This document shows, piece after piece, positions 1 to 64,000 of a DNA stretch of 64,000 nucleotides (position 1 is the first letter of the stretch; each line of letters starts with the position of its first letter). A model generated the notes under the pieces. The model was not told the DNA's origin, searched no databases, and saw nothing but the letters and a program-made list of their open reading frames with translations. Position numbers and translations under genes: made by a program. The stretch comes from Alphaproteobacteria bacterium 32-64-14 (GTDB lineage Bacteria; Pseudomonadota; Alphaproteobacteria; Caulobacterales; Hyphomonadaceae). The DNA is taken from positions 1-64,000 of the forward strand of contig NCEM01000020.1 in assembly GCA_002280725.1 (NCBI GenBank). The letters run 5' to 3'.

Positions 1-1
1 G

Positions 2-214
2 ATCGCGAAGGTCCGCGCCAGCGGGCAGCCATGGGCGAAAACGCCCGTCATCGCCCTCACCGCCGATGCGATGAGCGGCGATCGCGAACGCTTCCTCGCG
101 ATGGGGATGGATGGCTATCTCTCCAAGCCATTGGCTGAGCGCGACCTCCTCTCGGAAATCACCCGCGTGCGCATCCGCGCACCGGACTCGGAGCCAATCG
201 CCAAAGCCGGTTAG
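2..214 (+). CDS. Response regulator receiver domain, C-terminal fragment
   Basis: The gene enters from the left edge, so only its last 70 codons are visible. The peptide has the end of a CheY-like receiver fold: the beta-4 segment VIALTADAM, whose Thr follows the usual switch position, then [10 protein letters not shown] with the conserved Lys-Pro of beta-5. The ALTADAM and GMDGYLSKP wording is commonest in receivers attached to hybrid sensor kinases. The phospho-acceptor Asp lies outside the window, so the full protein may be a stand-alone regulator or a hybrid kinase. The stop overlaps by 4 bases the end of the convergent csaA-like gene. Confidence 0.8.
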
Positions 215-558
215 AACAGCCGCCCGCCAACCGGCGTCTCAAGATCAGGCGTGATCAGCACCACCTCGCCCGCCTCATCCGGCACGCCAAGCGTCAGCAC
301 CTCGGACATGAACTTGCCGATCTGGCGTGGCGGAAAGTTCACCACCGCCAGCACGCGCTTTCCGGCCAGCTTCTCAGGCGCATAGTGTTTCGTGATCTGG
401 GCCGAGGATTTCTTCTCGCCAATCTCCGCGCCAAAATCGATGCGCAGCTTGATCGCCGGCTTGCGCGCCTCGGGAAACGGCTCCGCTGCCACAATCACGC
501 CCACGCGGATATCCACCTTCAGGAAATCGTCGAATGTGATGTCAGGCGTCTTGCTCAT
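211..558 (-). CDS. csaA: CsaA-like tRNA-binding domain protein
   Basis: A 115-residue single-domain OB-fold protein. It carries the tRNA_bind signature ([11 protein letters not shown] near residues 12-22, then GxKxSSAQIT and an L.VVNFPPR.IG.F.SEVLTLG segment), which matches the CsaA family in content and in length (about 110 residues). Family members bind the tRNA elbow and were described as export-related chaperones. No synthetase domain is attached. It is convergent with the truncated receiver gene and shares the end of its stop region. The next minus-strand gene upstream is a GNAT acetyltransferase about 45 bases away, so the two may be co-transcribed. Confidence 0.88.
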
Positions 559-602
559 GCCGCGCCCCTACGCGCCCGCGCCGCGCGCGGCAACTGCACG
601 CA

Positions 603-1199
603 TCATGCAGATGCGCTGAACCCCGCCAGCCTCGCATCCAGCCCATCGCGCACGCGCGGCCACTCCTCGCGGATCACGCTGAACCACGCCGTGTCGCGCA
701 ACCGCCCATCGGGCCGCACCATGTGCGCGCGATGCACGCCCTCGAATGTCGCGCCAAACCGCTCCATCGCCAGCCGAGACCGCTGGTTGCGCGCATCCGC
801 CTTCAGCTCCATCCGGTTGAGCCCCAGCACCTCGAACCCATGCGCCAGCAACAGGCGCTTGCACGACGGGTTCACCGCGCCCGCCCACACGCGCTTGGCA
901 TACCACGTCCAGCCGATCTCGACGCGCTTGTGCGCCGGAACGTACGCCAGCAGGCTGGTCGACCCCGCATAACTCCCCGACGCCTTGTCGAACACGGCAT
1001 ACGTCATCTCGCCCGCCCGCTTCATCTCCGTGAAGCGATGATCGACCCACGCATCGAAATTGGAATTGTCGAGGTTCACATTGGCGAACCGCCATAGATC
1101 GGGATCATTCCCCGTCTCCCGCAACGGCTCACGATGCCGCTCCTCCAGCGGCTCCAGCCGAACGAATGCATTCTCGAGCGTCACAGGTTCGATTGTCAT
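603..1199 (-). CDS. GNAT family N-acetyltransferase (RimJ/RimL type)
   Basis: The 198-residue protein opens with TIEPVTLEN.FVRLEPLEE.H, has the Y.GSTSLLAYVP...VEIGWTWY acceptor-side strands and ends with the GLNRMELKADARNQRS...ERFGATFEGVHR segment typical of the Acetyltransf_3 (RimJ/RimL-like) group. The expected role is acetyl transfer from acetyl-CoA to an amine, such as a protein N-terminus or small molecule; the substrate is unknown. The frame stays open to 1358, but that extension is encoded by a palindromic repeat (1252-1337), so I placed the start at the ATG at 1199. A second ATG at 1208 is possible. Confidence 0.85.
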   Translation of the reverse strand: MTIEPVTLENAFVRLEPLEERHREPLRETGNDPDLWRFANVNLDNSNFDAWVDHRFTEMKRAGEMTYAVFDKASGSYAGSTSLLAYVPAHKRVEIGWTWYAKRVWAGAVNPSCKRLLLAHGFEVLGLNRMELKADARNQRSRLAMERFGATFEGVHRAHMVRPDGRLRDTAWFSVIREEWPRVRDGLDARLAGFSASA

Positions 1200-1251
1200 G
1201 CCGCGCATATAGCCGAAATTGCCAGCGCTGATCCATGGGGTGCGGGCCCGC

Positions 1252-1337
1252 GCCTCGTCCTTCGACAGGCTCAGGATGAGGCGCTCAGGAGCAGCTGCGG
1301 GAAAGGCCTCATGCTGAGCCTGTCGAAGCACGAGGCC
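1252..1337. repeat. Inverted pair of palindromic REP units (family R1)
   Basis: Two copies of a hairpin unit of about 31 bases face each other at 1252-1282 and 1305-1337, with about 22 bases between them. Each has arms GCCTC/GAGGC around a GAGCCTGTCGA core. The base pairs next to the core differ between the two copies but remain complementary. Related units occur at 17111-17190, 21937-22158 and 24426-24458. It lies between the divergent GNAT and GDSL genes. Confidence 0.85.
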
Positions 1338-1414
1338 GTGCTCCCCGCCGCCCAACACCTAGGCACACGTCCCCACCTCTGCAATCATCCGCGCAACAAC
1401 CCGCGAGACGCCCC

Positions 1415-2278
1415 ATGCACCGCCACGCCATCACCGCCCTCCTCCTCGCAGCCCTCGCCGCCTGCGTTTCCACCCCAACCACACCCACCCTCCAACCCGG
1501 CGCAAAGTACGTCGCGATGGGCTCCTCCTTCGCCGCTGGCCCCGGCATCCCGTCCTATTACGAAGACCCGCCCACGCCCTGCGCGCGCTCGACCAACAAC
1601 TACGCCCACCAGATCGCCAGCCGCCGCAACCTCACCCTCATCGATGTCAGCTGCAGCGGCGCCACCACCGCCCACCTCACCGAGCCTCGCAGCGTTGAAC
1701 GGGGCGACGCCATCCCGCCTCAGCTGGACGCGCTGACGTCCGACACGCGCCTCGTCACCATCACCATCGGCGGCAACGACCTCGCCTATATCGGCCGCCT
1801 TACCACCGGCTCCTGCTTCGGCCTCGCCGCCGAAACGGGCGGATCAACCGAAGCCTGCCGCCCCGTGCCGCCCCTGCCCACCGAACAGACGTACACAGAC
1901 CTCGCCGCCCGCATGGACGCCATCGCAAAGCAGGTCCGCCTCCGCGCACCACAGGCCCATCTGGTCTTCGTCGACTACCTTTCCGTCCTGCCCGAAGCCA
2001 GCCAGTGCCCCGCCACACCGCTGCCCACCCGACAGGCCGATGCAGATCGCGAGATCGCCCGCCGCCTCGCCGCCATCACGCGCACCACCGCAGGCGCCAA
2101 CAACGCCAGCGTCATCGCCGCCTCAGAATTCTCGAAAGGCCACAGCGCCTGTTCGGCCGATCCCTGGATGAACGGCTACCCCCGCCCCGAAGCCCCCATC
2201 GCCGGCACGCTCTACCATCCCAACACCGCCGGCATGACCGCCGTCGCCGACGCGCTCGAAAAGCTGTTGTGGCCCTGA
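1415..2278 (+). CDS. SGNH/GDSL-family hydrolase lipoprotein
   Basis: A 287-residue protein with a lipoprotein signal peptide (LLLAALAAC, lipid Cys at 17). It has a modified block I, GSSFAAGPG at 36-44, with Ser in place of the Asp of GDS. Block III is GGND at 119-122, and a late YHPN supplies the probable catalytic His at 268. This arrangement resembles the SGNH esterases and lipases of actinobacterial and alphaproteobacterial type. It probably acts on ester bonds at the outer face of a membrane. Cysteines at about 56, 80 and in the central loop suggest disulfides, consistent with export. Substrate unknown. The DUF1801 genes follow on the same strand after about 40 bases. Confidence 0.85.
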   Translation: MHRHAITALLLAALAACVSTPTTPTLQPGAKYVAMGSSFAAGPGIPSYYEDPPTPCARSTNNYAHQIASRRNLTLIDVSCSGATTAHLTEPRSVERGDAIPPQLDALTSDTRLVTITIGGNDLAYIGRLTTGSCFGLAAETGGSTEACRPVPPLPTEQTYTDLAARMDAIAKQVRLRAPQAHLVFVDYLSVLPEASQCPATPLPTRQADADREIARRLAAITRTTAGANNASVIAASEFSKGHSACSADPWMNGYPRPEAPIAGTLYHPNTAGMTAVADALEKLLWP

Positions 2279-2318
2279 GTCGGATGAGTAGCTTGCTCGG
2301 TCAGCGGGGATAAGCGCG

Positions 2319-2804
2319 ATGGCAGCGACGAAAAAGACCGGCAAGGCAACGGCAAAGCCACCCGCGAAGAAAGTGACGAAGAAGCTCGCCCCCACCAAGG
2401 AAGGCAGCGCGCGCCTGCTTTCAGGGGGCAATCCGCAGATCGCGAAAGGCCATGGCGACGCGCCCGTGCAAGCCTGGATCGCCGCCGCGCCGGACTGGAA
2501 AGGCGACCTCACCGCCCGCCTCGACGCCATCATCACGCGCACCGTGCCCAACGTGCGCAAGGCCGTGAAATGGAACTCGCCGCTCTACGGCATGGAAGAA
2601 AACCACTGGTTCCTCGGCCTGCACTGCATGACGAAATACGTGAAGGTCGCCTTCTTCAAGGGCGCGCATCTCACCCCGCTTCCGCCCAACACGTCGAAGC
2701 AGAAAGAGGTCCGCTATCTCGACCTCTACGAAGGCCAGCTCGACGAAAAACAATTCGCCGCCTGGGTGAAACAAGCGAGCAAGATTCCGGGAGAGAAAAT
2801 GTAA
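2319..2804 (+). CDS. DUF1801 domain protein with basic N-terminal tail
   Basis: 161 residues. The first 30 are a Lys/Ala/Pro-rich tail (KKTGKATAKPPAKKVTKK). The remainder is the DUF1801 (YdhG-like) fold: D..ITRTVPNVRKAVKWNSPLYG, then the HCMTKYVKVAFFKGAHL strand pair. The family is related by fold to YjbR/CyaY-like proteins and has no settled function. The gene ends in TAATG, sharing its last base with the ATG of the next gene, which encodes a second DUF1801 protein; the pair is almost certainly translationally coupled. The tail resembles histone H1-like sequences, so nucleic-acid contact is possible but unproven. Confidence 0.8.
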   Translation: MAATKKTGKATAKPPAKKVTKKLAPTKEGSARLLSGGNPQIAKGHGDAPVQAWIAAAPDWKGDLTARLDAIITRTVPNVRKAVKWNSPLYGMEENHWFLGLHCMTKYVKVAFFKGAHLTPLPPNTSKQKEVRYLDLYEGQLDEKQFAAWVKQASKIPGEKM

Positions 2805-3241
2805 TGGCACAACCTTCCGTTAAGAAGCCTGCAGCGAAGAATGCTACCCCAGCGAAGAAGGCCAGCGCCGCCAAAGCCAAACCGCCCGCCTCATCCGGCG
2901 AATGGCGCCGCGAAACGCTAGCGAAACTGCGCGCCATCATCCTGTCCGCCGATCCGCAGATCGTTGAGACGGTGAAATGGCGCAAGCCGACCAACCCCAA
3001 CGGCGTCCCCGTATGGGCGCGCGACGGCATCATCTGCACGGGCGAAACCTACAAGACCTACGTCAAGCTCACCTTCATGTACGGCGCGTCGCTCGACGAT
3101 CCCGCGAACCTCTTCAACGCAGGCTTCGGCGGCGGCACACGCCGCGCCATCGACTTCCAGGAAGGCGACAAGATCAACGACAAAGCGCTCAAGGCGCTGG
3201 CGAAAGCCGCCGCGGCGTTCAACGTGGCGAAAGCGAAGTAA
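2804..3241 (+). CDS. Second DUF1801 domain protein with basic tail
   Basis: 145 residues, starting at the ATG that overlaps the stop of the previous gene (TAATG). It has a 35-residue Lys/Ala/Pro tail (VKKPAAKNATPAKKASAAKA) followed by a DUF1801 domain: L.AIILSADPQIVETVKWRKP, TYKTYVKLTFMYGASL and RAIDFQEGDKIN. The two neighbours share the domain but differ considerably in sequence, so this is an old tandem duplication or a two-component pair. Longer in-frame starts upstream would run through the coding part of the first gene and were not used. Function unknown. Confidence 0.8.
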   Translation: MAQPSVKKPAAKNATPAKKASAAKAKPPASSGEWRRETLAKLRAIILSADPQIVETVKWRKPTNPNGVPVWARDGIICTGETYKTYVKLTFMYGASLDDPANLFNAGFGGGTRRAIDFQEGDKINDKALKALAKAAAAFNVAKAK

Positions 3242-3258
3242 GCGAGAGCTGTGAGCAC

Positions 3259-3376
3259 GCGCTCGTGGTTCGACGGACGGCCCTGCGGGCCTGCTCACCA
3301 TGAGCGCTAACCACTACCGCAAATAAGCGCTCGTCCTGAGCAGTACGCGCAGCGTGCGTCCGTCGAAGGACAAGCG
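3259..3376. repeat. Two palindromic REP-like hairpins with variable inner stems (family R1 variant)
   Basis: Units at 3259-3307 and 3327-3376 lie between the convergent DUF1801 and ecm genes. Both keep the GAGC...GTCGAA core halves and an outer stem, but a second, inner hairpin is inserted in the core. The inner stems differ in sequence (GGCCC/GGGCC in one, an ACGC/GCGT type in the other) yet still pair. A third copy is at 11577-11629. Confidence 0.75.
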
Positions 3377-3393
3377 CGTGCCCCCCGCCGCCG

Positions 3394-5388
3394 CTACTCC
3401 GCCGCCGTCAGCGTTTCCTCAACCACCTTCACAACATCCCCCATGATCTGGGTGATCTTGTAGTCCTTCGGCGTGTAGACGCGGCGGACGCCCATCTGCT
3501 TCAGCGCCATCGCATCGGCATCCGGAATGATGCCGCCGACGACCAGCGGAATGTTGAGCCCCTTGGCCCGCATCACGCCCAGCGTGTCCTTCACCAGATC
3601 GAGGTGCGAGCCCGACAGGATCGACAGGCCCACAACGTGCGCCTTCGCGTCGATGGCCTGCTGCACGATCTCGTCCGGCGTAAAGCGGATGCCCTCGTAG
3701 ATCACATTCATGCCCGCAGCCCGCGCACGCGCCGCGATCTGCTCCGACCCGTTTGAATGCCCATCGAGACCCGGCTTGCCCACCACATAGGTCAGCGTGC
3801 GGCCAAGCTTCTTCGACACGCGCTCGACTTCGCCCTTCACTTTCTCCAGGTCTTCTTCGCCATCAGTCTGGATGATCACGGCAACGCCCGTCGGCCCGCG
3901 ATACTCGCCAAACGTCTCGCGCAGCGCCGCGCCCCATTCGCCCACCGTGACGCCCGCCTTCGCCGCAGCGATCGAGGGCGGCATGATGTTCGCGCCTGAT
4001 GCCGCCGCCGCACGCAATTCGCCAATGGCGTTCGCCACGGCTTCGTCATTCCGCTTCGCGCGCCAGGCCTTCAGCTTGGCGATCTGCCGGCTCTCGGCGC
4101 CATGATCCTGCGCCATGATCGACCCATCGCCGCCCGACAGGGGCGATGCTTCCGTCGTCTCATAGCGATTGACGCCGACAACGATCTGGCGCCCCGCCTC
4201 GATCTCTTTCAGGCGCCCTCGCTGGCTTTCCACCAGCGCCGTCTTCATGAAATCGATATTGCCGATCGTCCCGCCCGACGCATCCAGCTTCGCCAGCATC
4301 GCGCGCGCTTCGTCCTTCAGCGCCTCGGTCTTGGCGCCGACAACGTGCGATCCGTCGAACAGGTCTTCGTATTCCAGCAGATCGGTCTCGTAGGCGAGGA
4401 TTTGCTGCAGCCGCAGCGACCATTGCTGGTCCCACGGTCGCGGCAGGCCGAGCGCCTCGTTCCACGCCGGCAACTGCAGCGCGCGGCACCGCGCCCGCTT
4501 GGACAGCGTGACGGCCAGCGCCTCGATCAGAATGCGATAGACGTTGTTTTCCGGCTGCGGCTCGGTCAGCCCCAGCGAGTTCACCTGCACGCCATAGCGG
4601 AACATCAGCGCGCGTGTGTCGGTCACGCCATACCGCTCGCGCCCGATCTCTTCCCAGAGATCCACGAACGCGCGCATCTTGCACATCTCGGTCACGAACC
4701 GCACGCCCGCGTTCACGAAGAACGAGATGCGGCTGAACACCGTCGTGAAGTCCTTCTCAGGCACCTGGCCCCCGGCCTTCACCGTGTCGAGCACCGCGCA
4801 CGCCGTCGCCAGCGCAAACGCAAGCTCCTGCTCCGGCGTCGCGCCCGCTTCCTGCAGATGATAGCTGCAGACGTTCAGCGGATTCCACTTCGGCGTCTCG
4901 GTATAGCACCACGCCACCATGTCGCCGATCAGCCGCATCGAGGGCGCCGGCGGAAACACATACGTGCCGCGCGAGAGATATTCCTTGATGATGTCGTTCT
5001 GCGTCGTGCCCTGCAGCTTCTTGCGGTCGCAGCCCTGCTCGTCCGCCAGCGCCACATACAGCGACAGCAAGTAGGCTGCCGGCGCGTTGATCGTCATCGA
5101 GGTGTTCATGTCCTCGACGCGAATCTGGTCGAACAGCGCGCGCATGTCGCCGAGATTGCCCACCGGCACGCCCACCTTGCCGACTTCGCCCCGCGCGAGA
5201 ATGTGGTCCGAATCGTAGGCCGTCTGCGTCGGCAGGTCGAACGCGATCGACAGGCCCGTCTGACCCTTCGACAGGTTCTTCCGGTAGAGCTTGTTGCTCT
5301 CCTCAGCCGTCGAATGTCCCGCATAGGTGCGGAAGATCCACGGCTTGTCCGGGTCGTGCTGGAACGGGTTCTGGCCGGTATCCGCCAT
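3394..5388 (-). CDS. ecm: Ethylmalonyl-CoA mutase (adenosylcobalamin-dependent)
   Basis: A 664-residue methylmalonyl-CoA mutase-family protein. The N-terminal TIM-barrel contains RTYAGHSTAEESNKLYRK, GLSIAFDLPTQTAYDSD and TMTINAPAAYLLSLY. The C-terminal B12 domain has the DGHxxG motif at about 542-547 (LDGHSNG), SILSGSH and LVVGG. The N-terminal wording and the single-chain arrangement match the MeaA/Ecm clade rather than methylmalonyl-CoA mutase. It converts (2R)-ethylmalonyl-CoA to methylsuccinyl-CoA in the ethylmalonyl-CoA pathway of acetyl-CoA assimilation. Ccr, which makes its precursor, is encoded 3.7 kb away at 9114. An upstream in-frame ATG at 5445 exists, but MADTGQNPF at 5388 is the natural start. 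Confidence 0.92.
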   Translation of the reverse strand: MADTGQNPFQHDPDKPWIFRTYAGHSTAEESNKLYRKNLSKGQTGLSIAFDLPTQTAYDSDHILARGEVGKVGVPVGNLGDMRALFDQIRVEDMNTSMTINAPAAYLLSLYVALADEQGCDRKKLQGTTQNDIIKEYLSRGTYVFPPAPSMRLIGDMVAWCYTETPKWNPLNVCSYHLQEAGATPEQELAFALATACAVLDTVKAGGQVPEKDFTTVFSRISFFVNAGVRFVTEMCKMRAFVDLWEEIGRERYGVTDTRALMFRYGVQVNSLGLTEPQPENNVYRILIEALAVTLSKRARCRALQLPAWNEALGLPRPWDQQWSLRLQQILAYETDLLEYEDLFDGSHVVGAKTEALKDEARAMLAKLDASGGTIGNIDFMKTALVESQRGRLKEIEAGRQIVVGVNRYETTEASPLSGGDGSIMAQDHGAESRQIAKLKAWRAKRNDEAVANAIGELRAAAASGANIMPPSIAAAKAGVTVGEWGAALRETFGEYRGPTGVAVIIQTDGEEDLEKVKGEVERVSKKLGRTLTYVVGKPGLDGHSNGSEQIAARARAAGMNVIYEGIRFTPDEIVQQAIDAKAHVVGLSILSGSHLDLVKDTLGVMRAKGLNIPLVVGGIIPDADAMALKQMGVRRVYTPKDYKITQIMGDVVKVVEETLTAAE

Positions 5389-5502
5389 TTCGGGCCCTTG
5401 CTGCGATTGCGAAGGCACAAAACTGCAAACCGCAGACCGAAGCAAGCCGGAACGGCAAGCTTATGTCGCCAAGCCCGCTTAACCATCAGAATATCGTGCG
5501 CG

Positions 5503-5949
5503 TCAGCCCCGCGCCACTTTCGGGCGGTTGATCCACGCGGGCAGCATCGGCTGCGCGCCGCTCATGTGCGCCGCGCGCGCCAGCTCGGCGATGTCTGTCT
5601 TCTCGAAATGCATCGCCGCGCGCCAGGCCTGCATGTGCGTCGGCACCTCCTCGAGATTGAGCGGCGGCCGGAAATACCAACGCAACAGAGTCTCGAACGC
5701 CCGCCGGTCGCGCGTCTCGGGCGCCACCAGCACAAGCGCGTGCGTCGCCCCCTTCGCCTTCGCCGCCTCAAGCTGGTGATGCCCGGCATAGCGCTGGCTC
5801 AGCTTGTGCGTCTGCCCGGCATACTGGATCGAGATGTCGCCGCCCTGCTCATGCGCCATCAGGTACACGCAAGGCAGGCCGAAGAACCCGGTCTCGCCGA
5901 AATCGACGGCCGTGAACAACTCGCCAAGAATGTCGATCCGATGATCCAA
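5503..5949 (-). CDS. GIY-YIG-like domain protein
   Basis: About 148 residues if the TTG at 5949 is used; it has a GGAA 6-9 bases upstream. The central stretch (CVYLMAHEQ..., then IQYAGQTHKLSQRYAGHH, and later FETLLRWYFRPPLN) looks like a GIY-YIG fold: a YLM strand, a YAGQT strand, then an Arg/His helix and a Glu-containing helix. The catalytic assignment is tentative. No ATG lies close upstream; the first in-frame ATG (6228) would overlap the divergent esterase by almost 100 bases. TTG at 5991 is another option. The gene sits upstream of ecm on the same strand. Role unknown. Confidence 0.55.
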   Translation of the reverse strand: MDHRIDILGELFTAVDFGETGFFGLPCVYLMAHEQGGDISIQYAGQTHKLSQRYAGHHQLEAAKAKGATHALVLVAPETRDRRAFETLLRWYFRPPLNLEEVPTHMQAWRAAMHFEKTDIAELARAAHMSGAQPMLPAWINRPKVARG

Positions 5950-6131
5950 CGAAGATTCCGGGTGCAGGGCCGGTGCGATCGGGCAGTCCAATCGCGGAAG
6001 CGCGCAAAATTGTTGATTCGCCGCCCTAGCGTCAACGCTTGCGGCCCCATCATGGGTAGCTGCAAGCTCGATAAGACCCGGAACCAGCGGCAAGGCCGCA
6101 CAGAAGTTCCCGGAACCTCGAGGAAAGCCCC

Positions 6132-7673
6132 ATGAAACGCTCGTTGTTCGGCATCGGCCTCGTCGCGCTCGGCCTTCTAGCCTCAGCGTGCAGCGGCGCG
6201 CCCGCGCCATCCGATCCAGCGATCGCAACCGTCGAGCAGGGCCAGCTCCGCGCGCTCGAAGCCAAGGGCGTCCTCGCCTTCAAGGGCATCCCCTACGCCG
6301 CCCCGCCCGTGGGCGATCTCCGCTGGAAGCCGCCGCAACTCGCCGCGCACTGGCAGGGCGTGCGCGACGCGCAGGCCTATGGCGACATCTGCACCCAGAT
6401 CATGCCCAACCCCGACAACGGCATTGGACAGCTGCCCGCCAGCGAAGACTGCCTCACGCTCAACGTCTTCACGCAGAGCCTCGACGCCAACCCCAAACGC
6501 CCCGTGATGGTCTGGATCCATGGCGGCGGCTTCGTGAACGGATCGGGCAGCGCCGAACTCTATGACGGCTCCGAATTCGCCAGGCGCGGCGTCGTGCTCG
6601 TCTCGATCAACTACCGCCTCGGCCGCTTCGGCTCGTTCGCGCATCCGCTGCTCACAGCGGAAGCAGGCAGCAGCCCCGTCGCCAACTACGGCATGATGGA
6701 CATGATCGCCTCGCTTCAGTGGGTGAAGCGCAACATCGCGGCCTTCGGGGGCGACGCCGCCAACGTCACCATCTTCGGCGAAAGCGCGGGCGGCATGGCC
6801 GTCCAGAAGCTGATGACAGCGCCCAGTGCGCGCGGCCTGTTCCACAAGGCTATCGTGCAATCCGGCGCCGGCCGCGAGAACGTGCTGCTGCTCGACAAGC
6901 CCAACCCGCGCGGCCTGCCCTCCGCGCTCGACGATGGCAAAGCCTTCATCAGCTCGCTCGGCGTCACCGCCATGTCCGCCGCAGATCTGCGCGCCATTCC
7001 GGCCGCGAAAATCCTCGGCGCCGGCGATCCCTCCACCTTCTCCGGCGGCGGCCCCATCATCGACGGCAAGCTGATCACGCAAACCGTCGCAGACGCTTTC
7101 GCCGCGGGCCAGCAGGCGAAAGTCCCCTACCTCGTCGGCTACAACAGCGCGGAGTTCCCCTCCAAACCGGAAGACGTCGACGCCTCACTCACCCGCACCC
7201 TGCGCGCCACATCGGCAGACCTGCCCGCCCTCGTCGCCACCTATCCCGACAAGGAAGACATGGCCGCGCGCATCGTCGGCGACATCATCTTCGGCGAACC
7301 TGCGCGCTATCTCGCCGGCATCCAGTCCGCCACGGGCCAGCCGACCTTCCTCTATCGCTTCGACGTCCTCTCCGTCGCTGTGCAAAGCCGCTTCAAGGGC
7401 ATGCCCCACGCACAGGAACGGCAGTACGTGTTCAACACGCTGCACACCTCCCCGTGGCCGACAGACGCCAACGATCAGAAACAGGCCGACTTCGCCATCG
7501 CCTACTGGGTCAACTTCGCAAAGACCGGCGACCCCAACGGCGCCGGCCTGCCCGCGTGGCCGAAATACGCCACCGCAACCGACCAGCTGCTCGACTTCAC
7601 CAACGCCGGCCCGGTCGCGAAGGTCTCGCCCCACAAGGCCCGGTGGGACGCAATCAAGGCGCGGTATCAGTAG
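6132..7673 (+). CDS. Type B carboxylesterase/lipase, lipoprotein
   Basis: A 513-residue COesterase-family alpha/beta hydrolase. The lipoprotein signal ends at SAC (Cys 20). FKGIPYAAPPVGDLRW is the family N-terminal signature, EDCLTLNVF the second signature, and FGESAGG carries the nucleophile Ser 218. The acid and His lie near NSAEF and GMPHAQERQYVF. It should hydrolyse carboxylic esters in the periplasm or on a membrane surface; the substrate is not evident. The stop codon lies inside a palindromic element (7670-7753) shared with the convergent aminotransferase gene, which may act as a two-way terminator. Confidence 0.9.
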   Translation: MKRSLFGIGLVALGLLASACSGAPAPSDPAIATVEQGQLRALEAKGVLAFKGIPYAAPPVGDLRWKPPQLAAHWQGVRDAQAYGDICTQIMPNPDNGIGQLPASEDCLTLNVFTQSLDANPKRPVMVWIHGGGFVNGSGSAELYDGSEFARRGVVLVSINYRLGRFGSFAHPLLTAEAGSSPVANYGMMDMIASLQWVKRNIAAFGGDAANVTIFGESAGGMAVQKLMTAPSARGLFHKAIVQSGAGRENVLLLDKPNPRGLPSALDDGKAFISSLGVTAMSAADLRAIPAAKILGAGDPSTFSGGGPIIDGKLITQTVADAFAAGQQAKVPYLVGYNSAEFPSKPEDVDASLTRTLRATSADLPALVATYPDKEDMAARIVGDIIFGEPARYLAGIQSATGQPTFLYRFDVLSVAVQSRFKGMPHAQERQYVFNTLHTSPWPTDANDQKQADFAIAYWVNFAKTGDPNGAGLPAWPKYATATDQLLDFTNAGPVAKVSPHKARWDAIKARYQ

Positions 7674-7753
7674 GGTGCATTGAACCGAAGGTGAAATGTA
7701 CCATCATGAGTGATGCGTCACCGGTGTATTTCGCTCCGCTCAACCCGCCCTAC
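7670..7753. repeat. Palindromic element at a convergent gene junction (family R2)
   Basis: A degenerate inverted repeat beginning GTAGGGTGCATTGA and ending in a CGCTCAA...CCCTAC arm. The middle retains GAAATGtACC paired with GGTGtATTTCGC. The same element, better preserved, is at 54782-54863. Here it contains the stop codon of the esterase on the plus strand and the stop codon of the aminotransferase on the minus strand. Confidence 0.7.
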
Positions 7754-8634
7754 CCGCCCAACCACGGCGCAGCCTTCGCCACATCCGCTCCGATCGCTGT
7801 GTAGTAAAGCTTCTGCACCCGGCGCGTCACCGGCCCCGGCTTGCCGTCCGACAGCGCCACACCGTCAATTGACACCACCGGCGTCACCAGTCCGGTCGCC
7901 GCCGTTGTAAACGCCTCCGCCGCTTCCTTCGCCTCTTCCAGCGTGAAGCTGCGCTCGATGATCTTGACGCCGCGCTGCCCCAGAGAATCGAACAGGGCAT
8001 GGCGCGTCACGCCCGCGAGGATCATGTTGGAAATCGCGCGCGTAATGATCTGCCCGTCCTTCGTCACGATCCACGCATTCGAAGACGCGCCCTCGGTCAC
8101 ATGGCCATCCGGCGCCACGAGCCACGCATCGTCCGCGCCCCGCGCCTTCGCCTCGGTCTTGGCCAGCGCCTGCGCCAGCAGCCCCACCGACTTGATGTCC
8201 CGCCGCGCCCAGCGGATATCCGGCAACGCCACGATCTTCGATCCATTGCGCGCCGCCGGCGTATCGATCAGCGCCCGCTTCTCGCCAAACAGGAAGGTGG
8301 TGAGACGCGGCTTGTCCGGTGCAACGAAGTCGCGGCCAGCGTAAGCGCCTCGCGTCACCTGCAGATAGATGTAGCCCTCCTCGATGCCGTTCTGCTCGAC
8401 GAGCTTGCGGTGAACCTCTTCCAGTTCCTTGCGATCCGGCATCGTGCCGAACTTCAGCTCGCGCAGGCTGCGCTCCAGCCGGTCCAGATGCCGCTCCAGG
8501 TCGATCAGCTGCCCGCCATAGACCGCCGTCACCTCATAAACGCCGTCCGCAAACAGAAACCCGCGATCGAACGGCGAAATCCGCGCCTCGTCCGCCGCGA
8601 TGAAAACACCGTTGAGCCATGCCTGACGTGTCAT
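7750..8634 (-). CDS. dat: D-amino-acid aminotransferase (class IV, PLP-dependent)
   Basis: 294 residues with the class IV aminotransferase layout: AWLNGVF and SPFDRGFLFADGVYEV at the N-terminus, the PLP Lys in RRDIKSVGLL (Lys 148), VTEGASSNAW with Glu 181 and the phosphate-binding segment, and a GVTRHA motif. DRGFLFADGVYEV points to D-alanine/D-amino acid aminotransferases rather than branched-chain IlvE. The reaction is D-amino acid plus 2-oxoglutarate to 2-oxo acid plus D-glutamate, supplying D-amino acids for peptidoglycan or degrading them. The stop lies inside the R2 element shared with the esterase gene. A branched-chain or aminodeoxychorismate-lyase activity cannot be excluded. Confidence 0.87.
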   Translation of the reverse strand: MTRQAWLNGVFIAADEARISPFDRGFLFADGVYEVTAVYGGQLIDLERHLDRLERSLRELKFGTMPDRKELEEVHRKLVEQNGIEEGYIYLQVTRGAYAGRDFVAPDKPRLTTFLFGEKRALIDTPAARNGSKIVALPDIRWARRDIKSVGLLAQALAKTEAKARGADDAWLVAPDGHVTEGASSNAWIVTKDGQIITRAISNMILAGVTRHALFDSLGQRGVKIIERSFTLEEAKEAAEAFTTAATGLVTPVVSIDGVALSDGKPGPVTRRVQKLYYTAIGADVAKAAPWLGG

Positions 8635-8744
8635 GCCGTTCTCCAGCGGACAGCCGGAAACATTTTCGAGAGCGGGGTCCGCCGCCCCGATCTGGCCACC
8701 ATCGGGCCTCTTGTCTACGGGCAGGACATAAAGGGGACCCGCCC

Positions 8745-8927
8745 ATGCTTCAAACGCCTCGTTTGTTGATCGGTTTTGGAGCGGGATTCGCCTCGATGGC
8801 GTTTGTTCTGCTGGCCGGACTCACCTCGCCGCAGGCAGAGGTGACACATACTGCCTCCACCTGCCCGGACTCGCGGAATGACTTGCCCCGGCCTGACGTG
8901 GGGACTGAGGCAGAACGTCCCGCCTGA
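8745..8927 (+). CDS. Small putative secreted or membrane protein
   Basis: A 60-codon frame with an AGGGGA ribosome-binding site ahead of the ATG. The product begins with a plausible signal peptide or membrane segment (LLIGFGAGFASMAFVLLAGL, then a TSPQAE cleavage-like site) and has a short polar tail. No domain is recognised. It lies between the divergent aminotransferase start and the promoter region of ccr. Start signal and hydrophobic N-terminus argue for a real gene, but length and lack of family leave doubt. Confidence 0.45.
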   Translation: MLQTPRLLIGFGAGFASMAFVLLAGLTSPQAEVTHTASTCPDSRNDLPRPDVGTEAERPA

Positions 8928-8948
8928 CACGCCAAATGCGGCGCGGCC

Positions 8949-9000
8949 TTGCAGCAACAGCGTTGGCCCCTCTATTGCAGTGCAACAAGATTGCTTGCAA
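8949..9000. promoter_or_regulatory. Three clustered TTGC-n-GCAA palindromes upstream of ccr
   Basis: Perfect short palindromes TTGCAGCAA (8949-8957), TTGCAGTGCAA (8975-8985) and TTGCTTGCAA (8991-9000) share arms TTGC/GCAA with 1-, 3- and 2-base spacers. They end about 115 bases before the ccr start. Regulators of the RamB/ScfR group, which control short-chain acyl-CoA metabolism, are known to bind TTTGCAAA-like sites, so these are good operator candidates. No such regulator is encoded in the window. Confidence 0.5.
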
Positions 9001-9113
9001 TCCGTCCACTCCTTGGACAATGTGACGCCCGTTTGACGGCCCTTCCTGCGGCTGGCGCGAGCGGAATGCTCACAGCCCCGGGGAGAGGAAAACCGACGCG
9101 GGGAGAGACAGTA

Positions 9114-10385
9114 GTGGCAGACGGCGCAACGGCTCGCGAAGTGAAAGACCTGTACGCGGTCGGAGAGATTCCGCCGAACTTCCACGTACCCAAGAACATG
9201 CACGCCTGGGCGATCCGCCGCGAGCGTCAGGGCCGTCCCAAGACCGCGATGCAGCTTGAAGTCGTTCCGACGCCCGAGATCGCGTCCGACGAAGTGCTCG
9301 TCCTCGTGATGGCCGCCGGCGTCAACTACAACGGCATCTGGGCTGGCCTTGGCGAGCCCGTCTCGATGTTCGACGTCCACAAGCAACCCTATCACGTCGC
9401 CGGCTCCGACGCCTCGGGCATCGTCTGGGCGGTCGGCTCGCGCGTGAAGCGCTGGAAGCCGGGCGATGAAGTGGTCATCCACTGCAACCAGGACGATGGC
9501 GACGACGAAGAGTGCAACGGCGGCGATCCGATGTTCTCGCCCACCCAGCGCATCTGGGGCTACGAGACGCCGGATGGTTCGTTCGGCCAGTTCTGCCGCG
9601 TCCAGTCGCGCCAGCTGATGGAACGCCCCAAGCATCTCACCTGGGAAGAAGCGGCCTGCTACACGCTGACGCTCGCCACCGCCTACCGCATGCTGTTCGG
9701 CCACCGTCCGCACGTGCTGCGTCCGGGCCAGAACGTGCTCATCTGGGGCGCGTCGGGCGGCCTCGGCTCCTACGCCGTGCAGCTCTGCGCGGTCGCCGGC
9801 GCCAACGCCATCGGCGTCATCTCGGATGATTCCAAATCCGACTTCGTGCTCTCGATGGGCGCGAAAGCCGTCATCAACCGCAACAACTTCAAATGCTGGG
9901 GCCAGCTTCCGAAAGTGAACTCGCCTGAGTTCAACGAGTACATGAAGGAAGCCCGCAAGTTCGGCAAAGCCATCTGGCAGGTCACCGGCAACAAGGACAT
10001 CGACATCGTCTTTGAACACCCGGGCGAAGCCACGATGCCGACCTCGGTGTTCGTCGTGAAGCGCGGCGGCATGGTCGTCATCTGCGCAGGCACCACCGGC
10101 TTCAACCTCACCATGGACGCCCGCTTCCTCTGGATGCGCCAGAAGCGCGTGCAGGGCTCGCACTTCGCGAACCTCCTGCAAGCGTCGCAAGCCAACCAGC
10201 TGATGCTCGAGCGCCGCCTCGACCCGTGCATGTCCGAAGTTTTCCCGTTCGCCGACATCCCCCTCGCCCACGAGAAGATGCTCGACAACAAGCACCTCCC
10301 CGGAAACATGGCCGTGCTGGTGACCTCGCCGAAACCCGGCCTGCGTACGGTTGAGGATGTGCTGGAAGCCGGCCCGACGGCGTAA
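9114..10385 (+). CDS. ccr: Crotonyl-CoA carboxylase/reductase
   Basis: 423 residues from the GTG at 9114, chosen because GGGGAG lies about 8 bases upstream; longer frames have no signal. It is a zinc-independent medium-chain dehydrogenase/reductase. DEVLVLVMAAGVNYNGIWAG, YHVAGSDASGIVWAVG, the Rossmann motif WGASGGLGSYAVQL and FEHPGEATMPTSVFVVKRGG are hallmarks of Ccr. It carboxylates and reduces crotonyl-CoA to (2S)-ethylmalonyl-CoA with NADPH and CO2, the committed step of the ethylmalonyl-CoA pathway. Ecm at 3394 works two steps later. Three palindromes in the upstream region suggest dedicated regulation. Confidence 0.95.
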   Translation: MADGATAREVKDLYAVGEIPPNFHVPKNMHAWAIRRERQGRPKTAMQLEVVPTPEIASDEVLVLVMAAGVNYNGIWAGLGEPVSMFDVHKQPYHVAGSDASGIVWAVGSRVKRWKPGDEVVIHCNQDDGDDEECNGGDPMFSPTQRIWGYETPDGSFGQFCRVQSRQLMERPKHLTWEEAACYTLTLATAYRMLFGHRPHVLRPGQNVLIWGASGGLGSYAVQLCAVAGANAIGVISDDSKSDFVLSMGAKAVINRNNFKCWGQLPKVNSPEFNEYMKEARKFGKAIWQVTGNKDIDIVFEHPGEATMPTSVFVVKRGGMVVICAGTTGFNLTMDARFLWMRQKRVQGSHFANLLQASQANQLMLERRLDPCMSEVFPFADIPLAHEKMLDNKHLPGNMAVLVTSPKPGLRTVEDVLEAGPTA

Positions 10386-10402
10386 TCGGACCAGAGGATG
10401 GG

Positions 10403-10939
10403 ATGGCAGAGCTGACACCCCGCCAACGGATTGAATCGATACGATACGCCTGTTCCTGTTGCGGCGATGATCGGCGTGGGCTGTTTGCTCTTCACAAGCC
10501 GCTTCCCGATTCAATTTTCGATATTCCGGAGAACGAACGCGCGCAGCGGGCGCGAATAAGTTCCGATCTTTGCGATCTGGACAACGCGCAGTTCTTCGTT
10601 CGGGCGGTGCTCGCGCTACCGATCCTGGAGACCGGCGAAACGTTCGAGTTCGGCGTGTGGGGTTCTCTGAAGCAGGAAAACTTCCAGACTTATGTCGATC
10701 AGTTCGACAACCCTGCGCCGGCGTTCGGGCCATTCTTCAGCTGGTTGAATTCAACGCTTTGGCCATATCCGGATACGTTCAACCTACCCTCGGACCTGTA
10801 CTTCCGTGGCGACAACTTGCGCCCCCTTATGCGGCTCCATACCAGCGATCATCCCTTGGCGCTCGACCAGCACAACGGCGTTACGCTTGATCGGATTGCA
10901 GAAATCTACCGCGCGTGGGGGCACGACGTCATCCTGTAG
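10403..10939 (+). CDS. DUF2199 domain protein
   Basis: 178 residues. The N-terminal YACSCCGDDRRGL resembles a Cys-pair start. The remainder fits DUF2199: RISSDLCDLDNAQFFVRAVLALPI, FEFGVWGSLKQENF, PYPDTFNLPSDLYFR and a closing RPLMRLHTSDHPLALDQHNGVT. Members are cytoplasmic proteins of unknown function. The gene begins 17 bases after ccr and could be read from the same transcript. Its base composition is visibly less GC-rich than that of ccr, with more A/T-ending codons, which may indicate separate acquisition. Confidence 0.82.
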   Translation: MAELTPRQRIESIRYACSCCGDDRRGLFALHKPLPDSIFDIPENERAQRARISSDLCDLDNAQFFVRAVLALPILETGETFEFGVWGSLKQENFQTYVDQFDNPAPAFGPFFSWLNSTLWPYPDTFNLPSDLYFRGDNLRPLMRLHTSDHPLALDQHNGVTLDRIAEIYRAWGHDVIL

Positions 10940-11042
10940 CCCGCAAGCAAGGCCCGCGTAACCAAACCCGCTCGGCAGGCGTACTAGGGATCGCCCCTCG
11001 CCCATACTACATTGCTGACGAACCCCAGTCTCAGGAGCCCCC

Positions 11043-11564
11043 ATGACCACAGCCAAAACGACTGAAAGGGCAGTCCTAGCCGGCGGCTGTTTCTGGGGCA
11101 TGCAGGATCTCATCCGCAAGAAACCCGGCGTGATCTCAACGCGCGTCGGCTATTCCGGCGGCGACGTCCCCAACGCCACCTACCGCAATCACGGCACGCA
11201 CGCCGAGGCGATCGAGATCGTCTTCGATCCCGCCAAATGGTCCTATCGCGACCTGCTGGAATTCTTCTTCCAGATCCACGACCCGAGCACGAAGGACCGC
11301 CAGGGCAACGATCTCGGCATGAGCTACCGCTCCGCGATCTACTACGAGAGCGAAGACCAGAAACGCACAGCCCTCGACACCATCGCCGATGTCGACGCCT
11401 CCGGCCTCTGGCCCGGCAAGGTCGTCACCGAGGTCGAGCCCGCCGGCCCCTTCTGGGAAGCCGAGCCCGAGCACCAGGATTATCTCGAGCGCATCCCCAA
11501 CGGCTACACCTGCCACTTCGCAAGGCCCGGCTGGAAACTGCCGAAACGCGCCGCGGCGGAGTAG
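11043..11564 (+). CDS. msrA: Peptide-methionine (S)-S-oxide reductase MsrA
   Basis: 173 residues with the catalytic GGCFWGM motif (Cys 16), [48 protein letters not shown] and the late [22 protein letters not shown]. These are the diagnostic MsrA features. It reduces methionine-S-sulfoxide in proteins using thioredoxin. The only other Cys is in YTCHF near residue 160, so recycling may rely on that residue or directly on thioredoxin. No MsrB is encoded nearby. Confidence 0.95.
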
Positions 11565-11576
11565 CACGCCCTCGTA

Positions 11577-11629
11577 GCGCTCATGGTGAGCAGCGCGGCT
11601 CTGCCGCGCGTCCGTCGAACCACGAGCGC
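11577..11629. repeat. REP-like hairpin with inner stem (family R1 variant)
   Basis: The outer stem GCGCTC/GAGCGC and the TGGTGAGC...GTCGAACCA halves enclose an inner hairpin GCGCGGC-tct-GCCGCGC. It is the reverse-complement counterpart of the unit at 3259-3307 but with a different, still complementary, inner stem. It lies between the convergent msrA and ogt genes. Confidence 0.75.
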
Positions 11630-11651
11630 GGGGCTCGCCAGCGCCGCACCA

Positions 11652-12188
11652 CTACCCAAACAAATCCCCCTGTCCGGCCGCCTTCGCGCCTTCGATCTCC
11701 AGCAGCTTCAGCTTGGTCATCGCGCCGCCGCGCGCCGAGAAGCCGCCGAGCTTGCCGCCCGCCGCCGTCACACGATGACACGGCACAACAATCGGCCACG
11801 GGTTCTTGCCCAACGCCGCGCCCACCTGCTGCGCCAGCAACCTGTCGCCCAGCTCAACCGCGATCTCGCCATAGGTGCGCGTCTCACCAGGCGGTATCGC
11901 GCGCGCGATGGCATAGACCTTGGCATTGAACTCCGGCACGCGCGCAATGTCGATCTGCGCGTCCAGCAGATCCGGCTTGCCCCCACGCAACAGCGCCTGA
12001 ATGTCGGCCGCAATCACCACAACCGCCGCCGTCGGCTCCGCTTCCACCACGCCGGAAAAGCGCCGCCTGAATGACTCCCGCACAATCCCCGCATCACGCT
12101 CCGGCAGATGCGCGCCGATGAGGCCGGCCTCGCCCCACGCGAGGCCCGCCCACCCAATCACCGTCTCGAAAACGCAGTAGCGATCCAT
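11652..12188 (-). CDS. ogt: Methylated-DNA--[protein]-cysteine S-methyltransferase
   Basis: 178 residues with an N-terminal ribonuclease-like domain and the C-terminal DNA-binding/active-site domain: VYAIARAIPPGETRTYGEIA, then the active site IVVPCHRV (Cys 137) and GGFSARGG.TKLKLLEIEGA. It repairs O6-methylguanine by irreversible transfer of the methyl group to the Cys. Size and lack of an Ada AraC or metal-binding part indicate the Ogt/AGT type. It is convergent with msrA across an R1 hairpin; the adjacent TetR gene upstream is on the same strand. Confidence 0.93.
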   Translation of the reverse strand: MDRYCVFETVIGWAGLAWGEAGLIGAHLPERDAGIVRESFRRRFSGVVEAEPTAAVVVIAADIQALLRGGKPDLLDAQIDIARVPEFNAKVYAIARAIPPGETRTYGEIAVELGDRLLAQQVGAALGKNPWPIVVPCHRVTAAGGKLGGFSARGGAMTKLKLLEIEGAKAAGQGDLFG

Positions 12189-12256
12189 GGCGCAACTATA
12201 GTCCCGCGCCGTCCCGCCCGCAGCCGGTTTTGCGACAGCATCATCATGAGAAGATC

Positions 12257-12865
12257 TCAGACGATCTTGGAAGCCAGCACATCGTCGATGAGCTTCTCAT
12301 CCGCCGGCACGAGCCCATCGAGCATCAGCATCGCCAACCCATGCACGATCGACCACGCCTGCAGGCGGCGGATGTTCTGCACCTCGCTCGACATCTTGCC
12401 GCCGCTCAGCTCGCTCAGCGCGCTTGTCAGCATCGCCATCCCCCGCGTGCGCGGCCGACCTTCGGCGGCAATGCCGCTCATCATCTCGGGCGACATCATC
12501 AGCTTGAACAGGAACGGGTTCTTCAGGGCGAAATGCACGTAGGCGCGGCCCATCGCGTCGAACGCATCCTTGCCCGGCTTCGCGGCCGCCATCGCGGTCT
12601 CGAACGCGCTCGCCATCCGGTCGCCCGCTACATCGGCCAGTGCATGGAGCAGCGCCTGCTTGTCCGGAAAATGCCGGTAAACCGCCGTCGCCGACACGCC
12701 CACACTGCGCGCCACCTCGCGCAGGCTCAGCGCCTCCGCAGGCCCCTGCTGCAGGCGTTTCAGCCCCTCTTCAACCAGCGCCGACCGCAGATCGCCATGG
12801 TGATAGCGCTCGCCCTCTGCAGCCTTCGCATTTTCGATGTTGACACTGTTATCATTCTTCGCCAT
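12257..12865 (-). CDS. TetR/AcrR family transcriptional regulator
   Basis: 202 residues. The N-terminal HTH reads HGDLRSALVEEGLKRL, LSLREVARSVGVSATAVYRHFPDKQALLHAL, the classical TetR_N signature. The C-terminal part has the TetR_C_33-like segment FALKNPFLFKLMMSPEM. The start was placed at MAKND because a longer frame would run into the divergent carotenoid-oxygenase promoter region. A 17-base imperfect palindrome (12865-12881) overlaps the start codon, so the protein probably represses itself and the divergent oxygenase. The ligand is unknown but may be a carotenoid-type or aromatic compound, given the neighbour. Confidence 0.9.
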   Translation of the reverse strand: MAKNDNSVNIENAKAAEGERYHHGDLRSALVEEGLKRLQQGPAEALSLREVARSVGVSATAVYRHFPDKQALLHALADVAGDRMASAFETAMAAAKPGKDAFDAMGRAYVHFALKNPFLFKLMMSPEMMSGIAAEGRPRTRGMAMLTSALSELSGGKMSSEVQNIRRLQAWSIVHGLAMLMLDGLVPADEKLIDDVLASKIV

Positions 12866-12881
12866 GTTAGCACCGTAAACA
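12865..12881. promoter_or_regulatory. Candidate TetR operator between tetR and carotenoid oxygenase
   Basis: TGTTAGCACCGTAAACA is an imperfect palindrome with outer arms TGTT/AACA and matching inner C-G. It resembles TetR-family operators of the TGTTTAC-n-GTAAACA kind, and it overlaps the first codon of the tetR gene and the region upstream of the divergent oxygenase. Confidence 0.45.
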
Positions 12882-12983
12882 TAGACGGGAGCGGGCACAA
12901 CAGGCCCAAACGCCGCGCCAGATACGAGCTTTCCACCGAACGCCAGACCGCCGACCAATCTGAAAAGAGAACAGGGAAACGCC

Positions 12984-14414
12984 ATGACCAGCCCCGTCGA
13001 AACAGCCATCCGCGGCATCGTCACCACCGGCATCATGGGCGTCGCGAGCCTCAACCGCTCGATGCGCCGCGCCAAGGGACCGAATCCATACCTCACCGGC
13101 ATCCACACGCCCGTGAAGGATGAGGTGACGCTCACCGACCTCAAAGTGACCGGCGCGATCCCGCCCGCCCTCAACGGCGTCTATCTCCGCAACGGACCCA
13201 ACCCGCTCAAGGCGCCGAACCCCGCGACGCACCACTGGTTTGTCGGCGACGCCATGCTGCACGGCATCCGCATCCAGAACGGCAAGGCGTTGTGGTATCG
13301 CAACCGCTGGATCCGCTCGACGCCGGTCAGCGAAGCCCTGCATGAAGCGCCCGTCCCCGGCCCGCGCGGCCGCGGCAGCCCTAACACCAACGTCGTCGGC
13401 CACGCCGGCAAAATCCTCGCCATCGTCGAAGCCGGCGGCTATCCGGCCGAAGTCACCGAAGAACTCGAAACGCGCAAGTTCTCGGACTTCGACGGCACAT
13501 TCGGAAAAGCCTTCTCCGCCCACCCGCATCTCGATCACGACACCGGCGAGATGCACGCCATCTGCTATGCTGGCGGCGATCCCACCACGATCTGGCACAC
13601 AGTCCTCGGCACGGATGGCAAGGTCCGCCGCAACGAGCCGATCACCGTGCAGAACGGCCCCTCCATACACGACTGCATGATCACGAGAAACTACGTCATC
13701 GTCATGGACCTGCCCGTCACCTTCTCGATGCCGGCGCTCATCAACGGCGACAGCTTCCCCTATCGCTGGAACCCGAAACACACCGCGCGCATCGGCCTGC
13801 TCCCGCGCGAGGGCAAGGGCGCCGACATCATCTGGTGCGAGATCGAGCCCTGCTACATCTTCCACCCCGCCAACGCCTACGAGACGGACGACGGCAAGGT
13901 GATCATGGACGCCAGCGTCCACACCAACATGTTCGCTGAAGGCGCCACCGGCCCTGACTCCAAGTCCACACCGTTCGAGCGCCTCACCATCGATCCGAAA
14001 GCCAGGCGCGTCACCCGCGCCGTGATCGACGCCGCCCCGCAGGAATTCCCGCGCCCGGACGAGCGCCTCACCGGCAAGCCCTACCGCTACGCCTACACGA
14101 TGGCCCTGCCCGAACATGGCGATCCCGCTTTCATGGGCGACTCGCGCCTCTACAAGCACGACCTCGAAAAGCGCACCCGCGAAGTCCACGATTTCGGGCA
14201 GGGCAAGATGCCCGGCGAGTTCGTCTTCGTCCCCGCCCACGCTGCCAGCGGCGAGGATGAAGGCTGGCTCGTTGGCTTCGTGATCGACACCAACACGGAG
14301 ACAACCGACTTCGTCATCCTCAACACCCGCGACTTCACGGGCGCCCCGGTCGCCACCGTGACGATCCCCCACCGCGTCCCCCCCGGCTTCCACGGCAACT
14401 TCATCGCGCTGTAG
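12984..14414 (+). CDS. Carotenoid oxygenase family protein
   Basis: 476 residues, the usual size for the RPE65/CCD/lignostilbene dioxygenase family. It has the propeller strands and four metal-binding His contexts: AFSAHPHLD, GPSIHDCMI, CYIFHPANAYE and PGFHGNF at the C-terminus. GVYLRNGPNP near residue 65 is a family signature. These non-heme Fe(II) enzymes cleave a double bond in carotenoids, apocarotenoids or stilbenoids. The divergent TetR gene probably controls it. No carotenoid biosynthesis gene is in the window, so an aromatic stilbene-like substrate is as likely as an apocarotenoid. Confidence 0.92.
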   Translation: MTSPVETAIRGIVTTGIMGVASLNRSMRRAKGPNPYLTGIHTPVKDEVTLTDLKVTGAIPPALNGVYLRNGPNPLKAPNPATHHWFVGDAMLHGIRIQNGKALWYRNRWIRSTPVSEALHEAPVPGPRGRGSPNTNVVGHAGKILAIVEAGGYPAEVTEELETRKFSDFDGTFGKAFSAHPHLDHDTGEMHAICYAGGDPTTIWHTVLGTDGKVRRNEPITVQNGPSIHDCMITRNYVIVMDLPVTFSMPALINGDSFPYRWNPKHTARIGLLPREGKGADIIWCEIEPCYIFHPANAYETDDGKVIMDASVHTNMFAEGATGPDSKSTPFERLTIDPKARRVTRAVIDAAPQEFPRPDERLTGKPYRYAYTMALPEHGDPAFMGDSRLYKHDLEKRTREVHDFGQGKMPGEFVFVPAHAASGEDEGWLVGFVIDTNTETTDFVILNTRDFTGAPVATVTIPHRVPPGFHGNFIAL

Positions 14415-14420
14415 CCTTTT

Positions 14421-14486
14421 CCTCCTCCGGCCGAAGGCCGGGGGAGGTGGATCGCGACGTCTTCGTCGCGAGACGGAGGGGGCAGC
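14421..14486. repeat. Palindromic REP element, family R3
   Basis: A GC-rich hairpin (GGCCGAAGGCC) is followed by GGGGGAGGTGGAT, an inner hairpin CGCGACG-tctt-CGTCGCG (14453-14470) and AGACGGAGGGGGC. The same conserved blocks with a different inner hairpin occur at 23256-23385. It lies just after the oxygenase stop and may terminate its transcript. Confidence 0.65.
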
Positions 14487-14565
14487 CACAAGAAATGGCC
14501 CGTAAGAAACCCGCCAACCCGGCGACTATCTTCCCTGAACGGCCGATTGGGGCCAGGGGACCGGG

Positions 14566-15093
14566 ATGGACGCGCGCCGCCTGACGCAGGATGAGCACTA
14601 CGCACGCGCCGCTGCCGATTTCGGCGCGGCGCTGTCGCGTCTTGCCCGCGCCTACGAACGCGACGCCGACCGCCAGCGCGACCTGCTGCAGGACATCCAC
14701 TTCGCCCTCTGGCGCAGCTTCGAGAGCTTTCGGGGCCTCTCTTCGCTGCGCACCTGGGTCTACCGCGTCGCCCACAACACCGCCGCCACGCATGTGTTGA
14801 GAGGCAAGCGCGCCCGCACCTCGCACTGGGTCGATCTCGAGGAAGCCGCCAACGCGCCCGATCCCGTCACGCTCGGCGATCCCCACGCCGAAACCGACAC
14901 GCTCACCCGCCTCCTCGACCTCATCCACCAACTCAAGCCGCCCGACCGGCAGGTGATGCTGCTCTATCTCGACGGCCTCGACGCGAAGGAGACCGCAGAG
15001 ATCACCGGCCTCTCCCCCGGCGCCGTCGCCACGCGCATCCATCGCACCAAGGCCTTGCTGGCCCGCCGCTTCAACGCAGACGATCCGTCATGA
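14566..15093 (+). CDS. ECF-type RNA polymerase sigma factor
   Basis: 175 residues with sigma-70 region 2 (DRQRDLLQDIHFALWRSFESFRG..LRTWVYRVAHNTA) and region 4 (LKPPDRQVMLLYLDGLDAKETAEITGLSPGAVATRIHRTKALL). No region 3 is present, so this is an ECF sigma factor. It is the first gene of a three-gene operon; its stop overlaps the ATG of a four-helix membrane protein (ATGA), which may act as its anti-sigma factor. The serine hydrolase third gene may be an output or a signal processor. The activating stress is not evident. Confidence 0.92.
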   Translation: MDARRLTQDEHYARAAADFGAALSRLARAYERDADRQRDLLQDIHFALWRSFESFRGLSSLRTWVYRVAHNTAATHVLRGKRARTSHWVDLEEAANAPDPVTLGDPHAETDTLTRLLDLIHQLKPPDRQVMLLYLDGLDAKETAEITGLSPGAVATRIHRTKALLARRFNADDPS

Positions 15094-15701
15094 CCAACAC
15101 AAGCAACAAACCCAACCCCGGCGACCTCCGCTCCCTCTGGCAGACCATGCCCACAACGCCCGTCACCATCACGGCCGACGAGATGCGCGCGCGCGCCACT
15201 GTGTTCCAGCGCAAGGTCAGCCGCCGCAACCTTGTCGAATACATCGCCAGTGCATTCGTGATCGTGGTGTTCGGCTGGTACGCGACCTGGCCCGTCCCCG
15301 CGACGCCGCTGTGGCCGATCGCCAACATCATGATCATCGCCGGCGTGCTGCTCATCGTCTGGAATCTCCACCGCCTCGCCCGCGCCAACGCGCCGCCTCC
15401 GGCCGCCAGCGCCGCAAGCCTGATCGACTTCCAGCGCGCCGAATACGTGCGCCAGCGCGATGCGCTGAAATCCGTCTGGCTCTGGTATATCGGCCCGGTC
15501 GTCCCCGGCCTCATTCTCTGGCTCGTCGCCATGGGCATGGGCGCGCCGGGCCACACGCCCGTGCGCACCCTCGGCAGCCTCGCCGGAACGGCAGTGGTAG
15601 CAGCCCTTGTCTTCGGCGGCATCATCCTGCTCAACCTGCTCGGCGCCGCCCGCCTGCAACGCCTGATCGAAGACCTCGACCGCTACTCGGAGAAACAGTG
15701 A
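15090..15701 (+). CDS. Multi-pass membrane protein, possible anti-sigma factor
   Basis: 203 residues. A soluble N-terminus contains LRSLWQTMPTTPVTITADEMRARA and is followed by two hydrophobic hairpins: VEYIASAFVIVVFGWYA with WPIANIMIIAGVLLIVW, and YIGPVVPGLILWLVAMGMG with LAGTAVVAALVFGGIILL. It overlaps the sigma factor stop by 4 bases (ATGA) and ends in TGATG, sharing a base with the next start. The position and soluble cytoplasmic head are what one expects of a membrane anti-sigma factor, but no zinc-binding HxxxCxxC motif is present, so that role is inferred from context only. Confidence 0.8.
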   Translation: MTNTSNKPNPGDLRSLWQTMPTTPVTITADEMRARATVFQRKVSRRNLVEYIASAFVIVVFGWYATWPVPATPLWPIANIMIIAGVLLIVWNLHRLARANAPPPAASAASLIDFQRAEYVRQRDALKSVWLWYIGPVVPGLILWLVAMGMGAPGHTPVRTLGSLAGTAVVAALVFGGIILLNLLGAARLQRLIEDLDRYSEKQ

Positions 15702-17095
15702 TGCGCGCCTTGTTGTTGTCCGCCCTCGCCGCCATCTCGCTCACAGGACAAGCCATGGCGCAGACCCCCTCACTTTCTGAGAACCAAGTCTTCCCGAACG
15801 ACGCAGACCTCCTCGCGCTGATCAAATCCCGCGTCGAGGATGGCCGCGCCACCGGCCTCGTGCTCGGCGTCATGGAAGCCGACGGCTCAACCCGCATCGT
15901 CAGCTTCGGCAACCCCGGCATCGGCGCACCGCCCCTCGGCCCCGACACCGTGTTCGAGATCGGCTCGGTCACTAAGACCTTCACCACCACCCTGCTCGCC
16001 GACATGGTCGAGCGCGGCGAAGTCATGCTCGACGCCCCCGCCCAGCAACACGCCCCACCGGGCCTCGTGCTGCCCACACGCTCTGGAAAAGCGATCACAC
16101 TCGCCCATCTCGCCGAACAGAATTCCGGCCTGCCCCGCCTGCCCGGCAATCTCGATCTCGCCACAGCCGACATGACGAACCCCTACGCCGCCTACACGCA
16201 GGCGATGCTCGACGACTTCCTCGGCGAGTACCAACTCCCCCGCGATCCCGGCGCGAGCTTTGAATACTCCAACCTCGGCATGGGGCTTCTTGGCAACCTG
16301 CTGGCGAACCGCGCAGGCCAGTCCTACGAGGATCTCGTCCGCACGCGCGTCCTCGCGCCGCTCGGCATGACATCCAGCGGCATAACGCTGACGCCGCCTA
16401 TGCGGGCCAACCTCGCCAAAGGCCACGACGCCGCCGGACAGCCCGCCGCGAACTGGGACCTCCCCTCGCTCGCCGGCGCCGGCGCCCTGCGCGCCAGCAT
16501 GACCGACATGCTGAAATTCCTCGACGCCAATCTCGGCGAACCGAAGAACGACCTCGAACGCGCCATGCGCCTCGCCCAGCAACCGCGCTTCCGCATGTCG
16601 CCCGCCACACAGATCGGCCTCGGCTGGATCACCATCACCACGTCGAAGGGCGACTTCCTCTACCACGACGGCGGCACAGGCGGTTACGGCGCCATCATTG
16701 TCCTCGACCAGAAACGCGGCGTCGGCCTTGTCCTCCTCGGCAACCGCACCGGCATCCCCGAAGACATCGCCATGCACCTGATCGACCCGTCGATCCCGCT
16801 GACGCCACTGCCGACGCCGCCCGCCGCTCGCGCAGAGATCGCCGTGCCGCCCGAAACGCTCACGACCTACACCGGCATCTACACCCTCGACGCCGCGCCC
16901 GCCTTCAAGCTCACCGTCACGCTGGAAAATGGCCAGATCCAGGTACAAGCCACCGGCCAGCAGAAATTCCCCATCTTCGCGGAGTCGCAGACGAAATTCT
17001 TCTACAAGGTCGTCGACGCCCAGATCACCTTCGCGCCCGATCACCTGATTCTTCACCAGGCCGGCGCCAACCAGAAAGCGACGAAGCAGAATTGA
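15701..17095 (+). CDS. Serine hydrolase, class C beta-lactamase family
   Basis: 464 residues with a signal peptide ending AMAQ. The beta-lactamase fold has SVTK (Ser 89, Lys 92), YSN (189-191) and a YHDGGTGGYG motif replacing KTG. The C-terminal 100 residues form a lipocalin-like DUF3471-type domain. It is likely a periplasmic peptidase, esterase or penicillin-binding-like hydrolase rather than a true beta-lactamase. The start overlaps the stop of the membrane protein (TGATG), so it belongs to the sigma-factor operon. A longer frame upstream is antisense-free but overlaps the membrane protein and was rejected. Confidence 0.88.
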   Translation: MRALLLSALAAISLTGQAMAQTPSLSENQVFPNDADLLALIKSRVEDGRATGLVLGVMEADGSTRIVSFGNPGIGAPPLGPDTVFEIGSVTKTFTTTLLADMVERGEVMLDAPAQQHAPPGLVLPTRSGKAITLAHLAEQNSGLPRLPGNLDLATADMTNPYAAYTQAMLDDFLGEYQLPRDPGASFEYSNLGMGLLGNLLANRAGQSYEDLVRTRVLAPLGMTSSGITLTPPMRANLAKGHDAAGQPAANWDLPSLAGAGALRASMTDMLKFLDANLGEPKNDLERAMRLAQQPRFRMSPATQIGLGWITITTSKGDFLYHDGGTGGYGAIIVLDQKRGVGLVLLGNRTGIPEDIAMHLIDPSIPLTPLPTPPAARAEIAVPPETLTTYTGIYTLDAAPAFKLTVTLENGQIQVQATGQQKFPIFAESQTKFFYKVVDAQITFAPDHLILHQAGANQKATKQN

Positions 17096-17110
17096 GATCA
17101 GCAAGCCCGC

Positions 17111-17190
17111 GCCTCGTCCTTCGACAGGATGAGGCGCTCGGGAACAGCTGTGGGATAGGCCTCATGCTGAGCCTGTCGAAGCACGAGGCC
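17111..17190. repeat. Inverted pair of REP units (family R1)
   Basis: A shortened unit at 17111-17135, lacking about six bases of the core, faces a full unit at 17158-17190 with arms GGCCTC/GAGGCC and core GAGCCTGTCGA. It lies between the convergent serine hydrolase gene and the acidic-tail gene. Confidence 0.8.
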
Positions 17191-17204
17191 GTGCTCACCG
17201 CAGC

Positions 17205-17651
17205 TCAATCATCCAGTTCCTCATCCTCGTCGTCCTCGTCTTCCTCCTCCGAGACCTCATCGAGCCACGCCGCCTCATCCTCCACCGGCTGCGGCAGCCG
17301 CTCTTCGAGCACCAGCGCCACCGAGCCCGGCGCCAGCCCGCCACGCGCCTCGATCACCCACGAGAGAAACTCCTCCGGGCCGCCATTCAGATAGGGCGGC
17401 GGCGACACCGGCTTGAACGTGGCTGCCAGCCCCTCCTCCAGCGACAGGCTGTTCAGCACCGCGCCAAATTCCTGCACCGTGTGCCACGCCAACTCGTGAT
17501 CAATGTCGATTCCGAACTTCACCCACCAGCCGCCATCGGCGTCCTCGCCCGCGCCGATCCCGCGCGAGGGCGTGTCGTTGATCTCGATCGCCGGAATCCG
17601 CGTCAGGAAATCGATCAGCTTCTGAAATTTTGGATGATGCGCATCAGTCAT
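17205..17651 (-). CDS. Hypothetical protein with strongly acidic C-terminal tail
   Basis: 148 residues from MTDAHHPKF. The body (LTRIPAIEINDTPSRGIG, GWWVKFGIDIDHELAWHTVQEFGAVLNSLSLEE, YLNGGPEEFLSWVIEA) looks like a compact alpha/beta cytoplasmic domain that I do not recognise. The last 25 residues are almost entirely Asp and Glu. The start was chosen at 17651 because the longer frame overlaps the divergent gene at 17730. Acidic tails often mediate protein contacts or mimic nucleic acid; nothing here shows which applies. Confidence 0.75.
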   Translation of the reverse strand: MTDAHHPKFQKLIDFLTRIPAIEINDTPSRGIGAGEDADGGWWVKFGIDIDHELAWHTVQEFGAVLNSLSLEEGLAATFKPVSPPPYLNGGPEEFLSWVIEARGGLAPGSVALVLEERLPQPVEDEAAWLDEVSEEEDEDDEDEELDD

Positions 17652-17729
17652 GGCCCGAATCCTCCCGCCGCCGAATTGACCTTGCCGCGATCCGCGCCTT
17701 TGCTCCAGTGGGAGAACGGGGAGGCGCCG

Positions 17730-18185
17730 ATGACTCACATCTGGAAGAAGGGCCGCGGAAAGCTGGGGCCAATGGCGCCGCTGCTCGGCAGCTGGAAGGC
17801 GCGGGCCGATACACCCATGGGCCCCGTCATGTGCACGCGCACGTACGCGGCCTTCGGCGAGGGCTATGTGAAGCTCGACGCCGAATGGCGCTTCTCCGAC
17901 AAGGGCGCCGCGAAGGCCTATACGGAAGTCTGCTTTTTCGGCCCCGGCGCGGATGGCGTACTGACGTTCTGGTCCTACACGAGCGATGGCAAGAAAAGCT
18001 CCGGCCGCCTCGCCGATGGATCGGACATACATTCCCAGGCAGTCTGCTTTGAAGCCGGCATGGAAAAGCGGATTGCGAGGCAGGTGTTCTGGCCCGCCGA
18101 TTCGGGCGGCATGCACTGGATCGTCGAGGCGAAGACGAAGAAGGGCTGGAGCCGCATGGCGGATCACCACTACCGCCCGGCCTGA
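17730..18185 (+). CDS. Hypothetical beta-barrel-like protein
   Basis: 151 residues from the ATG at 17730, preceded by GGGGAGG. Sequence features such as PMAPLLGSWKARADTPMGPVMCTRTYAAFGEGYV, repeated beta-strand-like segments and a closing WSRMADHHYRP resemble small lipocalin-like or DUF1579-like proteins that measure a bound ligand, but no clear family can be named. No signal peptide. It is divergent from the acidic-tail gene and precedes a lipoprotein gene on the same strand by about 50 bases. Confidence 0.75.
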   Translation: MTHIWKKGRGKLGPMAPLLGSWKARADTPMGPVMCTRTYAAFGEGYVKLDAEWRFSDKGAAKAYTEVCFFGPGADGVLTFWSYTSDGKKSSGRLADGSDIHSQAVCFEAGMEKRIARQVFWPADSGGMHWIVEAKTKKGWSRMADHHYRPA

Positions 18186-18238
18186 TGACGGTCTAATCCT
18201 CGCTCAAACACTGCATAAGAAACAGAGGAAACGACCCC

Positions 18239-18706
18239 ATGCGCCTTGCCCTGATCTCGATCTCCGCGCTCAGCCTTGCCGCGTGCGGTGGCGAAGCGCC
18301 TGCGGCCCCTGCTGCGCCCGCCGCTCCCGCCGCTGAAGCGGCTGCTGCAGACGCCCATTCAGGCCATGGCCCGATGGATGCAGACATGCAGACCGCCGCC
18401 GATGACGCCAGCCAGGCCGAAACGCCGGATGGCTTCATGTACCACACCGACACCTCGAAGACGGAAACGATCCATCTTTCCACCGCTGCCGGCGTCACCT
18501 GGACGGTCACGCCCGAAGACGCAACGCAAGTTGAGATCACCGGCGCGATGGACGTGACGATGACAGACGGCACGGTCCATCACGTCATCACGTTCAAGCC
18601 GCTGACGTCAGGCGTCATCGCCAAGGTGAAACTCGAAAAGCGCGAAGGCGCCAATCCCGAAGGCCCCGTGGTCGAGACCCGCACCATCAACGCGATGATC
18701 CACTAG
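18239..18706 (+). CDS. Small lipoprotein with Ala/Pro-rich linker
   Basis: 155 residues with a lipobox ending LAAC (Cys 16), then an Ala/Pro-rich linker (residues 20-40) and a His/Met/Asp stretch (DAHSGHGPMDADM) that could bind copper. The C-terminal domain is beta-rich (TIHLSTAAGVTWTVTPEDATQVEITGAMDVTM). No family is recognised. A strong hairpin terminator follows at 18732. It is presumably anchored to a membrane; metal handling is a guess from the His/Met cluster. Confidence 0.8.
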   Translation: MRLALISISALSLAACGGEAPAAPAAPAAPAAEAAAADAHSGHGPMDADMQTAADDASQAETPDGFMYHTDTSKTETIHLSTAAGVTWTVTPEDATQVEITGAMDVTMTDGTVHHVITFKPLTSGVIAKVKLEKREGANPEGPVVETRTINAMIH

Positions 18707-18731
18707 GCGCGTCGGTCAGCGCACAAAACTC

Positions 18732-18760
18732 AGGGCGCGGGTTCATCACCCGCGCCCTTT
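18732..18760 (+). terminator. Hairpin terminator after lipoprotein gene
   Basis: AGGGCGCGGGT (18732-18742), loop TCATC, then ACCCGCGCCCT and a short T run. An 11-pair perfect stem between convergent genes, so it may serve both. Confidence 0.75.
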
Positions 18761-18795
18761 GCCTTTCCCAGCCCGTATTCAGAAATCGCGAAGCA

Positions 18796-19080
18796 TCAGC
18801 CCGGCTTGGACGCCGGCGGCGTCGTTTTCGCCTCGACCCATTTCGCGAACTCGGCCGACGACAGCGACTTGCTCTTGTCCGCGTCGTACTTGTCGAAGTC
18901 CGCCTGCGTCACCTTCATGTCCATGCTCTGCACCTCGGTCAGCGACAACGCGCCGTCCTGGTTCGCATCATGCTTGGCGAATTTTTCCGCAGCAGCGGGC
19001 TTGGGCTTGTCGGGCGTCTGCGCGAGCGCCGGAGCACAGAGAACGGCAACGCCAGCGGCAGCCAGGATCATCTTCATCAT
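18796..19080 (-). CDS. Secreted EF-hand protein
   Basis: 94 residues with a signal peptide ending APALAQ and two EF-hand loops: DANQDGALSLTE, which is complete, and DADKSKSLSSAE, which has Lys and Ser at usual ligand positions and may bind weakly. It is probably a periplasmic calcium-binding protein of the small alphaproteobacterial EF-hand type. It is convergent with the lipoprotein gene across the hairpin at 18732. Confidence 0.9.
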   Translation of the reverse strand: MMKMILAAAGVAVLCAPALAQTPDKPKPAAAEKFAKHDANQDGALSLTEVQSMDMKVTQADFDKYDADKSKSLSSAEFAKWVEAKTTPPASKPG

Positions 19081-19416
19081 GGGGGATTTCCTCTACTCGG
19101 TTACTGTCTATGACCCCGCGGCCATGCCGCCCGTCATCATGCCAACGGAGTTCCGCTAGGGGAGTTGCAGGTTCCTTCCTGAGAATTTGGTCATGCCCGC
19201 GCGGGCAAGACCCGCGACGCACGAAACCCTACTGCTCTCAAGGCGATCCGGCGTTGCGCAACCCAAACACACGCCGCTGCCTGACGAAACCTTCACATCT
19301 ACGCGACTTTGCCTGTCGTGTTCCTCTGCGACGCTTTTGTCGTCTTGCAAGTGCGGCGCTTCTGCAACATCTATATGACAGTGGGTTCACGTGGGGGTCA
19401 GTCGGTTCAGGCAGAC
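19081..19416. other. Intergenic region without a recognised gene
   Basis: About 335 bases between the EF-hand gene and the DUF2945 gene. It contains one perfect palindrome, TGCCCGCGCGGGCA at 19194-19207. Open frames here have no start signal, conserved domain or plausible composition. It must hold the promoters of the two divergent flanking genes, but no convincing -35/-10 pair was found. Confidence 0.5.
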
Positions 19417-19647
19417 ATGACACTGAAGAAAGTAGCGTATCAGCCCGGCTCGCGCGTGCGGTGGGCTGACCATGGACAGGCCGCCTACGGCATCGTCCTC
19501 AAGGTCTTCACGCATTATCTCGAGCGCACAATGAACGGGGCGACGGTCACGCGCCCCGCCAACCGCCGCAATCCGGCATACCTCATCGAACTCGATGGCG
19601 GCGCCACGCTCCTGATGAACCACAGCGACCTGCAACTCGCGGTCTAG
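19417..19647 (+). CDS. DUF2945 (HVA1/TUDOR-like) small protein
   Basis: 76 residues. YQPGSRVRWADHGQAAYGIVLKVF followed by RNPAYLIELDGGATLLMNHSDL is the short SH3/Tudor-like barrel annotated as DUF2945 or hypervirulence-associated protein. The start was set at 19417, directly before the domain; upstream ATG codons add unrelated residues. Function unknown, cytoplasmic. Its end overlaps the end of the convergent GFA gene by 4 bases. Confidence 0.75.
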   Translation: MTLKKVAYQPGSRVRWADHGQAAYGIVLKVFTHYLERTMNGATVTRPANRRNPAYLIELDGGATLLMNHSDLQLAV

Positions 19648-20183
19648 ACCTCGAACAACCCACCCGCCTTCGCCCGCGGCGCCTTGCGCGCCTTTTCCAC
19701 CATCACGCCCGGATAGCCCTTCAGCGGTCCCACCGGCGCGCCGAGATACGCCCAGTCCTGCAGCTCGCCGATCGCGACGTGATACTTCGCCTCGCGCCCC
19801 GTCCGCCCCGCGAACAGCGCGCGCGGAATGTTCACCCATTTCGGCGACCCGCCCCGCGTGAACATCACCGGCGTCCCGCACCGCGAGCAGAACGTCCGCA
19901 TCTGGCTGCGCGCCTCATCCTCAAACCGCGACAGCAGCTTCTCGCCCCGCGCCACCCGCACCTTGCTCTTCCAGCACCCGACATAGGTCGCATACGCCGC
20001 GCCATGCGCCCGCCGGCTCCCCGCCGAATGATCGTGCCACGCCCAGAACACCGGCGCGTCCGTCTCGATCTCGACACCGCCACACAGGCACGCGCCCGAG
20101 ATCACCTCGGCTGCCCGCATCTTCGCCTTTGGCGGCTTTGCCGCCTTTTCCGGTTTCGCTTTCGCAACTGCTGACTTTGCCAT
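19644..20183 (-). CDS. GFA family protein (glutathione-dependent formaldehyde-activating-like)
   Basis: 179 residues. ISGACLCGGVEIETDAP, then TYVGCWKSKV and MRTFCSRCGTPVMF supply the zinc-binding cysteines of the GFA fold. The first 25 residues are Lys/Ala/Pro-rich (AKAKPEKAAKPPKAK), like the tails of the two DUF1801 proteins. Named for S-hydroxymethylglutathione synthase, most members have unknown function. The ATG shares a base with the stop of coq7 (TGATG), indicating a two-gene operon. Confidence 0.87.
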   Translation of the reverse strand: MAKSAVAKAKPEKAAKPPKAKMRAAEVISGACLCGGVEIETDAPVFWAWHDHSAGSRRAHGAAYATYVGCWKSKVRVARGEKLLSRFEDEARSQMRTFCSRCGTPVMFTRGGSPKWVNIPRALFAGRTGREAKYHVAIGELQDWAYLGAPVGPLKGYPGVMVEKARKAPRAKAGGLFEV

Positions 20184-20752
20184 CACGCTGCTTTCATCGC
20201 CGCGCGCAGGCGCAGGCTGTCGCCCCGCGTGGATACAAAGATCATCAACTCCGTAGCTGCAGCGACCGCGGGATAAATCGCCTTCGCAAGCCAACCGCCG
20301 CCCTTCAGATTCGCTTCCGCATGAACAAGGTGCGCATCCTCGTCCACCTGCACTGTCTGAACGATGCCGAGCAGTTCCATGTCGTGCCGATTCAAAAAGG
20401 CCTGCTGCTCGACGAGATGCTGATGCACCGTCCGCTCCACCGCTGCCGTACACGCCATCACTCCGGCCCGTCCCATGCGCGCGGTCACCCAACCCAACAC
20501 CGTCCCGCCAACCGACCAGATCGACATCAGCCGGCAAGGCTTGGCCGACCGCGCCGGCATCGCCGAACGGAACAATTCCCGGTGCTTCTGCTCATGGCCG
20601 ATCGTATCTTCCAGCCAGTCGAGAATATCTGGCGCCCGCCTTCGGGCCCACGCGATCTGCGCGGAATAGATCGATACCGCGCCATGCTCCCCGGCATGGT
20701 TTACCCGCAGTATGCGGCGGATAATCCTGCTTTCCGGACTGGATTCCGGCAT
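20183..20752 (-). CDS. coq7: Demethoxyubiquinone hydroxylase (COQ7 family)
   Basis: 189 residues from the ATG at 20752, chosen for its AAGGGGAAG ribosome-binding site; an upstream ATG (20824) would overlap the divergent Rieske gene region. Di-iron carboxylate motifs are ILRVNHAGEHGAVSIY, GHEQKHRELF, VEQQAFL and QVDEDAH, which provide the Glu and ExxH ligands of COQ7. It hydroxylates C6 of demethoxyubiquinol, the penultimate step of ubiquinone synthesis, at the inner membrane. Many alphaproteobacteria use COQ7 in place of UbiF. Confidence 0.93.
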   Translation of the reverse strand: MPESSPESRIIRRILRVNHAGEHGAVSIYSAQIAWARRRAPDILDWLEDTIGHEQKHRELFRSAMPARSAKPCRLMSIWSVGGTVLGWVTARMGRAGVMACTAAVERTVHQHLVEQQAFLNRHDMELLGIVQTVQVDEDAHLVHAEANLKGGGWLAKAIYPAVAAATELMIFVSTRGDSLRLRAAMKAA

Positions 20753-20826
20753 GGCTTCCCCTTGCCGCGCTTGGCGCGCGCCCACATTCATCGGATACTC
20801 CCGCCCGATCAAGGCTTTGAGCATAA

Positions 20827-21924
20827 ATGGCAGACGGCGCACTCACCAAATCCGAAGGCATCACCGCCGAAGGCTGGCTCACCGACAGCTGGTATTTCGC
20901 CTGCGCGTCGAAATCGCTGCCGCCCGGCACGCAGTTCCGCCGCATTATCCTGGGCCAGCCCGTCCTCCTCGCCCGCACAGAGGCGGGTGAAGCCTTCGCC
21001 CTGCGCGACGTCTGCCCCCATCGCCTCGTGCCGCTCTCCGCCGGCCGCCAGGTCGAGACCAACGGCCAGCCCACCATCCAGTGCCCCTATCACGGCTGGC
21101 GCTTCGGCACGGACGGCCAGTGCAAGCTGATGCCGTCCCTGCCGAGCCCCGAGGACTTCGCAACAGACCGCGTGCGCGTGCGCCGCTATCCGGTGCACGA
21201 AGTCAACGGCATGGTGTTCGTCTACGTCGCCGACAATCCGCGCAGCGACGCGCCGCCCGCCGCGCCCCCGCCCAGCTTCGCCATCGGCGAAGGCCTCAAG
21301 CCGAAATTCATCGTCCACCAGATCTTCAACGCGCACATGGACGACGCCGTCGTCGGCCTGATGGATCCGGCCCACGTGCCCTTCGTGCACAATCAATGGT
21401 GGTGGCGCCCGCCCTCCACGGGGCTGCGCCTGAAAGAAAAACTGTTCGAGCCGTCAACGCGCGGCTGGGCCCTAGCCCGCCATGCGCCCTCGGGCAACTC
21501 GCTCGCCTACAAGATGCTGATGGGCGACAGGGTGACGACCGAGATCGTCTTCCAGATCCCCGGCTTCCGGTGGGAAATCGTCGAAGCCGAAAAGCGCCGC
21601 ATCTTCACGCTCACCTGCCTCACACCGATCAGCATGAAGAAGACGCGCATCACCCAGATCACCTTCTGGAAAAACGCGCCCTTCCTCGATCTCGCCCTGC
21701 CCATCCTCATCCCCGCCGCGCAGAAATTCCTCGGCCAGGACGGCCACATGGTGAACCTGCAGAACAAGGGTCTGGCCTACCAGCAGAACATGCTCTGGAT
21801 CGACGACATCGACGTGCAGGCCAAATGGTACCGCACGCTGAAAAAGGAATGGGCCGCCTCCCGCTCCGAAGGCCGCGCCTTCGTGAATCCGATCGAGGCG
21901 CGGACGTTGAGGTGGCGGAGCTAG
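20827..21924 (+). CDS. Rieske-type aromatic-ring oxygenase, alpha subunit
   Basis: 365 residues. The Rieske [2Fe-2S] motif is CPHRLVPLSAG (Cys 63, His 65) and CPYHGW (Cys 86, His 89). The mononuclear iron site is in NAHMDDAVVGLMDPAHVPFVH (Asp and two His). Size and wording resemble VanA-type demethylases and phthalate/PobA-like single-alpha oxygenases. It needs a reductase that is not encoded nearby. Probable role: hydroxylation or demethylation of an aromatic or polycyclic compound. It is divergent from coq7, with starts only about 75 bases apart. Confidence 0.92.
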   Translation: MADGALTKSEGITAEGWLTDSWYFACASKSLPPGTQFRRIILGQPVLLARTEAGEAFALRDVCPHRLVPLSAGRQVETNGQPTIQCPYHGWRFGTDGQCKLMPSLPSPEDFATDRVRVRRYPVHEVNGMVFVYVADNPRSDAPPAAPPPSFAIGEGLKPKFIVHQIFNAHMDDAVVGLMDPAHVPFVHNQWWWRPPSTGLRLKEKLFEPSTRGWALARHAPSGNSLAYKMLMGDRVTTEIVFQIPGFRWEIVEAEKRRIFTLTCLTPISMKKTRITQITFWKNAPFLDLALPILIPAAQKFLGQDGHMVNLQNKGLAYQQNMLWIDDIDVQAKWYRTLKKEWAASRSEGRAFVNPIEARTLRWRS

Positions 21925-21936
21925 CGCGAAGCCCGC

Positions 21937-22158
21937 GCCTCGTCCTTCGACAGGCTCAGGATGAGGCTTTCACATACGTTGTCATCCCGGCCGTAGCGAA
22001 GCGTAGAGCCGGGATCCATCGCGAAGCCGTCGAGGTCGATGAATAGGTCCCGGATAGCGCTGACGCGCTTCCGGGATGACACATCGTAGGTATGACTGGC
22101 AGCTGCATACGAGGCGATAGCGGAAGCGCCTCATGCTGAGCCTGTCGAAGCACGAGGC
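21937..22158. repeat. Nested repeat: R1 inverted pair enclosing a second inverted repeat
   Basis: Outer R1 units at 21937-21967 and 22128-22158 face each other. Between them lies a different element (21981-22080) with ends GTCATCCCGG and CCGGGATGAC. In the pairs at 1252-1337 and 17111-17190 the same two units are only about 22 bases apart. The composite fills the gap between the convergent Rieske and dienelactone hydrolase genes. Confidence 0.85.
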
Positions 22159-22232
22159 CGTGCTCACACAAGCTCAAACAAAAACGCGGGCCGGCTCTCG
22201 CCAGACCGCGCTTCTGATCTCAAACCCGAAGC

Positions 22233-23135
22233 CTACTTCAACCCCGCCTTGAAGTTCGCCAGCAGGCGCGTCCACGCCTTCTCGGCCTGCGTCTTGTCGT
22301 AGACCTGGCTGTCGGTCGGGCACCAGCCGTGCTGCGCGGGATAGACCTCGATCTCCGCCTTGATCTTCGTCTTGGCGAATGCATCGCGCAGCTTGTCCTT
22401 TATCGTGGCGTCCTGCGCATCGTCATTCTGCGCCACCGCCATCAGCATATTGGCCGCCTTCATCTGCGGGATCAGCAGGTGCGGGCTGGTCGGCGCCGCT
22501 GTCAGCACGCCGCCGCCATGGAAGCTCGCGCCCGCGCCGATGCGGTTCGGCAGGAAGCCCGCCGTGCGCATCACAAGCGGACCGCCCATGCAGTAGCCCG
22601 TCGTGCCTGCGCGCTTCTTCGCATCGACCGACCCATGCTTGTCAAGCCAGGCGAACATCGCCGTGGCATCCTTGCGGCAGTTCTCCGGATCGCCCACCGT
22701 CGGCTGCATCAAGCTGACAAGGCGCGTGCGCACCGGTGCGTCGGAGAATTTCTCGGTGTTGGCGTCGAACACCTGTCCGCGCGCAACACGATAGAACGGG
22801 TTGATCGTCAGCACGGCATAACCGGCTTCAGCCAGGCGCCGGCCCATGCCCTTGAAGGCGGGACGAAGCCCCATGATGTCCGGCCACACGAGAACGGCGG
22901 GGTGCTTGCCGAACGCCGGCACGGCGAAGTGCACATCCGCCTTGCCATCCGGCGTGTCGATGTCGAGTTCCATCTCGACCACCGGCAGCTTCGCGGTCTG
23001 CGCTTCGGCCTCAACGGTCGAAAGGTTTGCAAGCACAACAGACGCTGCGCCCGCCGCCACAACGCCACGGCGCGAAACCCCGCTCTTGTCCTTGAAGAAT
23101 TCCTGATTGCTGACTTCTGTATGTTCGTCACACAT
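22233..23135 (-). CDS. Dienelactone hydrolase family protein, Tat-exported
   Basis: 300 residues. SRRGVVAAGAASVVLA near residue 21 is a twin-arginine-like signal. The alpha/beta hydrolase domain has GYCMGG (nucleophile Cys 182), NDD with the acid at 238-239 and AQHGW (His 269), the Cys-Asp-His triad of dienelactone hydrolases. It would hydrolyse lactones or esters in the periplasm. The ring-cleaving pathway that normally accompanies DLH is absent here, although a Rieske oxygenase is the next gene across the repeat. Confidence 0.88.
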   Translation of the reverse strand: MCDEHTEVSNQEFFKDKSGVSRRGVVAAGAASVVLANLSTVEAEAQTAKLPVVEMELDIDTPDGKADVHFAVPAFGKHPAVLVWPDIMGLRPAFKGMGRRLAEAGYAVLTINPFYRVARGQVFDANTEKFSDAPVRTRLVSLMQPTVGDPENCRKDATAMFAWLDKHGSVDAKKRAGTTGYCMGGPLVMRTAGFLPNRIGAGASFHGGGVLTAAPTSPHLLIPQMKAANMLMAVAQNDDAQDATIKDKLRDAFAKTKIKAEIEVYPAQHGWCPTDSQVYDKTQAEKAWTRLLANFKAGLK

Positions 23136-23255
23136 CGACGTCTCTCCCTGCTTCCCACGCTGTCCTTTGCCGGACTTGCCCCAAGCCTACACGGATTGAT
23201 CTCCCCAGCGCAAATCGCGCAGCCGTGAAGCCGCGCCGCCGTCGCTACGCGCCGT

Positions 23256-23385
23256 CAGCCCCCTCCGTCTTGATGCTTCGCATCAATCCACCTCCCCCGG
23301 CTTCGCCGGTGGAGGACGGGTGGTTGTGTCCTCCACCGGCGAAGCCGGGGTGGTGCGCCGCAGAGCGGCGTGACGGAGGGGGCTG
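23256..23385. repeat. Large palindromic element, family R3
   Basis: Ends CAGCCCCCTCCGTC (23256-23269) and GACGGAGGGGGCTG (23372-23385). Inside are hairpin TTGATGC-ttc-GCATCAA (23270-23286) and two facing copies of a CGGCTTCGCCGG-type stem separated by GGACGGGTGGTTGTGTCC. The left half is the reverse complement of the element at 14421-14486 apart from its inner hairpin. This fills most of the 400-base gap between the dienelactone hydrolase gene and the gene at 23540; nothing else is seen there. Confidence 0.75.
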
Positions 23386-23539
23386 GCCGCAACGCAGCCG
23401 GATTTGGAGGAAACCACCTTCCCCAATCCGTCGGAAAACCAAAAACAATCGCCAACAAACTCAACCGCCAAGCCCAAGAATTTGTAGGACGCAGCCTGTC
23501 TCATCCAGCCGGCCCAAAAGCCGGGCTCATACTCCGCTC

Positions 23540-24322
23540 ATGTCCATCGCCGCGCCACAGCCGCAAGACTTCACCCCGATGTGGGACATCCTGCGCGACT
23601 GGCTGCAGCACGCGACCAGATCGGCCAGCGAGGCGCCCACAACCTTTCTGCGCAAACGCGCCGCGCCCCTGATGCGCTGGATCTACTCGCTGGAATTCGT
23701 CCTGCGCCGCCTCGTCCTCATCGCCGCGACAACACTCATCATCAACCAGCCGCAAAGTCACGCGCGCGCATCCACACGCACACAAGCAAGCCCCGCCACC
23801 ACGACGCCAGCCACCCCACCGCCCGCGACCAAAAACACCTTCCGTCTCTACGCACCCGACCGTCCGAAGCGCACGCATCGCGCTGCGCCCGCGCGCACCG
23901 GAACCACCGCCGCCACCAACACCTTGCCCCATGCACGCCGCCCCACCGCGCCGATCGACACGCTGCTCCGCGCCGACCAGCAGCATCTCCACGACGCCGG
24001 CCCGCTCGCGCATCGCGAAGACGCTGACGCGCCTCCGCCGCCCGCGCCCAGGCGCGCACCCATCACCTACGCCGCACACGCATTCTCCGAGCGCCTCGCT
24101 TACCTCGCGCAGCTGATCGCCAATCCCGACAAACTCATCGCCCGCGCCGCCCGCGCGCTTACCCGCAAACGCTCGTTCGCCCTGCGCCTGTCCGAAGCCT
24201 GTACGCCACGCGCCCGCGGCATCCTCCGCACCATGCGCCGCGTCTTCGCCGATATCCTCGCCCCGCTGCACCACGCCTGCGGCGACACGCTGCAACGGTA
24301 CGCGCATGCCGACACGAGTTGA
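23540..24322 (+). CDS. Hypothetical membrane-associated protein
   Basis: 260 residues, not assignable to a family. The N-terminal third is amphipathic with one hydrophobic segment (LRRLVLIAATTLII, about residues 52-66). The middle is Thr/Pro/Ala-rich and probably disordered (ASPATTTPATPPPATK). The C-terminus is helical and very Arg/Ala-rich (LIARAARALTRKRSFALRLSEACTPRARG). The other strand is also open along most of this stretch, as is common at high GC, but the plus frame has the more natural third-position composition. Role unknown; possibly bitopic with a long periplasmic or cytoplasmic tail. Confidence 0.55.
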   Translation: MSIAAPQPQDFTPMWDILRDWLQHATRSASEAPTTFLRKRAAPLMRWIYSLEFVLRRLVLIAATTLIINQPQSHARASTRTQASPATTTPATPPPATKNTFRLYAPDRPKRTHRAAPARTGTTAATNTLPHARRPTAPIDTLLRADQQHLHDAGPLAHREDADAPPPPAPRRAPITYAAHAFSERLAYLAQLIANPDKLIARAARALTRKRSFALRLSEACTPRARGILRTMRRVFADILAPLHHACGDTLQRYAHADTS

Positions 24323-24425
24323 TCCAACCGCAACGCAACGCACCCGCCTCGCAGCCACCTGCGAGGTCGCGGGCCTGTGTGCGCAATCGATCGATCCCGC
24401 GCATCCGCGCCACAGTGTTGGGGAA

Positions 24426-24458
24426 GGCCTCATGCTGAGCCTGTCGAAGCACGAGGCC
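24426..24458. repeat. Single REP unit (family R1)
   Basis: One full hairpin unit with arms GGCCTC/GAGGCC and core GAGCCTGTCGA, unpaired with a second copy. It lies between convergent genes, 30 bases from the end of cysA. Confidence 0.85.
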
Positions 24459-24488
24459 ATGCTCACCACCGCAATCGAAAGGACAAAC

Positions 24489-25610
24489 CTACCGGTCGAT
24501 CCAGCCCTCGGCCCTGGCCCACTTGAAGTCAGCCGTATCGGACGAGGCCAGCTTCTCGGTGGCGTAGCCTTCCTCGCCATCGCCATAGACGCGGCCGCCC
24601 GTGATCCGCACCTGCAGGCGCTGCGAGTTGTGGATGTCGATCTCGGCGGGCGCGTCGAACTCGATGCGATGCCGCGCCAGCCCGCACTCCATCGTCACGC
24701 GGCGCATGCCCCCGATACGGCGGGTCGAAACCACAAGGCCCGGAATCCCTGGCCCGCCATCGGTCACCATCGCAACGTCTTCAGGACGCAGGAACAGCTT
24801 CGCAGGACCATCCGCCAGCACGCCAACTTCAAGATCGATAACCCGCTCGTCCAGCGTCGCGCGGCCATTGCCGACAACCACGGGGATAACGCTCGACTCC
24901 CCGATGAACGAGAACACAAACGGCGTCGCCGGCGTGTCGTAGATTTCATCCGGCGTCGCCGATTGCTCGATCTGACCCTTGTTCATCACGACCACGCGGT
25001 CAGCCAGCTCAAGCGCCTCTTCCTGGTCGTGCGTCACGAACAGCGTCGTATGTCCCGTGCGGTCATGGATCTCGCGCAGCCAGCGCCGCAGATCCTTCCG
25101 CACCCGCGCATCCAGCGCGCCGAACGGTTCATCGAGCAGCAGCACGCTCGGCTCGATCGCCAGCGCCCGCGCCAGCGCCACCCGCTGCCGCTGTCCGCCG
25201 GAAAGCTGCGATGGGAAACGCTTCTCCAGCCCGGACAGCTGAACAAGGTCCAGAAGCTCCATCACCTTGAGTTTGACGTCCGCTTCCTTCGGCCGGTTCT
25301 TCTTCCGCGCGCGCAAGCCGAACGCGATATTGTCCATCACGCGCATATGCTTGAACAGCGCATAATGCTGGAACACGAACCCCACGCCGCGGTCCTGGAT
25401 ACGGCTCTCGGAGGCGTCACGGTCGTTGAAATACACCACGCCCGAATCCGGCGTCTCGAGTCCGGCGATCGTGCGCAGCAGCGTCGTCTTGCCCGACCCC
25501 GAAGGCCCCAGCAGCGCCACAAGCTCGCCCGATCCGACGGTCAACGACACATCGGCCAGCGCGGCCATGCCGGCGTAGTTCTTGGAGACGTTGGTGACGC
25601 GAACCTGCAT
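24489..25610 (-). CDS. cysA: Sulfate/thiosulfate ABC transporter ATP-binding protein CysA
   Basis: 373 residues: Walker [10 protein letters not shown] (35-43), signature LSGGQ (136-140), Walker [13 protein letters not shown] (Asp 160, Glu 161), H-loop VTHDQEEAL. The C-terminal part from about 240 is a TOBE-like regulatory domain. [16 protein letters not shown] and the gene order cysA-cysW-cysT-sbp identify the sulfate importer rather than another MalK-type ATPase. It powers sulfate uptake with CysT, CysW and the binding protein encoded upstream in the same operon. Confidence 0.95.
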
Positions 25611-25631
25611 GAAACTTGTCCGGACTTCGCG

Positions 25632-26513
25632 TCAGTGGCGACGCTGGGCGGCAAGCGAGCCGGCGAACCGGGCCTCGAGCACCGTCTTAACAGCAAGGGT
25701 AACGAGAGCGAGCATCGCAAGCAACGAGGCCACCGCAAACGCCGCCGCGGCCTTGTTGTCATGGTAGAGGATCTCGATGTGCAGCGGCAGCGTGTTGGTC
25801 TGCCCCCGGATATGGCCCGAGACGACGGAAACCGCGCCGAACTCGCCCATCGCCCGCGCATTGCAGAGCAGGACGCCATAGAGCAGCCCCCACTTCACAT
25901 TGGGCAGCGTCACAAGGAAGAACGTCCGCCACCCACCCGCGCCAAGCGACACCGCCGCCTCCTCTTCCGACGAGCCCTGCTGCTCCATCAGCGGGATCAA
26001 CTCGCGCGCGATGAAGGGGAAGGTAATGAAGATGGTGGCGATCACGATGCCCGGGACGGCAAAGAGGATCTTGATGTTCATTTCATCGAGCCACGGCCCA
26101 AGCGCGCTGTTCGCTCCGAAAAGCAGCACGAAGATCAGCCCGGACACCACGGGCGACACAGCGAATGGCAGGTCGATCAGCGTCAGCAGGAACGCCTTGC
26201 CCTTGAAATCAAACTTCGTGATGGCCCACGCCGCCGCGATGCCGAACACGAGGTTCGCCGGCACGGCGATCGCCGCCACCAGAAGCGTCAGCTGCAGGGC
26301 CGACATGGTGTGGGGGGCGACCAGCGCATCGAAGAAAACGCCCGCGCCACGGCTGAAGGCTTCGGCAAACACCACGAGCAGCGGTGCAATCAGCATGATC
26401 CCGAGAAACGCGAGCGCCACGGCGATCAGCGCCGCGCGCGTGAGCGGTCCCTCGCCAACAGCCTGCTTCTGGCGGCGCCGGGTCGCCATCACTGACTTTT
26501 CGGCTTCAGTCAT
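25632..26513 (-). CDS. cysW: Sulfate ABC transporter permease CysW
   Basis: 293 residues, six hydrophobic segments and the BPD_transp_1 EAA loop (EEEAAVSLGAGGWRTFFLVTLPN). NARAMGEFGAVSVVSGHIRGQTNTLPLHIEILYHD is the typical CysW C-terminal wording. The start at 26513 overlaps the end of cysT by 8 bases; an upstream ATG (26576) would extend the overlap. It forms the membrane channel with CysT. Confidence 0.94.
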   Translation of the reverse strand: MTEAEKSVMATRRRQKQAVGEGPLTRAALIAVALAFLGIMLIAPLLVVFAEAFSRGAGVFFDALVAPHTMSALQLTLLVAAIAVPANLVFGIAAAWAITKFDFKGKAFLLTLIDLPFAVSPVVSGLIFVLLFGANSALGPWLDEMNIKILFAVPGIVIATIFITFPFIARELIPLMEQQGSSEEEAAVSLGAGGWRTFFLVTLPNVKWGLLYGVLLCNARAMGEFGAVSVVSGHIRGQTNTLPLHIEILYHDNKAAAAFAVASLLAMLALVTLAVKTVLEARFAGSLAAQRRH

Positions 26514-27372
26514 GACCGAACCATTTCCGGCTCCAGGCCTGAAGCAGGTTGATGACGAACAGCATGACGAAGGCAATCACCAGCATGATGGTCGCGATGG
26601 CGGTTGCGCCCGCATAGTTGTGTTCGTCGAGCTTGATGACGATCAGCAGCGGCGCGATCTCGGACTGGAACGGCAGGTTGTTGGCGATGAAGATCACCGA
26701 GCCATACTCCCCCACCCCCCGCGCGAACGACAGTGCAAAGCCGGTCAGGATAGCCGGCAGAAGCCCCGGCATGATCACGCGCGTGACGGTGCGCCAGCGT
26801 CCGGCGCCAAGCGTGGCGGAGACCTCCTCCGTCTCGCGGTCTATCTCTTCCAGCACGGGCTGAACGGTGCGCACGACAAAGGGCAGGCCGACGAAAATCA
26901 GGGCGAAGACGACGCCTATTGCGGAGAACCCGATCTTCAGGCCGAAGACGCTTTCGAGCGTCGCGCCGAAAACGCCATTGGGCGCATACAGCGTTGCCAG
27001 CGCGATTCCCGCCACGGCGGTAGGCAGCGCGAAGGGAAGGTCGACCGCCGCATCAAGCCAGCGGCGGCCCGGGAAACGATAGCGCACAAGCACCCAGGCA
27101 ATCAGCACGCCGAACACTGTGTTGACGATCGCGGCCAGCAGAGCGGCGCCAAACGAAAGCTGCAAGGCGGCGGCGACACGGGGATCGAAAGCGATGGCCC
27201 AGAACTCGTTCCAGCCCAGCGACGCGGAAGAGATGCCAAGACCCGCAAGCGGGATCAGCACCACCAGCGAGAGATAGGCAATCGTGTAGCCAAGGCTCAA
27301 GCCAAAGCCCGGCAGGACGCTGCGGCGTCGCCAGTTGGCCCGGGGCGGCTTGGAGATGGCTTTCGGCGTCAT
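26506..27372 (-). CDS. cysT: Sulfate ABC transporter permease CysT
   Basis: 288 residues, six membrane segments. The EAA loop is EVSATLGAGRWRTVTRVIMPGLLPAILTGFALSFARGVGEYGSV, cut here only by the gene end, and the start region LPGFGLSLGYTIAYLSLVVLIPL is typical of CysT/CysU. It overlaps cysW by 8 bases and follows the binding-protein gene after 3 bases, showing a tight operon. It pairs with CysW in the inner membrane to pass sulfate or thiosulfate. Confidence 0.94.
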   Translation of the reverse strand: MTPKAISKPPRANWRRRSVLPGFGLSLGYTIAYLSLVVLIPLAGLGISSASLGWNEFWAIAFDPRVAAALQLSFGAALLAAIVNTVFGVLIAWVLVRYRFPGRRWLDAAVDLPFALPTAVAGIALATLYAPNGVFGATLESVFGLKIGFSAIGVVFALIFVGLPFVVRTVQPVLEEIDRETEEVSATLGAGRWRTVTRVIMPGLLPAILTGFALSFARGVGEYGSVIFIANNLPFQSEIAPLLIVIKLDEHNYAGATAIATIMLVIAFVMLFVINLLQAWSRKWFGHD

Positions 27373-27375
27373 GGT

Positions 27376-28386
27376 CTATTTCGCCGGCTTGTAGATCTGG
27401 TCGAACACGCCATCGGCGTCGAAATGCTTCTTCTGCGCGGCCTTCCATCCGCCGAACAGCGGATCGTCGACCGACACCATCTCGACATCCCGAAAGCGCG
27501 CCAGGTCTTCAGGGTTTGCTGCAGTGCGATCAAACGGCCTGAAGTAGTTCTTCGCGATGATGCGCTGTCCCTCTGGAGAGTACAGATAGAGGAGATAGTC
27601 TTGCGCCACCTTCAGCGTACCGTGCCGCTCCGCATTTCCGGCGACAACCGCGACGGGGGGCTCTGCCAGGATGGAGAGCGAGGGATAGATCATCTCGAAC
27701 TCACCCGGGGAGGACTCGAGCAACAGCTGGTAGCCCTCGTTCTCCCACGTGATCAGCACATCGCCCGTGCCCTGCTTCGAGAACGTGGTGGTAGACCCAC
27801 GCGCGCCGGAATCGAGTTTAGCGGCATTGCGGTAGATCGCGCCGACAAACTCGCCGGTCCTGGCCTCGTCGCCGCCGAACTTGCGGTCGGCATAGGCCCA
27901 GGCGGCAAGATAGTTCCAGCGCGCGCCGCCGGAAGTCTTGGGGTTCGGCGTCACCACGGACACGCCAGGACGTGCAAGATCGTCCCAGTCATGGACTGCC
28001 TTGGGGTTTCCCTTCCGGACAAGCAGGACGATCGTGGACGTGTAAGGCGAGGAATTGTGCCGCAGAAGTCCGCGCCAGTTGGCGGGGATCTTCCCTGTTC
28101 TCTCCGCGATCTGGTCGATGTCGCGCTGCAGGGCGAGCGTGACGACGTCCGCCGGCATGCCATCGATCACCGAGCGGGTCTGCTTGCCGGACCCGCCGTG
28201 CGACATGCCGATGCTGACCGTCTTGCCATCCGGCGTGCGGTACTGGGCGGAGAATGCGGCGTTGAACTCCTCATAGAGATCACCGGTCGGGTCGAACGAG
28301 GCGTTGAGGAGCGTCACCTCATTGCTCGCGACGCCGCATGCGCTGAGCGCAGCCGCCGCCACGGCGGCGATAAATCGCCTACGCAT
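27376..28386 (-). CDS. sbp: Sulfate-binding lipoprotein (Sbp/CysP)
   Basis: 336 residues with a lipobox ending LSAC (Cys 17). The mature part has TLLNASFDPTGDLYEEFNAAF, MSHGGSGKQTRSVIDGMPADVVTLALQ, NPKTSGGARWNYLAAWAYA and a late YFRPFDRTA, which are Sbp/CysP signatures. It captures sulfate or thiosulfate in the periplasm. Anchoring by lipid is less usual for Sbp but occurs in some alphaproteobacteria. It is first in the operon; a palindrome overlapping a TTGACA box lies about 45 bases upstream of the start. Confidence 0.94.
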   Translation of the reverse strand: MRRRFIAAVAAAALSACGVASNEVTLLNASFDPTGDLYEEFNAAFSAQYRTPDGKTVSIGMSHGGSGKQTRSVIDGMPADVVTLALQRDIDQIAERTGKIPANWRGLLRHNSSPYTSTIVLLVRKGNPKAVHDWDDLARPGVSVVTPNPKTSGGARWNYLAAWAYADRKFGGDEARTGEFVGAIYRNAAKLDSGARGSTTTFSKQGTGDVLITWENEGYQLLLESSPGEFEMIYPSLSILAEPPVAVVAGNAERHGTLKVAQDYLLYLYSPEGQRIIAKNYFRPFDRTAANPEDLARFRDVEMVSVDDPLFGGWKAAQKKHFDADGVFDQIYKPAK

Positions 28387-28424
28387 TTGATCCTCCACGG
28401 CCGATACGCTAGTTATATGGTCGT

Positions 28425-28435
28425 GTTTGTCAAAC
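28425..28435. promoter_or_regulatory. Palindrome over a TTGACA box upstream of sbp
   Basis: GTTTGTCAAAC is a perfect 11-base palindrome. On the minus strand it contains TTGACA, which could be the -35 box of the sbp-cysTWA promoter. A repressor or activator bound here would control the sulfate operon. No convincing -10 box was identified. Confidence 0.35.
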
Positions 28436-28463
28436 CACGAAGGCCCGCAGAAACACGATCAGC

Positions 28464-28910
28464 TCAGGCCACCATCTCGCGCAGGCGGACCGGCAGATTG
28501 GGGCTGACGGCGTCGGCAATCGTGGTGCGGTCAAGCACCGCCCGCGTGGCGTCGGCGACCTGCGCGAAGACCCGGCGAACCTCGCAGGACGCCTCCTCCT
28601 TGCAGTCCTCACAGCGGCGGTAGGCGATCTTCGACAGGCAAGGCAATGGCGCGATCGGACCATCGACAATACGCAACACTTCACCGAACGAAATCGTGTC
28701 CGCAGGCCGCAAAAGCCCGTAACCACCGGCTTTTCCGCGCCGCGAGACGACAAGGCCGTGATGCTTCAGTTCAAGCAGGATCTGCTCAAGGAACTTCTTC
28801 GGGATGGCCTGGGACTCGGCAATGTCGCCGATGAAGATCGGCTTGCCCGGCGCATGCTTGGCCAGCGCGACCAGCGCCCGCAATGCGTACTTAGCCTTCT
28901 GAGAAATCAT
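28464..28910 (-). CDS. Rrf2 family transcriptional regulator with cysteine cluster
   Basis: 148 residues. The Rrf2 winged-helix start ISQKAKYALRALVALAKH is followed by IPKKFLEQILLELKHHGLVVSRRGKAGGYGL. Four cysteines at 91, 100, 103 and 109 match the region where IscR, RirA and NsrR bind an Fe-S cluster. Rrf2 proteins next to sulfur genes include CymR, the cysteine-responsive repressor. Placed just upstream of the sulfate operon, this one probably couples sulfate uptake to Fe-S or cysteine status. A palindrome (28980-28991) in its own promoter suggests autoregulation. The start at 28910 was preferred over longer frames. Confidence 0.9.
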   Translation of the reverse strand: MISQKAKYALRALVALAKHAPGKPIFIGDIAESQAIPKKFLEQILLELKHHGLVVSRRGKAGGYGLLRPADTISFGEVLRIVDGPIAPLPCLSKIAYRRCEDCKEEASCEVRRVFAQVADATRAVLDRTTIADAVSPNLPVRLREMVA

Positions 28911-28970
28911 GGTGCGCCTGAGACCAAGCAGACCGCGACGAAGCGCAACCGCTCCCGCGACTAAGGTGAA

Positions 28971-28998
28971 ACTATATTGACTCTGTAGAGTAAGTAAA
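28971..28998 (-). promoter_or_regulatory. Promoter of the Rrf2 gene with internal operator palindrome
   Basis: On the minus strand TTTACT (28993-28998) and TATAGT (28971-28976) are separated by 16 bases, a good -35/-10 pair. The spacer contains ACTCTGTAGAGT (28980-28991), arms ACTCT/AGAGT. A site at this position would block polymerase, as for autorepressed Rrf2 genes. The divergent porin gene starts 80 bases away and may share the operator. Confidence 0.5.
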
Positions 28999-29070
28999 CG
29001 CGCTGGCCCGCACTTCGCGTGGGGCGATATGGCGCTCGACCCTGCCGGAGACGGATGGCATGACGGATTC

Positions 29071-30477
29071 ATGACAGCGCCAAAATACCTCGTCTTTGCA
29101 ATCGCTTCGCTTGCTTGCGGTATGCCCTGCCTGGCGCAGGAGCCTTCCGCCAGCGCCAGCGATCATACCGCGCGCCCGACGCTTCAGGCGGCCCTTGGCC
29201 TTCCCGAAGGCGTGCGAATCTCCGGATCGATCCGGCCAAGATACGAGACCCTGACCAACCAGTTCGTGGCCGGGCGCACCGGCGATGATGAGATCCTCAA
29301 TCTCCGCAGCAGCCTGAAACTGGAAGTCGACGCCGGCCCGCTCACCCTTGTCGGCGAGTTCGTCGATTCCCGGCTGATCGCCGGAAACGATGGCGGCGGC
29401 GCCGCCGGCGAGATCGATACGCTGGAGCCGATCCAGCTTCATGCGCTCTGGAAAGCCAAAGGCGTTTTCGCCCCCGGCGCCGAACTCGACATCATGGCGG
29501 GACGCTTCGCGATGGATGTCGGCTCACGCCGCCTGACAGCACGCGCGAACTTTCGCAGCTTCGTGCAATCGTTCGATGGCGTCCACGCCACGTGGACAGG
29601 CAGCGATCACCTGAAGATCACGGCGTTCGCCGTTCACCCGGCAACACGCGCGCCGTCCGATATAGACTCGGCGCTGAACAACGAAGCAGTCTTCAACCCC
29701 ACCATCGACAGCATCACCTTCACGGGCGCACATCTCGATACGCCCCTTCCCGACGGAATGCGTGGAGAGGCATACGTGTTCGGTCTCAATGAGAGCGATA
29801 CGTCTGACACGCCCTCGCGCAACCGCGACCTGCTCACCGTTGGCGCGCGCTTGCGCAAGACAAGCGCCACGAGCGCTTTCGATTTCGATCTTGAATACGC
29901 TCACCAGACGGGCACGGAACGCCAGACCACCAGCCCGCTCGACGTCACCGGCCTCGATCACGAAGCATCGATGCTGCATCTCGAAGGCGGCTATACGTTC
30001 GACATGGCCATGTCGCCGCGCCTGTCGCTTCACTACGATTTTGCCTCGGGCGATGCATCTCCGACCGATAGCAAGAGCGGCCGGTTCGATTCGTTGTACG
30101 GCGATCGGTCGTTTGAGCTCGGACCAACAAGCATCTGGGGCGCCCTCTCGCGCAACAATCTTTCATCCGCAGGGATCAGGCTTGAAGCCGAGCTCGACGA
30201 AGCCTCTGACGCCTACATCATGCTGAGGCAGATCGATCTCGCCGAAGCGCGCGACAGGTTCGGCAATAGCGGCGTGGTGGACATCACCGGCGCATCCGGA
30301 ACGGATGTGGGTCAGCAGGTGGAAGTGCGTTACCGGCGCTGGCTGCAGAAGGACGTGCTGCGCCTGTCGCTCGGAGGCGCCGCGCTGTTCAACGAAGGCT
30401 TTCTCGAGACTGCTCCGAACGCCACGGGACAGGGCGATGCGTTCTACGGCTACACAGAACTGACGTGGACCTTCTAG
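29071..30477 (+). CDS. Outer-membrane porin, alginate-export-like barrel
   Basis: 468 residues with a signal peptide ending CLAQ. The mature part shows ISGSIRPRYETLTNQF, many alternating hydrophobic strands and the final aromatic ELTWTF, as expected for an outer-membrane beta-barrel of the Alginate_exp type. An ATG 14 codons upstream is possible, but 29071 gives the cleaner signal peptide. It is divergent from the Rrf2 regulator, so it may be a porin for sulfate esters, sulfonates or sulfate induced with the cys genes. That link rests on position only. Confidence 0.82.
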   Translation: MTAPKYLVFAIASLACGMPCLAQEPSASASDHTARPTLQAALGLPEGVRISGSIRPRYETLTNQFVAGRTGDDEILNLRSSLKLEVDAGPLTLVGEFVDSRLIAGNDGGGAAGEIDTLEPIQLHALWKAKGVFAPGAELDIMAGRFAMDVGSRRLTARANFRSFVQSFDGVHATWTGSDHLKITAFAVHPATRAPSDIDSALNNEAVFNPTIDSITFTGAHLDTPLPDGMRGEAYVFGLNESDTSDTPSRNRDLLTVGARLRKTSATSAFDFDLEYAHQTGTERQTTSPLDVTGLDHEASMLHLEGGYTFDMAMSPRLSLHYDFASGDASPTDSKSGRFDSLYGDRSFELGPTSIWGALSRNNLSSAGIRLEAELDEASDAYIMLRQIDLAEARDRFGNSGVVDITGASGTDVGQQVEVRYRRWLQKDVLRLSLGGAALFNEGFLETAPNATGQGDAFYGYTELTWTF

Positions 30478-30489
30478 GCGAGGTCCGCC

Positions 30490-30864
30490 TCAGCCCAGCC
30501 GGACGCCATCGAATGTGCGCCGCATGACCAGTTGGTGCTCCACATGCGCCATGGCTTCGAGCGCTTCGCCCAGCCTGTCCTTCACTGTGGAAATCGCAAC
30601 GCCGGCTTCGACGGGCGATGCCGTCCCGGTGCGACCCAGCCGCTCAGCGGTTTCACACGCCTCGCCCAGCTCCATCGCGCCGATGCTGCGCGCAGCGCCC
30701 TTGATGGCGTGCGCCGCATCGGCCCAGTGATCGGGCTCCTGCGTAGGGTCCAGCATGCGCGACCACAGTTCGGCAGACTGGCGGAAGATGCCAAGCACCT
30801 CGATGGCGAGGCTCGAATCCGAGGCGGTCATGGTCTTGAGCTGGTCGAGATCGATTGCGGGCAT
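30490..30864 (-). CDS. Hpt domain phosphotransfer protein
   Basis: 124 residues forming a single four-helix Hpt domain. ADAAHAIKGAARSIGAMELGEACETAERL carries the phospho-accepting His 52 and the conserved KGAA. Stand-alone Hpt proteins in this group shuttle phosphate between a hybrid kinase and a response regulator, for example toward CtrA. No kinase is adjacent; a receiver-domain fragment is at the left end of the window, 30 kb away. The start at MPAIDLDQL is preferred over a longer one at 30894. Confidence 0.87.
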   Translation of the reverse strand: MPAIDLDQLKTMTASDSSLAIEVLGIFRQSAELWSRMLDPTQEPDHWADAAHAIKGAARSIGAMELGEACETAERLGRTGTASPVEAGVAISTVKDRLGEALEAMAHVEHQLVMRRTFDGVRLG

Positions 30865-31001
30865 AGGCAAACTGTCGGTGCGCCGGGGAAACAATGGGTT
30901 AAGCGCCGCCGCAGAGCGCCGCGCCTGAACGACTTGTTCATGTGCGCTTCAAGATCAAGAATGGACACTCCGTTCCTTATCCTGAGAGGGGAGACTGCTC
31001 C

Positions 31002-31526
31002 ATGCTCCGTAAGCTTCTGGCCTTGGCCGCTCTTGCACTCGCCACCACCGCCGCGATCGAACCCGCCATGGCCCAGCACGGCGATGGCGGACGCGGCGGG
31101 CACGACCGGAACGGCGGCGATCACCGGGGCTGGGATCGCGACAGGGGCAATGGCCACCGTGACCGCGATTATGATCGCGGCCGGCATGACGGGGGTGGCA
31201 GTTGGGGCGGCGGCTGGGGTTACGACCGCCATCATTACCGCAACGATGACGGGTGGACCGGGCTTCATGCCGGATCAGCCCTGCTCGGCCTGCTGACGCC
31301 GGAACCCCGGCATTATTCGCGGGACAACTACGGATACGGCGGTTATTCCACCTATCCCGCGCAAGCCCCGAATGCCTGGGGTCTATTCCCCAATCAGTGC
31401 CGCTGGGACCGGGAGTTCGGCTACTGGTACGACCGGCCAGCCGACGTCGAAGTCCAGCGCTGCGCCGATGGCTATGGAACGGTCTATGTCGTTCAGGGCT
31501 CGCACCGGCTGTGGCGCTATCGCTGA
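31002..31526 (+). CDS. Secreted Gly/Asp/Arg/His-rich protein
   Basis: 174 residues: signal peptide ending AMAQ, then about 50 residues dominated by Gly, Asp, Arg and His in repeated GDxxRG/DRD patterns, then a more ordered C-terminal domain with NQCRWDREFGYWYDRPADVEVQRCADGYGTVYVVQG cut at each side by aromatic residues. Two cysteines in that part probably form a disulfide. GAGAGGGGAG precedes the ATG. The composition recalls RcnB-like secreted proteins but no family fits clearly. Function unknown; metal or polyanion binding is possible from the His/Asp/Arg content. Confidence 0.75.
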   Translation: MLRKLLALAALALATTAAIEPAMAQHGDGGRGGHDRNGGDHRGWDRDRGNGHRDRDYDRGRHDGGGSWGGGWGYDRHHYRNDDGWTGLHAGSALLGLLTPEPRHYSRDNYGYGGYSTYPAQAPNAWGLFPNQCRWDREFGYWYDRPADVEVQRCADGYGTVYVVQGSHRLWRYR

Positions 31527-31677
31527 CCGGCAGAACGAAGGCGGCCCGGAAAAGTGGGGCAACCGGAGCTCACTTGCCCTGAATCCGGAACCGCCGTCGA
31601 ATTTTCGCCTTGATGCGGGACCAGCTTGGCCTCACAAGTTCTGGGCTCGCGGTTCGGCCGGGTAAGGGGTTAGCCCG

Positions 31678-31848
31678 ATGATCGAAGTCATCGTAAACGT
31701 CAGGGATGCAGTGTTCGCGGCCTTGGTAGCATGGACGGGCGTGGGCGACGCTGAAGGCCCGCAGCCGCAGAAGGATCAACCGGTTCGTTCCGCCAAGCCG
31801 GCGATCGAAAAACCGATCCAGCAGCAGACCCCCCAGAAGGTCTACTAG
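31678..31848 (+). CDS. Small hypothetical protein, 56 residues
   Basis: A short frame with AAGGGG 8 bases before the ATG. The product starts with an amphipathic or hydrophobic segment (VIVNVRDAVFAALVAWTG) and ends in a Gln/Pro/Lys tail. Its last codons lie in a short direct repeat (AGGTCTACTAGG twice, the second copy just after the stop). No homolog is known to me. It may be real, given the start signal, but the evidence is modest. Confidence 0.4.
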   Translation: MIEVIVNVRDAVFAALVAWTGVGDAEGPQPQKDQPVRSAKPAIEKPIQQQTPQKVY

Positions 31849-32129
31849 GGCAGGTCTACTAGGCCTGCCACTGGCCCCTTTGCCGGCCCTTTACGATTAA
31901 TCTCGCATCCGAACCGGAAGCTGACGGCTTTTTTTTGTCTGACAGCGTTTACGATTCTCCTGCCGATTCACCTGGCCGGGCTGACTCCAACCCCTTTCCA
32001 ACGTGGCACGCGGCCTGCACATTCAGGATGCTGTGTGGGCAGGCTCAGAACTCCGGAAATTCTTCCGGGGTCGCTGCCGCGCCTGCTTGCTGGCGTTTTG
32101 TAGCCACACTGAACAGGCCAGCTGCCGTC

Positions 32130-34103
32130 ATGACGGATCTTTCGGATCGCCGACCTTCTTCCTCCTCCGCCCGTATCCGGGCGCAGTTCGAAGCCGCACA
32201 CACCGCCGGAGCCTGGATGCCATGGGCGGGCGCCGCCTTGGCCCTGCTGCTGTGGGGTGGCGTGGCCGCCTGGCTGATCGCCATTGTCGGTTTCAATGAA
32301 ATTTTCGCGCAGCCCCCGCTCGTTCTGGCCGGCGGGTTTGCGGCGCTGTTTGCACCGGGCCTCGCGCTCATCTGCGCGGGCATCATGGCGCGTGAAGGCG
32401 CCCGCTCGGCACAAGCCAATGCGATCGTGCTGACGTCCGCCAAGCTGCTGCTCGAGCCGGCGGAAACCTCACGCACGGAAATTGTCGCCCTTGGCGAAGC
32501 GGTGGCGCATCAGACCCAGACGCTGAGCCGCGCGATGGTCGACACGCGCACGCGCCTCGATGCGCTCAAGGCCGATATCGAGAACAGCGTCTCGGCGGCC
32601 CTCAAGGCCGCGGAGATCGTGCGCGCGGATTCCGAAGTGCTCGTCGGCAAGATGAGCGCCGAACGCCAGAACCTCACCCAGCTTGCCGACAACCTGCGCA
32701 ACCAGTCCGACCAGCTCGCCAAGGCGATCCCCCGTCACGCACAACTGATGTCGGAAGCCACCCGCGCCGCACAGGACCAGGTGCGCCAGGCGGATTCGAC
32801 GCTGGACCAGCGCCTGCGCGATCTCAACGAGACGGCGGGCCATCTCGCCCAACGCATCAACCAGATCGATACGATGGGGGCCGAAAGCCGCAAGCGCGCG
32901 CAGGGTCTTGCCAGCGTGCTGATGCGCCTCGACGAACAACTCGTGCAATCCACCCGCATGGTTGAAGCCGCGACCAAGGCCGGCGAACTCGCAGCAGCGG
33001 CGACCAAGTCCACAGCAGAAACGTTGCGCGACACCATGTCGGACGCAATCGGTTCGGCGCTGAAGGCGACCGAGACGATCACCTCGCGTTCAGCGCAGGC
33101 ATCCGACGATGCGCGCCAGTCGATGACGCTGCTCAAGGAAGCCGCGCTGCAGGCCGAAGCGACCACCCGCGCCGCCTCGCACGCGGCCCGCGCGCATGCG
33201 GACGAAACCGAAAAACGCATCAACCAGCTGTCCGACACGCTGTTCAAGACCGCGACCCGCGCCACGAACGCCGCCGAAGACGGCCTCGAGCGCGCCCGCG
33301 CGCGCATAGAGAAAGCTTCGCTCCTGATCGGCAAGATGAAGGATGATTCCGAGACCTCGTCGGTCGACGATCTGATCCTCGAGCCGATTGCGCCGCCGCC
33401 TGCCCGGCCGCAGCCCGCGCCGGCTGCACCCGCCTATGTCGCGCCGCCTGTCCAGGCTGCGCCGGTTTACGCGGCGCCGGTACCGCACGCCGAGCCCGAC
33501 AAACCGTTCCCGCTGTTCGGCGCGCGTGAAGCGGCTCCGCCACAACAGAAGCCGACCGCCTATTCCATCGTTCGCGATGATCCAGCGCTCGACCCGTCGC
33601 GCGGCGATGGCGCGCATGACGATGAGCTCGTGCTTGAGCACGTGGCCTCGCCTGCGCCGCGTCGCGAGGCCGACTTCTTCTTCGCCGACGAGTCCCGGCG
33701 CAACGATAACTGGCGCGACCTGCTAGGCGGCATCGAGACGCCGGAGCCCGCGCCACAAGTCCGCGAGCAATCGGCGGGCGCAATGATCGACCGGCTGGAT
33801 CGCGCGGGCGTGCGCCTGCACGTGGTGAAGGCCGCTGACTTGCGCCGCATCGCCAATGCATCGAGCCAGGGCGAACGCCAGCGCCGCCGCGCCACGCACG
33901 AGACGGCGCCAGCTGAAATCCAGCGCGTGACGCGCATGCTCGAAACTGATCGCGACATGCAGACGGCCGCGCGCGAGTTCGTCTCTCGCGAGGCGGCCGA
34001 TGCGCTGCGTGTGCTGTCGATGGCGGGACGCGCGCGTGAAGACGCAGCGCCGCGCCTCTCGGCGTATCTGCTGCTCGACACCGCGCTGGGCATGCAGATC
34101 TAG
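32130..34103 (+). CDS. Large coiled-coil membrane protein, TipN-like
   Basis: 657 residues. Two transmembrane segments lie near the N-terminus (PWAGAALALLLWGGVAAWLI and LVLAGGFAALFAPGLALICAG). Residues about 100-420 form a long Ala-rich coiled coil, followed by a Pro-rich linker with PAAPAYVAPPVQAAPVYAAP and a C-terminal globular domain ending SAYLLLDTALGMQI. This architecture (two N-terminal membrane helices plus long coiled coil) is that of TipN, the polar landmark of Caulobacter, though TipN is longer. I infer a polarity or division-site role; sequence identity could not be tested. The start was set at MTDLSDRR; earlier starts read through intergenic sequence. Confidence 0.75.
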   Translation: MTDLSDRRPSSSSARIRAQFEAAHTAGAWMPWAGAALALLLWGGVAAWLIAIVGFNEIFAQPPLVLAGGFAALFAPGLALICAGIMAREGARSAQANAIVLTSAKLLLEPAETSRTEIVALGEAVAHQTQTLSRAMVDTRTRLDALKADIENSVSAALKAAEIVRADSEVLVGKMSAERQNLTQLADNLRNQSDQLAKAIPRHAQLMSEATRAAQDQVRQADSTLDQRLRDLNETAGHLAQRINQIDTMGAESRKRAQGLASVLMRLDEQLVQSTRMVEAATKAGELAAAATKSTAETLRDTMSDAIGSALKATETITSRSAQASDDARQSMTLLKEAALQAEATTRAASHAARAHADETEKRINQLSDTLFKTATRATNAAEDGLERARARIEKASLLIGKMKDDSETSSVDDLILEPIAPPPARPQPAPAAPAYVAPPVQAAPVYAAPVPHAEPDKPFPLFGAREAAPPQQKPTAYSIVRDDPALDPSRGDGAHDDELVLEHVASPAPRREADFFFADESRRNDNWRDLLGGIETPEPAPQVREQSAGAMIDRLDRAGVRLHVVKAADLRRIANASSQGERQRRRATHETAPAEIQRVTRMLETDRDMQTAAREFVSREAADALRVLSMAGRAREDAAPRLSAYLLLDTALGMQI

Positions 34104-34146
34104 GGCTTGCGGCCGCATCCACAGACGCGGCCGTGCGCAGTCCCGA

Positions 34147-37100
34147 TCAGAACGACTTCCGCACGTTCACATAGACGAAGCGGCCCTGCGGCGAGTGGAG
34201 ATCGCCCAGATAGCCGAAGTTTGTCGCGGCCAGCGGCGGGATTTCATCCGTTATGTTGCGCACACCCAGACGAAGACGCATCGGCGAGTTCGAGTCGTGA
34301 CCGAACTCGTACTGCACATAGAGATTGTGCGTCTGATAATCCTCGATGATCCATTGCTGGTTCGTGACGCTGTTGACGATCTGGTCGTCGAACACGTCGC
34401 CGACGTAGGACGTAAACCAGCCGCCGCCCCACTCATTCATGCGCCAGGTCAGCGCCGAGGTGTAGCGCCATTCCGGGCGGCCATAGTCGCGCACCAGATT
34501 GCCCTGCCCCGCAACGCTGAGCTGCGAGGGGATATCGCCCGCAGCGCTAGCGGCATTGATGACGACGCCCGCAGGCGACACGTCCTGGAAGAACTTGTCG
34601 AGATAGGCCGCGTTGATGCGGAACGAGAAGTCGCCGATCGCGGTGTCGTTGAGATCGTAATAGAGGCCGAGGTCGACGCCTTCCACGGTGCGCTGGTCGA
34701 GGTTCAGGTAGTTGTCGTTGACGAGGACGATGTCGCCGACGGGCGCGAGGCCGGTTCCAGCGAAGGCCGTGTTGTCGTCAGCATCCGGCGCGTTACGGAT
34801 CACCGCAGGGTTGAAGCAACCGGCAGGCAGCGGGTTCGTGGTGCAGCCCGGGCCCTGACGCAGCACATAGTCGAGCAGGATATGGTTGCTGTCGCCGAAG
34901 ATGCCGATGACGTTGCTCTGCTCCACGCGCCACCAATCGGCGGTGAAGGTGAAGGCGCCCCATCCTTCCGGAATGAAGGTCGGCTCGAAGACGAGGCCAA
35001 AGGTCGTGTTGGTGGATTCTTCAGGCGGCCGCTGCGGGAGAGGCGGTGGGGCATGTGGTATTGAACACGGGCGGCGGCACGTTGTTGTTGGCCGCCTGAC
35101 GCACCGCAGCTTCGCAGCGGATGAAGTCGGTGCGGTTGTTGGAGCGCAGCAGGCCCGTCTCGTACTGCTGTTGCAGGTTCGGGGCGCGGAAACCTTCCGA
35201 CCATGAAGAGCGAAGCAGCAGCTGGTCGAAGGGGCGCCAGGACAGCGCGACTTTCGGCTTGGTGACGCCGCCGAACGTGTCGAAATTCTCGTGGCGGACG
35301 GCCAGCTGCATGTCCACGCTCTGCGCGAACGGGATGTTCATCTCAGGCGAGATCAGCGGGATCTGGAATTCGGCATAGGCCGACTGCACGTCGCGCTTGC
35401 CGTTCGTGTCCAGCGTCTGGTTGTTGCCTTGGAGGTCGATCGTTCTCAGGCCGCTGATGATGTCGGTGAACATCGCCGTGCCGTCCTGGCGCGGGTCGCG
35501 GTCGTCCTTGAACGTCTCGCGGCGCACTTCGAGACCGAAGGCGGCGCCGACATCGCCCGCCCACAGCGTGAACAGGTCAGGCCGCGAGAGTTTGAGGTCC
35601 CACGAGGCGATGGAGGTGTTGTTGCGGCGATAGACCGGCACGGTGAAGGAGCGGATCGCGTCGATCTGGCTCGGCGTGCAATCGCCGCCGCTGAGATCGT
35701 TGACGCAGCTGCCGTTGAACGGGTTGTACGCATCCGGCGTATTGCGCGCGAGCGCCTGCTGGAACAGCGTGTTGGAGACGCGGTTTTCCTTGTCCTCGGA
35801 CGCGGCCATCGAATAGAGCAGCGCCGATTCCCAGTTCCAGCCTTGCCAGTCGCCGCGCAGACCGCCGAGGATGCGGGACGACAGGTTCTCGACTTCCGTC
35901 TCGCGCGGACCGGCGTCGATCGGGCGGTAGGCGGACGTGCCCGTCAGCGACCCAAGCACCAGATCCAGCGCGGGGCCGGTGTATCCCGCCAGACGGTTGG
36001 GCGAGCCGACGACGCCGAACGGATTGTAGTAGTTGGTCGACGGCACAACGATGGGCACGGCGCCCAGCATGGGAGCGGACTCACGATAGCCAAGCGAGTC
36101 CGCGAGATAGACGCCGGCTTCTGCAAACAGCTCCAGGCCGCCGTCGAATTCATGGTTCAGGAACGCGAAGGCGTTGTAGCGATCAACGCCGTTCGTGACG
36201 GTGGCGTTGCGGTTGACGTCGTAGCGCAGCTCCTGGTCGCGCGTGGACGTATCGTCGATGCAGAGCCCGTTGCCGAGCTGCGCAAGGCAGCCCGGAAGGG
36301 TGTTGGGCTGGATATGGAATTGGCCGTTTGTGCCGGCGCCAGTTACCGAAACTCCGTTCACGACGATGTTGCCCGGAGTGTAGCGGTCGAAAATGCCCCA
36401 GGCAGATGTGAGCGACGTCCCGTTGAAGCTGGCGGCGGCCGAGTTGCTGGCCCAATCGGCGGGAAGGCGTGACCGCAGGTCTGAGCTGGCTGTGAAGGCG
36501 CGGTCGCGCGCGAAGATAGGATCGCGGGTGAAATAGGAGCCAAGGAGCGAAAGGTTGGTGCGCCCGTCCTGCGAGTTGATGCCGAGTTCGAAGGACGCGG
36601 TGAGTTCGTCAGCGCCCGCCCCTTCCTTGTTGCCGTAGGTGATGTCGAAGGTGAAGCCGTCCAGATTGTCCTTGAGCACGGTATTGACGACACCGGCCAC
36701 GGCGTCGGTACCGTAGATGGCCGAGGCGCCGTCGAGCAGAATCTCGACGCGGCGCACGCCCATGGTGGGGATGGAGTTGGTGTTGACGGTCACGACCGGC
36801 ACGAGGTTCTCAGCCTGGGTGCCCGGGTGGTTCACCATCCGGCGGCCGTTGAGCAGGACCAGCGTGTTGCCAGTGCCGAGGGCGCGGAGGTTGATCGAGG
36901 CGGTGTCGCCGCGCGCGTCGTTGAGGCTGCCGATGGTGCGGGTGGTATTGAAGGCGACATCGCCGAGCTGCGGGATCGAGCGGAACAGGTCGTCGCCCGA
37001 AGTCGCGGCGATGGCGTCGATCTCGTCCTCGCCGATGACCGTGACGGGGAGAGCGCCTGTGGCCTGTGCGCCAACGATCTGCGTGCCGACGACGATTACG

Positions 37101-37246
37101 ACATCGCGATCTTCCTCCGGGGGCTCGCCCTCCTGGGGGGCTTCCTGCGCCATGGCGGCGCCTGCCATCGCGATGGCTGTGGTCGCCATGAGAAAGGCGC
37201 GGATCGGCGACAGATGGGCGGCAGTCGGGCGGACCGGACGGGTCAT
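34147..37246 (-). pseudogene. TonB-dependent receptor with a single-base frameshift
   Basis: Reading frame 1 runs from MTRPVRP (37246) through a signal peptide ending AMAQ, a plug domain with VVIVVGTQIVGAQ, NLRALGTGNTLVLLNGRRM and VRRVEILLDGASAIYGTDAVAGVVN, and most of the barrel, then stops at 35021. The rest continues in another frame to 34147, ending in YVNVRKSF, a normal receptor terminus. Removing one base from the GGGG run at 35048-35051 joins the frames (…CPPPLPQRPPEESTNTTFG) into 1,032 codons, a normal length. The gene is either recently inactivated or carries a sequencing error. Substrate unknown: possibly iron chelates or polymers. Confidence 0.85.
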
Positions 37247-37706
37247 GGCATTCCCCTCTTTTTGCGGATGACCGGCGGGAAAACCCGGCGGCGGAGCCTG
37301 AGCCGGACATCCCCTTCCGAGAGAGCACGTGTCAACCAGATTCCCTTGTCTGGGCGAGGGCTTCCGCCCCGCTCGTCGGATGCACGGACCCACAGCGATG
37401 GAACTGCCTCAAATCCGGCGTGCTTCACGTGTAATTGAAGCAGGCAGATGGTTCCTTTGCCCCAGCGTCGTTGACCGAATTTCAAGCCCCAGCATGTATG
37501 GGTGTCTGCTATAGGTTCAGGTGGCTCCTGTTTGTTGGCGCATCTGTCGGTCTCGCTCGCGGGATCGTCATCGGTTTTGCGCATTCCGCGTCTGCAGGCC
37601 GCAGACGGGAAGAGGCATCAGGGGCGTAAGAGAACCAACAAGAGCCTCGCGCCAGGGTGGAAGCGTGGCCGCGCGGCGTGTAGTTTGGTGGTGGAGTTGT
37701 TTTTTC
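37247..37706. other. Intergenic region between divergent receptor and efflux genes
   Basis: About 460 bases with no convincing gene. A TTGACC-containing stretch near 37470 could belong to the efflux promoter, but no clear -10 follows. The sequence is less GC-rich than the flanking genes. Promoters for both divergent transcription units must lie here. Confidence 0.4.
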
Positions 37707-38906
37707 ATGGTCTTGCCTAAGCGCAACCTGATTGTGGGTGCGGTCGCCGTCGTGGTGCTGGCGGTTGGCGGCATCGCGTTCGCAACCATGAATGGCGGCG
37801 GCGATCACAAGCCCGCCATGGCTGGCGGCCCCGGTGGCGGTGGCCCGGGCGGGCCCGGCGGACCGGGCGGACCCGGAGGCGGACGCGGCGCTCCCCCGAC
37901 GCAGGTCGGTGCAATGGAAGTCGCCCCCAAGGTTTTCTCCAGCCGGATCGAAGCGCTCGGCACGCTGGAGCCGCGCGAGCGCGTGATCCTCACCGCGAAC
38001 GCCGCCGACCGCATTACGGCAATCTTCTTCGAGGACGGCCAGCGCGTTGCGCGCGGCAAGGTCCTGATGACGCTCGTCAACGAGGAAGAGAACGCCCTGC
38101 TCGAATCTTCGCGGGCGAGTGAGGCGAACGCGCGCCTCGTCTACGAACGCAACCAGCGGCTCGCCAAGGGCGAGGCCATCGCCGAGCTTGAGCTTGAGCG
38201 TTCGCGCTCTGCATACGAAGCCGCACAGGCCAACGTGTCCTCGATTCAGGCCCGCCTGCGTGATCGCGTGTTGACCGCTCCGTTCGCCGGCGTGCTGGGT
38301 TTCCGGCAGGTCAGCGTCGGCGCCTATGTTTCACCCGGCCAGGCGGTCGCCACGCTGATCGACGACAGCCAGATGCGCCTCGAGTTCGGCGTGCCCTCGA
38401 TCTACCTGTCGTCGTTGCGTGCGGGTCTTGAGATCAAGGCTACGACCAGGGATTTCCCGGGCCGCACCTTTGTCGGCAAGCTGACCTCGATCGACAATGC
38501 GATCGATCCGGTGACGCTGGCGGTGAAAGTCCGCGCCACGCTTCCGAACACGGACGGCCTGCTGAAAGCCGGCACGTCGATGAGCGTCGAACTGATCTCG
38601 CAGCCGCGCACGTCGTTGTCTATTCCGGAAATCTCGGTGGTCGCCGAGGGATCCAAGAACTTCGTCTTCGTCATCGACAACACCCAGCAACCCGCTGTCG
38701 TCCGCAAGGCAGAGGTTCTGCTCGGCATGCGCGAGCGCGGGATTGTCGAAGTGCTGAGCGGCGTTGAATCCGGTAACCTGATCGTCACCGATGGCATTCT
38801 CAAGGTCCGGCCGGGCGCTCCCGTTCGCATGGCGCCCGCCAGCGGCGGCGGACCTGCGATCGCGTCGGGTCAGGGAACCACGGACAAGTCGGGCCTCGCC
38901 CAGTAA
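37707..38906 (+). CDS. RND efflux periplasmic adaptor subunit
   Basis: 399 residues. The membrane anchor (LIVGAVAVVVLAVGGIAFA) is followed by a collagen-like Gly/Pro run (about residues 33-57), then the membrane-fusion-protein fold: lipoyl half-motifs (ANAADRITAIFFEDGQRVARGKVL and RVLTAPFAGVLGFRQVSVGAYVSPGQAVATL cut by the hairpin), a coiled-coil hairpin and a beta-barrel domain. It bridges the RND pump encoded 18 bases downstream to an outer-membrane channel, which is not encoded nearby. The flexible Gly/Pro linker is unusual for the family. Substrate unknown. Confidence 0.92.
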   Translation: MVLPKRNLIVGAVAVVVLAVGGIAFATMNGGGDHKPAMAGGPGGGGPGGPGGPGGPGGGRGAPPTQVGAMEVAPKVFSSRIEALGTLEPRERVILTANAADRITAIFFEDGQRVARGKVLMTLVNEEENALLESSRASEANARLVYERNQRLAKGEAIAELELERSRSAYEAAQANVSSIQARLRDRVLTAPFAGVLGFRQVSVGAYVSPGQAVATLIDDSQMRLEFGVPSIYLSSLRAGLEIKATTRDFPGRTFVGKLTSIDNAIDPVTLAVKVRATLPNTDGLLKAGTSMSVELISQPRTSLSIPEISVVAEGSKNFVFVIDNTQQPAVVRKAEVLLGMRERGIVEVLSGVESGNLIVTDGILKVRPGAPVRMAPASGGGPAIASGQGTTDKSGLAQ

Positions 38907-38924
38907 AGCCTGGAGGCTTTCGCA

Positions 38925-41900
38925 ATGCTGCTGTCCGACGTTTCAATCAAACGGCCGGTGTTCGCCACGGTCATCGGCTTGCTGCTGGTGGCGATTGGCT
39001 TTGTGTCGTTCACGCGGCTCGCGCTGCGCGAGTACCCGGACATCGACCCGCCGATCGTCTCGGTCCGCACGACCTATCCGGGCGCTTCAGCCAACGTGGT
39101 CGAGTCCCGCATCACGGAAGTGATCGAGGACAGGATTTCCGGCGTCGAGGGCATCCGCTTCATCAACTCATCGAGCCAGGACGGCCAGTCCAGCATCTCG
39201 ATCGAATTCGACATCTCGCGGAACATGGACTCCGCGGCGAACGACATCCGTGACCGTGTGGGCGGCATTCTTCGCAGCCTGCCGCAGGAAGCCGATCCGC
39301 CAGACGTGCAGAAGGCGGACGCATCGGAAGAAACCGTGCTGTGGATGCGCCTGGCGTCCGACAAGCGCACGCCGCTGGAGCTGACTGACTATGCCGAGCG
39401 CTATCTGGTCGACCGCTTCTCCTCGATCGACGGCGTTGCGCGCGTGCAGATCGGCGGCCAGCGCACGCCGGCCATGCGCGTATGGCTCGATCGCCGCGCC
39501 ATTGCTGCGCGCGGCCTCACCGTCGGCGACATCGAACGTGCGGTTCGCACAGAGAACGTCGAGACGCCGGCCGGGTCGCTGACCTCTAAGGATTTGATGT
39601 TCACCAACCGCATTGAACGTCCCTTCCGCACGCCGGAGGAGTTCGCCTCGCTCGTCGTCGCCAAGGGCGCGGATGGGGTTGTCGTTCGTCTGGGTGACGT
39701 CGCGCGTGTGGAAGCGGGCGCCGAGGAAGATCGCAGCATCTTCCGCGCCAACGGCCTCGATACGGTCGGCATCGGCATCGTCAAGCAGTCCGTCGCCAAC
39801 GTGGTGGAAGTGGCCAAGGTCGCGCGCGCGCGCGCCGACGAAGTGGCGGCCACCCTGCCCGAGGACATGAACCTGCGCATCAACTTCGATGGCTCGGTGT
39901 TCGTCAACGCGGCGATCAACGAGGTGTTCATCACGCTGGGCATCGCGGTCGTGCTGGTTATCGCGGTGATCTTTGTGTTCCTCGGCAACTTCAAGGCGAC
40001 GATCATCCCCGCCATCACCGTGCCGATCTCGCTGATCGCATCGTTCACCGTGCTGCTGTCGCTTGGCCTGTCGATCAACATGCTGACGCTGCTGGCGCTC
40101 GTGATGGCCATCGGCCTCGTCGTGGACGACGCCATCGTCGTGCTCGAGAACATCCACCGCCGGATCGAGGAACTTGGCGAAACGCCACTGGTGGCCGCCT
40201 ATCGCGGGACGCGGCAAGTAGGCTTCGCGGTCGTTGCGACCACCATGGTGCTGATCGCGGTGTTCGTGCCCATCACCTTCATGCAGGGCCAGGTCGGCCG
40301 CCTGTTTACCGAATTCGCCATCGCCATCGCTGCGGCCATCGCGTTCTCGATGCTGGTGGCGCTCACCATATCGCCGATGATGGCGTCCAAGCTGCTGAAG
40401 CCGCACTCGGAACACGACAAGGGCAAGGGCTTTGCCGGCTTTGTGGACCGTGCCTTCGCCGGCCTGCGCCGCGGCTACGGCGCGGTCTATGACGCCACCG
40501 TCAAGCGCCCGATCATGATCGCCATCTTCTTCTTCGTGACGATCGGCGGCAGCTATTGGCTCTTCACCCAGATCCCCGGCGAGTACACGCCGAATGAGGA
40601 TCGCGGGTCGTTCCAGGTCATGATCTCGGGCCCGGAAGGCGCATCGTTCGAATACATGCAGCCCTTCATCGAACAGATCGAGGCGCGCCTGATCCCCATG
40701 GTGAAGACGCCTGAAAATCCCGATGGCGAGTTGGAAGGCATTTCCGTGCGCGCGCCGGGCGGCTTCGGTCCGAGCGGAAGCGCCTTCAACTCCGGCTCGA
40801 TCCAGGTTGTGCTGACTGAGTGGGGTCGTCGCCGCAACGGCTTCGAGATCGTCAACGACATCAACCGCCGCCTGGGCGACATCACGGGCGTGCGCGCTTT
40901 CGCCAACATGCCGTCCGGCTTCGGCCGCGGCCCCGGCGGCGGCAAGCCGATCCAGTTCGTGATCAAGGGGCCATCCTACGAAACGCTGATCGAATGGCGC
41001 AACACGTTCGTCGATGCGCTGAACAAGGACAATCCCGGCATCAACCAGATCGACTGGGACTACAAGGAAACGCAGCAGCAGTTCCGCGTGAACGTGGACT
41101 ATGAACGCGCCTCCGATCTGGGCGTGACCGTTCAGGAGATCGGCTCGACACTGCAGACCATGCTGGGTTCCAAGCGAGTCGGCACGTTCATCCAGAACGG
41201 CGAAGAGCGCTATGTGATCTTCGAGGGCGAGCGCACCGAGCAGGCAACGCCGGCGGACATGGAGAGCATCTATGTGCGCTCCTCGCGCACCGGCCAGTTG
41301 ATCCCGCTGTCGAACCTCGTGCGCGTCGACCAGATGGCCGACTCGCGCCAGCTCAACCGCTACAACCGCGTGCGCGCCATCACCGTCAACGCCAACCTCG
41401 ATCCAGGCGTTTCGCTCGGCGTGGCGCTGGACAAGATGGAAGCGATTGCGCGCGAAGTCCTGCCGGAAGAAGCGGCTATCGACTACAAGGGCCAGTCGCT
41501 GGACTACAAGCGCGCAGGCGAGAGCATCCTGTTCGTGTTCGGCTTCGGCATCCTGGTGGTGTTCCTGGTGCTGGCGGCGCAGTTCGAGAGCTGGACACAC
41601 CCGTTCGTCATCATGCTGTGCGTGCCTGCCACCATTGGCGGGGGCCTGCTTGGCATATGGCTGACCGGCAACTCGCTGAACATCTACACGCAGATCGGAT
41701 TGATCATGCTGGTGGGATTGGCGGCCAAGAACGGAATTCTGATTGTCGAATTCGCCAACCAGCTGCGCGACCAGGGCCGGGAATTCAGCGCCGCGCTGAA
41801 GGAAGCCGCCCTCACCCGCTTCCGCCCGATCGTGATGACTTCCCTGACGGCGATCGCCGGCGCCATTCCGCTGATCTTCAGCCATGGCGCAGGTTCGGAA

Positions 41901-42086
41901 ACACGCTCCGCCATCGGCGTCGTGATCCTGTTCGGCGTGACGACGGCGATGCTCGTGACGCTGGTGCTCGTACCGGCGGCCTACGCGATGCTGGCGCGGC
42001 GCACGGGTTCGCCCCGCGATGTCGAGCGCAAGCTGGAGCGCGAAGAGCTGGCGACCCCACCCGAAGCGCTGAAGCCCGCGGAATAA
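38925..42086 (+). CDS. RND efflux permease (HAE1/AcrB family)
   Basis: 1,053 residues, twelve membrane helices and two large periplasmic loops. Start MLLSDVSIKRPVFATVIGLLL; the proton-relay Asp pair is in IGLVVDDAIVVLENIHRR; the second half has GLAAKNGILIVEFANQLRDQG. These place it in the hydrophobe/amphiphile exporters (AcrB/MexF type), not metal exporters. With the adaptor just upstream it forms a proton-driven efflux pump; an outer-membrane partner must come from elsewhere. A rho-independent terminator follows at 42110. Confidence 0.95.
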   Translation: MLLSDVSIKRPVFATVIGLLLVAIGFVSFTRLALREYPDIDPPIVSVRTTYPGASANVVESRITEVIEDRISGVEGIRFINSSSQDGQSSISIEFDISRNMDSAANDIRDRVGGILRSLPQEADPPDVQKADASEETVLWMRLASDKRTPLELTDYAERYLVDRFSSIDGVARVQIGGQRTPAMRVWLDRRAIAARGLTVGDIERAVRTENVETPAGSLTSKDLMFTNRIERPFRTPEEFASLVVAKGADGVVVRLGDVARVEAGAEEDRSIFRANGLDTVGIGIVKQSVANVVEVAKVARARADEVAATLPEDMNLRINFDGSVFVNAAINEVFITLGIAVVLVIAVIFVFLGNFKATIIPAITVPISLIASFTVLLSLGLSINMLTLLALVMAIGLVVDDAIVVLENIHRRIEELGETPLVAAYRGTRQVGFAVVATTMVLIAVFVPITFMQGQVGRLFTEFAIAIAAAIAFSMLVALTISPMMASKLLKPHSEHDKGKGFAGFVDRAFAGLRRGYGAVYDATVKRPIMIAIFFFVTIGGSYWLFTQIPGEYTPNEDRGSFQVMISGPEGASFEYMQPFIEQIEARLIPMVKTPENPDGELEGISVRAPGGFGPSGSAFNSGSIQVVLTEWGRRRNGFEIVNDINRRLGDITGVRAFANMPSGFGRGPGGGKPIQFVIKGPSYETLIEWRNTFVDALNKDNPGINQIDWDYKETQQQFRVNVDYERASDLGVTVQEIGSTLQTMLGSKRVGTFIQNGEERYVIFEGERTEQATPADMESIYVRSSRTGQLIPLSNLVRVDQMADSRQLNRYNRVRAITVNANLDPGVSLGVALDKMEAIAREVLPEEAAIDYKGQSLDYKRAGESILFVFGFGILVVFLVLAAQFESWTHPFVIMLCVPATIGGGLLGIWLTGNSLNIYTQIGLIMLVGLAAKNGILIVEFANQLRDQGREFSAALKEAALTRFRPIVMTSLTAIAGAIPLIFSHGAGSETRSAIGVVILFGVTTAMLVTLVLVPAAYAMLARRTGSPRDVERKLEREELATPPEALKPAE

Positions 42087-42109
42087 GGTTCCGGCGAGAT
42101 AGAAACAGG

Positions 42110-42139
42110 AGGGCGGCTCGAAAGGGCCGCCCTTCTTGT
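42110..42139 (+). terminator. Terminator after RND permease gene
   Basis: AGGGCGGC and GCCGCCCT form an 8-pair stem around a nine-base loop, followed by a T-rich TCTTGTTTGT. It lies between the convergent permease and AraC-type regulator genes. Confidence 0.8.
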
Positions 42140-42151
42140 TTGTCGAGGCCA

Positions 42152-43150
42152 TCAGCCCCGCCGCATCTCGCTTGGGCTCTTGCCGGTCCAGCGCTTGAAG
42201 GCGCGGGAGAAGGCGGCGGGATCGGAGAAGCCGACGAGATACGCCGTCTCGTTGACCGATGCCTTGCGGCCCGCGAGATAGTTCAGCGCGAGCCGGTGGC
42301 GCAGATCGTCCAGTATCTTCTCGAAGGTCACGTCTTCCGCCTTGAGGCGCCGGAACAGCGTCTGGCGGCTGACGCCCAGCGATGCGGCGACGGCATCCAT
42401 CGACGCATCGCCCTTGTGCAGGATGAGCATGAGCTGGCTTTCGACACGACCGCGCATCGTCTTGGCACTCTCCAGCTCCTTAAGAAGCTGCTCGGCCTTC
42501 TCGCTGAGAACACCGAAGACATAGTGCGACTGCAGCGCGACTTTCATGCCGGTGATCTCGGGATGGAGGCGCAGCGCATTCCACGACGCATCGAAGACCA
42601 CTGGGCACCGGAAGATGCGATCATATTCGGCGCGATAACTGGGCGCTGTATGTGTGACGTGGACTTCCAGCACATGCGGCGCAGACAGGAAACGCCGCGG
42701 AGCGCAGACCTGCCGGCCAAACGTGATTTCCGTCAGTTCGGGGAAGTCGTTCGGATTTTCGCGGGCGTCCTCCATCCAGAGGCCGCGCTCGTTGGCGCGC
42801 ATCACGAATCGCTTGCCGGCGCCCTCGACTTCGATCGCGAGCGCGCCGAAGCGGTTCATCTGCTGGAACGCTTCGCCCATCGTGGCCGAGGCGTTCATGA
42901 TGAGGCCGGCGATGGAGATCTCGGAGAGGTCGACCGTTTCGCCGTAGTGCAGCGCCAGCGCGGGATCGCCCGTCATCTCCTTCGCCGCCCGCATCAACGC
43001 GATGTAGCTCTGCATCGAAATGCGATTGTCCTGATCATCGAGATCGGCGAACGCGATGCCGGCGCGGCGCGCCAGCTCGGCGGCGTCCGCGCCCTTCTCC
43101 ACGGCGAGCTTCACAAGACCGCGCGGCAGGCCGGCGCCAACGGTCAGCAC
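42152..43150 (-). CDS. AraC family transcriptional regulator with Arabinose_bd-like sensor domain
   Basis: 332 residues from a GTG at 43150. The N-terminal two-thirds is the Arabinose_bd (OruR/ArgR-like) sensor: AELARRAGIAFADLDDQDNRI, GLIMNASATMGEAFQQMNRF, and a segment ending in RRFLSAPHVLEVHVTH.APSYRAEYDRIF. The C-terminal HTH_18 domain has MDAVAASLGVSRQTLFRRLKAE and ASVNETAYLVGFSDPAAFSRAFKRWTGKSPSEMR. Earlier starts to 43243 are possible. It is divergent from the secreted protein gene at 43308 and is the only regulator in the 42-59 kb gene group, so it is a candidate controller of that group. Confidence 0.88.
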   Translation of the reverse strand: MLTVGAGLPRGLVKLAVEKGADAAELARRAGIAFADLDDQDNRISMQSYIALMRAAKEMTGDPALALHYGETVDLSEISIAGLIMNASATMGEAFQQMNRFGALAIEVEGAGKRFVMRANERGLWMEDARENPNDFPELTEITFGRQVCAPRRFLSAPHVLEVHVTHTAPSYRAEYDRIFRCPVVFDASWNALRLHPEITGMKVALQSHYVFGVLSEKAEQLLKELESAKTMRGRVESQLMLILHKGDASMDAVAASLGVSRQTLFRRLKAEDVTFEKILDDLRHRLALNYLAGRKASVNETAYLVGFSDPAAFSRAFKRWTGKSPSEMRRG

Positions 43151-43307
43151 GGCGCGAGCTCGCGTGCAAACGGCGCATTGCAACGTGCGATCATGGTTTT
43201 GGCGTCTCCGGTCAAGCGATGCCCCTCGCAACGGGCCTGCCATTCATGACGCATTCAGCACCAACGCCAGATGAATGGCGCATAACAAAAAAGAGGGACA
43301 CACTCTG

Positions 43308-44300
43308 ATGCTACGCCTCCCCGTTCTGATTACCGCCATCCTCGCCATTGCCCCCGCCGCGCTGGCGCAGGCGGCGCCTTCGGACCCGTTCGCGCTGTCT
43401 CCGACGTCGCTAGCGCCGATGACAGAGATACCCCGCACGCCCGATGGCAAGCCCGACTTCCAGGGCGTCGTGTGGGCGACCAACTATTTTCCGGTGTTCG
43501 AGCTGTCGCCGATGAGTGCGGACCTTGTCGTGCCTGAAGACGAAGCCAGGCGCATCGTTGACACGATCTTCGCCGGCATGGCCGGTTTTCTCGAGAAGAG
43601 CATCGATCCCGAAGCACATGTGATCATGGGCGAGACGGATGGCTTGCCCATCGTGCGTGGCGAGCGCCGCACGCGCCTGATTGTCGTTCCGGCGAACGGA
43701 AAGCTGCCGTTGACCGACCAGGCGCGCCAGCTTGCCAAGGACACGGAGACGATGGATGGCGAGAAGGACAACTACGAACAGCGCCCCTCAAGCGAGCGCT
43801 GCCTGGTGGTGAGCGGCGTGCCGCCGATCCACGCGGTCATTTCCTACAACCGCCAGCGCATCATCCAGACGCCGACCCATGTCGTGATCCACAACGAGAA
43901 TGGCGATGAGGCGCGGATCATACCGTTTGCAGAGACGTTCGACGCGCCTGGCCCGACATCCTGGTATGGCGACTCGATCGCGCGCTGGGAGGGCGACACG
44001 CTGGTGATCAAGACCACCCGCACGCCTGAGATCGAGCGCGTGCGCGGACTCATGACGAAATTCGTGATGAACCCCGACGCCGTCATCACCGAGCGCTATA
44101 CGCGGCTCTCGACAGACGAACTGCTCTATCAGTTCACCATCGAGGACCCGTGGGCGTACTCGGAGCCGTGGATCGCCGAATTCTCGTTCAAGGCGGCGAC
44201 CACCGGCATGTTCCCCTCGCCTTGCCACGAGCATAACTACTCGCTGCCCAACATCCTGCGCGGACAGCGCGTGGCGGATGCGGAAGCAGCGGCGAACTGA
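43308..44300 (+). CDS. Secreted protein of unknown function, family S (copy 1)
   Basis: 330 residues; AAGAGGGA precedes the ATG at 43308. A signal peptide ends ALAQ. The mature part has IPRTPDGKPDFQGVVWATNY, IIQTPTHVVIHNENGDEARIIPF, YGDSIARWEGDTLVIKTTRT and YQFTIEDPWAYSEPWIAEF. The same blocks, in the same order, occur in the products at 48562 and 50711, so the three are paralogs of one family that I cannot name. The protein looks beta-rich and periplasmic, with CLVV...CHEHNY cysteines. Function unknown; the neighbours suggest an accessory role in periplasmic oxidation. Confidence 0.82.
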   Translation: MLRLPVLITAILAIAPAALAQAAPSDPFALSPTSLAPMTEIPRTPDGKPDFQGVVWATNYFPVFELSPMSADLVVPEDEARRIVDTIFAGMAGFLEKSIDPEAHVIMGETDGLPIVRGERRTRLIVVPANGKLPLTDQARQLAKDTETMDGEKDNYEQRPSSERCLVVSGVPPIHAVISYNRQRIIQTPTHVVIHNENGDEARIIPFAETFDAPGPTSWYGDSIARWEGDTLVIKTTRTPEIERVRGLMTKFVMNPDAVITERYTRLSTDELLYQFTIEDPWAYSEPWIAEFSFKAATTGMFPSPCHEHNYSLPNILRGQRVADAEAAAN

Positions 44301-44314
44301 GGCCAGAATGCAGG

Positions 44315-44347
44315 AGGGGCGGCCCTTGCGGACCGCCCCTCTTTGTC
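44315..44347 (+). terminator. Terminator between convergent family S gene and serine hydrolase
   Basis: AGGGGCGG (44315-44322) and CCGCCCCT (44333-44340) pair around a ten-base loop, followed by CTTTGTCTCTTTG. Confidence 0.75.
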
Positions 44348-44367
44348 TCTTTGCCTCGTCGTGAAGC

Positions 44368-45642
44368 CTACGGCTTCACAAGCGCATCGTAGATCCAGGC
44401 GCGGTTCTTGCGCTGGTATTCAGCCAGCAGCGCACGATCCTGGATCATGAACACCATGACGAGGTCGTTCTTCGGATCGACCCAGAACTCGGTTCCAGCG
44501 ATGCCGTTCCACGAGAACGTGCCATTGCCGGGGCGCTGTTTCGTGTCATCCGTCACCAGCGAGAAGCCGAGACCGAACTCCATCGAGCCCGCGACCGGGC
44601 CCATGGCCGGGAAGAACAGGCCAGCCTTGCGCATGGCGTCGTTCGTTTCCGGCTGGCGCATACGGGCGAGCGTTGCTTTCTCGATGATGCGCACGCCGCG
44701 ATACTCGCCATCGTTACGCAGCATCTCGGCGAAGCGGAGATAGTCTTCCGGCGTCGACGACAGACCACCGCCGCCCTGCAGGAAGGCGACCGGAACCGTG
44801 TAATCGTAATACAAGCCATCCGTGTGCTTCGACTGGGCAAAGCGCGCGGCATTGTCCTTCGACTGGAAGAAATGCGTGTCGGTCATGCCCAGCGGGCCTG
44901 TGACGCGCTCCTCGACGACGACATCCAGAGGCTTGCCGGCGGCGACTTCGATCACCGCGCCAAGCACGTCTGTCGAGCGCGAGTAGTTCCAGGCCGTGCC
45001 CGGCTCAGCGGCAAGCGGCAGGCCGGCGAAAATCTTCGCCTGATCGCGCGCGGTCTTGGTGGGATCGCCCTCGCCCGCAGCGGCGTATTGCTTGCCGAGC
45101 GCCGTGGTGGGCTGGATGAAGCCGTAGATGAGACCCGAGGTATGGGACATCAGGTGCCGCACTAGCATCGGCGTCTGCGCCGGCCTGGACGAGCCGTCAG
45201 CCTGGATCACGGTGAGGTTGGCGTATTCCGGCAGGTATTTGGACACCGGGTCGTCAACCGAGAGCTTGCCGTCCTCGACCAGCGTCATCGCGGCGACCGT
45301 GACGATCGGCTTGGTCATCGAGAAAACGCGGAAGATCGTCTCTTCCGTCATCGGCGCGATCTGGCCGGGGCCCTGAACGCCGAAGCCCTGCGCAAAGGCA
45401 ACCTGCCCATGGCGCGCGATCAGCAGGTAGGCGCCGGGGATCTTGCCGCTGAGCACATCGTCGTTCAGCGCCTTGCGGATCTCGCCAAGCTTGGCCTGAT
45501 CGAAACCGAGCGCTGCCGCATCGCCCTGGATGAGGGACGGCGTGAACGGATCGGCGACCTGTGGCGCGCTTTGACAACCGCTCGCAAATGCGAACGCCAA
45601 TGCCGCACCTGCGGCAAGAATGCTCCGTTTCATGAATGCCAT
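44368..45642 (-). CDS. Serine hydrolase lipoprotein, class C beta-lactamase family
   Basis: 424 residues. A lipoprotein signal ends ASGC (Cys 23). The beta-lactamase fold has SMTK (Ser 108, Lys 111), YSR (220-222) where YxN is usual, and GTFSWNGIAGTEFWVDP near the end. The LLIARHGQVAFAQGFGVQG and SKYLPEYANLTV wording is closest to EstB-like esterases and other family VIII carboxylesterases. Likely role: cleavage of esters on the periplasmic side of a membrane, possibly the first step for a substrate later oxidised by the quinoproteins nearby. ATG at 45633 is an alternative start. Confidence 0.9.
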   Translation of the reverse strand: MAFMKRSILAAGAALAFAFASGCQSAPQVADPFTPSLIQGDAAALGFDQAKLGEIRKALNDDVLSGKIPGAYLLIARHGQVAFAQGFGVQGPGQIAPMTEETIFRVFSMTKPIVTVAAMTLVEDGKLSVDDPVSKYLPEYANLTVIQADGSSRPAQTPMLVRHLMSHTSGLIYGFIQPTTALGKQYAAAGEGDPTKTARDQAKIFAGLPLAAEPGTAWNYSRSTDVLGAVIEVAAGKPLDVVVEERVTGPLGMTDTHFFQSKDNAARFAQSKHTDGLYYDYTVPVAFLQGGGGLSSTPEDYLRFAEMLRNDGEYRGVRIIEKATLARMRQPETNDAMRKAGLFFPAMGPVAGSMEFGLGFSLVTDDTKQRPGNGTFSWNGIAGTEFWVDPKNDLVMVFMIQDRALLAEYQRKNRAWIYDALVKP

Positions 45643-45913
45643 TGTACATCCTCCCCGGCTGGCTGCGGTTTGCGGCCTATCATTGCGTTGGCTGTAGCGC
45701 GCTTCCCCTGACGGTGGAAAGTCCCTCGGCGACCGGCGATGCCATCAACGGGACTTGCCCCCTTGGCGCGTTCAAAGTCTATTACGTGCGACACCTCGGC
45801 AATGGCATGGCTCTGGAGAGCGGGTTACCCATTGATCAGGTGGAGAAAGATTGCGCCTCTGGATCCGGAATGGCGAATACGCCAACGGTGAGGATACGCA
45901 AAAGGGAGAGACA

Positions 45914-46480
45914 ATGACCCGCTCAGCAATAGTGCTGGCCCTGGCGCTTGCCGTGGCCGCTTGTTCACCAGATTCTGAAGAGCCTTCATCGGCGCCATCT
46001 GGCGCCGCTCCGGTGGAAGGGATGGGCGGCGCAACCATCGCCGACTTCAAGACCGACACCAACATGCAGGACCTGATGGCCCATGTGATCGATTACAGCG
46101 CCTTTGGCGTCTGGAACGCACAGGGCTGGATCATCGACAAGGACGGCATCCACGAGTTGTTCCCCACAACCGAGGCTGGATGGGCGGCAACCGAAAGCGC
46201 GGCGTTCACGCTGGCAGAGGCGTCCAACACCCTGCTTCTGCCGGGCCGGCCGCGCGATGAGACCCGGTATTGGGTCGACTACGCCAACCAGCTCTACACG
46301 GCGGCAAAGAAGGCCCAGGCAACCGCGTTGGCGCGCGACAAACAGGCGTTCTTCGATGCCGGCGGTGAAATGTACGAGGCCTGCCTCGCCTGTCACAACC
46401 GCTACATCTCCGGCGATACGCCGGCGCCGCGCGCGAAATTGCCCGAGCTGCCGAACCGGATACCGCCGCCAAACCAGTAA
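45914..46480 (+). CDS. Cytochrome c lipoprotein, class II-like
   Basis: 188 residues, AAGGGAGAG before the ATG. The lipobox ends VAAC (Cys 17). A single heme motif CLACH is at 157-161, close to the C-terminus after several predicted helices (MQDLMAHVIDYSAFGVWNAQ, KKAQATALARDKQAFFDAGGEMYEA). C-terminal placement of CxxCH after a helical bundle is the layout of class II cytochromes (c' and c-556). It would be a membrane-tethered periplasmic electron carrier. Two polytopic membrane proteins follow it on the same strand, and two cytochrome-fused quinoproteins lie 7 and 11 kb away as possible donors. Confidence 0.85.
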   Translation: MTRSAIVLALALAVAACSPDSEEPSSAPSGAAPVEGMGGATIADFKTDTNMQDLMAHVIDYSAFGVWNAQGWIIDKDGIHELFPTTEAGWAATESAAFTLAEASNTLLLPGRPRDETRYWVDYANQLYTAAKKAQATALARDKQAFFDAGGEMYEACLACHNRYISGDTPAPRAKLPELPNRIPPPNQ

Positions 46481-46576
46481 CACTTTCTGGTGAGGCCGCC
46501 CGCGACTTGGTCGATATCAAGCCGGGTCAAGATTTCTGGACGACCGCGAATGCGGCGTCACGAGGGGAGTTAGAAT

Positions 46577-47515
46577 TTGCTGCACGATTTCATCAACTGG
46601 ATTCGGGAGGACCTTGGCAGGCTCACCGAAGAGGGCCTGTCCTGGTCGCACCAGCTGCACCAGTCGCTGTTCATGTGGAACGTCATCGAGGGCACGCACG
46701 TGCTGACGATCATGTTCTTTGCAGGCACGATCTGGCTGATCGACCTGCGCATGATGGGCGTGGCTTTCCGCAATGTGCCGCTGTCGGCGCTGAGCAAGAA
46801 AGTGCTGCCGATCACGATGGTGGCGTTCGCGGTGATGATCGTCACCGGCATTGTCGCCTTCGTCGGCCGCGACCCGATGATGTACTACCACAACATCTGG
46901 TTCCGCCTGAAAATCCTGTTCCTAATACTGGCCCTCGCGAATATCGCCTGGTTCCACTTCAAGCTGCAGAAGCACGAGCATGAATGGGACGTGATCCCTG
47001 CGGATGCCGGCATTCCCGCTGGCGCGCGCACGGGCGCGGCCTTCTGGGTGTTTGTGGCCACGTCCATTGCCCTGCTTGGCTCATTCCTGATCACGCAGGT
47101 CGATCTTGAGACCATTGTGCTGACGCGCATGGCCCTGACCATCGCGGCTGTGGTTGCGCTGTTCATCTACATCCACAAGCGCACGCCGAGCATTCCCCTG
47201 CCCGTGAAGCTCTCGGGCGGCATTTCGCTGACGGCGTGGCTGATCGTGATCATCTTCGGCCGCTTCATCGCGTACGACTGGTTCTATTGCGAAAAGACCG
47301 ATCCCGGCTCGCTCGCCTACGTGCTGCAGGAGTGCGAAGCCTACAACAACTCGGGCGGTGGAGAAGTTGAAGGCGAGGACTTCGAGGAAGCCCCTGCGGA
47401 CGACACCGCTGCTCCGGAAGGCGAGGCGCCAGAGGGCGGAGCGGAAGATCCGCCGCCTGATGGAGAAGCTGTGCCTGCCGAACCTGCCCAACCCACACCC
47501 GGCCAGGAGGGCTGA
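46577..47515 (+). CDS. DUF6644-like multi-pass membrane protein with acidic tail
   Basis: 312 residues starting at a TTG with GGGGAG about 7 bases ahead. About six membrane helices: IEGTHVLTIMFFAGTIWLIDLRMMG is the DUF6644-like first block, then helices around VMIVTGIVAFVG, WFRLKILFLILALANIAWF, FWVFVATSIALLGSFLI and LTAWLIVIIFGRFIAYDW. His residues sit in the membrane blocks and could bind heme, as in b-type cytochromes. The last 50 residues are an Asp/Glu/Pro/Ala tail. It is followed after 5 bases by a second protein of similar design. Electron transfer from the cytochrome c encoded just upstream is a reasonable but unproven role. Confidence 0.8.
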   Translation: MLHDFINWIREDLGRLTEEGLSWSHQLHQSLFMWNVIEGTHVLTIMFFAGTIWLIDLRMMGVAFRNVPLSALSKKVLPITMVAFAVMIVTGIVAFVGRDPMMYYHNIWFRLKILFLILALANIAWFHFKLQKHEHEWDVIPADAGIPAGARTGAAFWVFVATSIALLGSFLITQVDLETIVLTRMALTIAAVVALFIYIHKRTPSIPLPVKLSGGISLTAWLIVIIFGRFIAYDWFYCEKTDPGSLAYVLQECEAYNNSGGGEVEGEDFEEAPADDTAAPEGEAPEGGAEDPPPDGEAVPAEPAQPTPGQEG

Positions 47516-47520
47516 TCACC

Positions 47521-48351
47521 ATGACCTTCCAGGAACTTCTCCAGGGCATTCCCGGCGTTACCGAAACTGTCGCGGCCATGCCGGAAATGTGGCCGATCTC
47601 GCTGCTGCAGGACATCTATGCGCCGTTCGGCGCGCTCCACCTTGTGGGCCTGGCCCTCATGGGCGGGGCGGTGCTGCTGCTCAACCTGCGCCTGATGGGC
47701 AACAACGTCACGTCGCAGACGCTGCCTGACGTCGAGCGCTCGACGCGGCCGTGGCTGATCGCGGGCCTCGCCATCGTGCTGGGCACCGGCATCATCATCG
47801 GCATGCTGAACTCCTACAAGCTCTACACGTCGGTGCCGTTCTTCGCGAAGATCATGGCGCTGATCGGCGCGACCATCTTCTCGTTCGGCGTCACCAATGT
47901 GCTGGCGAAAGCTGGCGGCAAGGCGTCTGTAGGCGTGCTGGTTGCGGGCGGCATCGCGATGGCCTTCTGGCTGCTGTCGCTGGGCACCTTCTATGGCGAC
48001 CCGATCACGTCGGCCGGCCTGTTCCATCCGATCAGCGCGGGCTACGCCCTGCTTGTGATCTATGGAATGCGCACCCGGTGGATCGCCGCGGCGACCTTCC
48101 TGCTGCTCTTCGGCGGGCTGTTCGTGATGTATTGGATTGTCGGCTTCGACACGTACGAGCCGATCTTCGACACCATCTCGTTCTCGGTGAACATCGCCGG
48201 CGCGCTGATCATGGTGGCGCTGTATGGGGCGGAAATCTATCTCGGCCGCGCCGAGGAAGCCACGCCGACAGCCAAGCTGATCGCCCTGTTCTCCCTGCTC
48301 GCCTGGGTGACCGTTGCGGCTGGCGGAAGGTGGGTCGGCTTCGGCGGCTGA
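47521..48351 (+). CDS. DUF6644-like multi-pass membrane protein
   Basis: 276 residues, about eight hydrophobic segments. The block GALHLVGLALMGGAVLLLNLRLMG mirrors the HVLTIMFFAGTIWLIDLRMMG block of the preceding protein, so the two are distant paralogs and probably form a complex. Later segments include WLIAGLAIVLGTGIIIGM, GATIFSFGVTNVLA, GIAMAFWLLSLGTF and TFLLLFGGLFVMYWIVG. The genes are 5 bases apart. A very strong terminator follows at 48374, ending the cytochrome-DUF6644-DUF6644 unit. Confidence 0.8.
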   Translation: MTFQELLQGIPGVTETVAAMPEMWPISLLQDIYAPFGALHLVGLALMGGAVLLLNLRLMGNNVTSQTLPDVERSTRPWLIAGLAIVLGTGIIIGMLNSYKLYTSVPFFAKIMALIGATIFSFGVTNVLAKAGGKASVGVLVAGGIAMAFWLLSLGTFYGDPITSAGLFHPISAGYALLVIYGMRTRWIAAATFLLLFGGLFVMYWIVGFDTYEPIFDTISFSVNIAGALIMVALYGAEIYLGRAEEATPTAKLIALFSLLAWVTVAAGGRWVGFGG

Positions 48352-48373
48352 CGCGCCGTATCGCGGAAATGAG

Positions 48374-48409
48374 AAGCCCCGGAGGAGCAATCCTCCGGGG
48401 CTTTTTCTT
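48374..48409 (+). terminator. Strong rho-independent terminator
   Basis: AGCCCCGGAGGA, loop GCAA, TCCTCCGGGGCT and then TTTTTCTT. A 12-pair stem with a GNRA-type tetraloop, ending the transcript that includes the DUF6644 genes. Confidence 0.9.
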
Positions 48410-48561
48410 GGCGCGACGACTGCAGGCTCTCGCAAGTGGCAACGGTTGAGGTAGCTGGCGGCTGGCTCCGCAGAGATCTGCCAACTTCCGCCAATCGCGC
48501 CGAATGTTGTTCCCGAACGTCGGCTCAAGGTCGATACATCTGGCGAAGCGTATGCCTCGGC

Positions 48562-49605
48562 CTACTGCGCCGCCGGGCGGTCCAAGCGACCGATGCCGCG
48601 GACGACGACCGGCTGCTTGCGGCCGGTCCGCTCGATCTCGCGCGCGCCGCCGAGGATGTTCGGCACCGAATAGTTGCCCTCGTGGCAGGCGTATTCGTAG
48701 ATCCGGTCCGGCGAGCGGCGGAAGACGAGTTCACCCTTCCAGGGCTGGCTGTACGTGGCAGGATCCTCGACCGTGAACTGGTAGAAGATCGTGTCCGCGC
48801 CCTGCATCGTGAAGCGCTCGGTGACTTTCGAGTCGGGCGAGATGTAGACGAACAGCCCGAAGTCGACGCGGACAGATTCCTGCGGCTTGAAGCCGATGGT
48901 TTCGACAACCAGCGTGTCGCCATCCCATTTGCCGACGCTGGTGCCGAGATACTGGCGCATGGAATCTGGGTTGTGCTGGCCGTTCATGCGGATGATCCGC
49001 GTATCGTGAACCATCTCGATATTGATCGCGATGGCGTCAGGCGTCTGGATGATCTGATGGTGGTTGTTGTAGAGCGCGTTCAGCATGGGCGGGCCGCCCG
49101 TGGAGGCGAAGCCGATGAGGCAACGCTCGATCGGGATGCGCTCTTCGGGATTGTCGAACATGTTGTAGGTGGCGACCGACTTCATCATCGCGGTCCGCCC
49201 TGCCGGCGTGTAGGGCACCTTGCCGTTCACCGGATCATTGATCCAGGAGGAACGATAGGTGCCGTTGACCATGCCGACCTGCTTGCCGGGGTCGATCCAG
49301 AAGGCGTTGTAGCCTGCAGGATCATCGCCTGCGGCGGGCGCGCCCTTGTCCTCGGCCGTCGGCGCGTGGTCTGCAGCGGCGACGCTGGCGGCGTCGCGCT
49401 CCCACTGCTTAGCATCGGCTTCGGAGATCACGAGGTCCTTGAATTCGGGTACGCGCTCAAGGCGCGTGATCGATGAGTTCGTCCACACACCCTGGAAGTC
49501 CGGCTTGCCTTCGGGTGTGCGGGGAACGGGCCCGCCCGCCTGCGCGAACGCGGCGCTACAGGACATCAGGGCTGCGGTTGTGCAGAGGGCCAATAAACGC
49601 ATCAT
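48562..49605 (-). CDS. Secreted protein of unknown function, family S (copy 2)
   Basis: 347 residues; tandem ATG codons at 49605 and 49602 follow a GGAG. A signal peptide ends AFAQ. VPRTPEGKPDFQGVWTNSSITR, IERCLIGF, HHQIIQTPDAIAINIEMVHDTRIIRM, GKWDGDTLVVETIGF and FYQFTVEDPATYSQPWKGEL repeat the blocks of copy 1 almost word for word. YEYACHEGNYSVPNIL matches the C-terminal CHEHNYSLPNIL of copy 1. Likely periplasmic. The conserved Trp, Asp and Thr in the GDTLVVET block may form a binding site. Function unknown. Confidence 0.82.
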   Translation of the reverse strand: MMRLLALCTTAALMSCSAAFAQAGGPVPRTPEGKPDFQGVWTNSSITRLERVPEFKDLVISEADAKQWERDAASVAAADHAPTAEDKGAPAAGDDPAGYNAFWIDPGKQVGMVNGTYRSSWINDPVNGKVPYTPAGRTAMMKSVATYNMFDNPEERIPIERCLIGFASTGGPPMLNALYNNHHQIIQTPDAIAINIEMVHDTRIIRMNGQHNPDSMRQYLGTSVGKWDGDTLVVETIGFKPQESVRVDFGLFVYISPDSKVTERFTMQGADTIFYQFTVEDPATYSQPWKGELVFRRSPDRIYEYACHEGNYSVPNILGGAREIERTGRKQPVVVRGIGRLDRPAAQ

Positions 49606-49774
49606 CCGATTGCTCCATGCGCAAGGGCGGACGCGATCCTTGCACACACTCCGCTTGGGTACGAGCCGTGGTCGCGCGGACGTGAAGGAAGCGTAGACGG
49701 CCACCCGGGTTTGGCTTGCCGTTGCGGCGAGCATGCTTCCGGTACGGCGCCTGGCTGCGCAGACCGACGCAATG

Positions 49775-49806
49775 AAAAAGCCCGCCGCTCCTGGGGAGCG
49801 GCGGGC
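49775..49806 (-). terminator. Terminator downstream of the DUF6152 gene
   Basis: Read on the minus strand: GCCCGCCGCTC, a short CCCAG-type loop, GAGCGGCGGGC, then TTTTTC. An 11-pair stem about 30 bases after the stop at 49836. Confidence 0.85.
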
Positions 49807-49835
49807 CAATTCATGCCCAACTCAGGCGAAGCGTC

Positions 49836-50372
49836 TTAGAGCGCCGCGCACTTGTTGGCGTTGCCTGCGGCTGCTTCGCCCGGATCCGCACCGTCAGACG
49901 GAGCGTTCGTGCCCGAAGAGCCGACGAACAGTTTGCAACCGTTCGGGAAGGTCACGTCGCGACCGTTGGCCTTGCAGGTCGAGGTCTTGAGGCGCTTGCC
50001 TTTCCAGTCGGTCGTGCAGAGCTTGTCCTTCGACTGATAGCCACGGACCACAACTTCGGTGCCCGGCTTCAGCGAGTTCTTGTTGACGCCCGTACGGACC
50101 AGCGTGTTCGGCGTGCCGCCCTCGATCGCCCAGTTGAACGTCGAGCCGGCTTTGGCTTTGCCGAGACCGTCAACGTTCGGAACGTTGATGTGGATCCAGG
50201 TGTGGGGGTTCACCCACTCGACGTGGTCGACCTTGCCCTTCAGCAGGACCGGCAGGTCGGCGTCGAATTCCGCCGCGAAGGCGTGGTGAGCGTAAGCGGC
50301 GGTGCCGCCGCCGATGGCCGTCAGGGCGGCAAGAGTGACACCCGCGACGACAAGACGAACTTTGTTCTTCAT
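49836..50372 (-). CDS. DUF6152 family secreted protein
   Basis: 178 residues; GGAGGAAG precedes the ATG. A signal peptide ends AAYAHHAF. The mature start HHAFAAEFDADLPVLLKGKVDHVEWVNPHTWI, with NGRDVTFPNGCKLFVGSSG near the end, is the DUF6152 pattern: an OB-like periplasmic protein often encoded next to propeller dehydrogenases. Four cysteines suggest two disulfides. A C-terminal segment rich in Gly/Ala/Asp follows the domain. Function unknown; its presence between two family S genes supports a shared process. Confidence 0.85.
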   Translation of the reverse strand: MKNKVRLVVAGVTLAALTAIGGGTAAYAHHAFAAEFDADLPVLLKGKVDHVEWVNPHTWIHINVPNVDGLGKAKAGSTFNWAIEGGTPNTLVRTGVNKNSLKPGTEVVVRGYQSKDKLCTTDWKGKRLKTSTCKANGRDVTFPNGCKLFVGSSGTNAPSDGADPGEAAAGNANKCAAL

Positions 50373-50710
50373 CTACTTCCTCCAGATCCGGCAGGTGGGC
50401 GCCGCCGCGATTTTTTTTGTTCAGGGACCGCACCGCCTGGATACAGGCATTCGCGACAGCACCCCTGAAATTGCGTCCGTTTTAATCCCGCGATCCCTTT
50501 GGCTCAAGGCGCCTACTGTGTCGCGCCAAAAACGAGGAACCTACCATTTCGCGCGCCAGCCAGACCTTGGACCCTGATTCATACCGAATCTTTGGTATGG
50601 GCGATCTCTTGGACCCGGCGAACACGGCAGTTCACAACAACTTCAACGGTTTGGAAGCCTGGCTCCGGCGGCGTCTGGACCCGCCAGACGCCGCCGGGAT
50701 GTCCGAAAAC
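50373..50710. other. Intergenic region upstream of DUF6152
   Basis: About 340 bases between two minus-strand genes. It holds a hairpin just past the family S gene (50665-50697), an A/T run near 50411 and, reading on the minus strand, TTGAGC followed by ATTAAA about 15 bases later as a weak promoter candidate for DUF6152. No gene is seen. Confidence 0.4.
50665..50697 (-). terminator. Long GC hairpin after family S copy 3
   Basis: CCGGCGGCGTCTGG and CCAGACGCCGCCGG form a perfect 14-pair stem around a 5-base loop, starting about 14 bases after the stop at 50711. It lacks a clear T run on the minus strand, so it may be a terminator or an mRNA-stabilising stem. Confidence 0.6.
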
Positions 50711-51652
50711 CTAGTTGTTGGCTTCACGCTCCTCAGCTTCACGCTTGGCGCGATCCAGCGCAGGACCCGGCAGCGGGTTCTTGCGCAGGTGGCCGTACAT
50801 GAGCTCCTCGACGAACTCGACACACTTGAACTGCTGAAGCTGGGCGTCCTCTTCGACCTTCTTGTAGAGGACGAACGAGATTTTCCACGGCTTGGTGTAG
50901 ACGTCCTCGTCGATGATCTCGGCTTCGTAACGCATGTGGAAGTCGGACAGCGGCGTCCAGCGCTCGATCACTTTCGTGGCGTAACCGTGATGGTTGCCCG
51001 ACCGGTCGAGCCAGGTGTCCTGCAGCAGGCCCGTGACTTCGACCACGAACGTGTCGCCTTCCCAGTGGCCGTAGGACTGACCCATCCACGAATCGAGGGG
51101 AGCTTCACCTGGATCTTCAAGGTACACGTTGCGCACGGCGCCCGCGTACTCGTAGGCCATGAACACAGCCTTGTCCGAGTGGAAGATCTGGAACGGCTTG
51201 TCCATGTAGTTGGCGCGCGGGATGCCCGGCAGGTAGCATTTCACTTCCGGGTCGAGCTCAACCGCGAACTTGCGGTTCTCGTCGCGAGTGGCGAGGGCTT
51301 CGGCGGTGTAGGGGATCTTGCCATCGCCCTGCACGATGCCGATGCCGGCCGGCACGGCGCCGATGGCGCCGAGAGCAACCACGGAAGCATGCGGCACAGG
51401 CACATATGGGCCTTCGCGCATCTGAAGCGCAGCCGAAGCCGGGTGAGCTTCGATGTTGTAGTTCGCAGTGTTCAGAACCTGCCACACGCCGTTGAGATCG
51501 GGGTGCACGCCGTCCGGTCCACGCTTGGCCTTCCAGGCGGTCGCGGGCGCCGGCGCATCAGCCGCTGCCGCAGTCGCGGAGGAATCCATAGGCATTGTCT
51601 GGCAGGCGCCAAGCGCGCATGCCAAAGCCATCACTGATACAAACTTCTTCAT
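50711..51652 (-). CDS. Secreted lipoprotein of unknown function, family S (copy 3)
   Basis: 313 residues with GGAGGAG directly ahead of the ATG. The lipobox ends LGAC (Cys 17). The body has GVHPDLNGVWQVLNTANYNIEAHP, IFHSDKAVFMAYEYAGAVRNVYL, YGHWEGDTFVVEVTGLL and VYTKPWKISFVLYKK, the same block order as copies 1 and 2 but more diverged, and it is lipidated. An unrelated in-frame extension upstream was rejected. Probably anchored at the periplasmic face. Function unknown. Confidence 0.82.
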   Translation of the reverse strand: MKKFVSVMALACALGACQTMPMDSSATAAAADAPAPATAWKAKRGPDGVHPDLNGVWQVLNTANYNIEAHPASAALQMREGPYVPVPHASVVALGAIGAVPAGIGIVQGDGKIPYTAEALATRDENRKFAVELDPEVKCYLPGIPRANYMDKPFQIFHSDKAVFMAYEYAGAVRNVYLEDPGEAPLDSWMGQSYGHWEGDTFVVEVTGLLQDTWLDRSGNHHGYATKVIERWTPLSDFHMRYEAEIIDEDVYTKPWKISFVLYKKVEEDAQLQQFKCVEFVEELMYGHLRKNPLPGPALDRAKREAEEREANN

Positions 51653-52011
51653 GTCTCCTCCCCGTTCGCCCAACCGCCACTTCAACGGCTCCCGTGACGA
51701 ATGTCCGTCTCCGTCTCCGCAAACCGCTGCGGGCGGAATATTTGGGAACCAAGCGTCGGGCTGACGCTGCGGGCAACATACCCACCTGCCAAACGAGCGC
51801 AATACTGGCCGCAAGTCTTGAGACAAAGTCGCTCAGGCGCGTGTGCCGGATGCATCGGGACTGGAATCGCGCGCCGTGAAGGAGACTGCAGCGACTCCAG
51901 ACGCCACGGACCTTTGCCGCAGCGTTCTGCTTGAATCACATTCGGGTGAAAATCCGCGTCACCGATCTCATGCCGCAGCCGCGAAAACACGCAGCGGCGG
52001 AATCGGACGCC
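51653..52011. other. Intergenic region without recognised features
   Basis: About 360 bases between two minus-strand genes. No domain-bearing frame, hairpin or known repeat was found. The promoter of family S copy 3 must lie here. Confidence 0.4.
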
Positions 52012-52614
52012 TTACGCGGTGACCGCCGCAGACTGTTGCGTTCGCAGCGACTGGACGACATCAGCCGACAAAAGCAGGCGCCGGGCGCCCGGTACAACCC
52101 AGGCAGGTTCGGCAAAGGCCGGCTCGTCAAACCCCATCGCGTTGAGAAGCGTCGAGCAGAACGAGTTGGAATTCCGGCCAAAGCCCATGAACGGGTAAGG
52201 CACGCCTGCCCCACCCTCCGGACCCGTACTCAGCGCGTTGATGCGGCGGATGGCTTCAAGCGCGGGGGCGATGCGGCGTTCGACCTCTTCTGCCGTGAGA
52301 CCCTCGGCGAGGACACGCGCAGCGCCCGCAGCAATGGCCGGGCGGATATTCCAGTCGGGGCCAGAGGCTCCGTTGATTGGCATGTAGGTGCGCGGGTGGA
52401 CTTTGGTGTCGTAGCCGCGCAGGCGATCGGACCAGAGATAGCCGATGGGCTTGTGTCGCCACGCGCCGCCTTCGGCATCAAACCAGCTGGCAAGCCCGTT
52501 TATCTGCCGCACTGCGGCGCCAGCCGGATTTGCGATGACGATCATGCGGTGCGCAGCGAAGCGCGAGCGCCTCGGGATGCGGAGTTCTGCGGCGTTGACG
52601 CTCCAGCCAGTCAT
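52012..52614 (-). CDS. Hypothetical protein
   Basis: 200 residues, no recognised domain and no signal peptide. Recognisable stretches are RFAAHRMIVIANPAGAAVRQINGLASWFD, KPIGYLWSDRLRGYDTK, GLTAEEVERRIAPALEAIRRINAL and PYPFMGFGRNSNSFCSTLLNAMGF, the last with the look of a permuted papain-like or Cys-containing active-site segment (SNSFCSTLL preceded by GRN). A Cys peptidase or amidase role is thus conceivable but speculative. It is divergent from the first quinoprotein gene. Confidence 0.65.
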   Translation of the reverse strand: MTGWSVNAAELRIPRRSRFAAHRMIVIANPAGAAVRQINGLASWFDAEGGAWRHKPIGYLWSDRLRGYDTKVHPRTYMPINGASGPDWNIRPAIAAGAARVLAEGLTAEEVERRIAPALEAIRRINALSTGPEGGAGVPYPFMGFGRNSNSFCSTLLNAMGFDEPAFAEPAWVVPGARRLLLSADVVQSLRTQQSAAVTA

Positions 52615-52777
52615 GAGCACAATATAAGAGGCATTCGCAGCAACGGGTACTGGCGCGAACACATCCCCGCGATTCCCCGGACACGCCAGCTTTGCAAGCC
52701 CTGCGGGCTGGTGCAGGTTCGCGCCACATAACAAACCGCAGCCGCGATCAACGCAGCGCGCATTTCGGGAGGAAACC

Positions 52778-54766
52778 ATGGCGAAATCCTTGCTGGCGAC
52801 AGCACTGGCGGCCGCATCGCTGGCCGTGATCGCCTCGTGCCAGACGCCGGCGCCTGCGGTTGAAACTCCCGCAGCATCCGCGGCAACGGCCACGCCTGCC
52901 CCACAGATGCCGGCGGCGCCAATCATTCCGGTTGCGGCAGCGGGCGGCGTGCATCCCGGCGAGATCGTCTACAAGACAACCTGCGCGGCCTGTCACGATA
53001 ATCCGGACGCAACACGCTCACCCTCGCGCGACAACCTGAAAGGCATGAGCTTCCAGTTCGTCAATTACACCCTCACGCAGGGCAAGATGAAGGACATGGC
53101 CGCGGGCCTCAGCGCCGAACAACGCGCCGCCGTGGTCAGCTACGTCACCGGCCGCGACACGACCAAGACAGCCGACTGGACCCCCAACATGATGTGCACC
53201 GGCGCGCGCGCTGCGGTGGACATGGGGGGGCCGAACGATGCAACGTCGACGCACTTTGGCTATGACTGGCGCAACACGCGCAAGCTTTCGGCGGCGCAGT
53301 CGGGCCTGACCACCGCGAAGATGGACGAGATGGAACTGGCGTGGAGCATCGCCTTCCCGGACGCGACCATCATGCGCTCGCAGGGCGCGATCGTGGGCGA
53401 CAACCTGTTCTATCCGGTGGCCGAGGCGGGCAAGCTTTACGCCTTCGACCTGTCGGACCCGAAGAAGCCATGCGTGCAATGGATTTACACCACGCCGGGC
53501 GAAGCGCCGCTGCGCACCAGCGTGGCCTATGGCGTGCTGGGTGATGGAACTCCGCTGCTGGTGTTCGCCGGCATCGACTCGACCGTTCACGCGGTCGATC
53601 CGCGCAACGGCAAGGCGCTGTGGACAAAGCCGGTCGGAAGCTTTTCCCACTCGATGACGACAGGTACGCCGAGCGTCCTCAAGGATCGCGTGATCGTGCC
53701 TGTTGCGCAGTTCGAGATTTCCGTTGCGCGCGATAACGCACACGATTGCTGCACCAACCATGGCTATGTGCTGTCGCTCGATCCGAAAACGGGCGCGCAG
53801 CAATGGCGCTATGACACCATGCCGGATGCAACGCCGCTGCGCGACCGTGGCGATGGCAAGCCGCTGAAGGGTCCGTCCGGCGCGCCGATCTGGAACTCGC
53901 CGGTGGTGGACGAGACGCGCGGGCTGATCTGGTTCGGCACCGGCGAAAGCAACTCGCCGCCCGCGCATACCAACACCAACGCGATCATCGCGATCGGCCT
54001 GAAAGACGGCAAGGAGAAGTGGAGCTTCCACGCGACGCCGAAGGACATCTTCAATTCCGGCTGCAGTCGCAATCCGAAGGCCGACATGCTGAACTGCGTC
54101 GGCCCGGCAGAGACGGTCTATCGCGATGTAGACTTTGGCGCGTCGGTGATCCTCGGCAAGCTGAGCGATGGCAAGGAGTTGCTCTACGCGGGCCAGAAAT
54201 CCGGCTCGGTGTGGGCGTTCGAGCCCGACACCGGCAAGGTTGTCTGGCGCAAGGCGCTGGGCACGGGCAGCGCGCTCGGCGGCGTCCACTGGGGCATCGC
54301 GTTCGACAACGACACGGTGTACGCGCCGATCTCGAGCGTGGGCGTGCCGATCCCCGGCGAGTGGGATGCCGATCCCTCGATCAAGCCCGGCCTCTATGCG
54401 CTCGACGCCAAGACCGGCGCGATCAAGTGGCAGTTCAACCCCGAGCCGCCTCCGGGAGCGACAGTTGGCCCGCGCGGATGGCGTGGGGCCGCCTTCTCGG
54501 CGGCGCCGTCGATCATCGATGGCGCTGTTGTGGCAGCCGGGCTCGATGGCACGCTCTACGTAATCGACAAGACGACCGGCAAGCTGCTGTGGACCTACAA
54601 CACCGCCCAGGAGTTCGCAGGCGTGAACGGCGTCAACGGCAAGGGCGGCTCGATCGATAGCAACTCGATCACGGCGATGAACGGCCTGCTGCTGGTGAAC
54701 TCCGGCTATGGGATGTTCGGCCAGGCAGGCGGCAACATGCTGTTGGCGTTCAAGCCGAAGGAGTGA
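52778..54766 (+). CDS. Cytochrome c-PQQ propeller lipoprotein (quinohemoprotein dehydrogenase-like, copy 1)
   Basis: 662 residues. The lipobox is IASC (Cys 21). A cytochrome c domain with CAACH (69-73) spans roughly 55-130, followed from about 160 by a PQQ-type beta-propeller whose blades carry the tryptophan-docking pattern (AIDPRNGKALW, ALDAKTGAIKWQF, VIDKTTGKLLWTY). Adjacent cysteines 324-325 in AHDCCTNHG recall the vicinal disulfide near PQQ in quinoprotein alcohol dehydrogenases. N-terminal heme domain plus propeller is the design of polyvinyl-alcohol dehydrogenase. It should oxidise an alcohol in the periplasm and pass electrons to the fused heme. PQQ synthesis genes are not in the window. 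Confidence 0.87.
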   Translation: MAKSLLATALAAASLAVIASCQTPAPAVETPAASAATATPAPQMPAAPIIPVAAAGGVHPGEIVYKTTCAACHDNPDATRSPSRDNLKGMSFQFVNYTLTQGKMKDMAAGLSAEQRAAVVSYVTGRDTTKTADWTPNMMCTGARAAVDMGGPNDATSTHFGYDWRNTRKLSAAQSGLTTAKMDEMELAWSIAFPDATIMRSQGAIVGDNLFYPVAEAGKLYAFDLSDPKKPCVQWIYTTPGEAPLRTSVAYGVLGDGTPLLVFAGIDSTVHAVDPRNGKALWTKPVGSFSHSMTTGTPSVLKDRVIVPVAQFEISVARDNAHDCCTNHGYVLSLDPKTGAQQWRYDTMPDATPLRDRGDGKPLKGPSGAPIWNSPVVDETRGLIWFGTGESNSPPAHTNTNAIIAIGLKDGKEKWSFHATPKDIFNSGCSRNPKADMLNCVGPAETVYRDVDFGASVILGKLSDGKELLYAGQKSGSVWAFEPDTGKVVWRKALGTGSALGGVHWGIAFDNDTVYAPISSVGVPIPGEWDADPSIKPGLYALDAKTGAIKWQFNPEPPPGATVGPRGWRGAAFSAAPSIIDGAVVAAGLDGTLYVIDKTTGKLLWTYNTAQEFAGVNGVNGKGGSIDSNSITAMNGLLLVNSGYGMFGQAGGNMLLAFKPKE

Positions 54767-54781
54767 GGATCAGCAGATCCT

Positions 54782-54863
54782 GTAGGGTGCATTGAGCGCA
54801 GCGAAATGCACCGTTGGTGCCTGTCGTGGGGCGGTGCATTTCGCTTCGCTCAATGCAACCTAC
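54782..54863. repeat. Palindromic element at a convergent junction (family R2)
   Basis: Left arm starts GTAGGGTGCATTGAGCG (54782), continues to AAATGCACCG at 54813; right arm 54832-54863 is its near-perfect complement ending CAATGCAACCTAC. The long stem separates the quinoprotein gene from the convergent acyl-CoA synthetase gene, whose stop codon lies inside it. A diverged copy is at 7670-7753. Confidence 0.85.
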
Positions 54864-56314
54864 GATTGGAGCCGCTCTTTCCTCAGCGCATTGCGCCTCA
54901 CTTTCCCTGCTTCGTCGCGCAGCGGTTCGTTCACCCATTCGAATGTGCGCGGGGTCTTGTAGCGCACCAGGTGGGCGTTGAGATGCGCCATCAGCGCGTC
55001 GGGATCAGCGGATCCTTCCGGGCGGTCGATGATGGCGTGGAGACGGTTTCCGGTGTTGTCGTCGGGCAGCCCGATGACGGCTGAGGAGCGGACGCCCGGG
55101 AAGGCGTCGAGTGCGGCCTCGATCTCGGCCGGATAGATGTTGGCGCCGCCGACAATGATCATGTCGGAGAGGCGGTCGGCGAGATAGAGGAAGCCGTCGG
55201 CATCCATCCAGCCCATGTCGCCGAGGCTTTCCCAGCCGCCTTCGATCGCTTTCGCGCTGGCGCCGAGATAGCTGTACGTCGTGCCCTGCCCGGTAAGCGG
55301 GCGTAGATAGACTTCACCGACTTCGCCGGGCGCGAGCGTCTGACCATCTTCGCCGACGATCTTCATCTCGCACGTGTCGACGGGCTTTCCGACGGAGCCG
55401 CGATGGGTGAGCCAGTCCTGCCCCTGAATGGTTGTCGAGCCCTGCCCCTCCGTGCCTCCGTAAAGCTCCCAGATCACCGAAGGACCGAGCCATTCGATGA
55501 AGCGCTCCTTGAGCCAGGCAGGGCAAGGTTCAGCGAGATGCCACAGCGTGCGCAGGCTGGAGAGGTCGAAGCTTTTGCGCGTCTCTTCGGGCATCGCCCA
55601 GATGCGCCGCATCATGGTGGGCACCATGTAGCAGGTGTCGACGCGCAGGCGCTCGATTGTGCGCAGCGTCTGTTCGGCATCGAAGCGCGTGGTGATGCCG
55701 ACCGTGCATCCCTTGAAGAGCGCGAACATGCACCAGAGGAATGGCCCGTTGTGATAGAGCGGGCCGGGGACGAGCATCACGCCGCGCTGCTGGATCTCGA
55801 GCGCGGGCGTATCGGGATCGTAAGCGCCGGGGCTTTTCGACACGATGAGTTTTGGACGGCCGGTGGAGCCGCCGGAGGTCATGGCTTTCAGGGATGCGGC
55901 CGTGCGTTCCGGCAAGGGATCGCTGGACAAGCTCGGGTCCGGCGTGAAGCCTTCCGGCACACAGGGCGTGGGCGCATATTCGTTCGCTGCGCAACCGACG
56001 ACGAGCGCGGGCTTGCCTAGCTCCACGATCTGGTCGCGCTCAAGTTTCGGCAGTTTGGCGGAAATCGGCTGGGGCGTGGCGCCCAACTTCCATGTCGCAA
56101 AGCAGGCCTCGATGAACGCGATGCTGTTGGGCAGGCCAATGGTGACGAACTGGTCCTGGCCGACGTCAAGCGCCGCATAGGCGCGTGCGAGGCGGTTGGT
56201 GCGGGCCTCAAACTCCGCCCATGTGACCTGCACGCCCTCATGGTCGATCGCCACGCGGTCGGGCTGCTGCTCGGCCCAGAAGGCGATGATCCGTGACAGC
56301 GAGATAACCGGCAT
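54860..56314 (-). CDS. Acyl-CoA synthetase (AMP-forming)
   Basis: 484 residues from the ATG at 56314 (GGAG upstream); an earlier ATG at 56434 would add 40 residues lacking a start signal. It is an ANL superfamily enzyme: MTSGGSTGRPKLIVSK is the phosphate-binding loop, IWELYGGTEGQG the adenylate motif, and GDMGWMDADGFLYLADRLSDMIIVGGANIYP the hinge region, with the catalytic Lys in GKVRRNALR. It activates a carboxylic acid as its CoA thioester; wording is like cyclohexanecarboxylate-, bile-acid- or aryl-CoA ligases. Lying between two quinoprotein genes, it may activate an acid made by periplasmic oxidation. Confidence 0.9.
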   Translation of the reverse strand: MPVISLSRIIAFWAEQQPDRVAIDHEGVQVTWAEFEARTNRLARAYAALDVGQDQFVTIGLPNSIAFIEACFATWKLGATPQPISAKLPKLERDQIVELGKPALVVGCAANEYAPTPCVPEGFTPDPSLSSDPLPERTAASLKAMTSGGSTGRPKLIVSKSPGAYDPDTPALEIQQRGVMLVPGPLYHNGPFLWCMFALFKGCTVGITTRFDAEQTLRTIERLRVDTCYMVPTMMRRIWAMPEETRKSFDLSSLRTLWHLAEPCPAWLKERFIEWLGPSVIWELYGGTEGQGSTTIQGQDWLTHRGSVGKPVDTCEMKIVGEDGQTLAPGEVGEVYLRPLTGQGTTYSYLGASAKAIEGGWESLGDMGWMDADGFLYLADRLSDMIIVGGANIYPAEIEAALDAFPGVRSSAVIGLPDDNTGNRLHAIIDRPEGSADPDALMAHLNAHLVRYKTPRTFEWVNEPLRDEAGKVRRNALRKERLQS

Positions 56315-56507
56315 TGTCTCAGTCTCCGCTGCAAACAGGCGTTGGACCGTCGAATGTCCGCCGTCCGTTGGCAAGGCCGGGACGGGCGGCATGTTTGGGT
56401 GGGATTTGGGATCACCTGTTGACGCTGACGTCATCTAGGTAGGAGTGTGCACCCTAGCAGCCGGAGGTCGCGCGATAGACGCGGTCAGGCATGCGGGAGG
56501 GAATTTC

Positions 56508-58451
56508 ATGTTTCGCAAGCTTGCTTCGGCAGTCGCCGTTTCGGCCATCGCGCTGGCCGTTTCCTGCACGACGCCATCGGAGACCGCGCAGGTCGCAGCC
56601 GACGCGCAGGCGCCAGTCAGCCAACCGATACCGGTGGCGCAGGTAACAGGTCCGCATCCGGGTGAGGCGGTTTACAAAACCCGCTGCGCCGCATGTCACG
56701 ATAATTCCGAAGCAACCAAGGCGCCCTCACCTGAGACGATGGCGCGGCTGACGCCGGGCCACATCACCAACGCGCTGATGACAGGCATCATGATCCCGCA
56801 GGCGGTGGGGCTGAGCTCGAAGGAAGTGTCGGACGTCTCCAACTATCTCGCCAAGGGTGGCGGTCAGGATGATGGGTGGGTTGAAGCCATGCGCTGCCCC
56901 GCCGCGCGCGCGACGCCGAAGCTGGATGCTGCGCCTACTGTGGCGACCTTTGGCTTCAACACAAGCAACACGCGCCGCCTCGATCCGGCTCAGGTAGGCC
57001 TTGCCGGCAAGGACCTGACCACGCTCGAACTTGCATGGACCATCGCCTTCCCGAACGCGATCACGATGCGCAGCCAGGCTGCGGTCGTCGGCTCGACGCT
57101 GTTCCTGCCGGTGGGTGAGAGCAACAACCGGCTGTTCGCGTTCGACATCTCGGATAACCAGAAGCCCTGCATCCAATGGGTCTATGAAGGCAAGCAGACG
57201 CTGCGCACCAGCGCGGGCTTCGGCACGCGCCAGGATGGCAAAAAGGTCGTCATGGTCGGCGACATGGGCGGCTTTGTGCACATGATCGACGCGGTGAACG
57301 GCAAGGAGCTGTGGGCCGCGCACATGGGGCTGTTCCCCGCCTCGATCTCGACGGGGACGCCGGTGCTGGTCGGCGACAAGGTGATCGCGCCGTCCTCCCA
57401 GTACGAGATCATGTTGGCCGCGCAGGACTCCTACGAGTGCTGCAAGATCCACGGCGGCGTCGTCGCGCTCGATGCGATGACCGGCAAGCGCGTGTGGGAA
57501 GGCCACACGATGGAACAGGCCAAGCCCATCAAGGATCGCGGCGATGGGCAGATGCTGTGGGGACCGGCAGGTGCGCCGGTCTGGAACTCGCCATCGATCG
57601 ATGTCGCGCGCAACCGGCTCTATGTTGGCACGGGCGAAGCGAACGCGGCTCCCGCGCACCACAACACGAACGCCATCATGGCCTTCGACCTGCGCGATGG
57701 TTCGATCAAGTGGTCGCATCAGGCAACGGCCAACGATGTCTTCAACGTCGGATGCGGGCCAAAGGGCGGCAAGCTGAACTGCTCGGCGGATACCGTTTTC
57801 CGCGATGTTGACTTCGGCGCCTCAACCATTCTCGCCAAGGCGCCGAACGGCAAGGAGCTTGTGTTGGCGGGCCAGAAGTCCGGCACGGTGTGGGCGATGA
57901 ACCCGGACACGGGCGCGGTCGTCTGGCGCCGCGATATCGGCACGGGCGGCCCCAACGGCGGCATCCACTGGGGCATCGCCGCTGACGCGACGCACGTCTA
58001 TGCGCCGATCAGCTATCCCGGCCGCTCCATCCCCGGACAGGACGTAGACCCCACGCTCAAGCCCGGCCTCTACGCCGTGAACCTCAACGATGGAACGATC
58101 GACTGGAAGTTCGAGGTTGCGCCCGACTGCACGGACGCCCGCAAGAAGTTCGTGCCGCGCTGCAATGGCCTGTTCGGCCTGTCGGGCGCACCGACGGTGA
58201 TCGGTGACCACATCATCACGGGAGGCCTCGATGGCCGCGTCTACATGGTTGAGCGCAAGACGGGGAAGCTGGTCTGGCAGTTCGACACGGCACGCGACTT
58301 CACGACGCTCAACGGCGTCAAAGGCAATGGCGGCTCGGTCGACAATGCGTCGATCATCGCAGCCAACGGACTGGTGATCATGAACTCCGGCTATGGCCTG
58401 TTCGGCCAGGGCGCGGGGAACGTGATGATCGCGTTCAAGCCGAAAAGCTGA
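56508..58451 (+). CDS. Cytochrome c-PQQ propeller lipoprotein (copy 2)
   Basis: 647 residues, GGGAGG before the ATG. The lipobox is AVSC (Cys 20). The cytochrome motif CAACH is at 60-64; the propeller starts near 150 with FGFNTSNTRRLDPAQVGL. It is a paralog of the protein at 52778: both share TMRSQ/IMRSQ, GAPVWNSPSID/GAPIWNSPVVD, GQKSGTVWA/GQKSGSVWA and the C-terminal NSGYGLFGQ/NSGYGMFGQ, and both have adjacent cysteines (311-312 in SYECCKIHGG). A second substrate range or induction condition is likely. A 15-pair hairpin follows the gene. Confidence 0.87.
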   Translation: MFRKLASAVAVSAIALAVSCTTPSETAQVAADAQAPVSQPIPVAQVTGPHPGEAVYKTRCAACHDNSEATKAPSPETMARLTPGHITNALMTGIMIPQAVGLSSKEVSDVSNYLAKGGGQDDGWVEAMRCPAARATPKLDAAPTVATFGFNTSNTRRLDPAQVGLAGKDLTTLELAWTIAFPNAITMRSQAAVVGSTLFLPVGESNNRLFAFDISDNQKPCIQWVYEGKQTLRTSAGFGTRQDGKKVVMVGDMGGFVHMIDAVNGKELWAAHMGLFPASISTGTPVLVGDKVIAPSSQYEIMLAAQDSYECCKIHGGVVALDAMTGKRVWEGHTMEQAKPIKDRGDGQMLWGPAGAPVWNSPSIDVARNRLYVGTGEANAAPAHHNTNAIMAFDLRDGSIKWSHQATANDVFNVGCGPKGGKLNCSADTVFRDVDFGASTILAKAPNGKELVLAGQKSGTVWAMNPDTGAVVWRRDIGTGGPNGGIHWGIAADATHVYAPISYPGRSIPGQDVDPTLKPGLYAVNLNDGTIDWKFEVAPDCTDARKKFVPRCNGLFGLSGAPTVIGDHIITGGLDGRVYMVERKTGKLVWQFDTARDFTTLNGVKGNGGSVDNASIIAANGLVIMNSGYGLFGQGAGNVMIAFKPKS

Positions 58452-58474
58452 CGCCGTCAACTTTCTGGAACGAC

Positions 58475-58508
58475 AGCGCGGCTCGCCATGAGAATGGCGG
58501 GCCGCGCT
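58475..58508 (+). terminator. Hairpin terminator after quinoprotein copy 2
   Basis: AGCGCGGCTCGCCAT, loop GAGA, ATGGCGGGCCGCGCT: a 15-pair stem with one G-T pair, then TGTGTTTGG. It is about 24 bases after the stop. Confidence 0.8.
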
Positions 58509-58557
58509 TGTGTTTGGCGGCCGCTCGCCTTTAGTGGCCGTGGCAATGGAGGCTGGC

Positions 58558-59559
58558 ATGGCAAGCGACAAGGACAAGCTGGTTCGCGATCAGCCCGTCA
58601 GCATGCCAACCGAGCAGGGACCGCTCGCCGTCTATAAGGGCGCACAACCGCCCGCGCCGAAATGGTTCGAGGACGCGGTTGCGACACCCTACGATACGGC
58701 GTTCGTCGACTGCGAAGGCGCGCGGATCCACTATCAGAGCTGGGGCGATACGGCGAAGCCCGGCCTGCTGCTGGTGCACGGCAATGGCGCTCACGCGCAC
58801 TGGTGGGACTTCGTCGCGCCCTACCTGACGGATGACTACCACGTTGTCGCCATGACGTTCTCGGGCATGGGTGATTCAGACTGGCGCGAGCGCTATGTCA
58901 TGGACACGTTCGCGAAAGAGCAGCTGGCCGTGTGCGAAGCGGCCGGCCTGTTCGCGCACGCCGAGAAGCCGATCATCGTCGCGCATTCGTTCGGCGGCTT
59001 CGTTACCATCCTGACGGGCGCAGAACACGGCGACAGGTTCGGCGGCATCGTGCTGGTCGACTCGCCGGTGAACCCGCCCGACCGGCCGCGCTCGGGCCCG
59101 CCGCCTGTGCGTGGCGGCAAGGTCTATCCAAGCCTTGAGGCGGCCCTGGCGCGCTTCAGGCTGGCGCCGCCGCAGCTGTGCGAGAATCACTACGTCATGG
59201 ATTACATCGCGCGCTGGTCCCTGGCAAAGAAGCCGGGGCCGGATGGGACAGATGGCTGGGGCTGGAAGTTCGATCCCTCGATCTGGCAGCGCTTCTCCGT
59301 CTCCCGCCCGCCGCAGGAGCTTCTGAAAGAGACGCGGTGCCGGATCGCGCTGTTCAAGGGCGAGAAGTCGATTCTCTGGGAGGACGATGTCGGCGACTAC
59401 ATGCGCGGGCTGCTGAACCGGCAGGTTCCCTTCATCGAGATTCCTGAAGCCCGCCATCACATCATGCTGGACCAGCCGCTGGCCTTCGTGGCCGCGCTAC
59501 GGACCCTGCTGCAGGAGTGGCAGTATTCGACCCCAGACAGGGTGGTTTCAGTCAGGTAG
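58558..59559 (+). CDS. Alpha/beta hydrolase
   Basis: 333 residues from ATG 58558, which has GGAGG 7 bases ahead. The fold includes LLLVHGNGAHAHWWDFVAPYL (oxyanion HGNG, 74-77), the nucleophile elbow VAHSFGG (Ser 144) and a late EARHHIMLDQP with the probable catalytic His. No signal peptide, so cytoplasmic. Homologs act as esterases, epoxide hydrolases or C-C hydrolases. It closes the quinoprotein group and may hydrolyse an ester or a CoA-derived intermediate of the same pathway. Confidence 0.87.
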   Translation: MASDKDKLVRDQPVSMPTEQGPLAVYKGAQPPAPKWFEDAVATPYDTAFVDCEGARIHYQSWGDTAKPGLLLVHGNGAHAHWWDFVAPYLTDDYHVVAMTFSGMGDSDWRERYVMDTFAKEQLAVCEAAGLFAHAEKPIIVAHSFGGFVTILTGAEHGDRFGGIVLVDSPVNPPDRPRSGPPPVRGGKVYPSLEAALARFRLAPPQLCENHYVMDYIARWSLAKKPGPDGTDGWGWKFDPSIWQRFSVSRPPQELLKETRCRIALFKGEKSILWEDDVGDYMRGLLNRQVPFIEIPEARHHIMLDQPLAFVAALRTLLQEWQYSTPDRVVSVR

Positions 59560-59725
59560 GCGTTGCGCAGCAGGGCTGCCGGCGGCCGGAATGGCCCAGA
59601 ATTCCCGCATTCCCGGTTACTGAGACGTTTCTTTGGCGTGCGGCCTTCTGGGTGCTTTTCACCGGACCGCGATCCGGTTACACCCCTGCACGCTTAGCCT
59701 TGAAACCGCTGGGAGTTAACTCGCG

Positions 59726-60064
59726 ATGGCGCACGCCGAACCCGCCCACAAAGGTCCGATCGTGACCCCGCCGGCGCACACAGACGCCTATATGGACATG
59801 GCTTCCCGGCGCGGCATGTGGAAGGGCTTTGGCCACTTCACGGCCTGGGGCTGCATGCTGATCATCCTCACGGTTGGCTACGCCACCTTCACCCTGACCA
59901 TGGGCATTCCATGGATCGGCGCGCTTATCGGCTTTGCCGCGTTCGGCATCATCGGCGGCCTGCTGATGGGCATGGGCGGCGCCTGGGTTGCGACCGTCAT
60001 CGGTCTCAGCGTTCTCGCGGTCTTCATCCAGGTCTTGATCTGGCTGGGCTCGCTTCTGCTCTAG
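59726..60064 (+). CDS. Small membrane protein, aa3-type cytochrome oxidase subunit IV-like
   Basis: 112 residues. The segment HTDAYMDMASRRGMWKGFGHFTAWGCMLIILTVGYATF is the short CoxIV-like pattern found in small alphaproteobacterial oxidase subunits. Three hydrophobic segments follow (including WIGALIGFAAFGIIGGLLMG and ATVIGLSVLAVFIQVLIWL), one more than the classic family. It precedes pntAA by 30 bases, an arrangement known in related genomes. Its role is not established; it may assist a respiratory or transhydrogenase complex. Confidence 0.75.
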   Translation: MAHAEPAHKGPIVTPPAHTDAYMDMASRRGMWKGFGHFTAWGCMLIILTVGYATFTLTMGIPWIGALIGFAAFGIIGGLLMGMGGAWVATVIGLSVLAVFIQVLIWLGSLLL

Positions 60065-60094
60065 CGCCCCCGCTTAGGGGTTTGAGGGGGCTAA

Positions 60095-61222
60095 ATGAAA
60101 ATCGCAGTTCTGAAGGAACGCCGCTTCGGGGAGACGCGCGTCGCTGCGACGCCTGAATCCGTCAAGAAGCTGGTGGCGCTCAAGCATTCTGTCGCCGTAG
60201 AATCCGGCGCTGGCGTTACAGCTGGCGTGCGCGACGAGGATTACGTCGCCGCTGGCGCAACAGTCGGCTCGGCGCCCGATGCGCTCAAGGGCGCGGACAT
60301 CGTCTTCAAGGTGCGCGCACCGGACGCCACTGAACTCGCCACCTATCCCAAAGGCGCTGCCTTGCTCGGCCTGCTCGAGCCGTATGCCGCCAAAGCCGAA
60401 GCCGCTGCCTACGCCGCCGCTGGCGTCACCGCCGTGGCGATGGAATTCGTGCCCCGGATCACGCGCGCCCAGTCGATGGACGTGCTGTCGAGCCAGGCGA
60501 ACCTCGCGGGTTATCGCGCCGTGATCGAAGGCTCGCAGATCTACGGCCGCGCGCTGCCCATGATGATGACCGCCGCCGGAACGGTGGCCGCAGCGAAAGT
60601 GTTCGTGATGGGCGCCGGTGTGGCCGGCCTGCAGGCCATCGCCACCGCGCGCCGTCTCGGCGGCATCGTGTCGGCGACGGACGTCCGCCCGGCGGCCAAG
60701 GAACAGGTCGCCTCGCTGGGCGCGAAGTTCATTGCGGTCGAGAACGAGGAATTCAAGGCGGCCGAAACCGCAGCCGGCTACGCCAAGGCGATGTCGCCTG
60801 AATACCAGAAGCTGCAGGCCGAGCTGGTAGCCGCACACATCGCGAAGCAGGACATCGTCGTCACCACCGCGCTGATCCCCGGACGGCCCGCGCCCGTGCT
60901 GGTCACCGAAGACATGGTGCGCGCGATGCGCCCCGGCTCGGTCGTGGTCGACCTTGCCGTTTCGCAGGGCGGCAACTGCCCGCTGTCGAAGCCGGACGAG
61001 ATCGTGGACGTGAACGGCGTCAAAGTCGCTGGTTTCACCAACCTGCCCGGCCGCATGGCGGCGGATAGCTCCGCCCTCTACGCGCGCAACCTGTTCGCCT
61101 TGCTGCCGCTGCTGACCGGTGAGAACGCAGCCTTCGCGCCGAAGTGGGACGACGAAATCGTCAAGGCTTCTGCGCTGACGCGCGATGGCGCCGTGGTTCA
61201 CCCGGCATTGAAAGATGGCTGA
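60095..61222 (+). CDS. pntAA: NAD(P) transhydrogenase subunit alpha, NAD-binding part
   Basis: 375 residues. MKIAVLKERRFGETRVAATPESVKKL opens the alanine-dehydrogenase/PNT N-terminal domain. VFVMGAGVAGLQAIATARRLGGIVSATDVR is the NAD-binding Rossmann segment, and RPAPVLVTEDMVRAMRPGSVVVDLAVSQGGN the catalytic loop region. It is the soluble domain I that transfers hydride from NADH to NADP+ in domain III using the proton motive force. The split alpha subunit (AA plus AB) is typical of alphaproteobacteria. Its stop overlaps the next start (TGATG). Confidence 0.95.
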   Translation: MKIAVLKERRFGETRVAATPESVKKLVALKHSVAVESGAGVTAGVRDEDYVAAGATVGSAPDALKGADIVFKVRAPDATELATYPKGAALLGLLEPYAAKAEAAAYAAAGVTAVAMEFVPRITRAQSMDVLSSQANLAGYRAVIEGSQIYGRALPMMMTAAGTVAAAKVFVMGAGVAGLQAIATARRLGGIVSATDVRPAAKEQVASLGAKFIAVENEEFKAAETAAGYAKAMSPEYQKLQAELVAAHIAKQDIVVTTALIPGRPAPVLVTEDMVRAMRPGSVVVDLAVSQGGNCPLSKPDEIVDVNGVKVAGFTNLPGRMAADSSALYARNLFALLPLLTGENAAFAPKWDDEIVKASALTRDGAVVHPALKDG

Positions 61223-61416
61223 TGTCCAAGGCCATAGGCCTCATCCTCACGATCACGGGCCTGATGCTGGCCTGGTATTTCGTGCAGACCATCATGCATC
61301 CCGGCCCCGCGCCGCTTCCGGGCTTCATCATCGCAGCGATCTCGCTTGCGATGATTTCGGTGGGCGCGCGCTACATCCTCAAGCCAAAGAAGAAGCCTCA
61401 AGAGGGTTCAAAATGA
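61222..61416 (+). CDS. Small two-helix membrane protein between pntAA and pntAB
   Basis: 64 residues. Helix 1 is AIGLILTITGLMLAWYFVQTI and helix 2 GFIIAAISLAMISVGARYIL, cut here at each end, followed by a basic tail KPKKKPQEGSK. The ATG shares one base with the pntAA stop and the stop overlaps the pntAB start by 4 bases, so it is translationally coupled on both sides. This placement suggests a role in assembling or regulating the transhydrogenase membrane domain. No family is recognised. Confidence 0.75.
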   Translation: MSKAIGLILTITGLMLAWYFVQTIMHPGPAPLPGFIIAAISLAMISVGARYILKPKKKPQEGSK

Positions 61417-61832
61417 CCAAGCGCATCGCCACCCTCACCGCCTTGCTGGCCGGGCTCGCACTCATGCTCGCCTCGCCCGCGCTGGCCTCGACCGGAGCGG
61501 AACAGCCAGACGGGCTGATCTTCCGCCTCGCCATCTTCGTGCTGGCGATCTTTGTCGGCTACTACGTCGTCTGGTCGGTGACGCCCGCCCTGCATACGCC
61601 CCTGATGGCCGTCACCAACGCGATCTCCTCTGTGATCATCGTCGGCGCGCTGATCGCGGCGGCAGCCGGCAACAACCAGGAGATGACGGGCGACCTGTGG
61701 CTGTCCAAGGGTATGGGCGGTGTCGCCGTGGGCCTTGCCGCCGTGAACATCTTTGGCGGCTTCCTCGTCACGCGGCGCATGCTCGCGATGTACAAGAAGA
61801 AAGACAAACCCGCGCCGAAGTCCGGCAGCTAA
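61413..61832 (+). CDS. pntAB: NAD(P) transhydrogenase subunit alpha, membrane part
   Basis: 139 residues with a signal-like first helix (TLTALLAGLALMLASPALAS) followed by three or four membrane helices: LIFRLAIFVLAIFVGYYVVW, VTPALHTPLMAVTNAISSVIIVG and LAAVNIFGGFLVTRRMLAMY. PLMSVTNAISS-type wording (here PLMAVTNAISS) is diagnostic for the PntA transmembrane domain II. It forms the proton channel with PntB. The protein is longer at the N-terminus than the shortest PntAB homologs. Confidence 0.92.
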   Translation: MTKRIATLTALLAGLALMLASPALASTGAEQPDGLIFRLAIFVLAIFVGYYVVWSVTPALHTPLMAVTNAISSVIIVGALIAAAAGNNQEMTGDLWLSKGMGGVAVGLAAVNIFGGFLVTRRMLAMYKKKDKPAPKSGS

Positions 61833-61844
61833 GAGGGGGTAGCC

Positions 61845-62585
61845 ATGCGGTATCGCGATCTGGCTCTCGCATCCGTGGTCGCCATGATGGCGCCCGTCGC
61901 GATGGCCCAGAAGATTCCATCAGCCGAGGCGGGCGTCGCCCCGCTGGCGTTCGACGCCTTCGCCGCCCCTGCCCCGTCGGTTACCGTCGCGCCGGGCGGT
62001 GTCGCATGGATCGAGCAGATCATTCCGGTCTACGCCGTGCGCCTGATCGATCCTGCCAAGCAGCGGCCACGACCGAGCACCGATGGCCTGCCGGCGGGCG
62101 CGCTGCTGTTCGGCTACCAGCTTTCAACCGGCATGGCCTATTGCCCGCCCCTCAATCCGGAGAAGTCGTTCAAGCGCGTGCAGTGCTTCCGGGACCTCGA
62201 TAACGATATGAAATTCGATGCGGGGTATGTGTCCGACGGGCATGACGCGGACAACCGCTATTTCTCGAGCTTCCTTCGCACCATCGCCGCGGTGCCGAAG
62301 TATCGCTACGAGCGCGTGTCCGGCGACCTCATGCCGACCGCGAAGGGCAGCGTCATCTATCACGACATGAAGGACGGCGCGCCACGCTTCAAGCTGCGCA
62401 TCGACAATGAAACGCTTGAGAACGTGCACGCCTGTGACGTGACCGCTCCAGGCGCCTGCACCATCTTTGGCGTGCACATCCGCTATGAGGCGGCGCCGCA
62501 AGGCGCGCTGGCAATCACGTTCGACGGCGCGCTCACGCAACGCGCGCTCGATATCCTAAACGCACGCGACCCCCTCAAGACCTGA
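61845..62585 (+). CDS. Secreted protein of unknown function inside the pnt operon
   Basis: 246 residues with a signal peptide ending PVAMAQ. The mature part has PSVTVAPGGVAWIEQIIPVYAVRLID, AYCPPLNPEKSFKRVQCFRDLDNDMKFDAGYV and a beta-rich C-terminus with VHACDVTAPGACTIFGVHIRYEA. Four cysteines suggest disulfides. DLDNDMKFD resembles a calcium-binding loop. No domain is recognised. It sits between pntAB and pntB, 12 and 17 bases from them, so it belongs to the same transcript; why a periplasmic protein should be made with the transhydrogenase is unclear. Confidence 0.78.
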   Translation: MRYRDLALASVVAMMAPVAMAQKIPSAEAGVAPLAFDAFAAPAPSVTVAPGGVAWIEQIIPVYAVRLIDPAKQRPRPSTDGLPAGALLFGYQLSTGMAYCPPLNPEKSFKRVQCFRDLDNDMKFDAGYVSDGHDADNRYFSSFLRTIAAVPKYRYERVSGDLMPTAKGSVIYHDMKDGAPRFKLRIDNETLENVHACDVTAPGACTIFGVHIRYEAAPQGALAITFDGALTQRALDILNARDPLKT

Positions 62586-62602
62586 CCGGCTGGAAGCATC
62601 TC

Positions 62603-64000
62603 ATGAACGCCAATCTCGCCGCCCTTCTCTATCTCGTCTCAGGCGTGCTGTTCATCCTGTCGCTGCGCGGCCTCTCAAGCCCCGCGACATCGCAGGCCGG
62701 CGCGCGCAACGGCATGATCGGGATGGCCATCGCCATCGTCACCACGCTGTGGATGCTGTGGGACGGATCCGGCAGCCTCGACATGGCGACCATTGCCATC
62801 ATCGTCGGCGGCATCGTTGTCGGCGGCATCGCCGGCGGCATCGTCGCGCAGAAGATCAAGATGACGGCCATGCCGCAGCTGGTGGCGTTCTTCCACTCGC
62901 TCGTCGGCCTCGCCGCCGTGCTGGTCGCGGCCGCTGCGCTCTATGCACCCATTGGCTATGGCATTGTCGATGCGGAAGCCGCGCTCGGCGCGAACGGCGA
63001 ATTGCCGATCAAGCTCGCCTCGATCATTGAACTCTCGCTCGGTTCGGCTATCGGCGCGCTGACCTTCACGGGCTCGGTGATCGCGTTCCTCAAGCTCAAC
63101 GGCAACATGTCGGGCGCGCCGATCATCCTGCCCCTGCGCCACCTGATCAACATCGCCTTCGCCGTCGCCATCGTCGCGCTGGTGGTGTCGATGGTGCAGA
63201 CCAACGGCACGCACGCCTGGATGTTCTGGGCGCTGACGGTGATCGCGCTGGTGCTGGGCGTCACGCTGATCATCCCGATCGGCGGGGCGGACATGCCGGT
63301 CGTCGTCTCGATGCTGAACTCCTACTCCGGCTGGGCCGCGGCGGCGCTCGGCTTCACGCTGGAGAACAACGCGCTGATCATCACCGGATCGCTGGTGGGA
63401 TCGTCGGGCGCCATCCTCTCCTACATCATGTGCAAGGCGATGAACCGCAGCTTCATCTCCGTCATCCTCGGCGGCTTCGGCGGCGAGACGGCGGCAGCAG
63501 CGGCCAGCGGCGGCCCTGCCAAGCCGGTGAAGATCGGCTCAGCGGACGATTGCGCCTTCATCATGAAGAACGCATCCAAGGTCATCATCGTGCCCGGCTA
63601 CGGCATGGCGGTGGCGCAGGCCCAGCACGCGCTGAAAGAGATGGGCGAAAAGCTCAAGGCCGAGGGCGTGGAAGTCACTTACGCGATCCACCCGGTTGCG
63701 GGCCGTATGCCTGGCCACATGAACGTTCTGCTCGCCGAAGCCCAGGTGCCTTACGACGAAGTGCACGAGCTTGAGGACATCAACTCCTCCTTCGCCCAGG
63801 CCGACGTCGCCTTCGTCATCGGCGCCAACGACGTCACCAACCCCGACGCCGAGACCAACACCGCCTCGCCGATCTACGGCATGCCCGTGCTGAAAGTGTG
63901 GAACGCCAAAACGGTGTTCTTCATCAAACGCTCGCTCGCGTCTGGCTACGCCGGCGTCGAGAACCCCCTCTTCTTCCGCGAAAACACGATGATGCTCCTC
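62603..64000 (+). CDS. pntB: NAD(P) transhydrogenase subunit beta, partial
   Basis: 466 codons are visible and the frame is open at the right edge; only a few residues should be missing. Membrane domain II includes LAALLYLVSGVLFILSLRGLSSPATS, GNMSGAPIILPLRHLIN and VLSYIMCKAMNRSF-like wording. Domain III, which binds NADP, has VIIVPGYGMAVAQAQHALKEM, AIHPVAGRMPGHMNVLLAEAQVPYD and IGANDVTNPDAETNTASPIYGMPVLKVW. With PntAA and PntAB it makes the complete transhydrogenase, supplying NADPH, for example for crotonyl-CoA carboxylase/reductase. Confidence 0.95.
   Translation, partial: MNANLAALLYLVSGVLFILSLRGLSSPATSQAGARNGMIGMAIAIVTTLWMLWDGSGSLDMATIAIIVGGIVVGGIAGGIVAQKIKMTAMPQLVAFFHSLVGLAAVLVAAAALYAPIGYGIVDAEAALGANGELPIKLASIIELSLGSAIGALTFTGSVIAFLKLNGNMSGAPIILPLRHLINIAFAVAIVALVVSMVQTNGTHAWMFWALTVIALVLGVTLIIPIGGADMPVVVSMLNSYSGWAAAALGFTLENNALIITGSLVGSSGAILSYIMCKAMNRSFISVILGGFGGETAAAAASGGPAKPVKIGSADDCAFIMKNASKVIIVPGYGMAVAQAQHALKEMGEKLKAEGVEVTYAIHPVAGRMPGHMNVLLAEAQVPYDEVHELEDINSSFAQADVAFVIGANDVTNPDAETNTASPIYGMPVLKVWNAKTVFFIKRSLASGYAGVENPLFFRENTMMLL

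Follow-up and report, generated by a model that had tools for sequence, protein, structure and literature searches.

Does a run of genes for secreted, membrane, and cytochrome c-PQQ propeller proteins in the uncultured Hyphomonadaceae member Alphaproteobacteria bacterium 32-64-14 make up a single periplasmic oxidation system, and which of them belong to it? A preliminary description of the window (the whole stretch of DNA analyzed, 64 kb) had proposed ester cleavage, alcohol oxidation, electron transfer through a cytochrome and a pair of membrane proteins, and CoA activation of the acid. Its gene list was borne out, every gene being located with its domains, and one conserved gene for a 200-aa protein (52012-52614, minus strand) had been overlooked. 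The features are as follows.

37707-42086, plus: flanking RND efflux pump (fusion protein, 37707-38906; permease, 38925-42086); sub-threshold match to an NCBIfam multidrug RND subfamily
42152-43150, minus: AraC-type regulator (PF12625 and PF12833); start uncertain, up to 43243
43308-44300, plus: S1, secreted family S protein, 35% identical to S2
44368-45642, minus: beta-lactamase-fold serine hydrolase lipoprotein, esterase-like (PF00144, 2e-67)
45914-46480, plus: small c-type cytochrome lipoprotein; CxxCH near the C terminus (PF01322 sub-threshold, E = 0.005)
46577-47515, plus: DUF6644-type membrane protein A (PF20349 sub-threshold, 16 bits; same profile as B)
47521-48351, plus: DUF6644 membrane protein B (PF20349, 63 bits, above the gathering cut-off)
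48562-49605, minus: S2, secreted family S protein, predicted calycin-type beta-barrel (AF2 model, Foldseek)
49836-50372, minus: DUF6152 protein (PF19649, 102.6 bits against a gathering cut-off of 27); predicted mature N terminus His-His
50711-51652, minus: S3, divergent family S lipoprotein (remote, about 25% identity)
52012-52614, minus: conserved 200-aa gene, no Pfam family; some twelve related loci have a homologue
52778-54766, plus: PQQ1, cytochrome c-PQQ propeller lipoprotein, PVA-dehydrogenase-like (PF13360, PF01011)
54860-56434, minus: acyl-CoA synthetase-like AMP-binding enzyme, accessory (PF00501)
56508-58451, plus: PQQ2, cytochrome c-PQQ propeller lipoprotein, 48% identical to PQQ1
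58546-59559, plus: alpha/beta hydrolase without an evident signal peptide (PF12697)

Given that the strands alternate and that the genes fall into at least seven transcription units, this is a neighborhood and not an operon. The AraC-type gene adjoins S1 in several congeners (L147, L148, and L152), and the alpha/beta hydrolase gene sits downstream of PQQ2 across the genus.

The nature of the enzymes was approached through PQQ1, in which an N-terminal CxxCH heme domain precedes the PQQ propeller. It aligned colinearly, end to end, with a PVA dehydrogenase (PVADH)-type protein (31% identity over 684 columns; E = 1e-81), with the CxxCH in register; the upstream neighbor of the matched gene encodes an oxidized-PVA hydrolase (OPH). 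The best solved relatives of the PQQ proteins were quinohemoprotein alcohol dehydrogenases (QH-ADH), and K474 (the Lys of a Q-K-S-G motif) and an adjacent Cys pair were invariant. At the place of the QH-ADH catalytic Asp, PQQ1 has an Asn, so that the PQQ chemistry of PQQ1 and PQQ2 stands as a prediction, and a Ca-ligand position is also out of register; the PVADH-type protein likewise deviates in the catalytic-Asp region, yet aligns with PQQ1 over its full length. The periplasmic quinoprotein oxidation of the preliminary description is plausible. PQQ1 and PQQ2 are probably PVA-dehydrogenase-type heme-PQQ enzymes working outside the cell membrane, and their substrate is probably some greasy or esterified alcohol. 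The gene pqqC was detectable in 0 of 15 congeners (as a positive control, a class-level search placed 15 of 91 genomes over the cut-off), and therefore PQQ must be imported. Lanthanide dependence through the Asp-x-Asp at PQQ1 positions 450 to 452 was dropped, since alignments to solved enzymes put D450 off the catalytic Asp. The literature searched held nothing on Hyphomonadaceae quinoproteins.

The comparison of gene neighborhoods that the preliminary description had suggested was run, and recurrence exceeded chance in both Fisher and distance statistics. In at least five genera of the family, and also in a sister family, DUF6152 is found again in company with a DUF6644 pair, the cytochrome, family S, and a c-PQQ gene. 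Among 105 genomes of the family, with the own genus excluded, DUF6152 co-occurred with strong PQQ1 homologues (Fisher p = 1e-10), and the two genes were at most 12 kb apart in 10 of the 12 genomes having both (p about 2e-16, own genus again excluded), values that are optimistic because the genomes are related to each other. Gene order was maintained between genera although protein identity was only 30 to 45%. Spacing resembling cotranscription was found in relatives for c-PQQ and cytochrome together with either the DUF6644 pair or DUF6152 and S. For instance, an operon of the sister family (L230) runs S-PQQ-cyt-DUF6152-S with gaps of 29 to 53 bp, and four loci (L159, L160, L165, and L166) carry the operon PQQ-cyt-HupE-anchor-DUF6644-DUF6644 with small gaps. 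In another family (L228, L229, and L238), S, DUF6152, PQQ enzymes, and the DUF6644 pair stand with a carboxylesterase of a different family, which is an independent assembly of the same gene set.

What DUF6152 and DUF6644 contribute was examined from several sides. In nearly all DUF6152 proteins (present once in this genome), His-His directly follows the Ala or Ser at the expected signal peptide end, with two exceptions among those listed; this predicted mature N terminus was read from the sequence alone. The AF2 model (pLDDT 57.5, low confidence) is too weak for more than an OB-like strand order, with OB-like structural matches, and a CopC fold is no more than a possibility. Membrane proteins A and B both fall into one profile, and the weak family matches of its 44 members were to CopD (PF05425; 5 members, counted at E up to 0.1, best E 8.9e-9), DUF2214 (20 members), and UPF0093/HemJ (6 members). 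DUF6644 nearly always adjoins DUF6152, its commonest partnership being with DUF6152 and neither cytochrome nor quinoprotein. In locus L232, Zn/Mn-type metal ABC transporter genes lie downstream of the DUF6644 genes, and operons of two genera include HupE/UreJ_2, where HupE reads A/HDVS at the predicted cleavage point, that is, with a predicted mature N-terminal His. Such an arrangement in HupE/UreJ_2 N-domains has been shown to bind copper (PMC12537917). From these sequence features, DUF6152 and DUF6644 are read as a putative CopC/CopD-style metal-handling pair rather than a proven electron acceptor. The minimal pair also occurs where there is no quinoprotein, and it may thus work independently of PQQ. 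It is possible, if doubtful, that the two families represent a new, widespread His-N-terminus metal-handling system of Pseudomonadota (probably for copper), whose HH[A/S]F branch joined calycin-like proteins and was wired into quinoprotein operons; periplasmic alcohol oxidation would then depend on a dedicated metal supply or a copper redox protein. No mention of DUF6152 or DUF6644 was found in the literature searched.

The preliminary description had instead assigned the DUF6644 pair the task of accepting the cytochrome's electrons in the membrane, for which it might carry heme b; we regard this as unlikely while granting it some weight. The operon that c-PQQ, cytochrome, and the DUF6644 pair have in common in two other genera agrees with it, as do the HemJ-family matches and the conserved H41 and invariant K112; HemJ is a b-type heme protein with a conserved His and Lys, and single-His heme binding of this type by DUF6644 may exist. 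However, the bis-histidine heme pattern is absent from the DUF6644 alignment, in which H41 is the sole conserved His, and the prevalent pairing with DUF6152 alone also weakens an acceptor role. A di-heme cytochrome b561-like identity was rejected, since DUF6644 has no membrane His pairs.

The neighborhood might also be two independent units side by side. In that case a cyt-DUF6644/DUF6152-S module would be ancient and a catabolic island of PQQ1, PQQ2, and hydrolase a later arrival, which would fit the alternation of strands and the housekeeping-type genes (an ABC transporter and a TesA-like esterase) that separate S3 from PQQ1 in other congeners; for these same reasons, coexpression in the window is no more than a possibility. 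Along similar lines, the PQQ1 orthologues of Phenylobacterium stand outside the module, beside an SDR gene, so that a PQQ1-type enzyme does not need the module. Nevertheless, other genera place c-PQQ first in the cytochrome-DUF6644 transcript or within the S-cyt-DUF6152 transcript, and linkage outside the genus is far above chance, making a mere juxtaposition quite unlikely.

On the side of the substrate, the best NCBIfam match of the serine hydrolase was AcmB (9.7e-45; 153 bits, below the cut-off of 550). In other clusters, too, PQQ genes have esterase neighbors, there of an unrelated family that takes the place of the window's hydrolase; an esterase partner for the oxidation is plausible. 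CoA activation was not borne out: the acyl-CoA synthetase is confined to some five species of the genus, is missing from otherwise intact clusters, and is absent from most related ones. A defensive role, in which hydrophobic toxic alcohols or a metal would be oxidized and exported by the neighboring RND pump and not used as food, draws on the orthologous pump that members of the genus and Hyphomonas have next to the module (RND orthologues scored >1,100 bits in L158, L155, L154, and L151) and on other kinds of RND pumps near the modules of L164 to L166 and L232. It appears improbable, as RND genes are common, none was detected in the examined loci of genus g8, and the esterase, hydrolase, and CoA ligase suit catabolism better. 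The pump, syntenic in two genera and replaced elsewhere by different RND subfamilies, is not claimed as a component. Finally, it is highly improbable that the propellers have lost PQQ binding and remain as cytochrome-bearing scaffolds, a reading to which the NCBIfam "acido-empty-quinoprotein" model (its score, like that of the PQQ alcohol dehydrogenase model to which it comes close, is far under the cut-off), the out-of-register Asp, and the missing pqqC could point, but which the equally deviant PVADH-type protein, aligned end to end, and the invariant K474 and Cys pair oppose.

Family S, with 29 copies in the genome, had no match in Pfam or NCBIfam for S1, S2, or S3 (S1 and S2, 34 to 35% identity; S3, about 25%). 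The AF2 model of S2, of middling confidence (pTM 0.70, pLDDT 67), is a ten-strand barrel that Foldseek matched to CRBP/FABP with a probability of 1.00 at an aligned identity of only 10 to 18%; Z was 8.3, at the edge of significance (rmsd 3.1, 126 residues). Family S is thus predicted from the model to be a fatty-acid/retinol-binding-type (calycin) barrel.

Our preferred reading, tentative and put at somewhat less than an even chance, is a periplasmic PVA-dehydrogenase-type quinohemoprotein oxidation system that acts on an alcohol, either hydrophobic or esterified, and includes an uncharacterized accessory module. The lipoprotein hydrolase would release the alcohol from an ester, and the family S barrels would bind or deliver the greasy ligand. 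PQQ1 and PQQ2, carrying imported PQQ, would oxidize the alcohol, and electrons would leave through the heme c that each enzyme carries at its N terminus, reach the small cytochrome c lipoprotein, whose CxxCH is invariant in 21 relatives, and enter the respiratory chain. DUF6152, through its His-His, and the DUF6644 membrane proteins would be a CopC/CopD-style metal-handling pair for the module, while the cytoplasmic hydrolase, plus the acyl-CoA synthetase in some species, would handle the product. Of the preliminary interpretation, this retains what conserved co-occurrence, the quinoprotein match, and esterase recurrence sustain, without CoA activation and with a weakened acceptor.

Among known systems, the pva operon with its PVA dehydrogenase (EC 1.1.2.6; Sphingopyxis, Pseudomonas VM15C) shares the N-terminal heme c domain and PQQ propeller in the periplasm, and in the pva-type plasmid cluster of 113P3 the neighboring genes also encode a hydrolase, a c-type cytochrome, an SDR, and an enzyme of the adenylate-forming kind. 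The characterized pva operon of 113P3 is chromosomal (PMC4611681), so that plasmid cluster (L210) is a second OPH-PVADH-type set. Identity is just 31%, however, and the window has two paralogues, both lipoproteins; its alpha/beta hydrolase and beta-lactamase-fold hydrolase have no OPH match, and its cytochrome has no cytC match at a useful E. In the pva-type cluster examined, the annotation of the neighbors names no S, DUF6152, or DUF6644. If the link holds, PVADH-like enzymes would belong to a wider oxidation system with a bearing on the breakdown of polymers and greasy pollutants. Type II quinohemoprotein alcohol dehydrogenases (PDB 1kb0, 1kv9, and 1yiq) also combine PQQ propeller and heme c, but with the heme domain at the opposite chain end from PQQ1 and with the catalytic Asp and Ca-ligand position out of register. 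The copper pairs CopC/CopD and YcnI/YcnJ and the HupE/UreJ_2 "anglerases" (PMC12537917, PMC12362106) resemble the accessory pair, in which a small multi-pass membrane protein likewise accompanies a small secreted protein whose mature form is predicted to start with His; DUF6152 differs in forming a Pfam family of its own, for which an OB-like fold is predicted, the DUF6644-CopD match is weak (5/44), and metal binding is a prediction. Should the link hold, DUF6152 would be a candidate new metalloprotein class. The fatty-acid/retinol-binding proteins (calycins) share the ten-strand barrel of the S2 model, which differs in an extra N-terminal part, low aligned identity, and a Z of about 8. DUF6152, DUF6644, and family S, all without known function, here gain a testable biochemical context.

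ORF calls and domain searches recovered every gene named in the preliminary description of the window. Our best reading of this neighbourhood, plausible if a little short of probable, is a periplasmic PVADH-type quinohemoprotein oxidation system for a hydrophobic or esterified alcohol, in which the secreted family S proteins would act as ligand carriers, the small cytochrome c lipoprotein as electron carrier, and the DUF6152 and DUF6644 proteins as a metal-handling pair. The window genes lie on alternating strands, so that the neighbourhood comprises several transcription units. The two cytochrome c-PQQ propeller genes and two further features are as follows.

52012-52614, minus strand, conserved 200-aa gene overlooked in the preliminary description, without Pfam match, motif FGRNSNSFCSTLLNAMG
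52778-54766, plus strand, propeller lipoprotein PQQ1
56508-58451, plus strand, propeller lipoprotein PQQ2
59726-62585, short protein matching aa3-oxidase subunit IV below threshold, followed by pntA-type transhydrogenase genes

Homologues of the 200-aa gene are found between S3 and PQQ1 in the same genus and in Hyphomonas, and the subunit IV-like and pntA-type genes also border the module in two further loci (L148 and L158), which places the cluster at a fixed chromosomal site. In L158 (Hyphomonas sp. ih12), the PQQ1 homologue is split across two frames (13168-15109), possibly a pseudogene or a sequencing error.

DUF6152, DUF6644, and strong PQQ1 homologues were mapped in 105 genomes of the family. 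Outside the genus, DUF6152 and PQQ1 homologues were associated (Fisher p=1e-10), bearing out the co-occurrence expected earlier, and lay less than 12 kb apart in 10 of 12 genomes (p about 2e-16), both values being inflated by kinship among genomes. Gene order is stronger evidence of conservation than these p-values: the beta-lactamase-fold hydrolase lipoprotein, the cytochrome, and DUF6644 A and B are followed through several genera at 30-45% protein identity, with DUF6152 and S on the opposite strand and PQQ genes nearby. The CoA activation with which the earlier scheme ended was not conserved in related clusters.

Two other genera (g8, L159 and L160; g3, L164-L166) carry PQQ, cytochrome, HupE/UreJ_2, membrane-anchored, and two DUF6644 genes in this order on a single strand, neighboring genes overlapping or lying up to about 200 bp apart, with DUF6152 and one to five S genes on the opposite strand. 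In a sister family (L230), S, PQQ, cytochrome, DUF6152, and S are consecutive (gaps of 29-53 bp). These operons tie the quinoprotein to the cytochrome and both DUF families independently of the window layout. Another family (L228, L229, and L238) combines DUF6152, S, PQQ enzymes, and the DUF6644 pair with a COesterase-family carboxylesterase in place of the beta-lactamase-fold hydrolase, while L131 holds S, DUF6152, cytochrome, and DUF6644 genes near a glucose/sorbosone-type PQQ enzyme. In the same genome as the window, contig C28 carries a further cytochrome c-PQQ gene near a carboxylesterase-like gene, as read from sequence. At L130 (5400-14350), two DUF6152 genes together with S genes adjoin carotenoid-oxygenase-like, alpha/beta-hydrolase-like, and TonB-receptor-like genes, which suggests a link to other catabolic clusters.

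DUF6152 and DUF6644 travel together. Among 385 genomes of the class, DUF6152 lay within 6 kb of DUF6644 in 27 of the 29 DUF6644-bearing genomes and within 1 kb in 23; the phylum sample, excluding our genome and sharing a few genomes with the class sample, gave 26/28 and 19/28. Nearly all DUF6152 proteins have His-His directly after the Ala/Ser expected to end the signal peptide (of two entries without it, one is likely a mis-called start), and HupE of the g3 and g8 operons likewise reads ..A|HDVS. A mature N-terminal His has served as a signature for finding new metalloproteins, among them N-domains of HupE/UreJ_2 permeases that bind copper (PMC12537917). Structural modelling of DUF6152 gave a low-confidence fold (pLDDT 57.5) with an OB-like strand order. 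Short DUF6644 proteins span the membrane about four times, and the pair in the window six or seven times; R58, G91, K112, W221, G228, and R229 are invariant, and H41 is present in all sequences except one. Weak matches were to DUF2214, UPF0093 (HemJ), and CopD. The membrane acceptor role first proposed for DUF6644 is possible, but we do not favor it over metal handling.

An S gene lies <1.5 kb from DUF6152 in 33 of 35 members of the HH[A/S]F branch versus 0/21 of the HHGW branch (p=2e-13), most of which adjoin DUF6644; as loci were partly picked for carrying both DUF families, it is the difference in S linkage that is informative. Neither Pfam nor NCBIfam gave a match for S1, S2, or S3. Sequence identity between S1 and S2 is 34-35%, whereas S3 is only remotely related. 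The AlphaFold2 model of S2 (pTM 0.70) is a barrel of about ten strands, best matched by retinol- and fatty-acid-binding proteins (Z 8.3, rmsd 3.1, 126 residues). The genome has one DUF6152 gene, five clear PQQ1-type genes, and 29 distinct S genes (counted by hand from match rows, merging fragments of one gene), the latter a large expansion often in tandem pairs or triples without DUF6152 (L143, L144, and L145).

The window belongs to an uncultured Hyphomonadaceae genome, whose closest named relatives by PQQ1 (~80% identity) are Hyphomonadaceae MAGs. Among solved enzymes, the best profile matches of PQQ1 are quinohemoprotein alcohol dehydrogenases. Aligned to these, PQQ1 has Asn at what we take to be the catalytic Asp, but neither the Lys of a Q-K-S-G motif nor the Cys pair next to it varies, making PQQ binding likely. 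Since pqqC was found in 0/15 genomes of the genus (control, 15/91 class genomes over the cut-off), PQQ would need to be imported. In Phenylobacterium and relatives (L188, L191, L195, and L208), PQQ1 orthologues (~60% identity) lack the module and are oriented divergently to an SDR gene. A homologue from the acidobacterium Granulicella (L203, 54% identity) suggests transfer between phyla.

Among known systems, the PVA degrader Sphingopyxis 113P3 encodes on a plasmid a protein to which PQQ1 aligns end to end (31% identity), and the upstream neighbor of this protein matches solved oxidised-PVA hydrolases. An SDR gene adjoins the PQQ gene in this plasmid cluster, as in the g8 loci. The characterised pva operon of 113P3 is chromosomal (PMC4611681), and the plasmid cluster is thus a second set.
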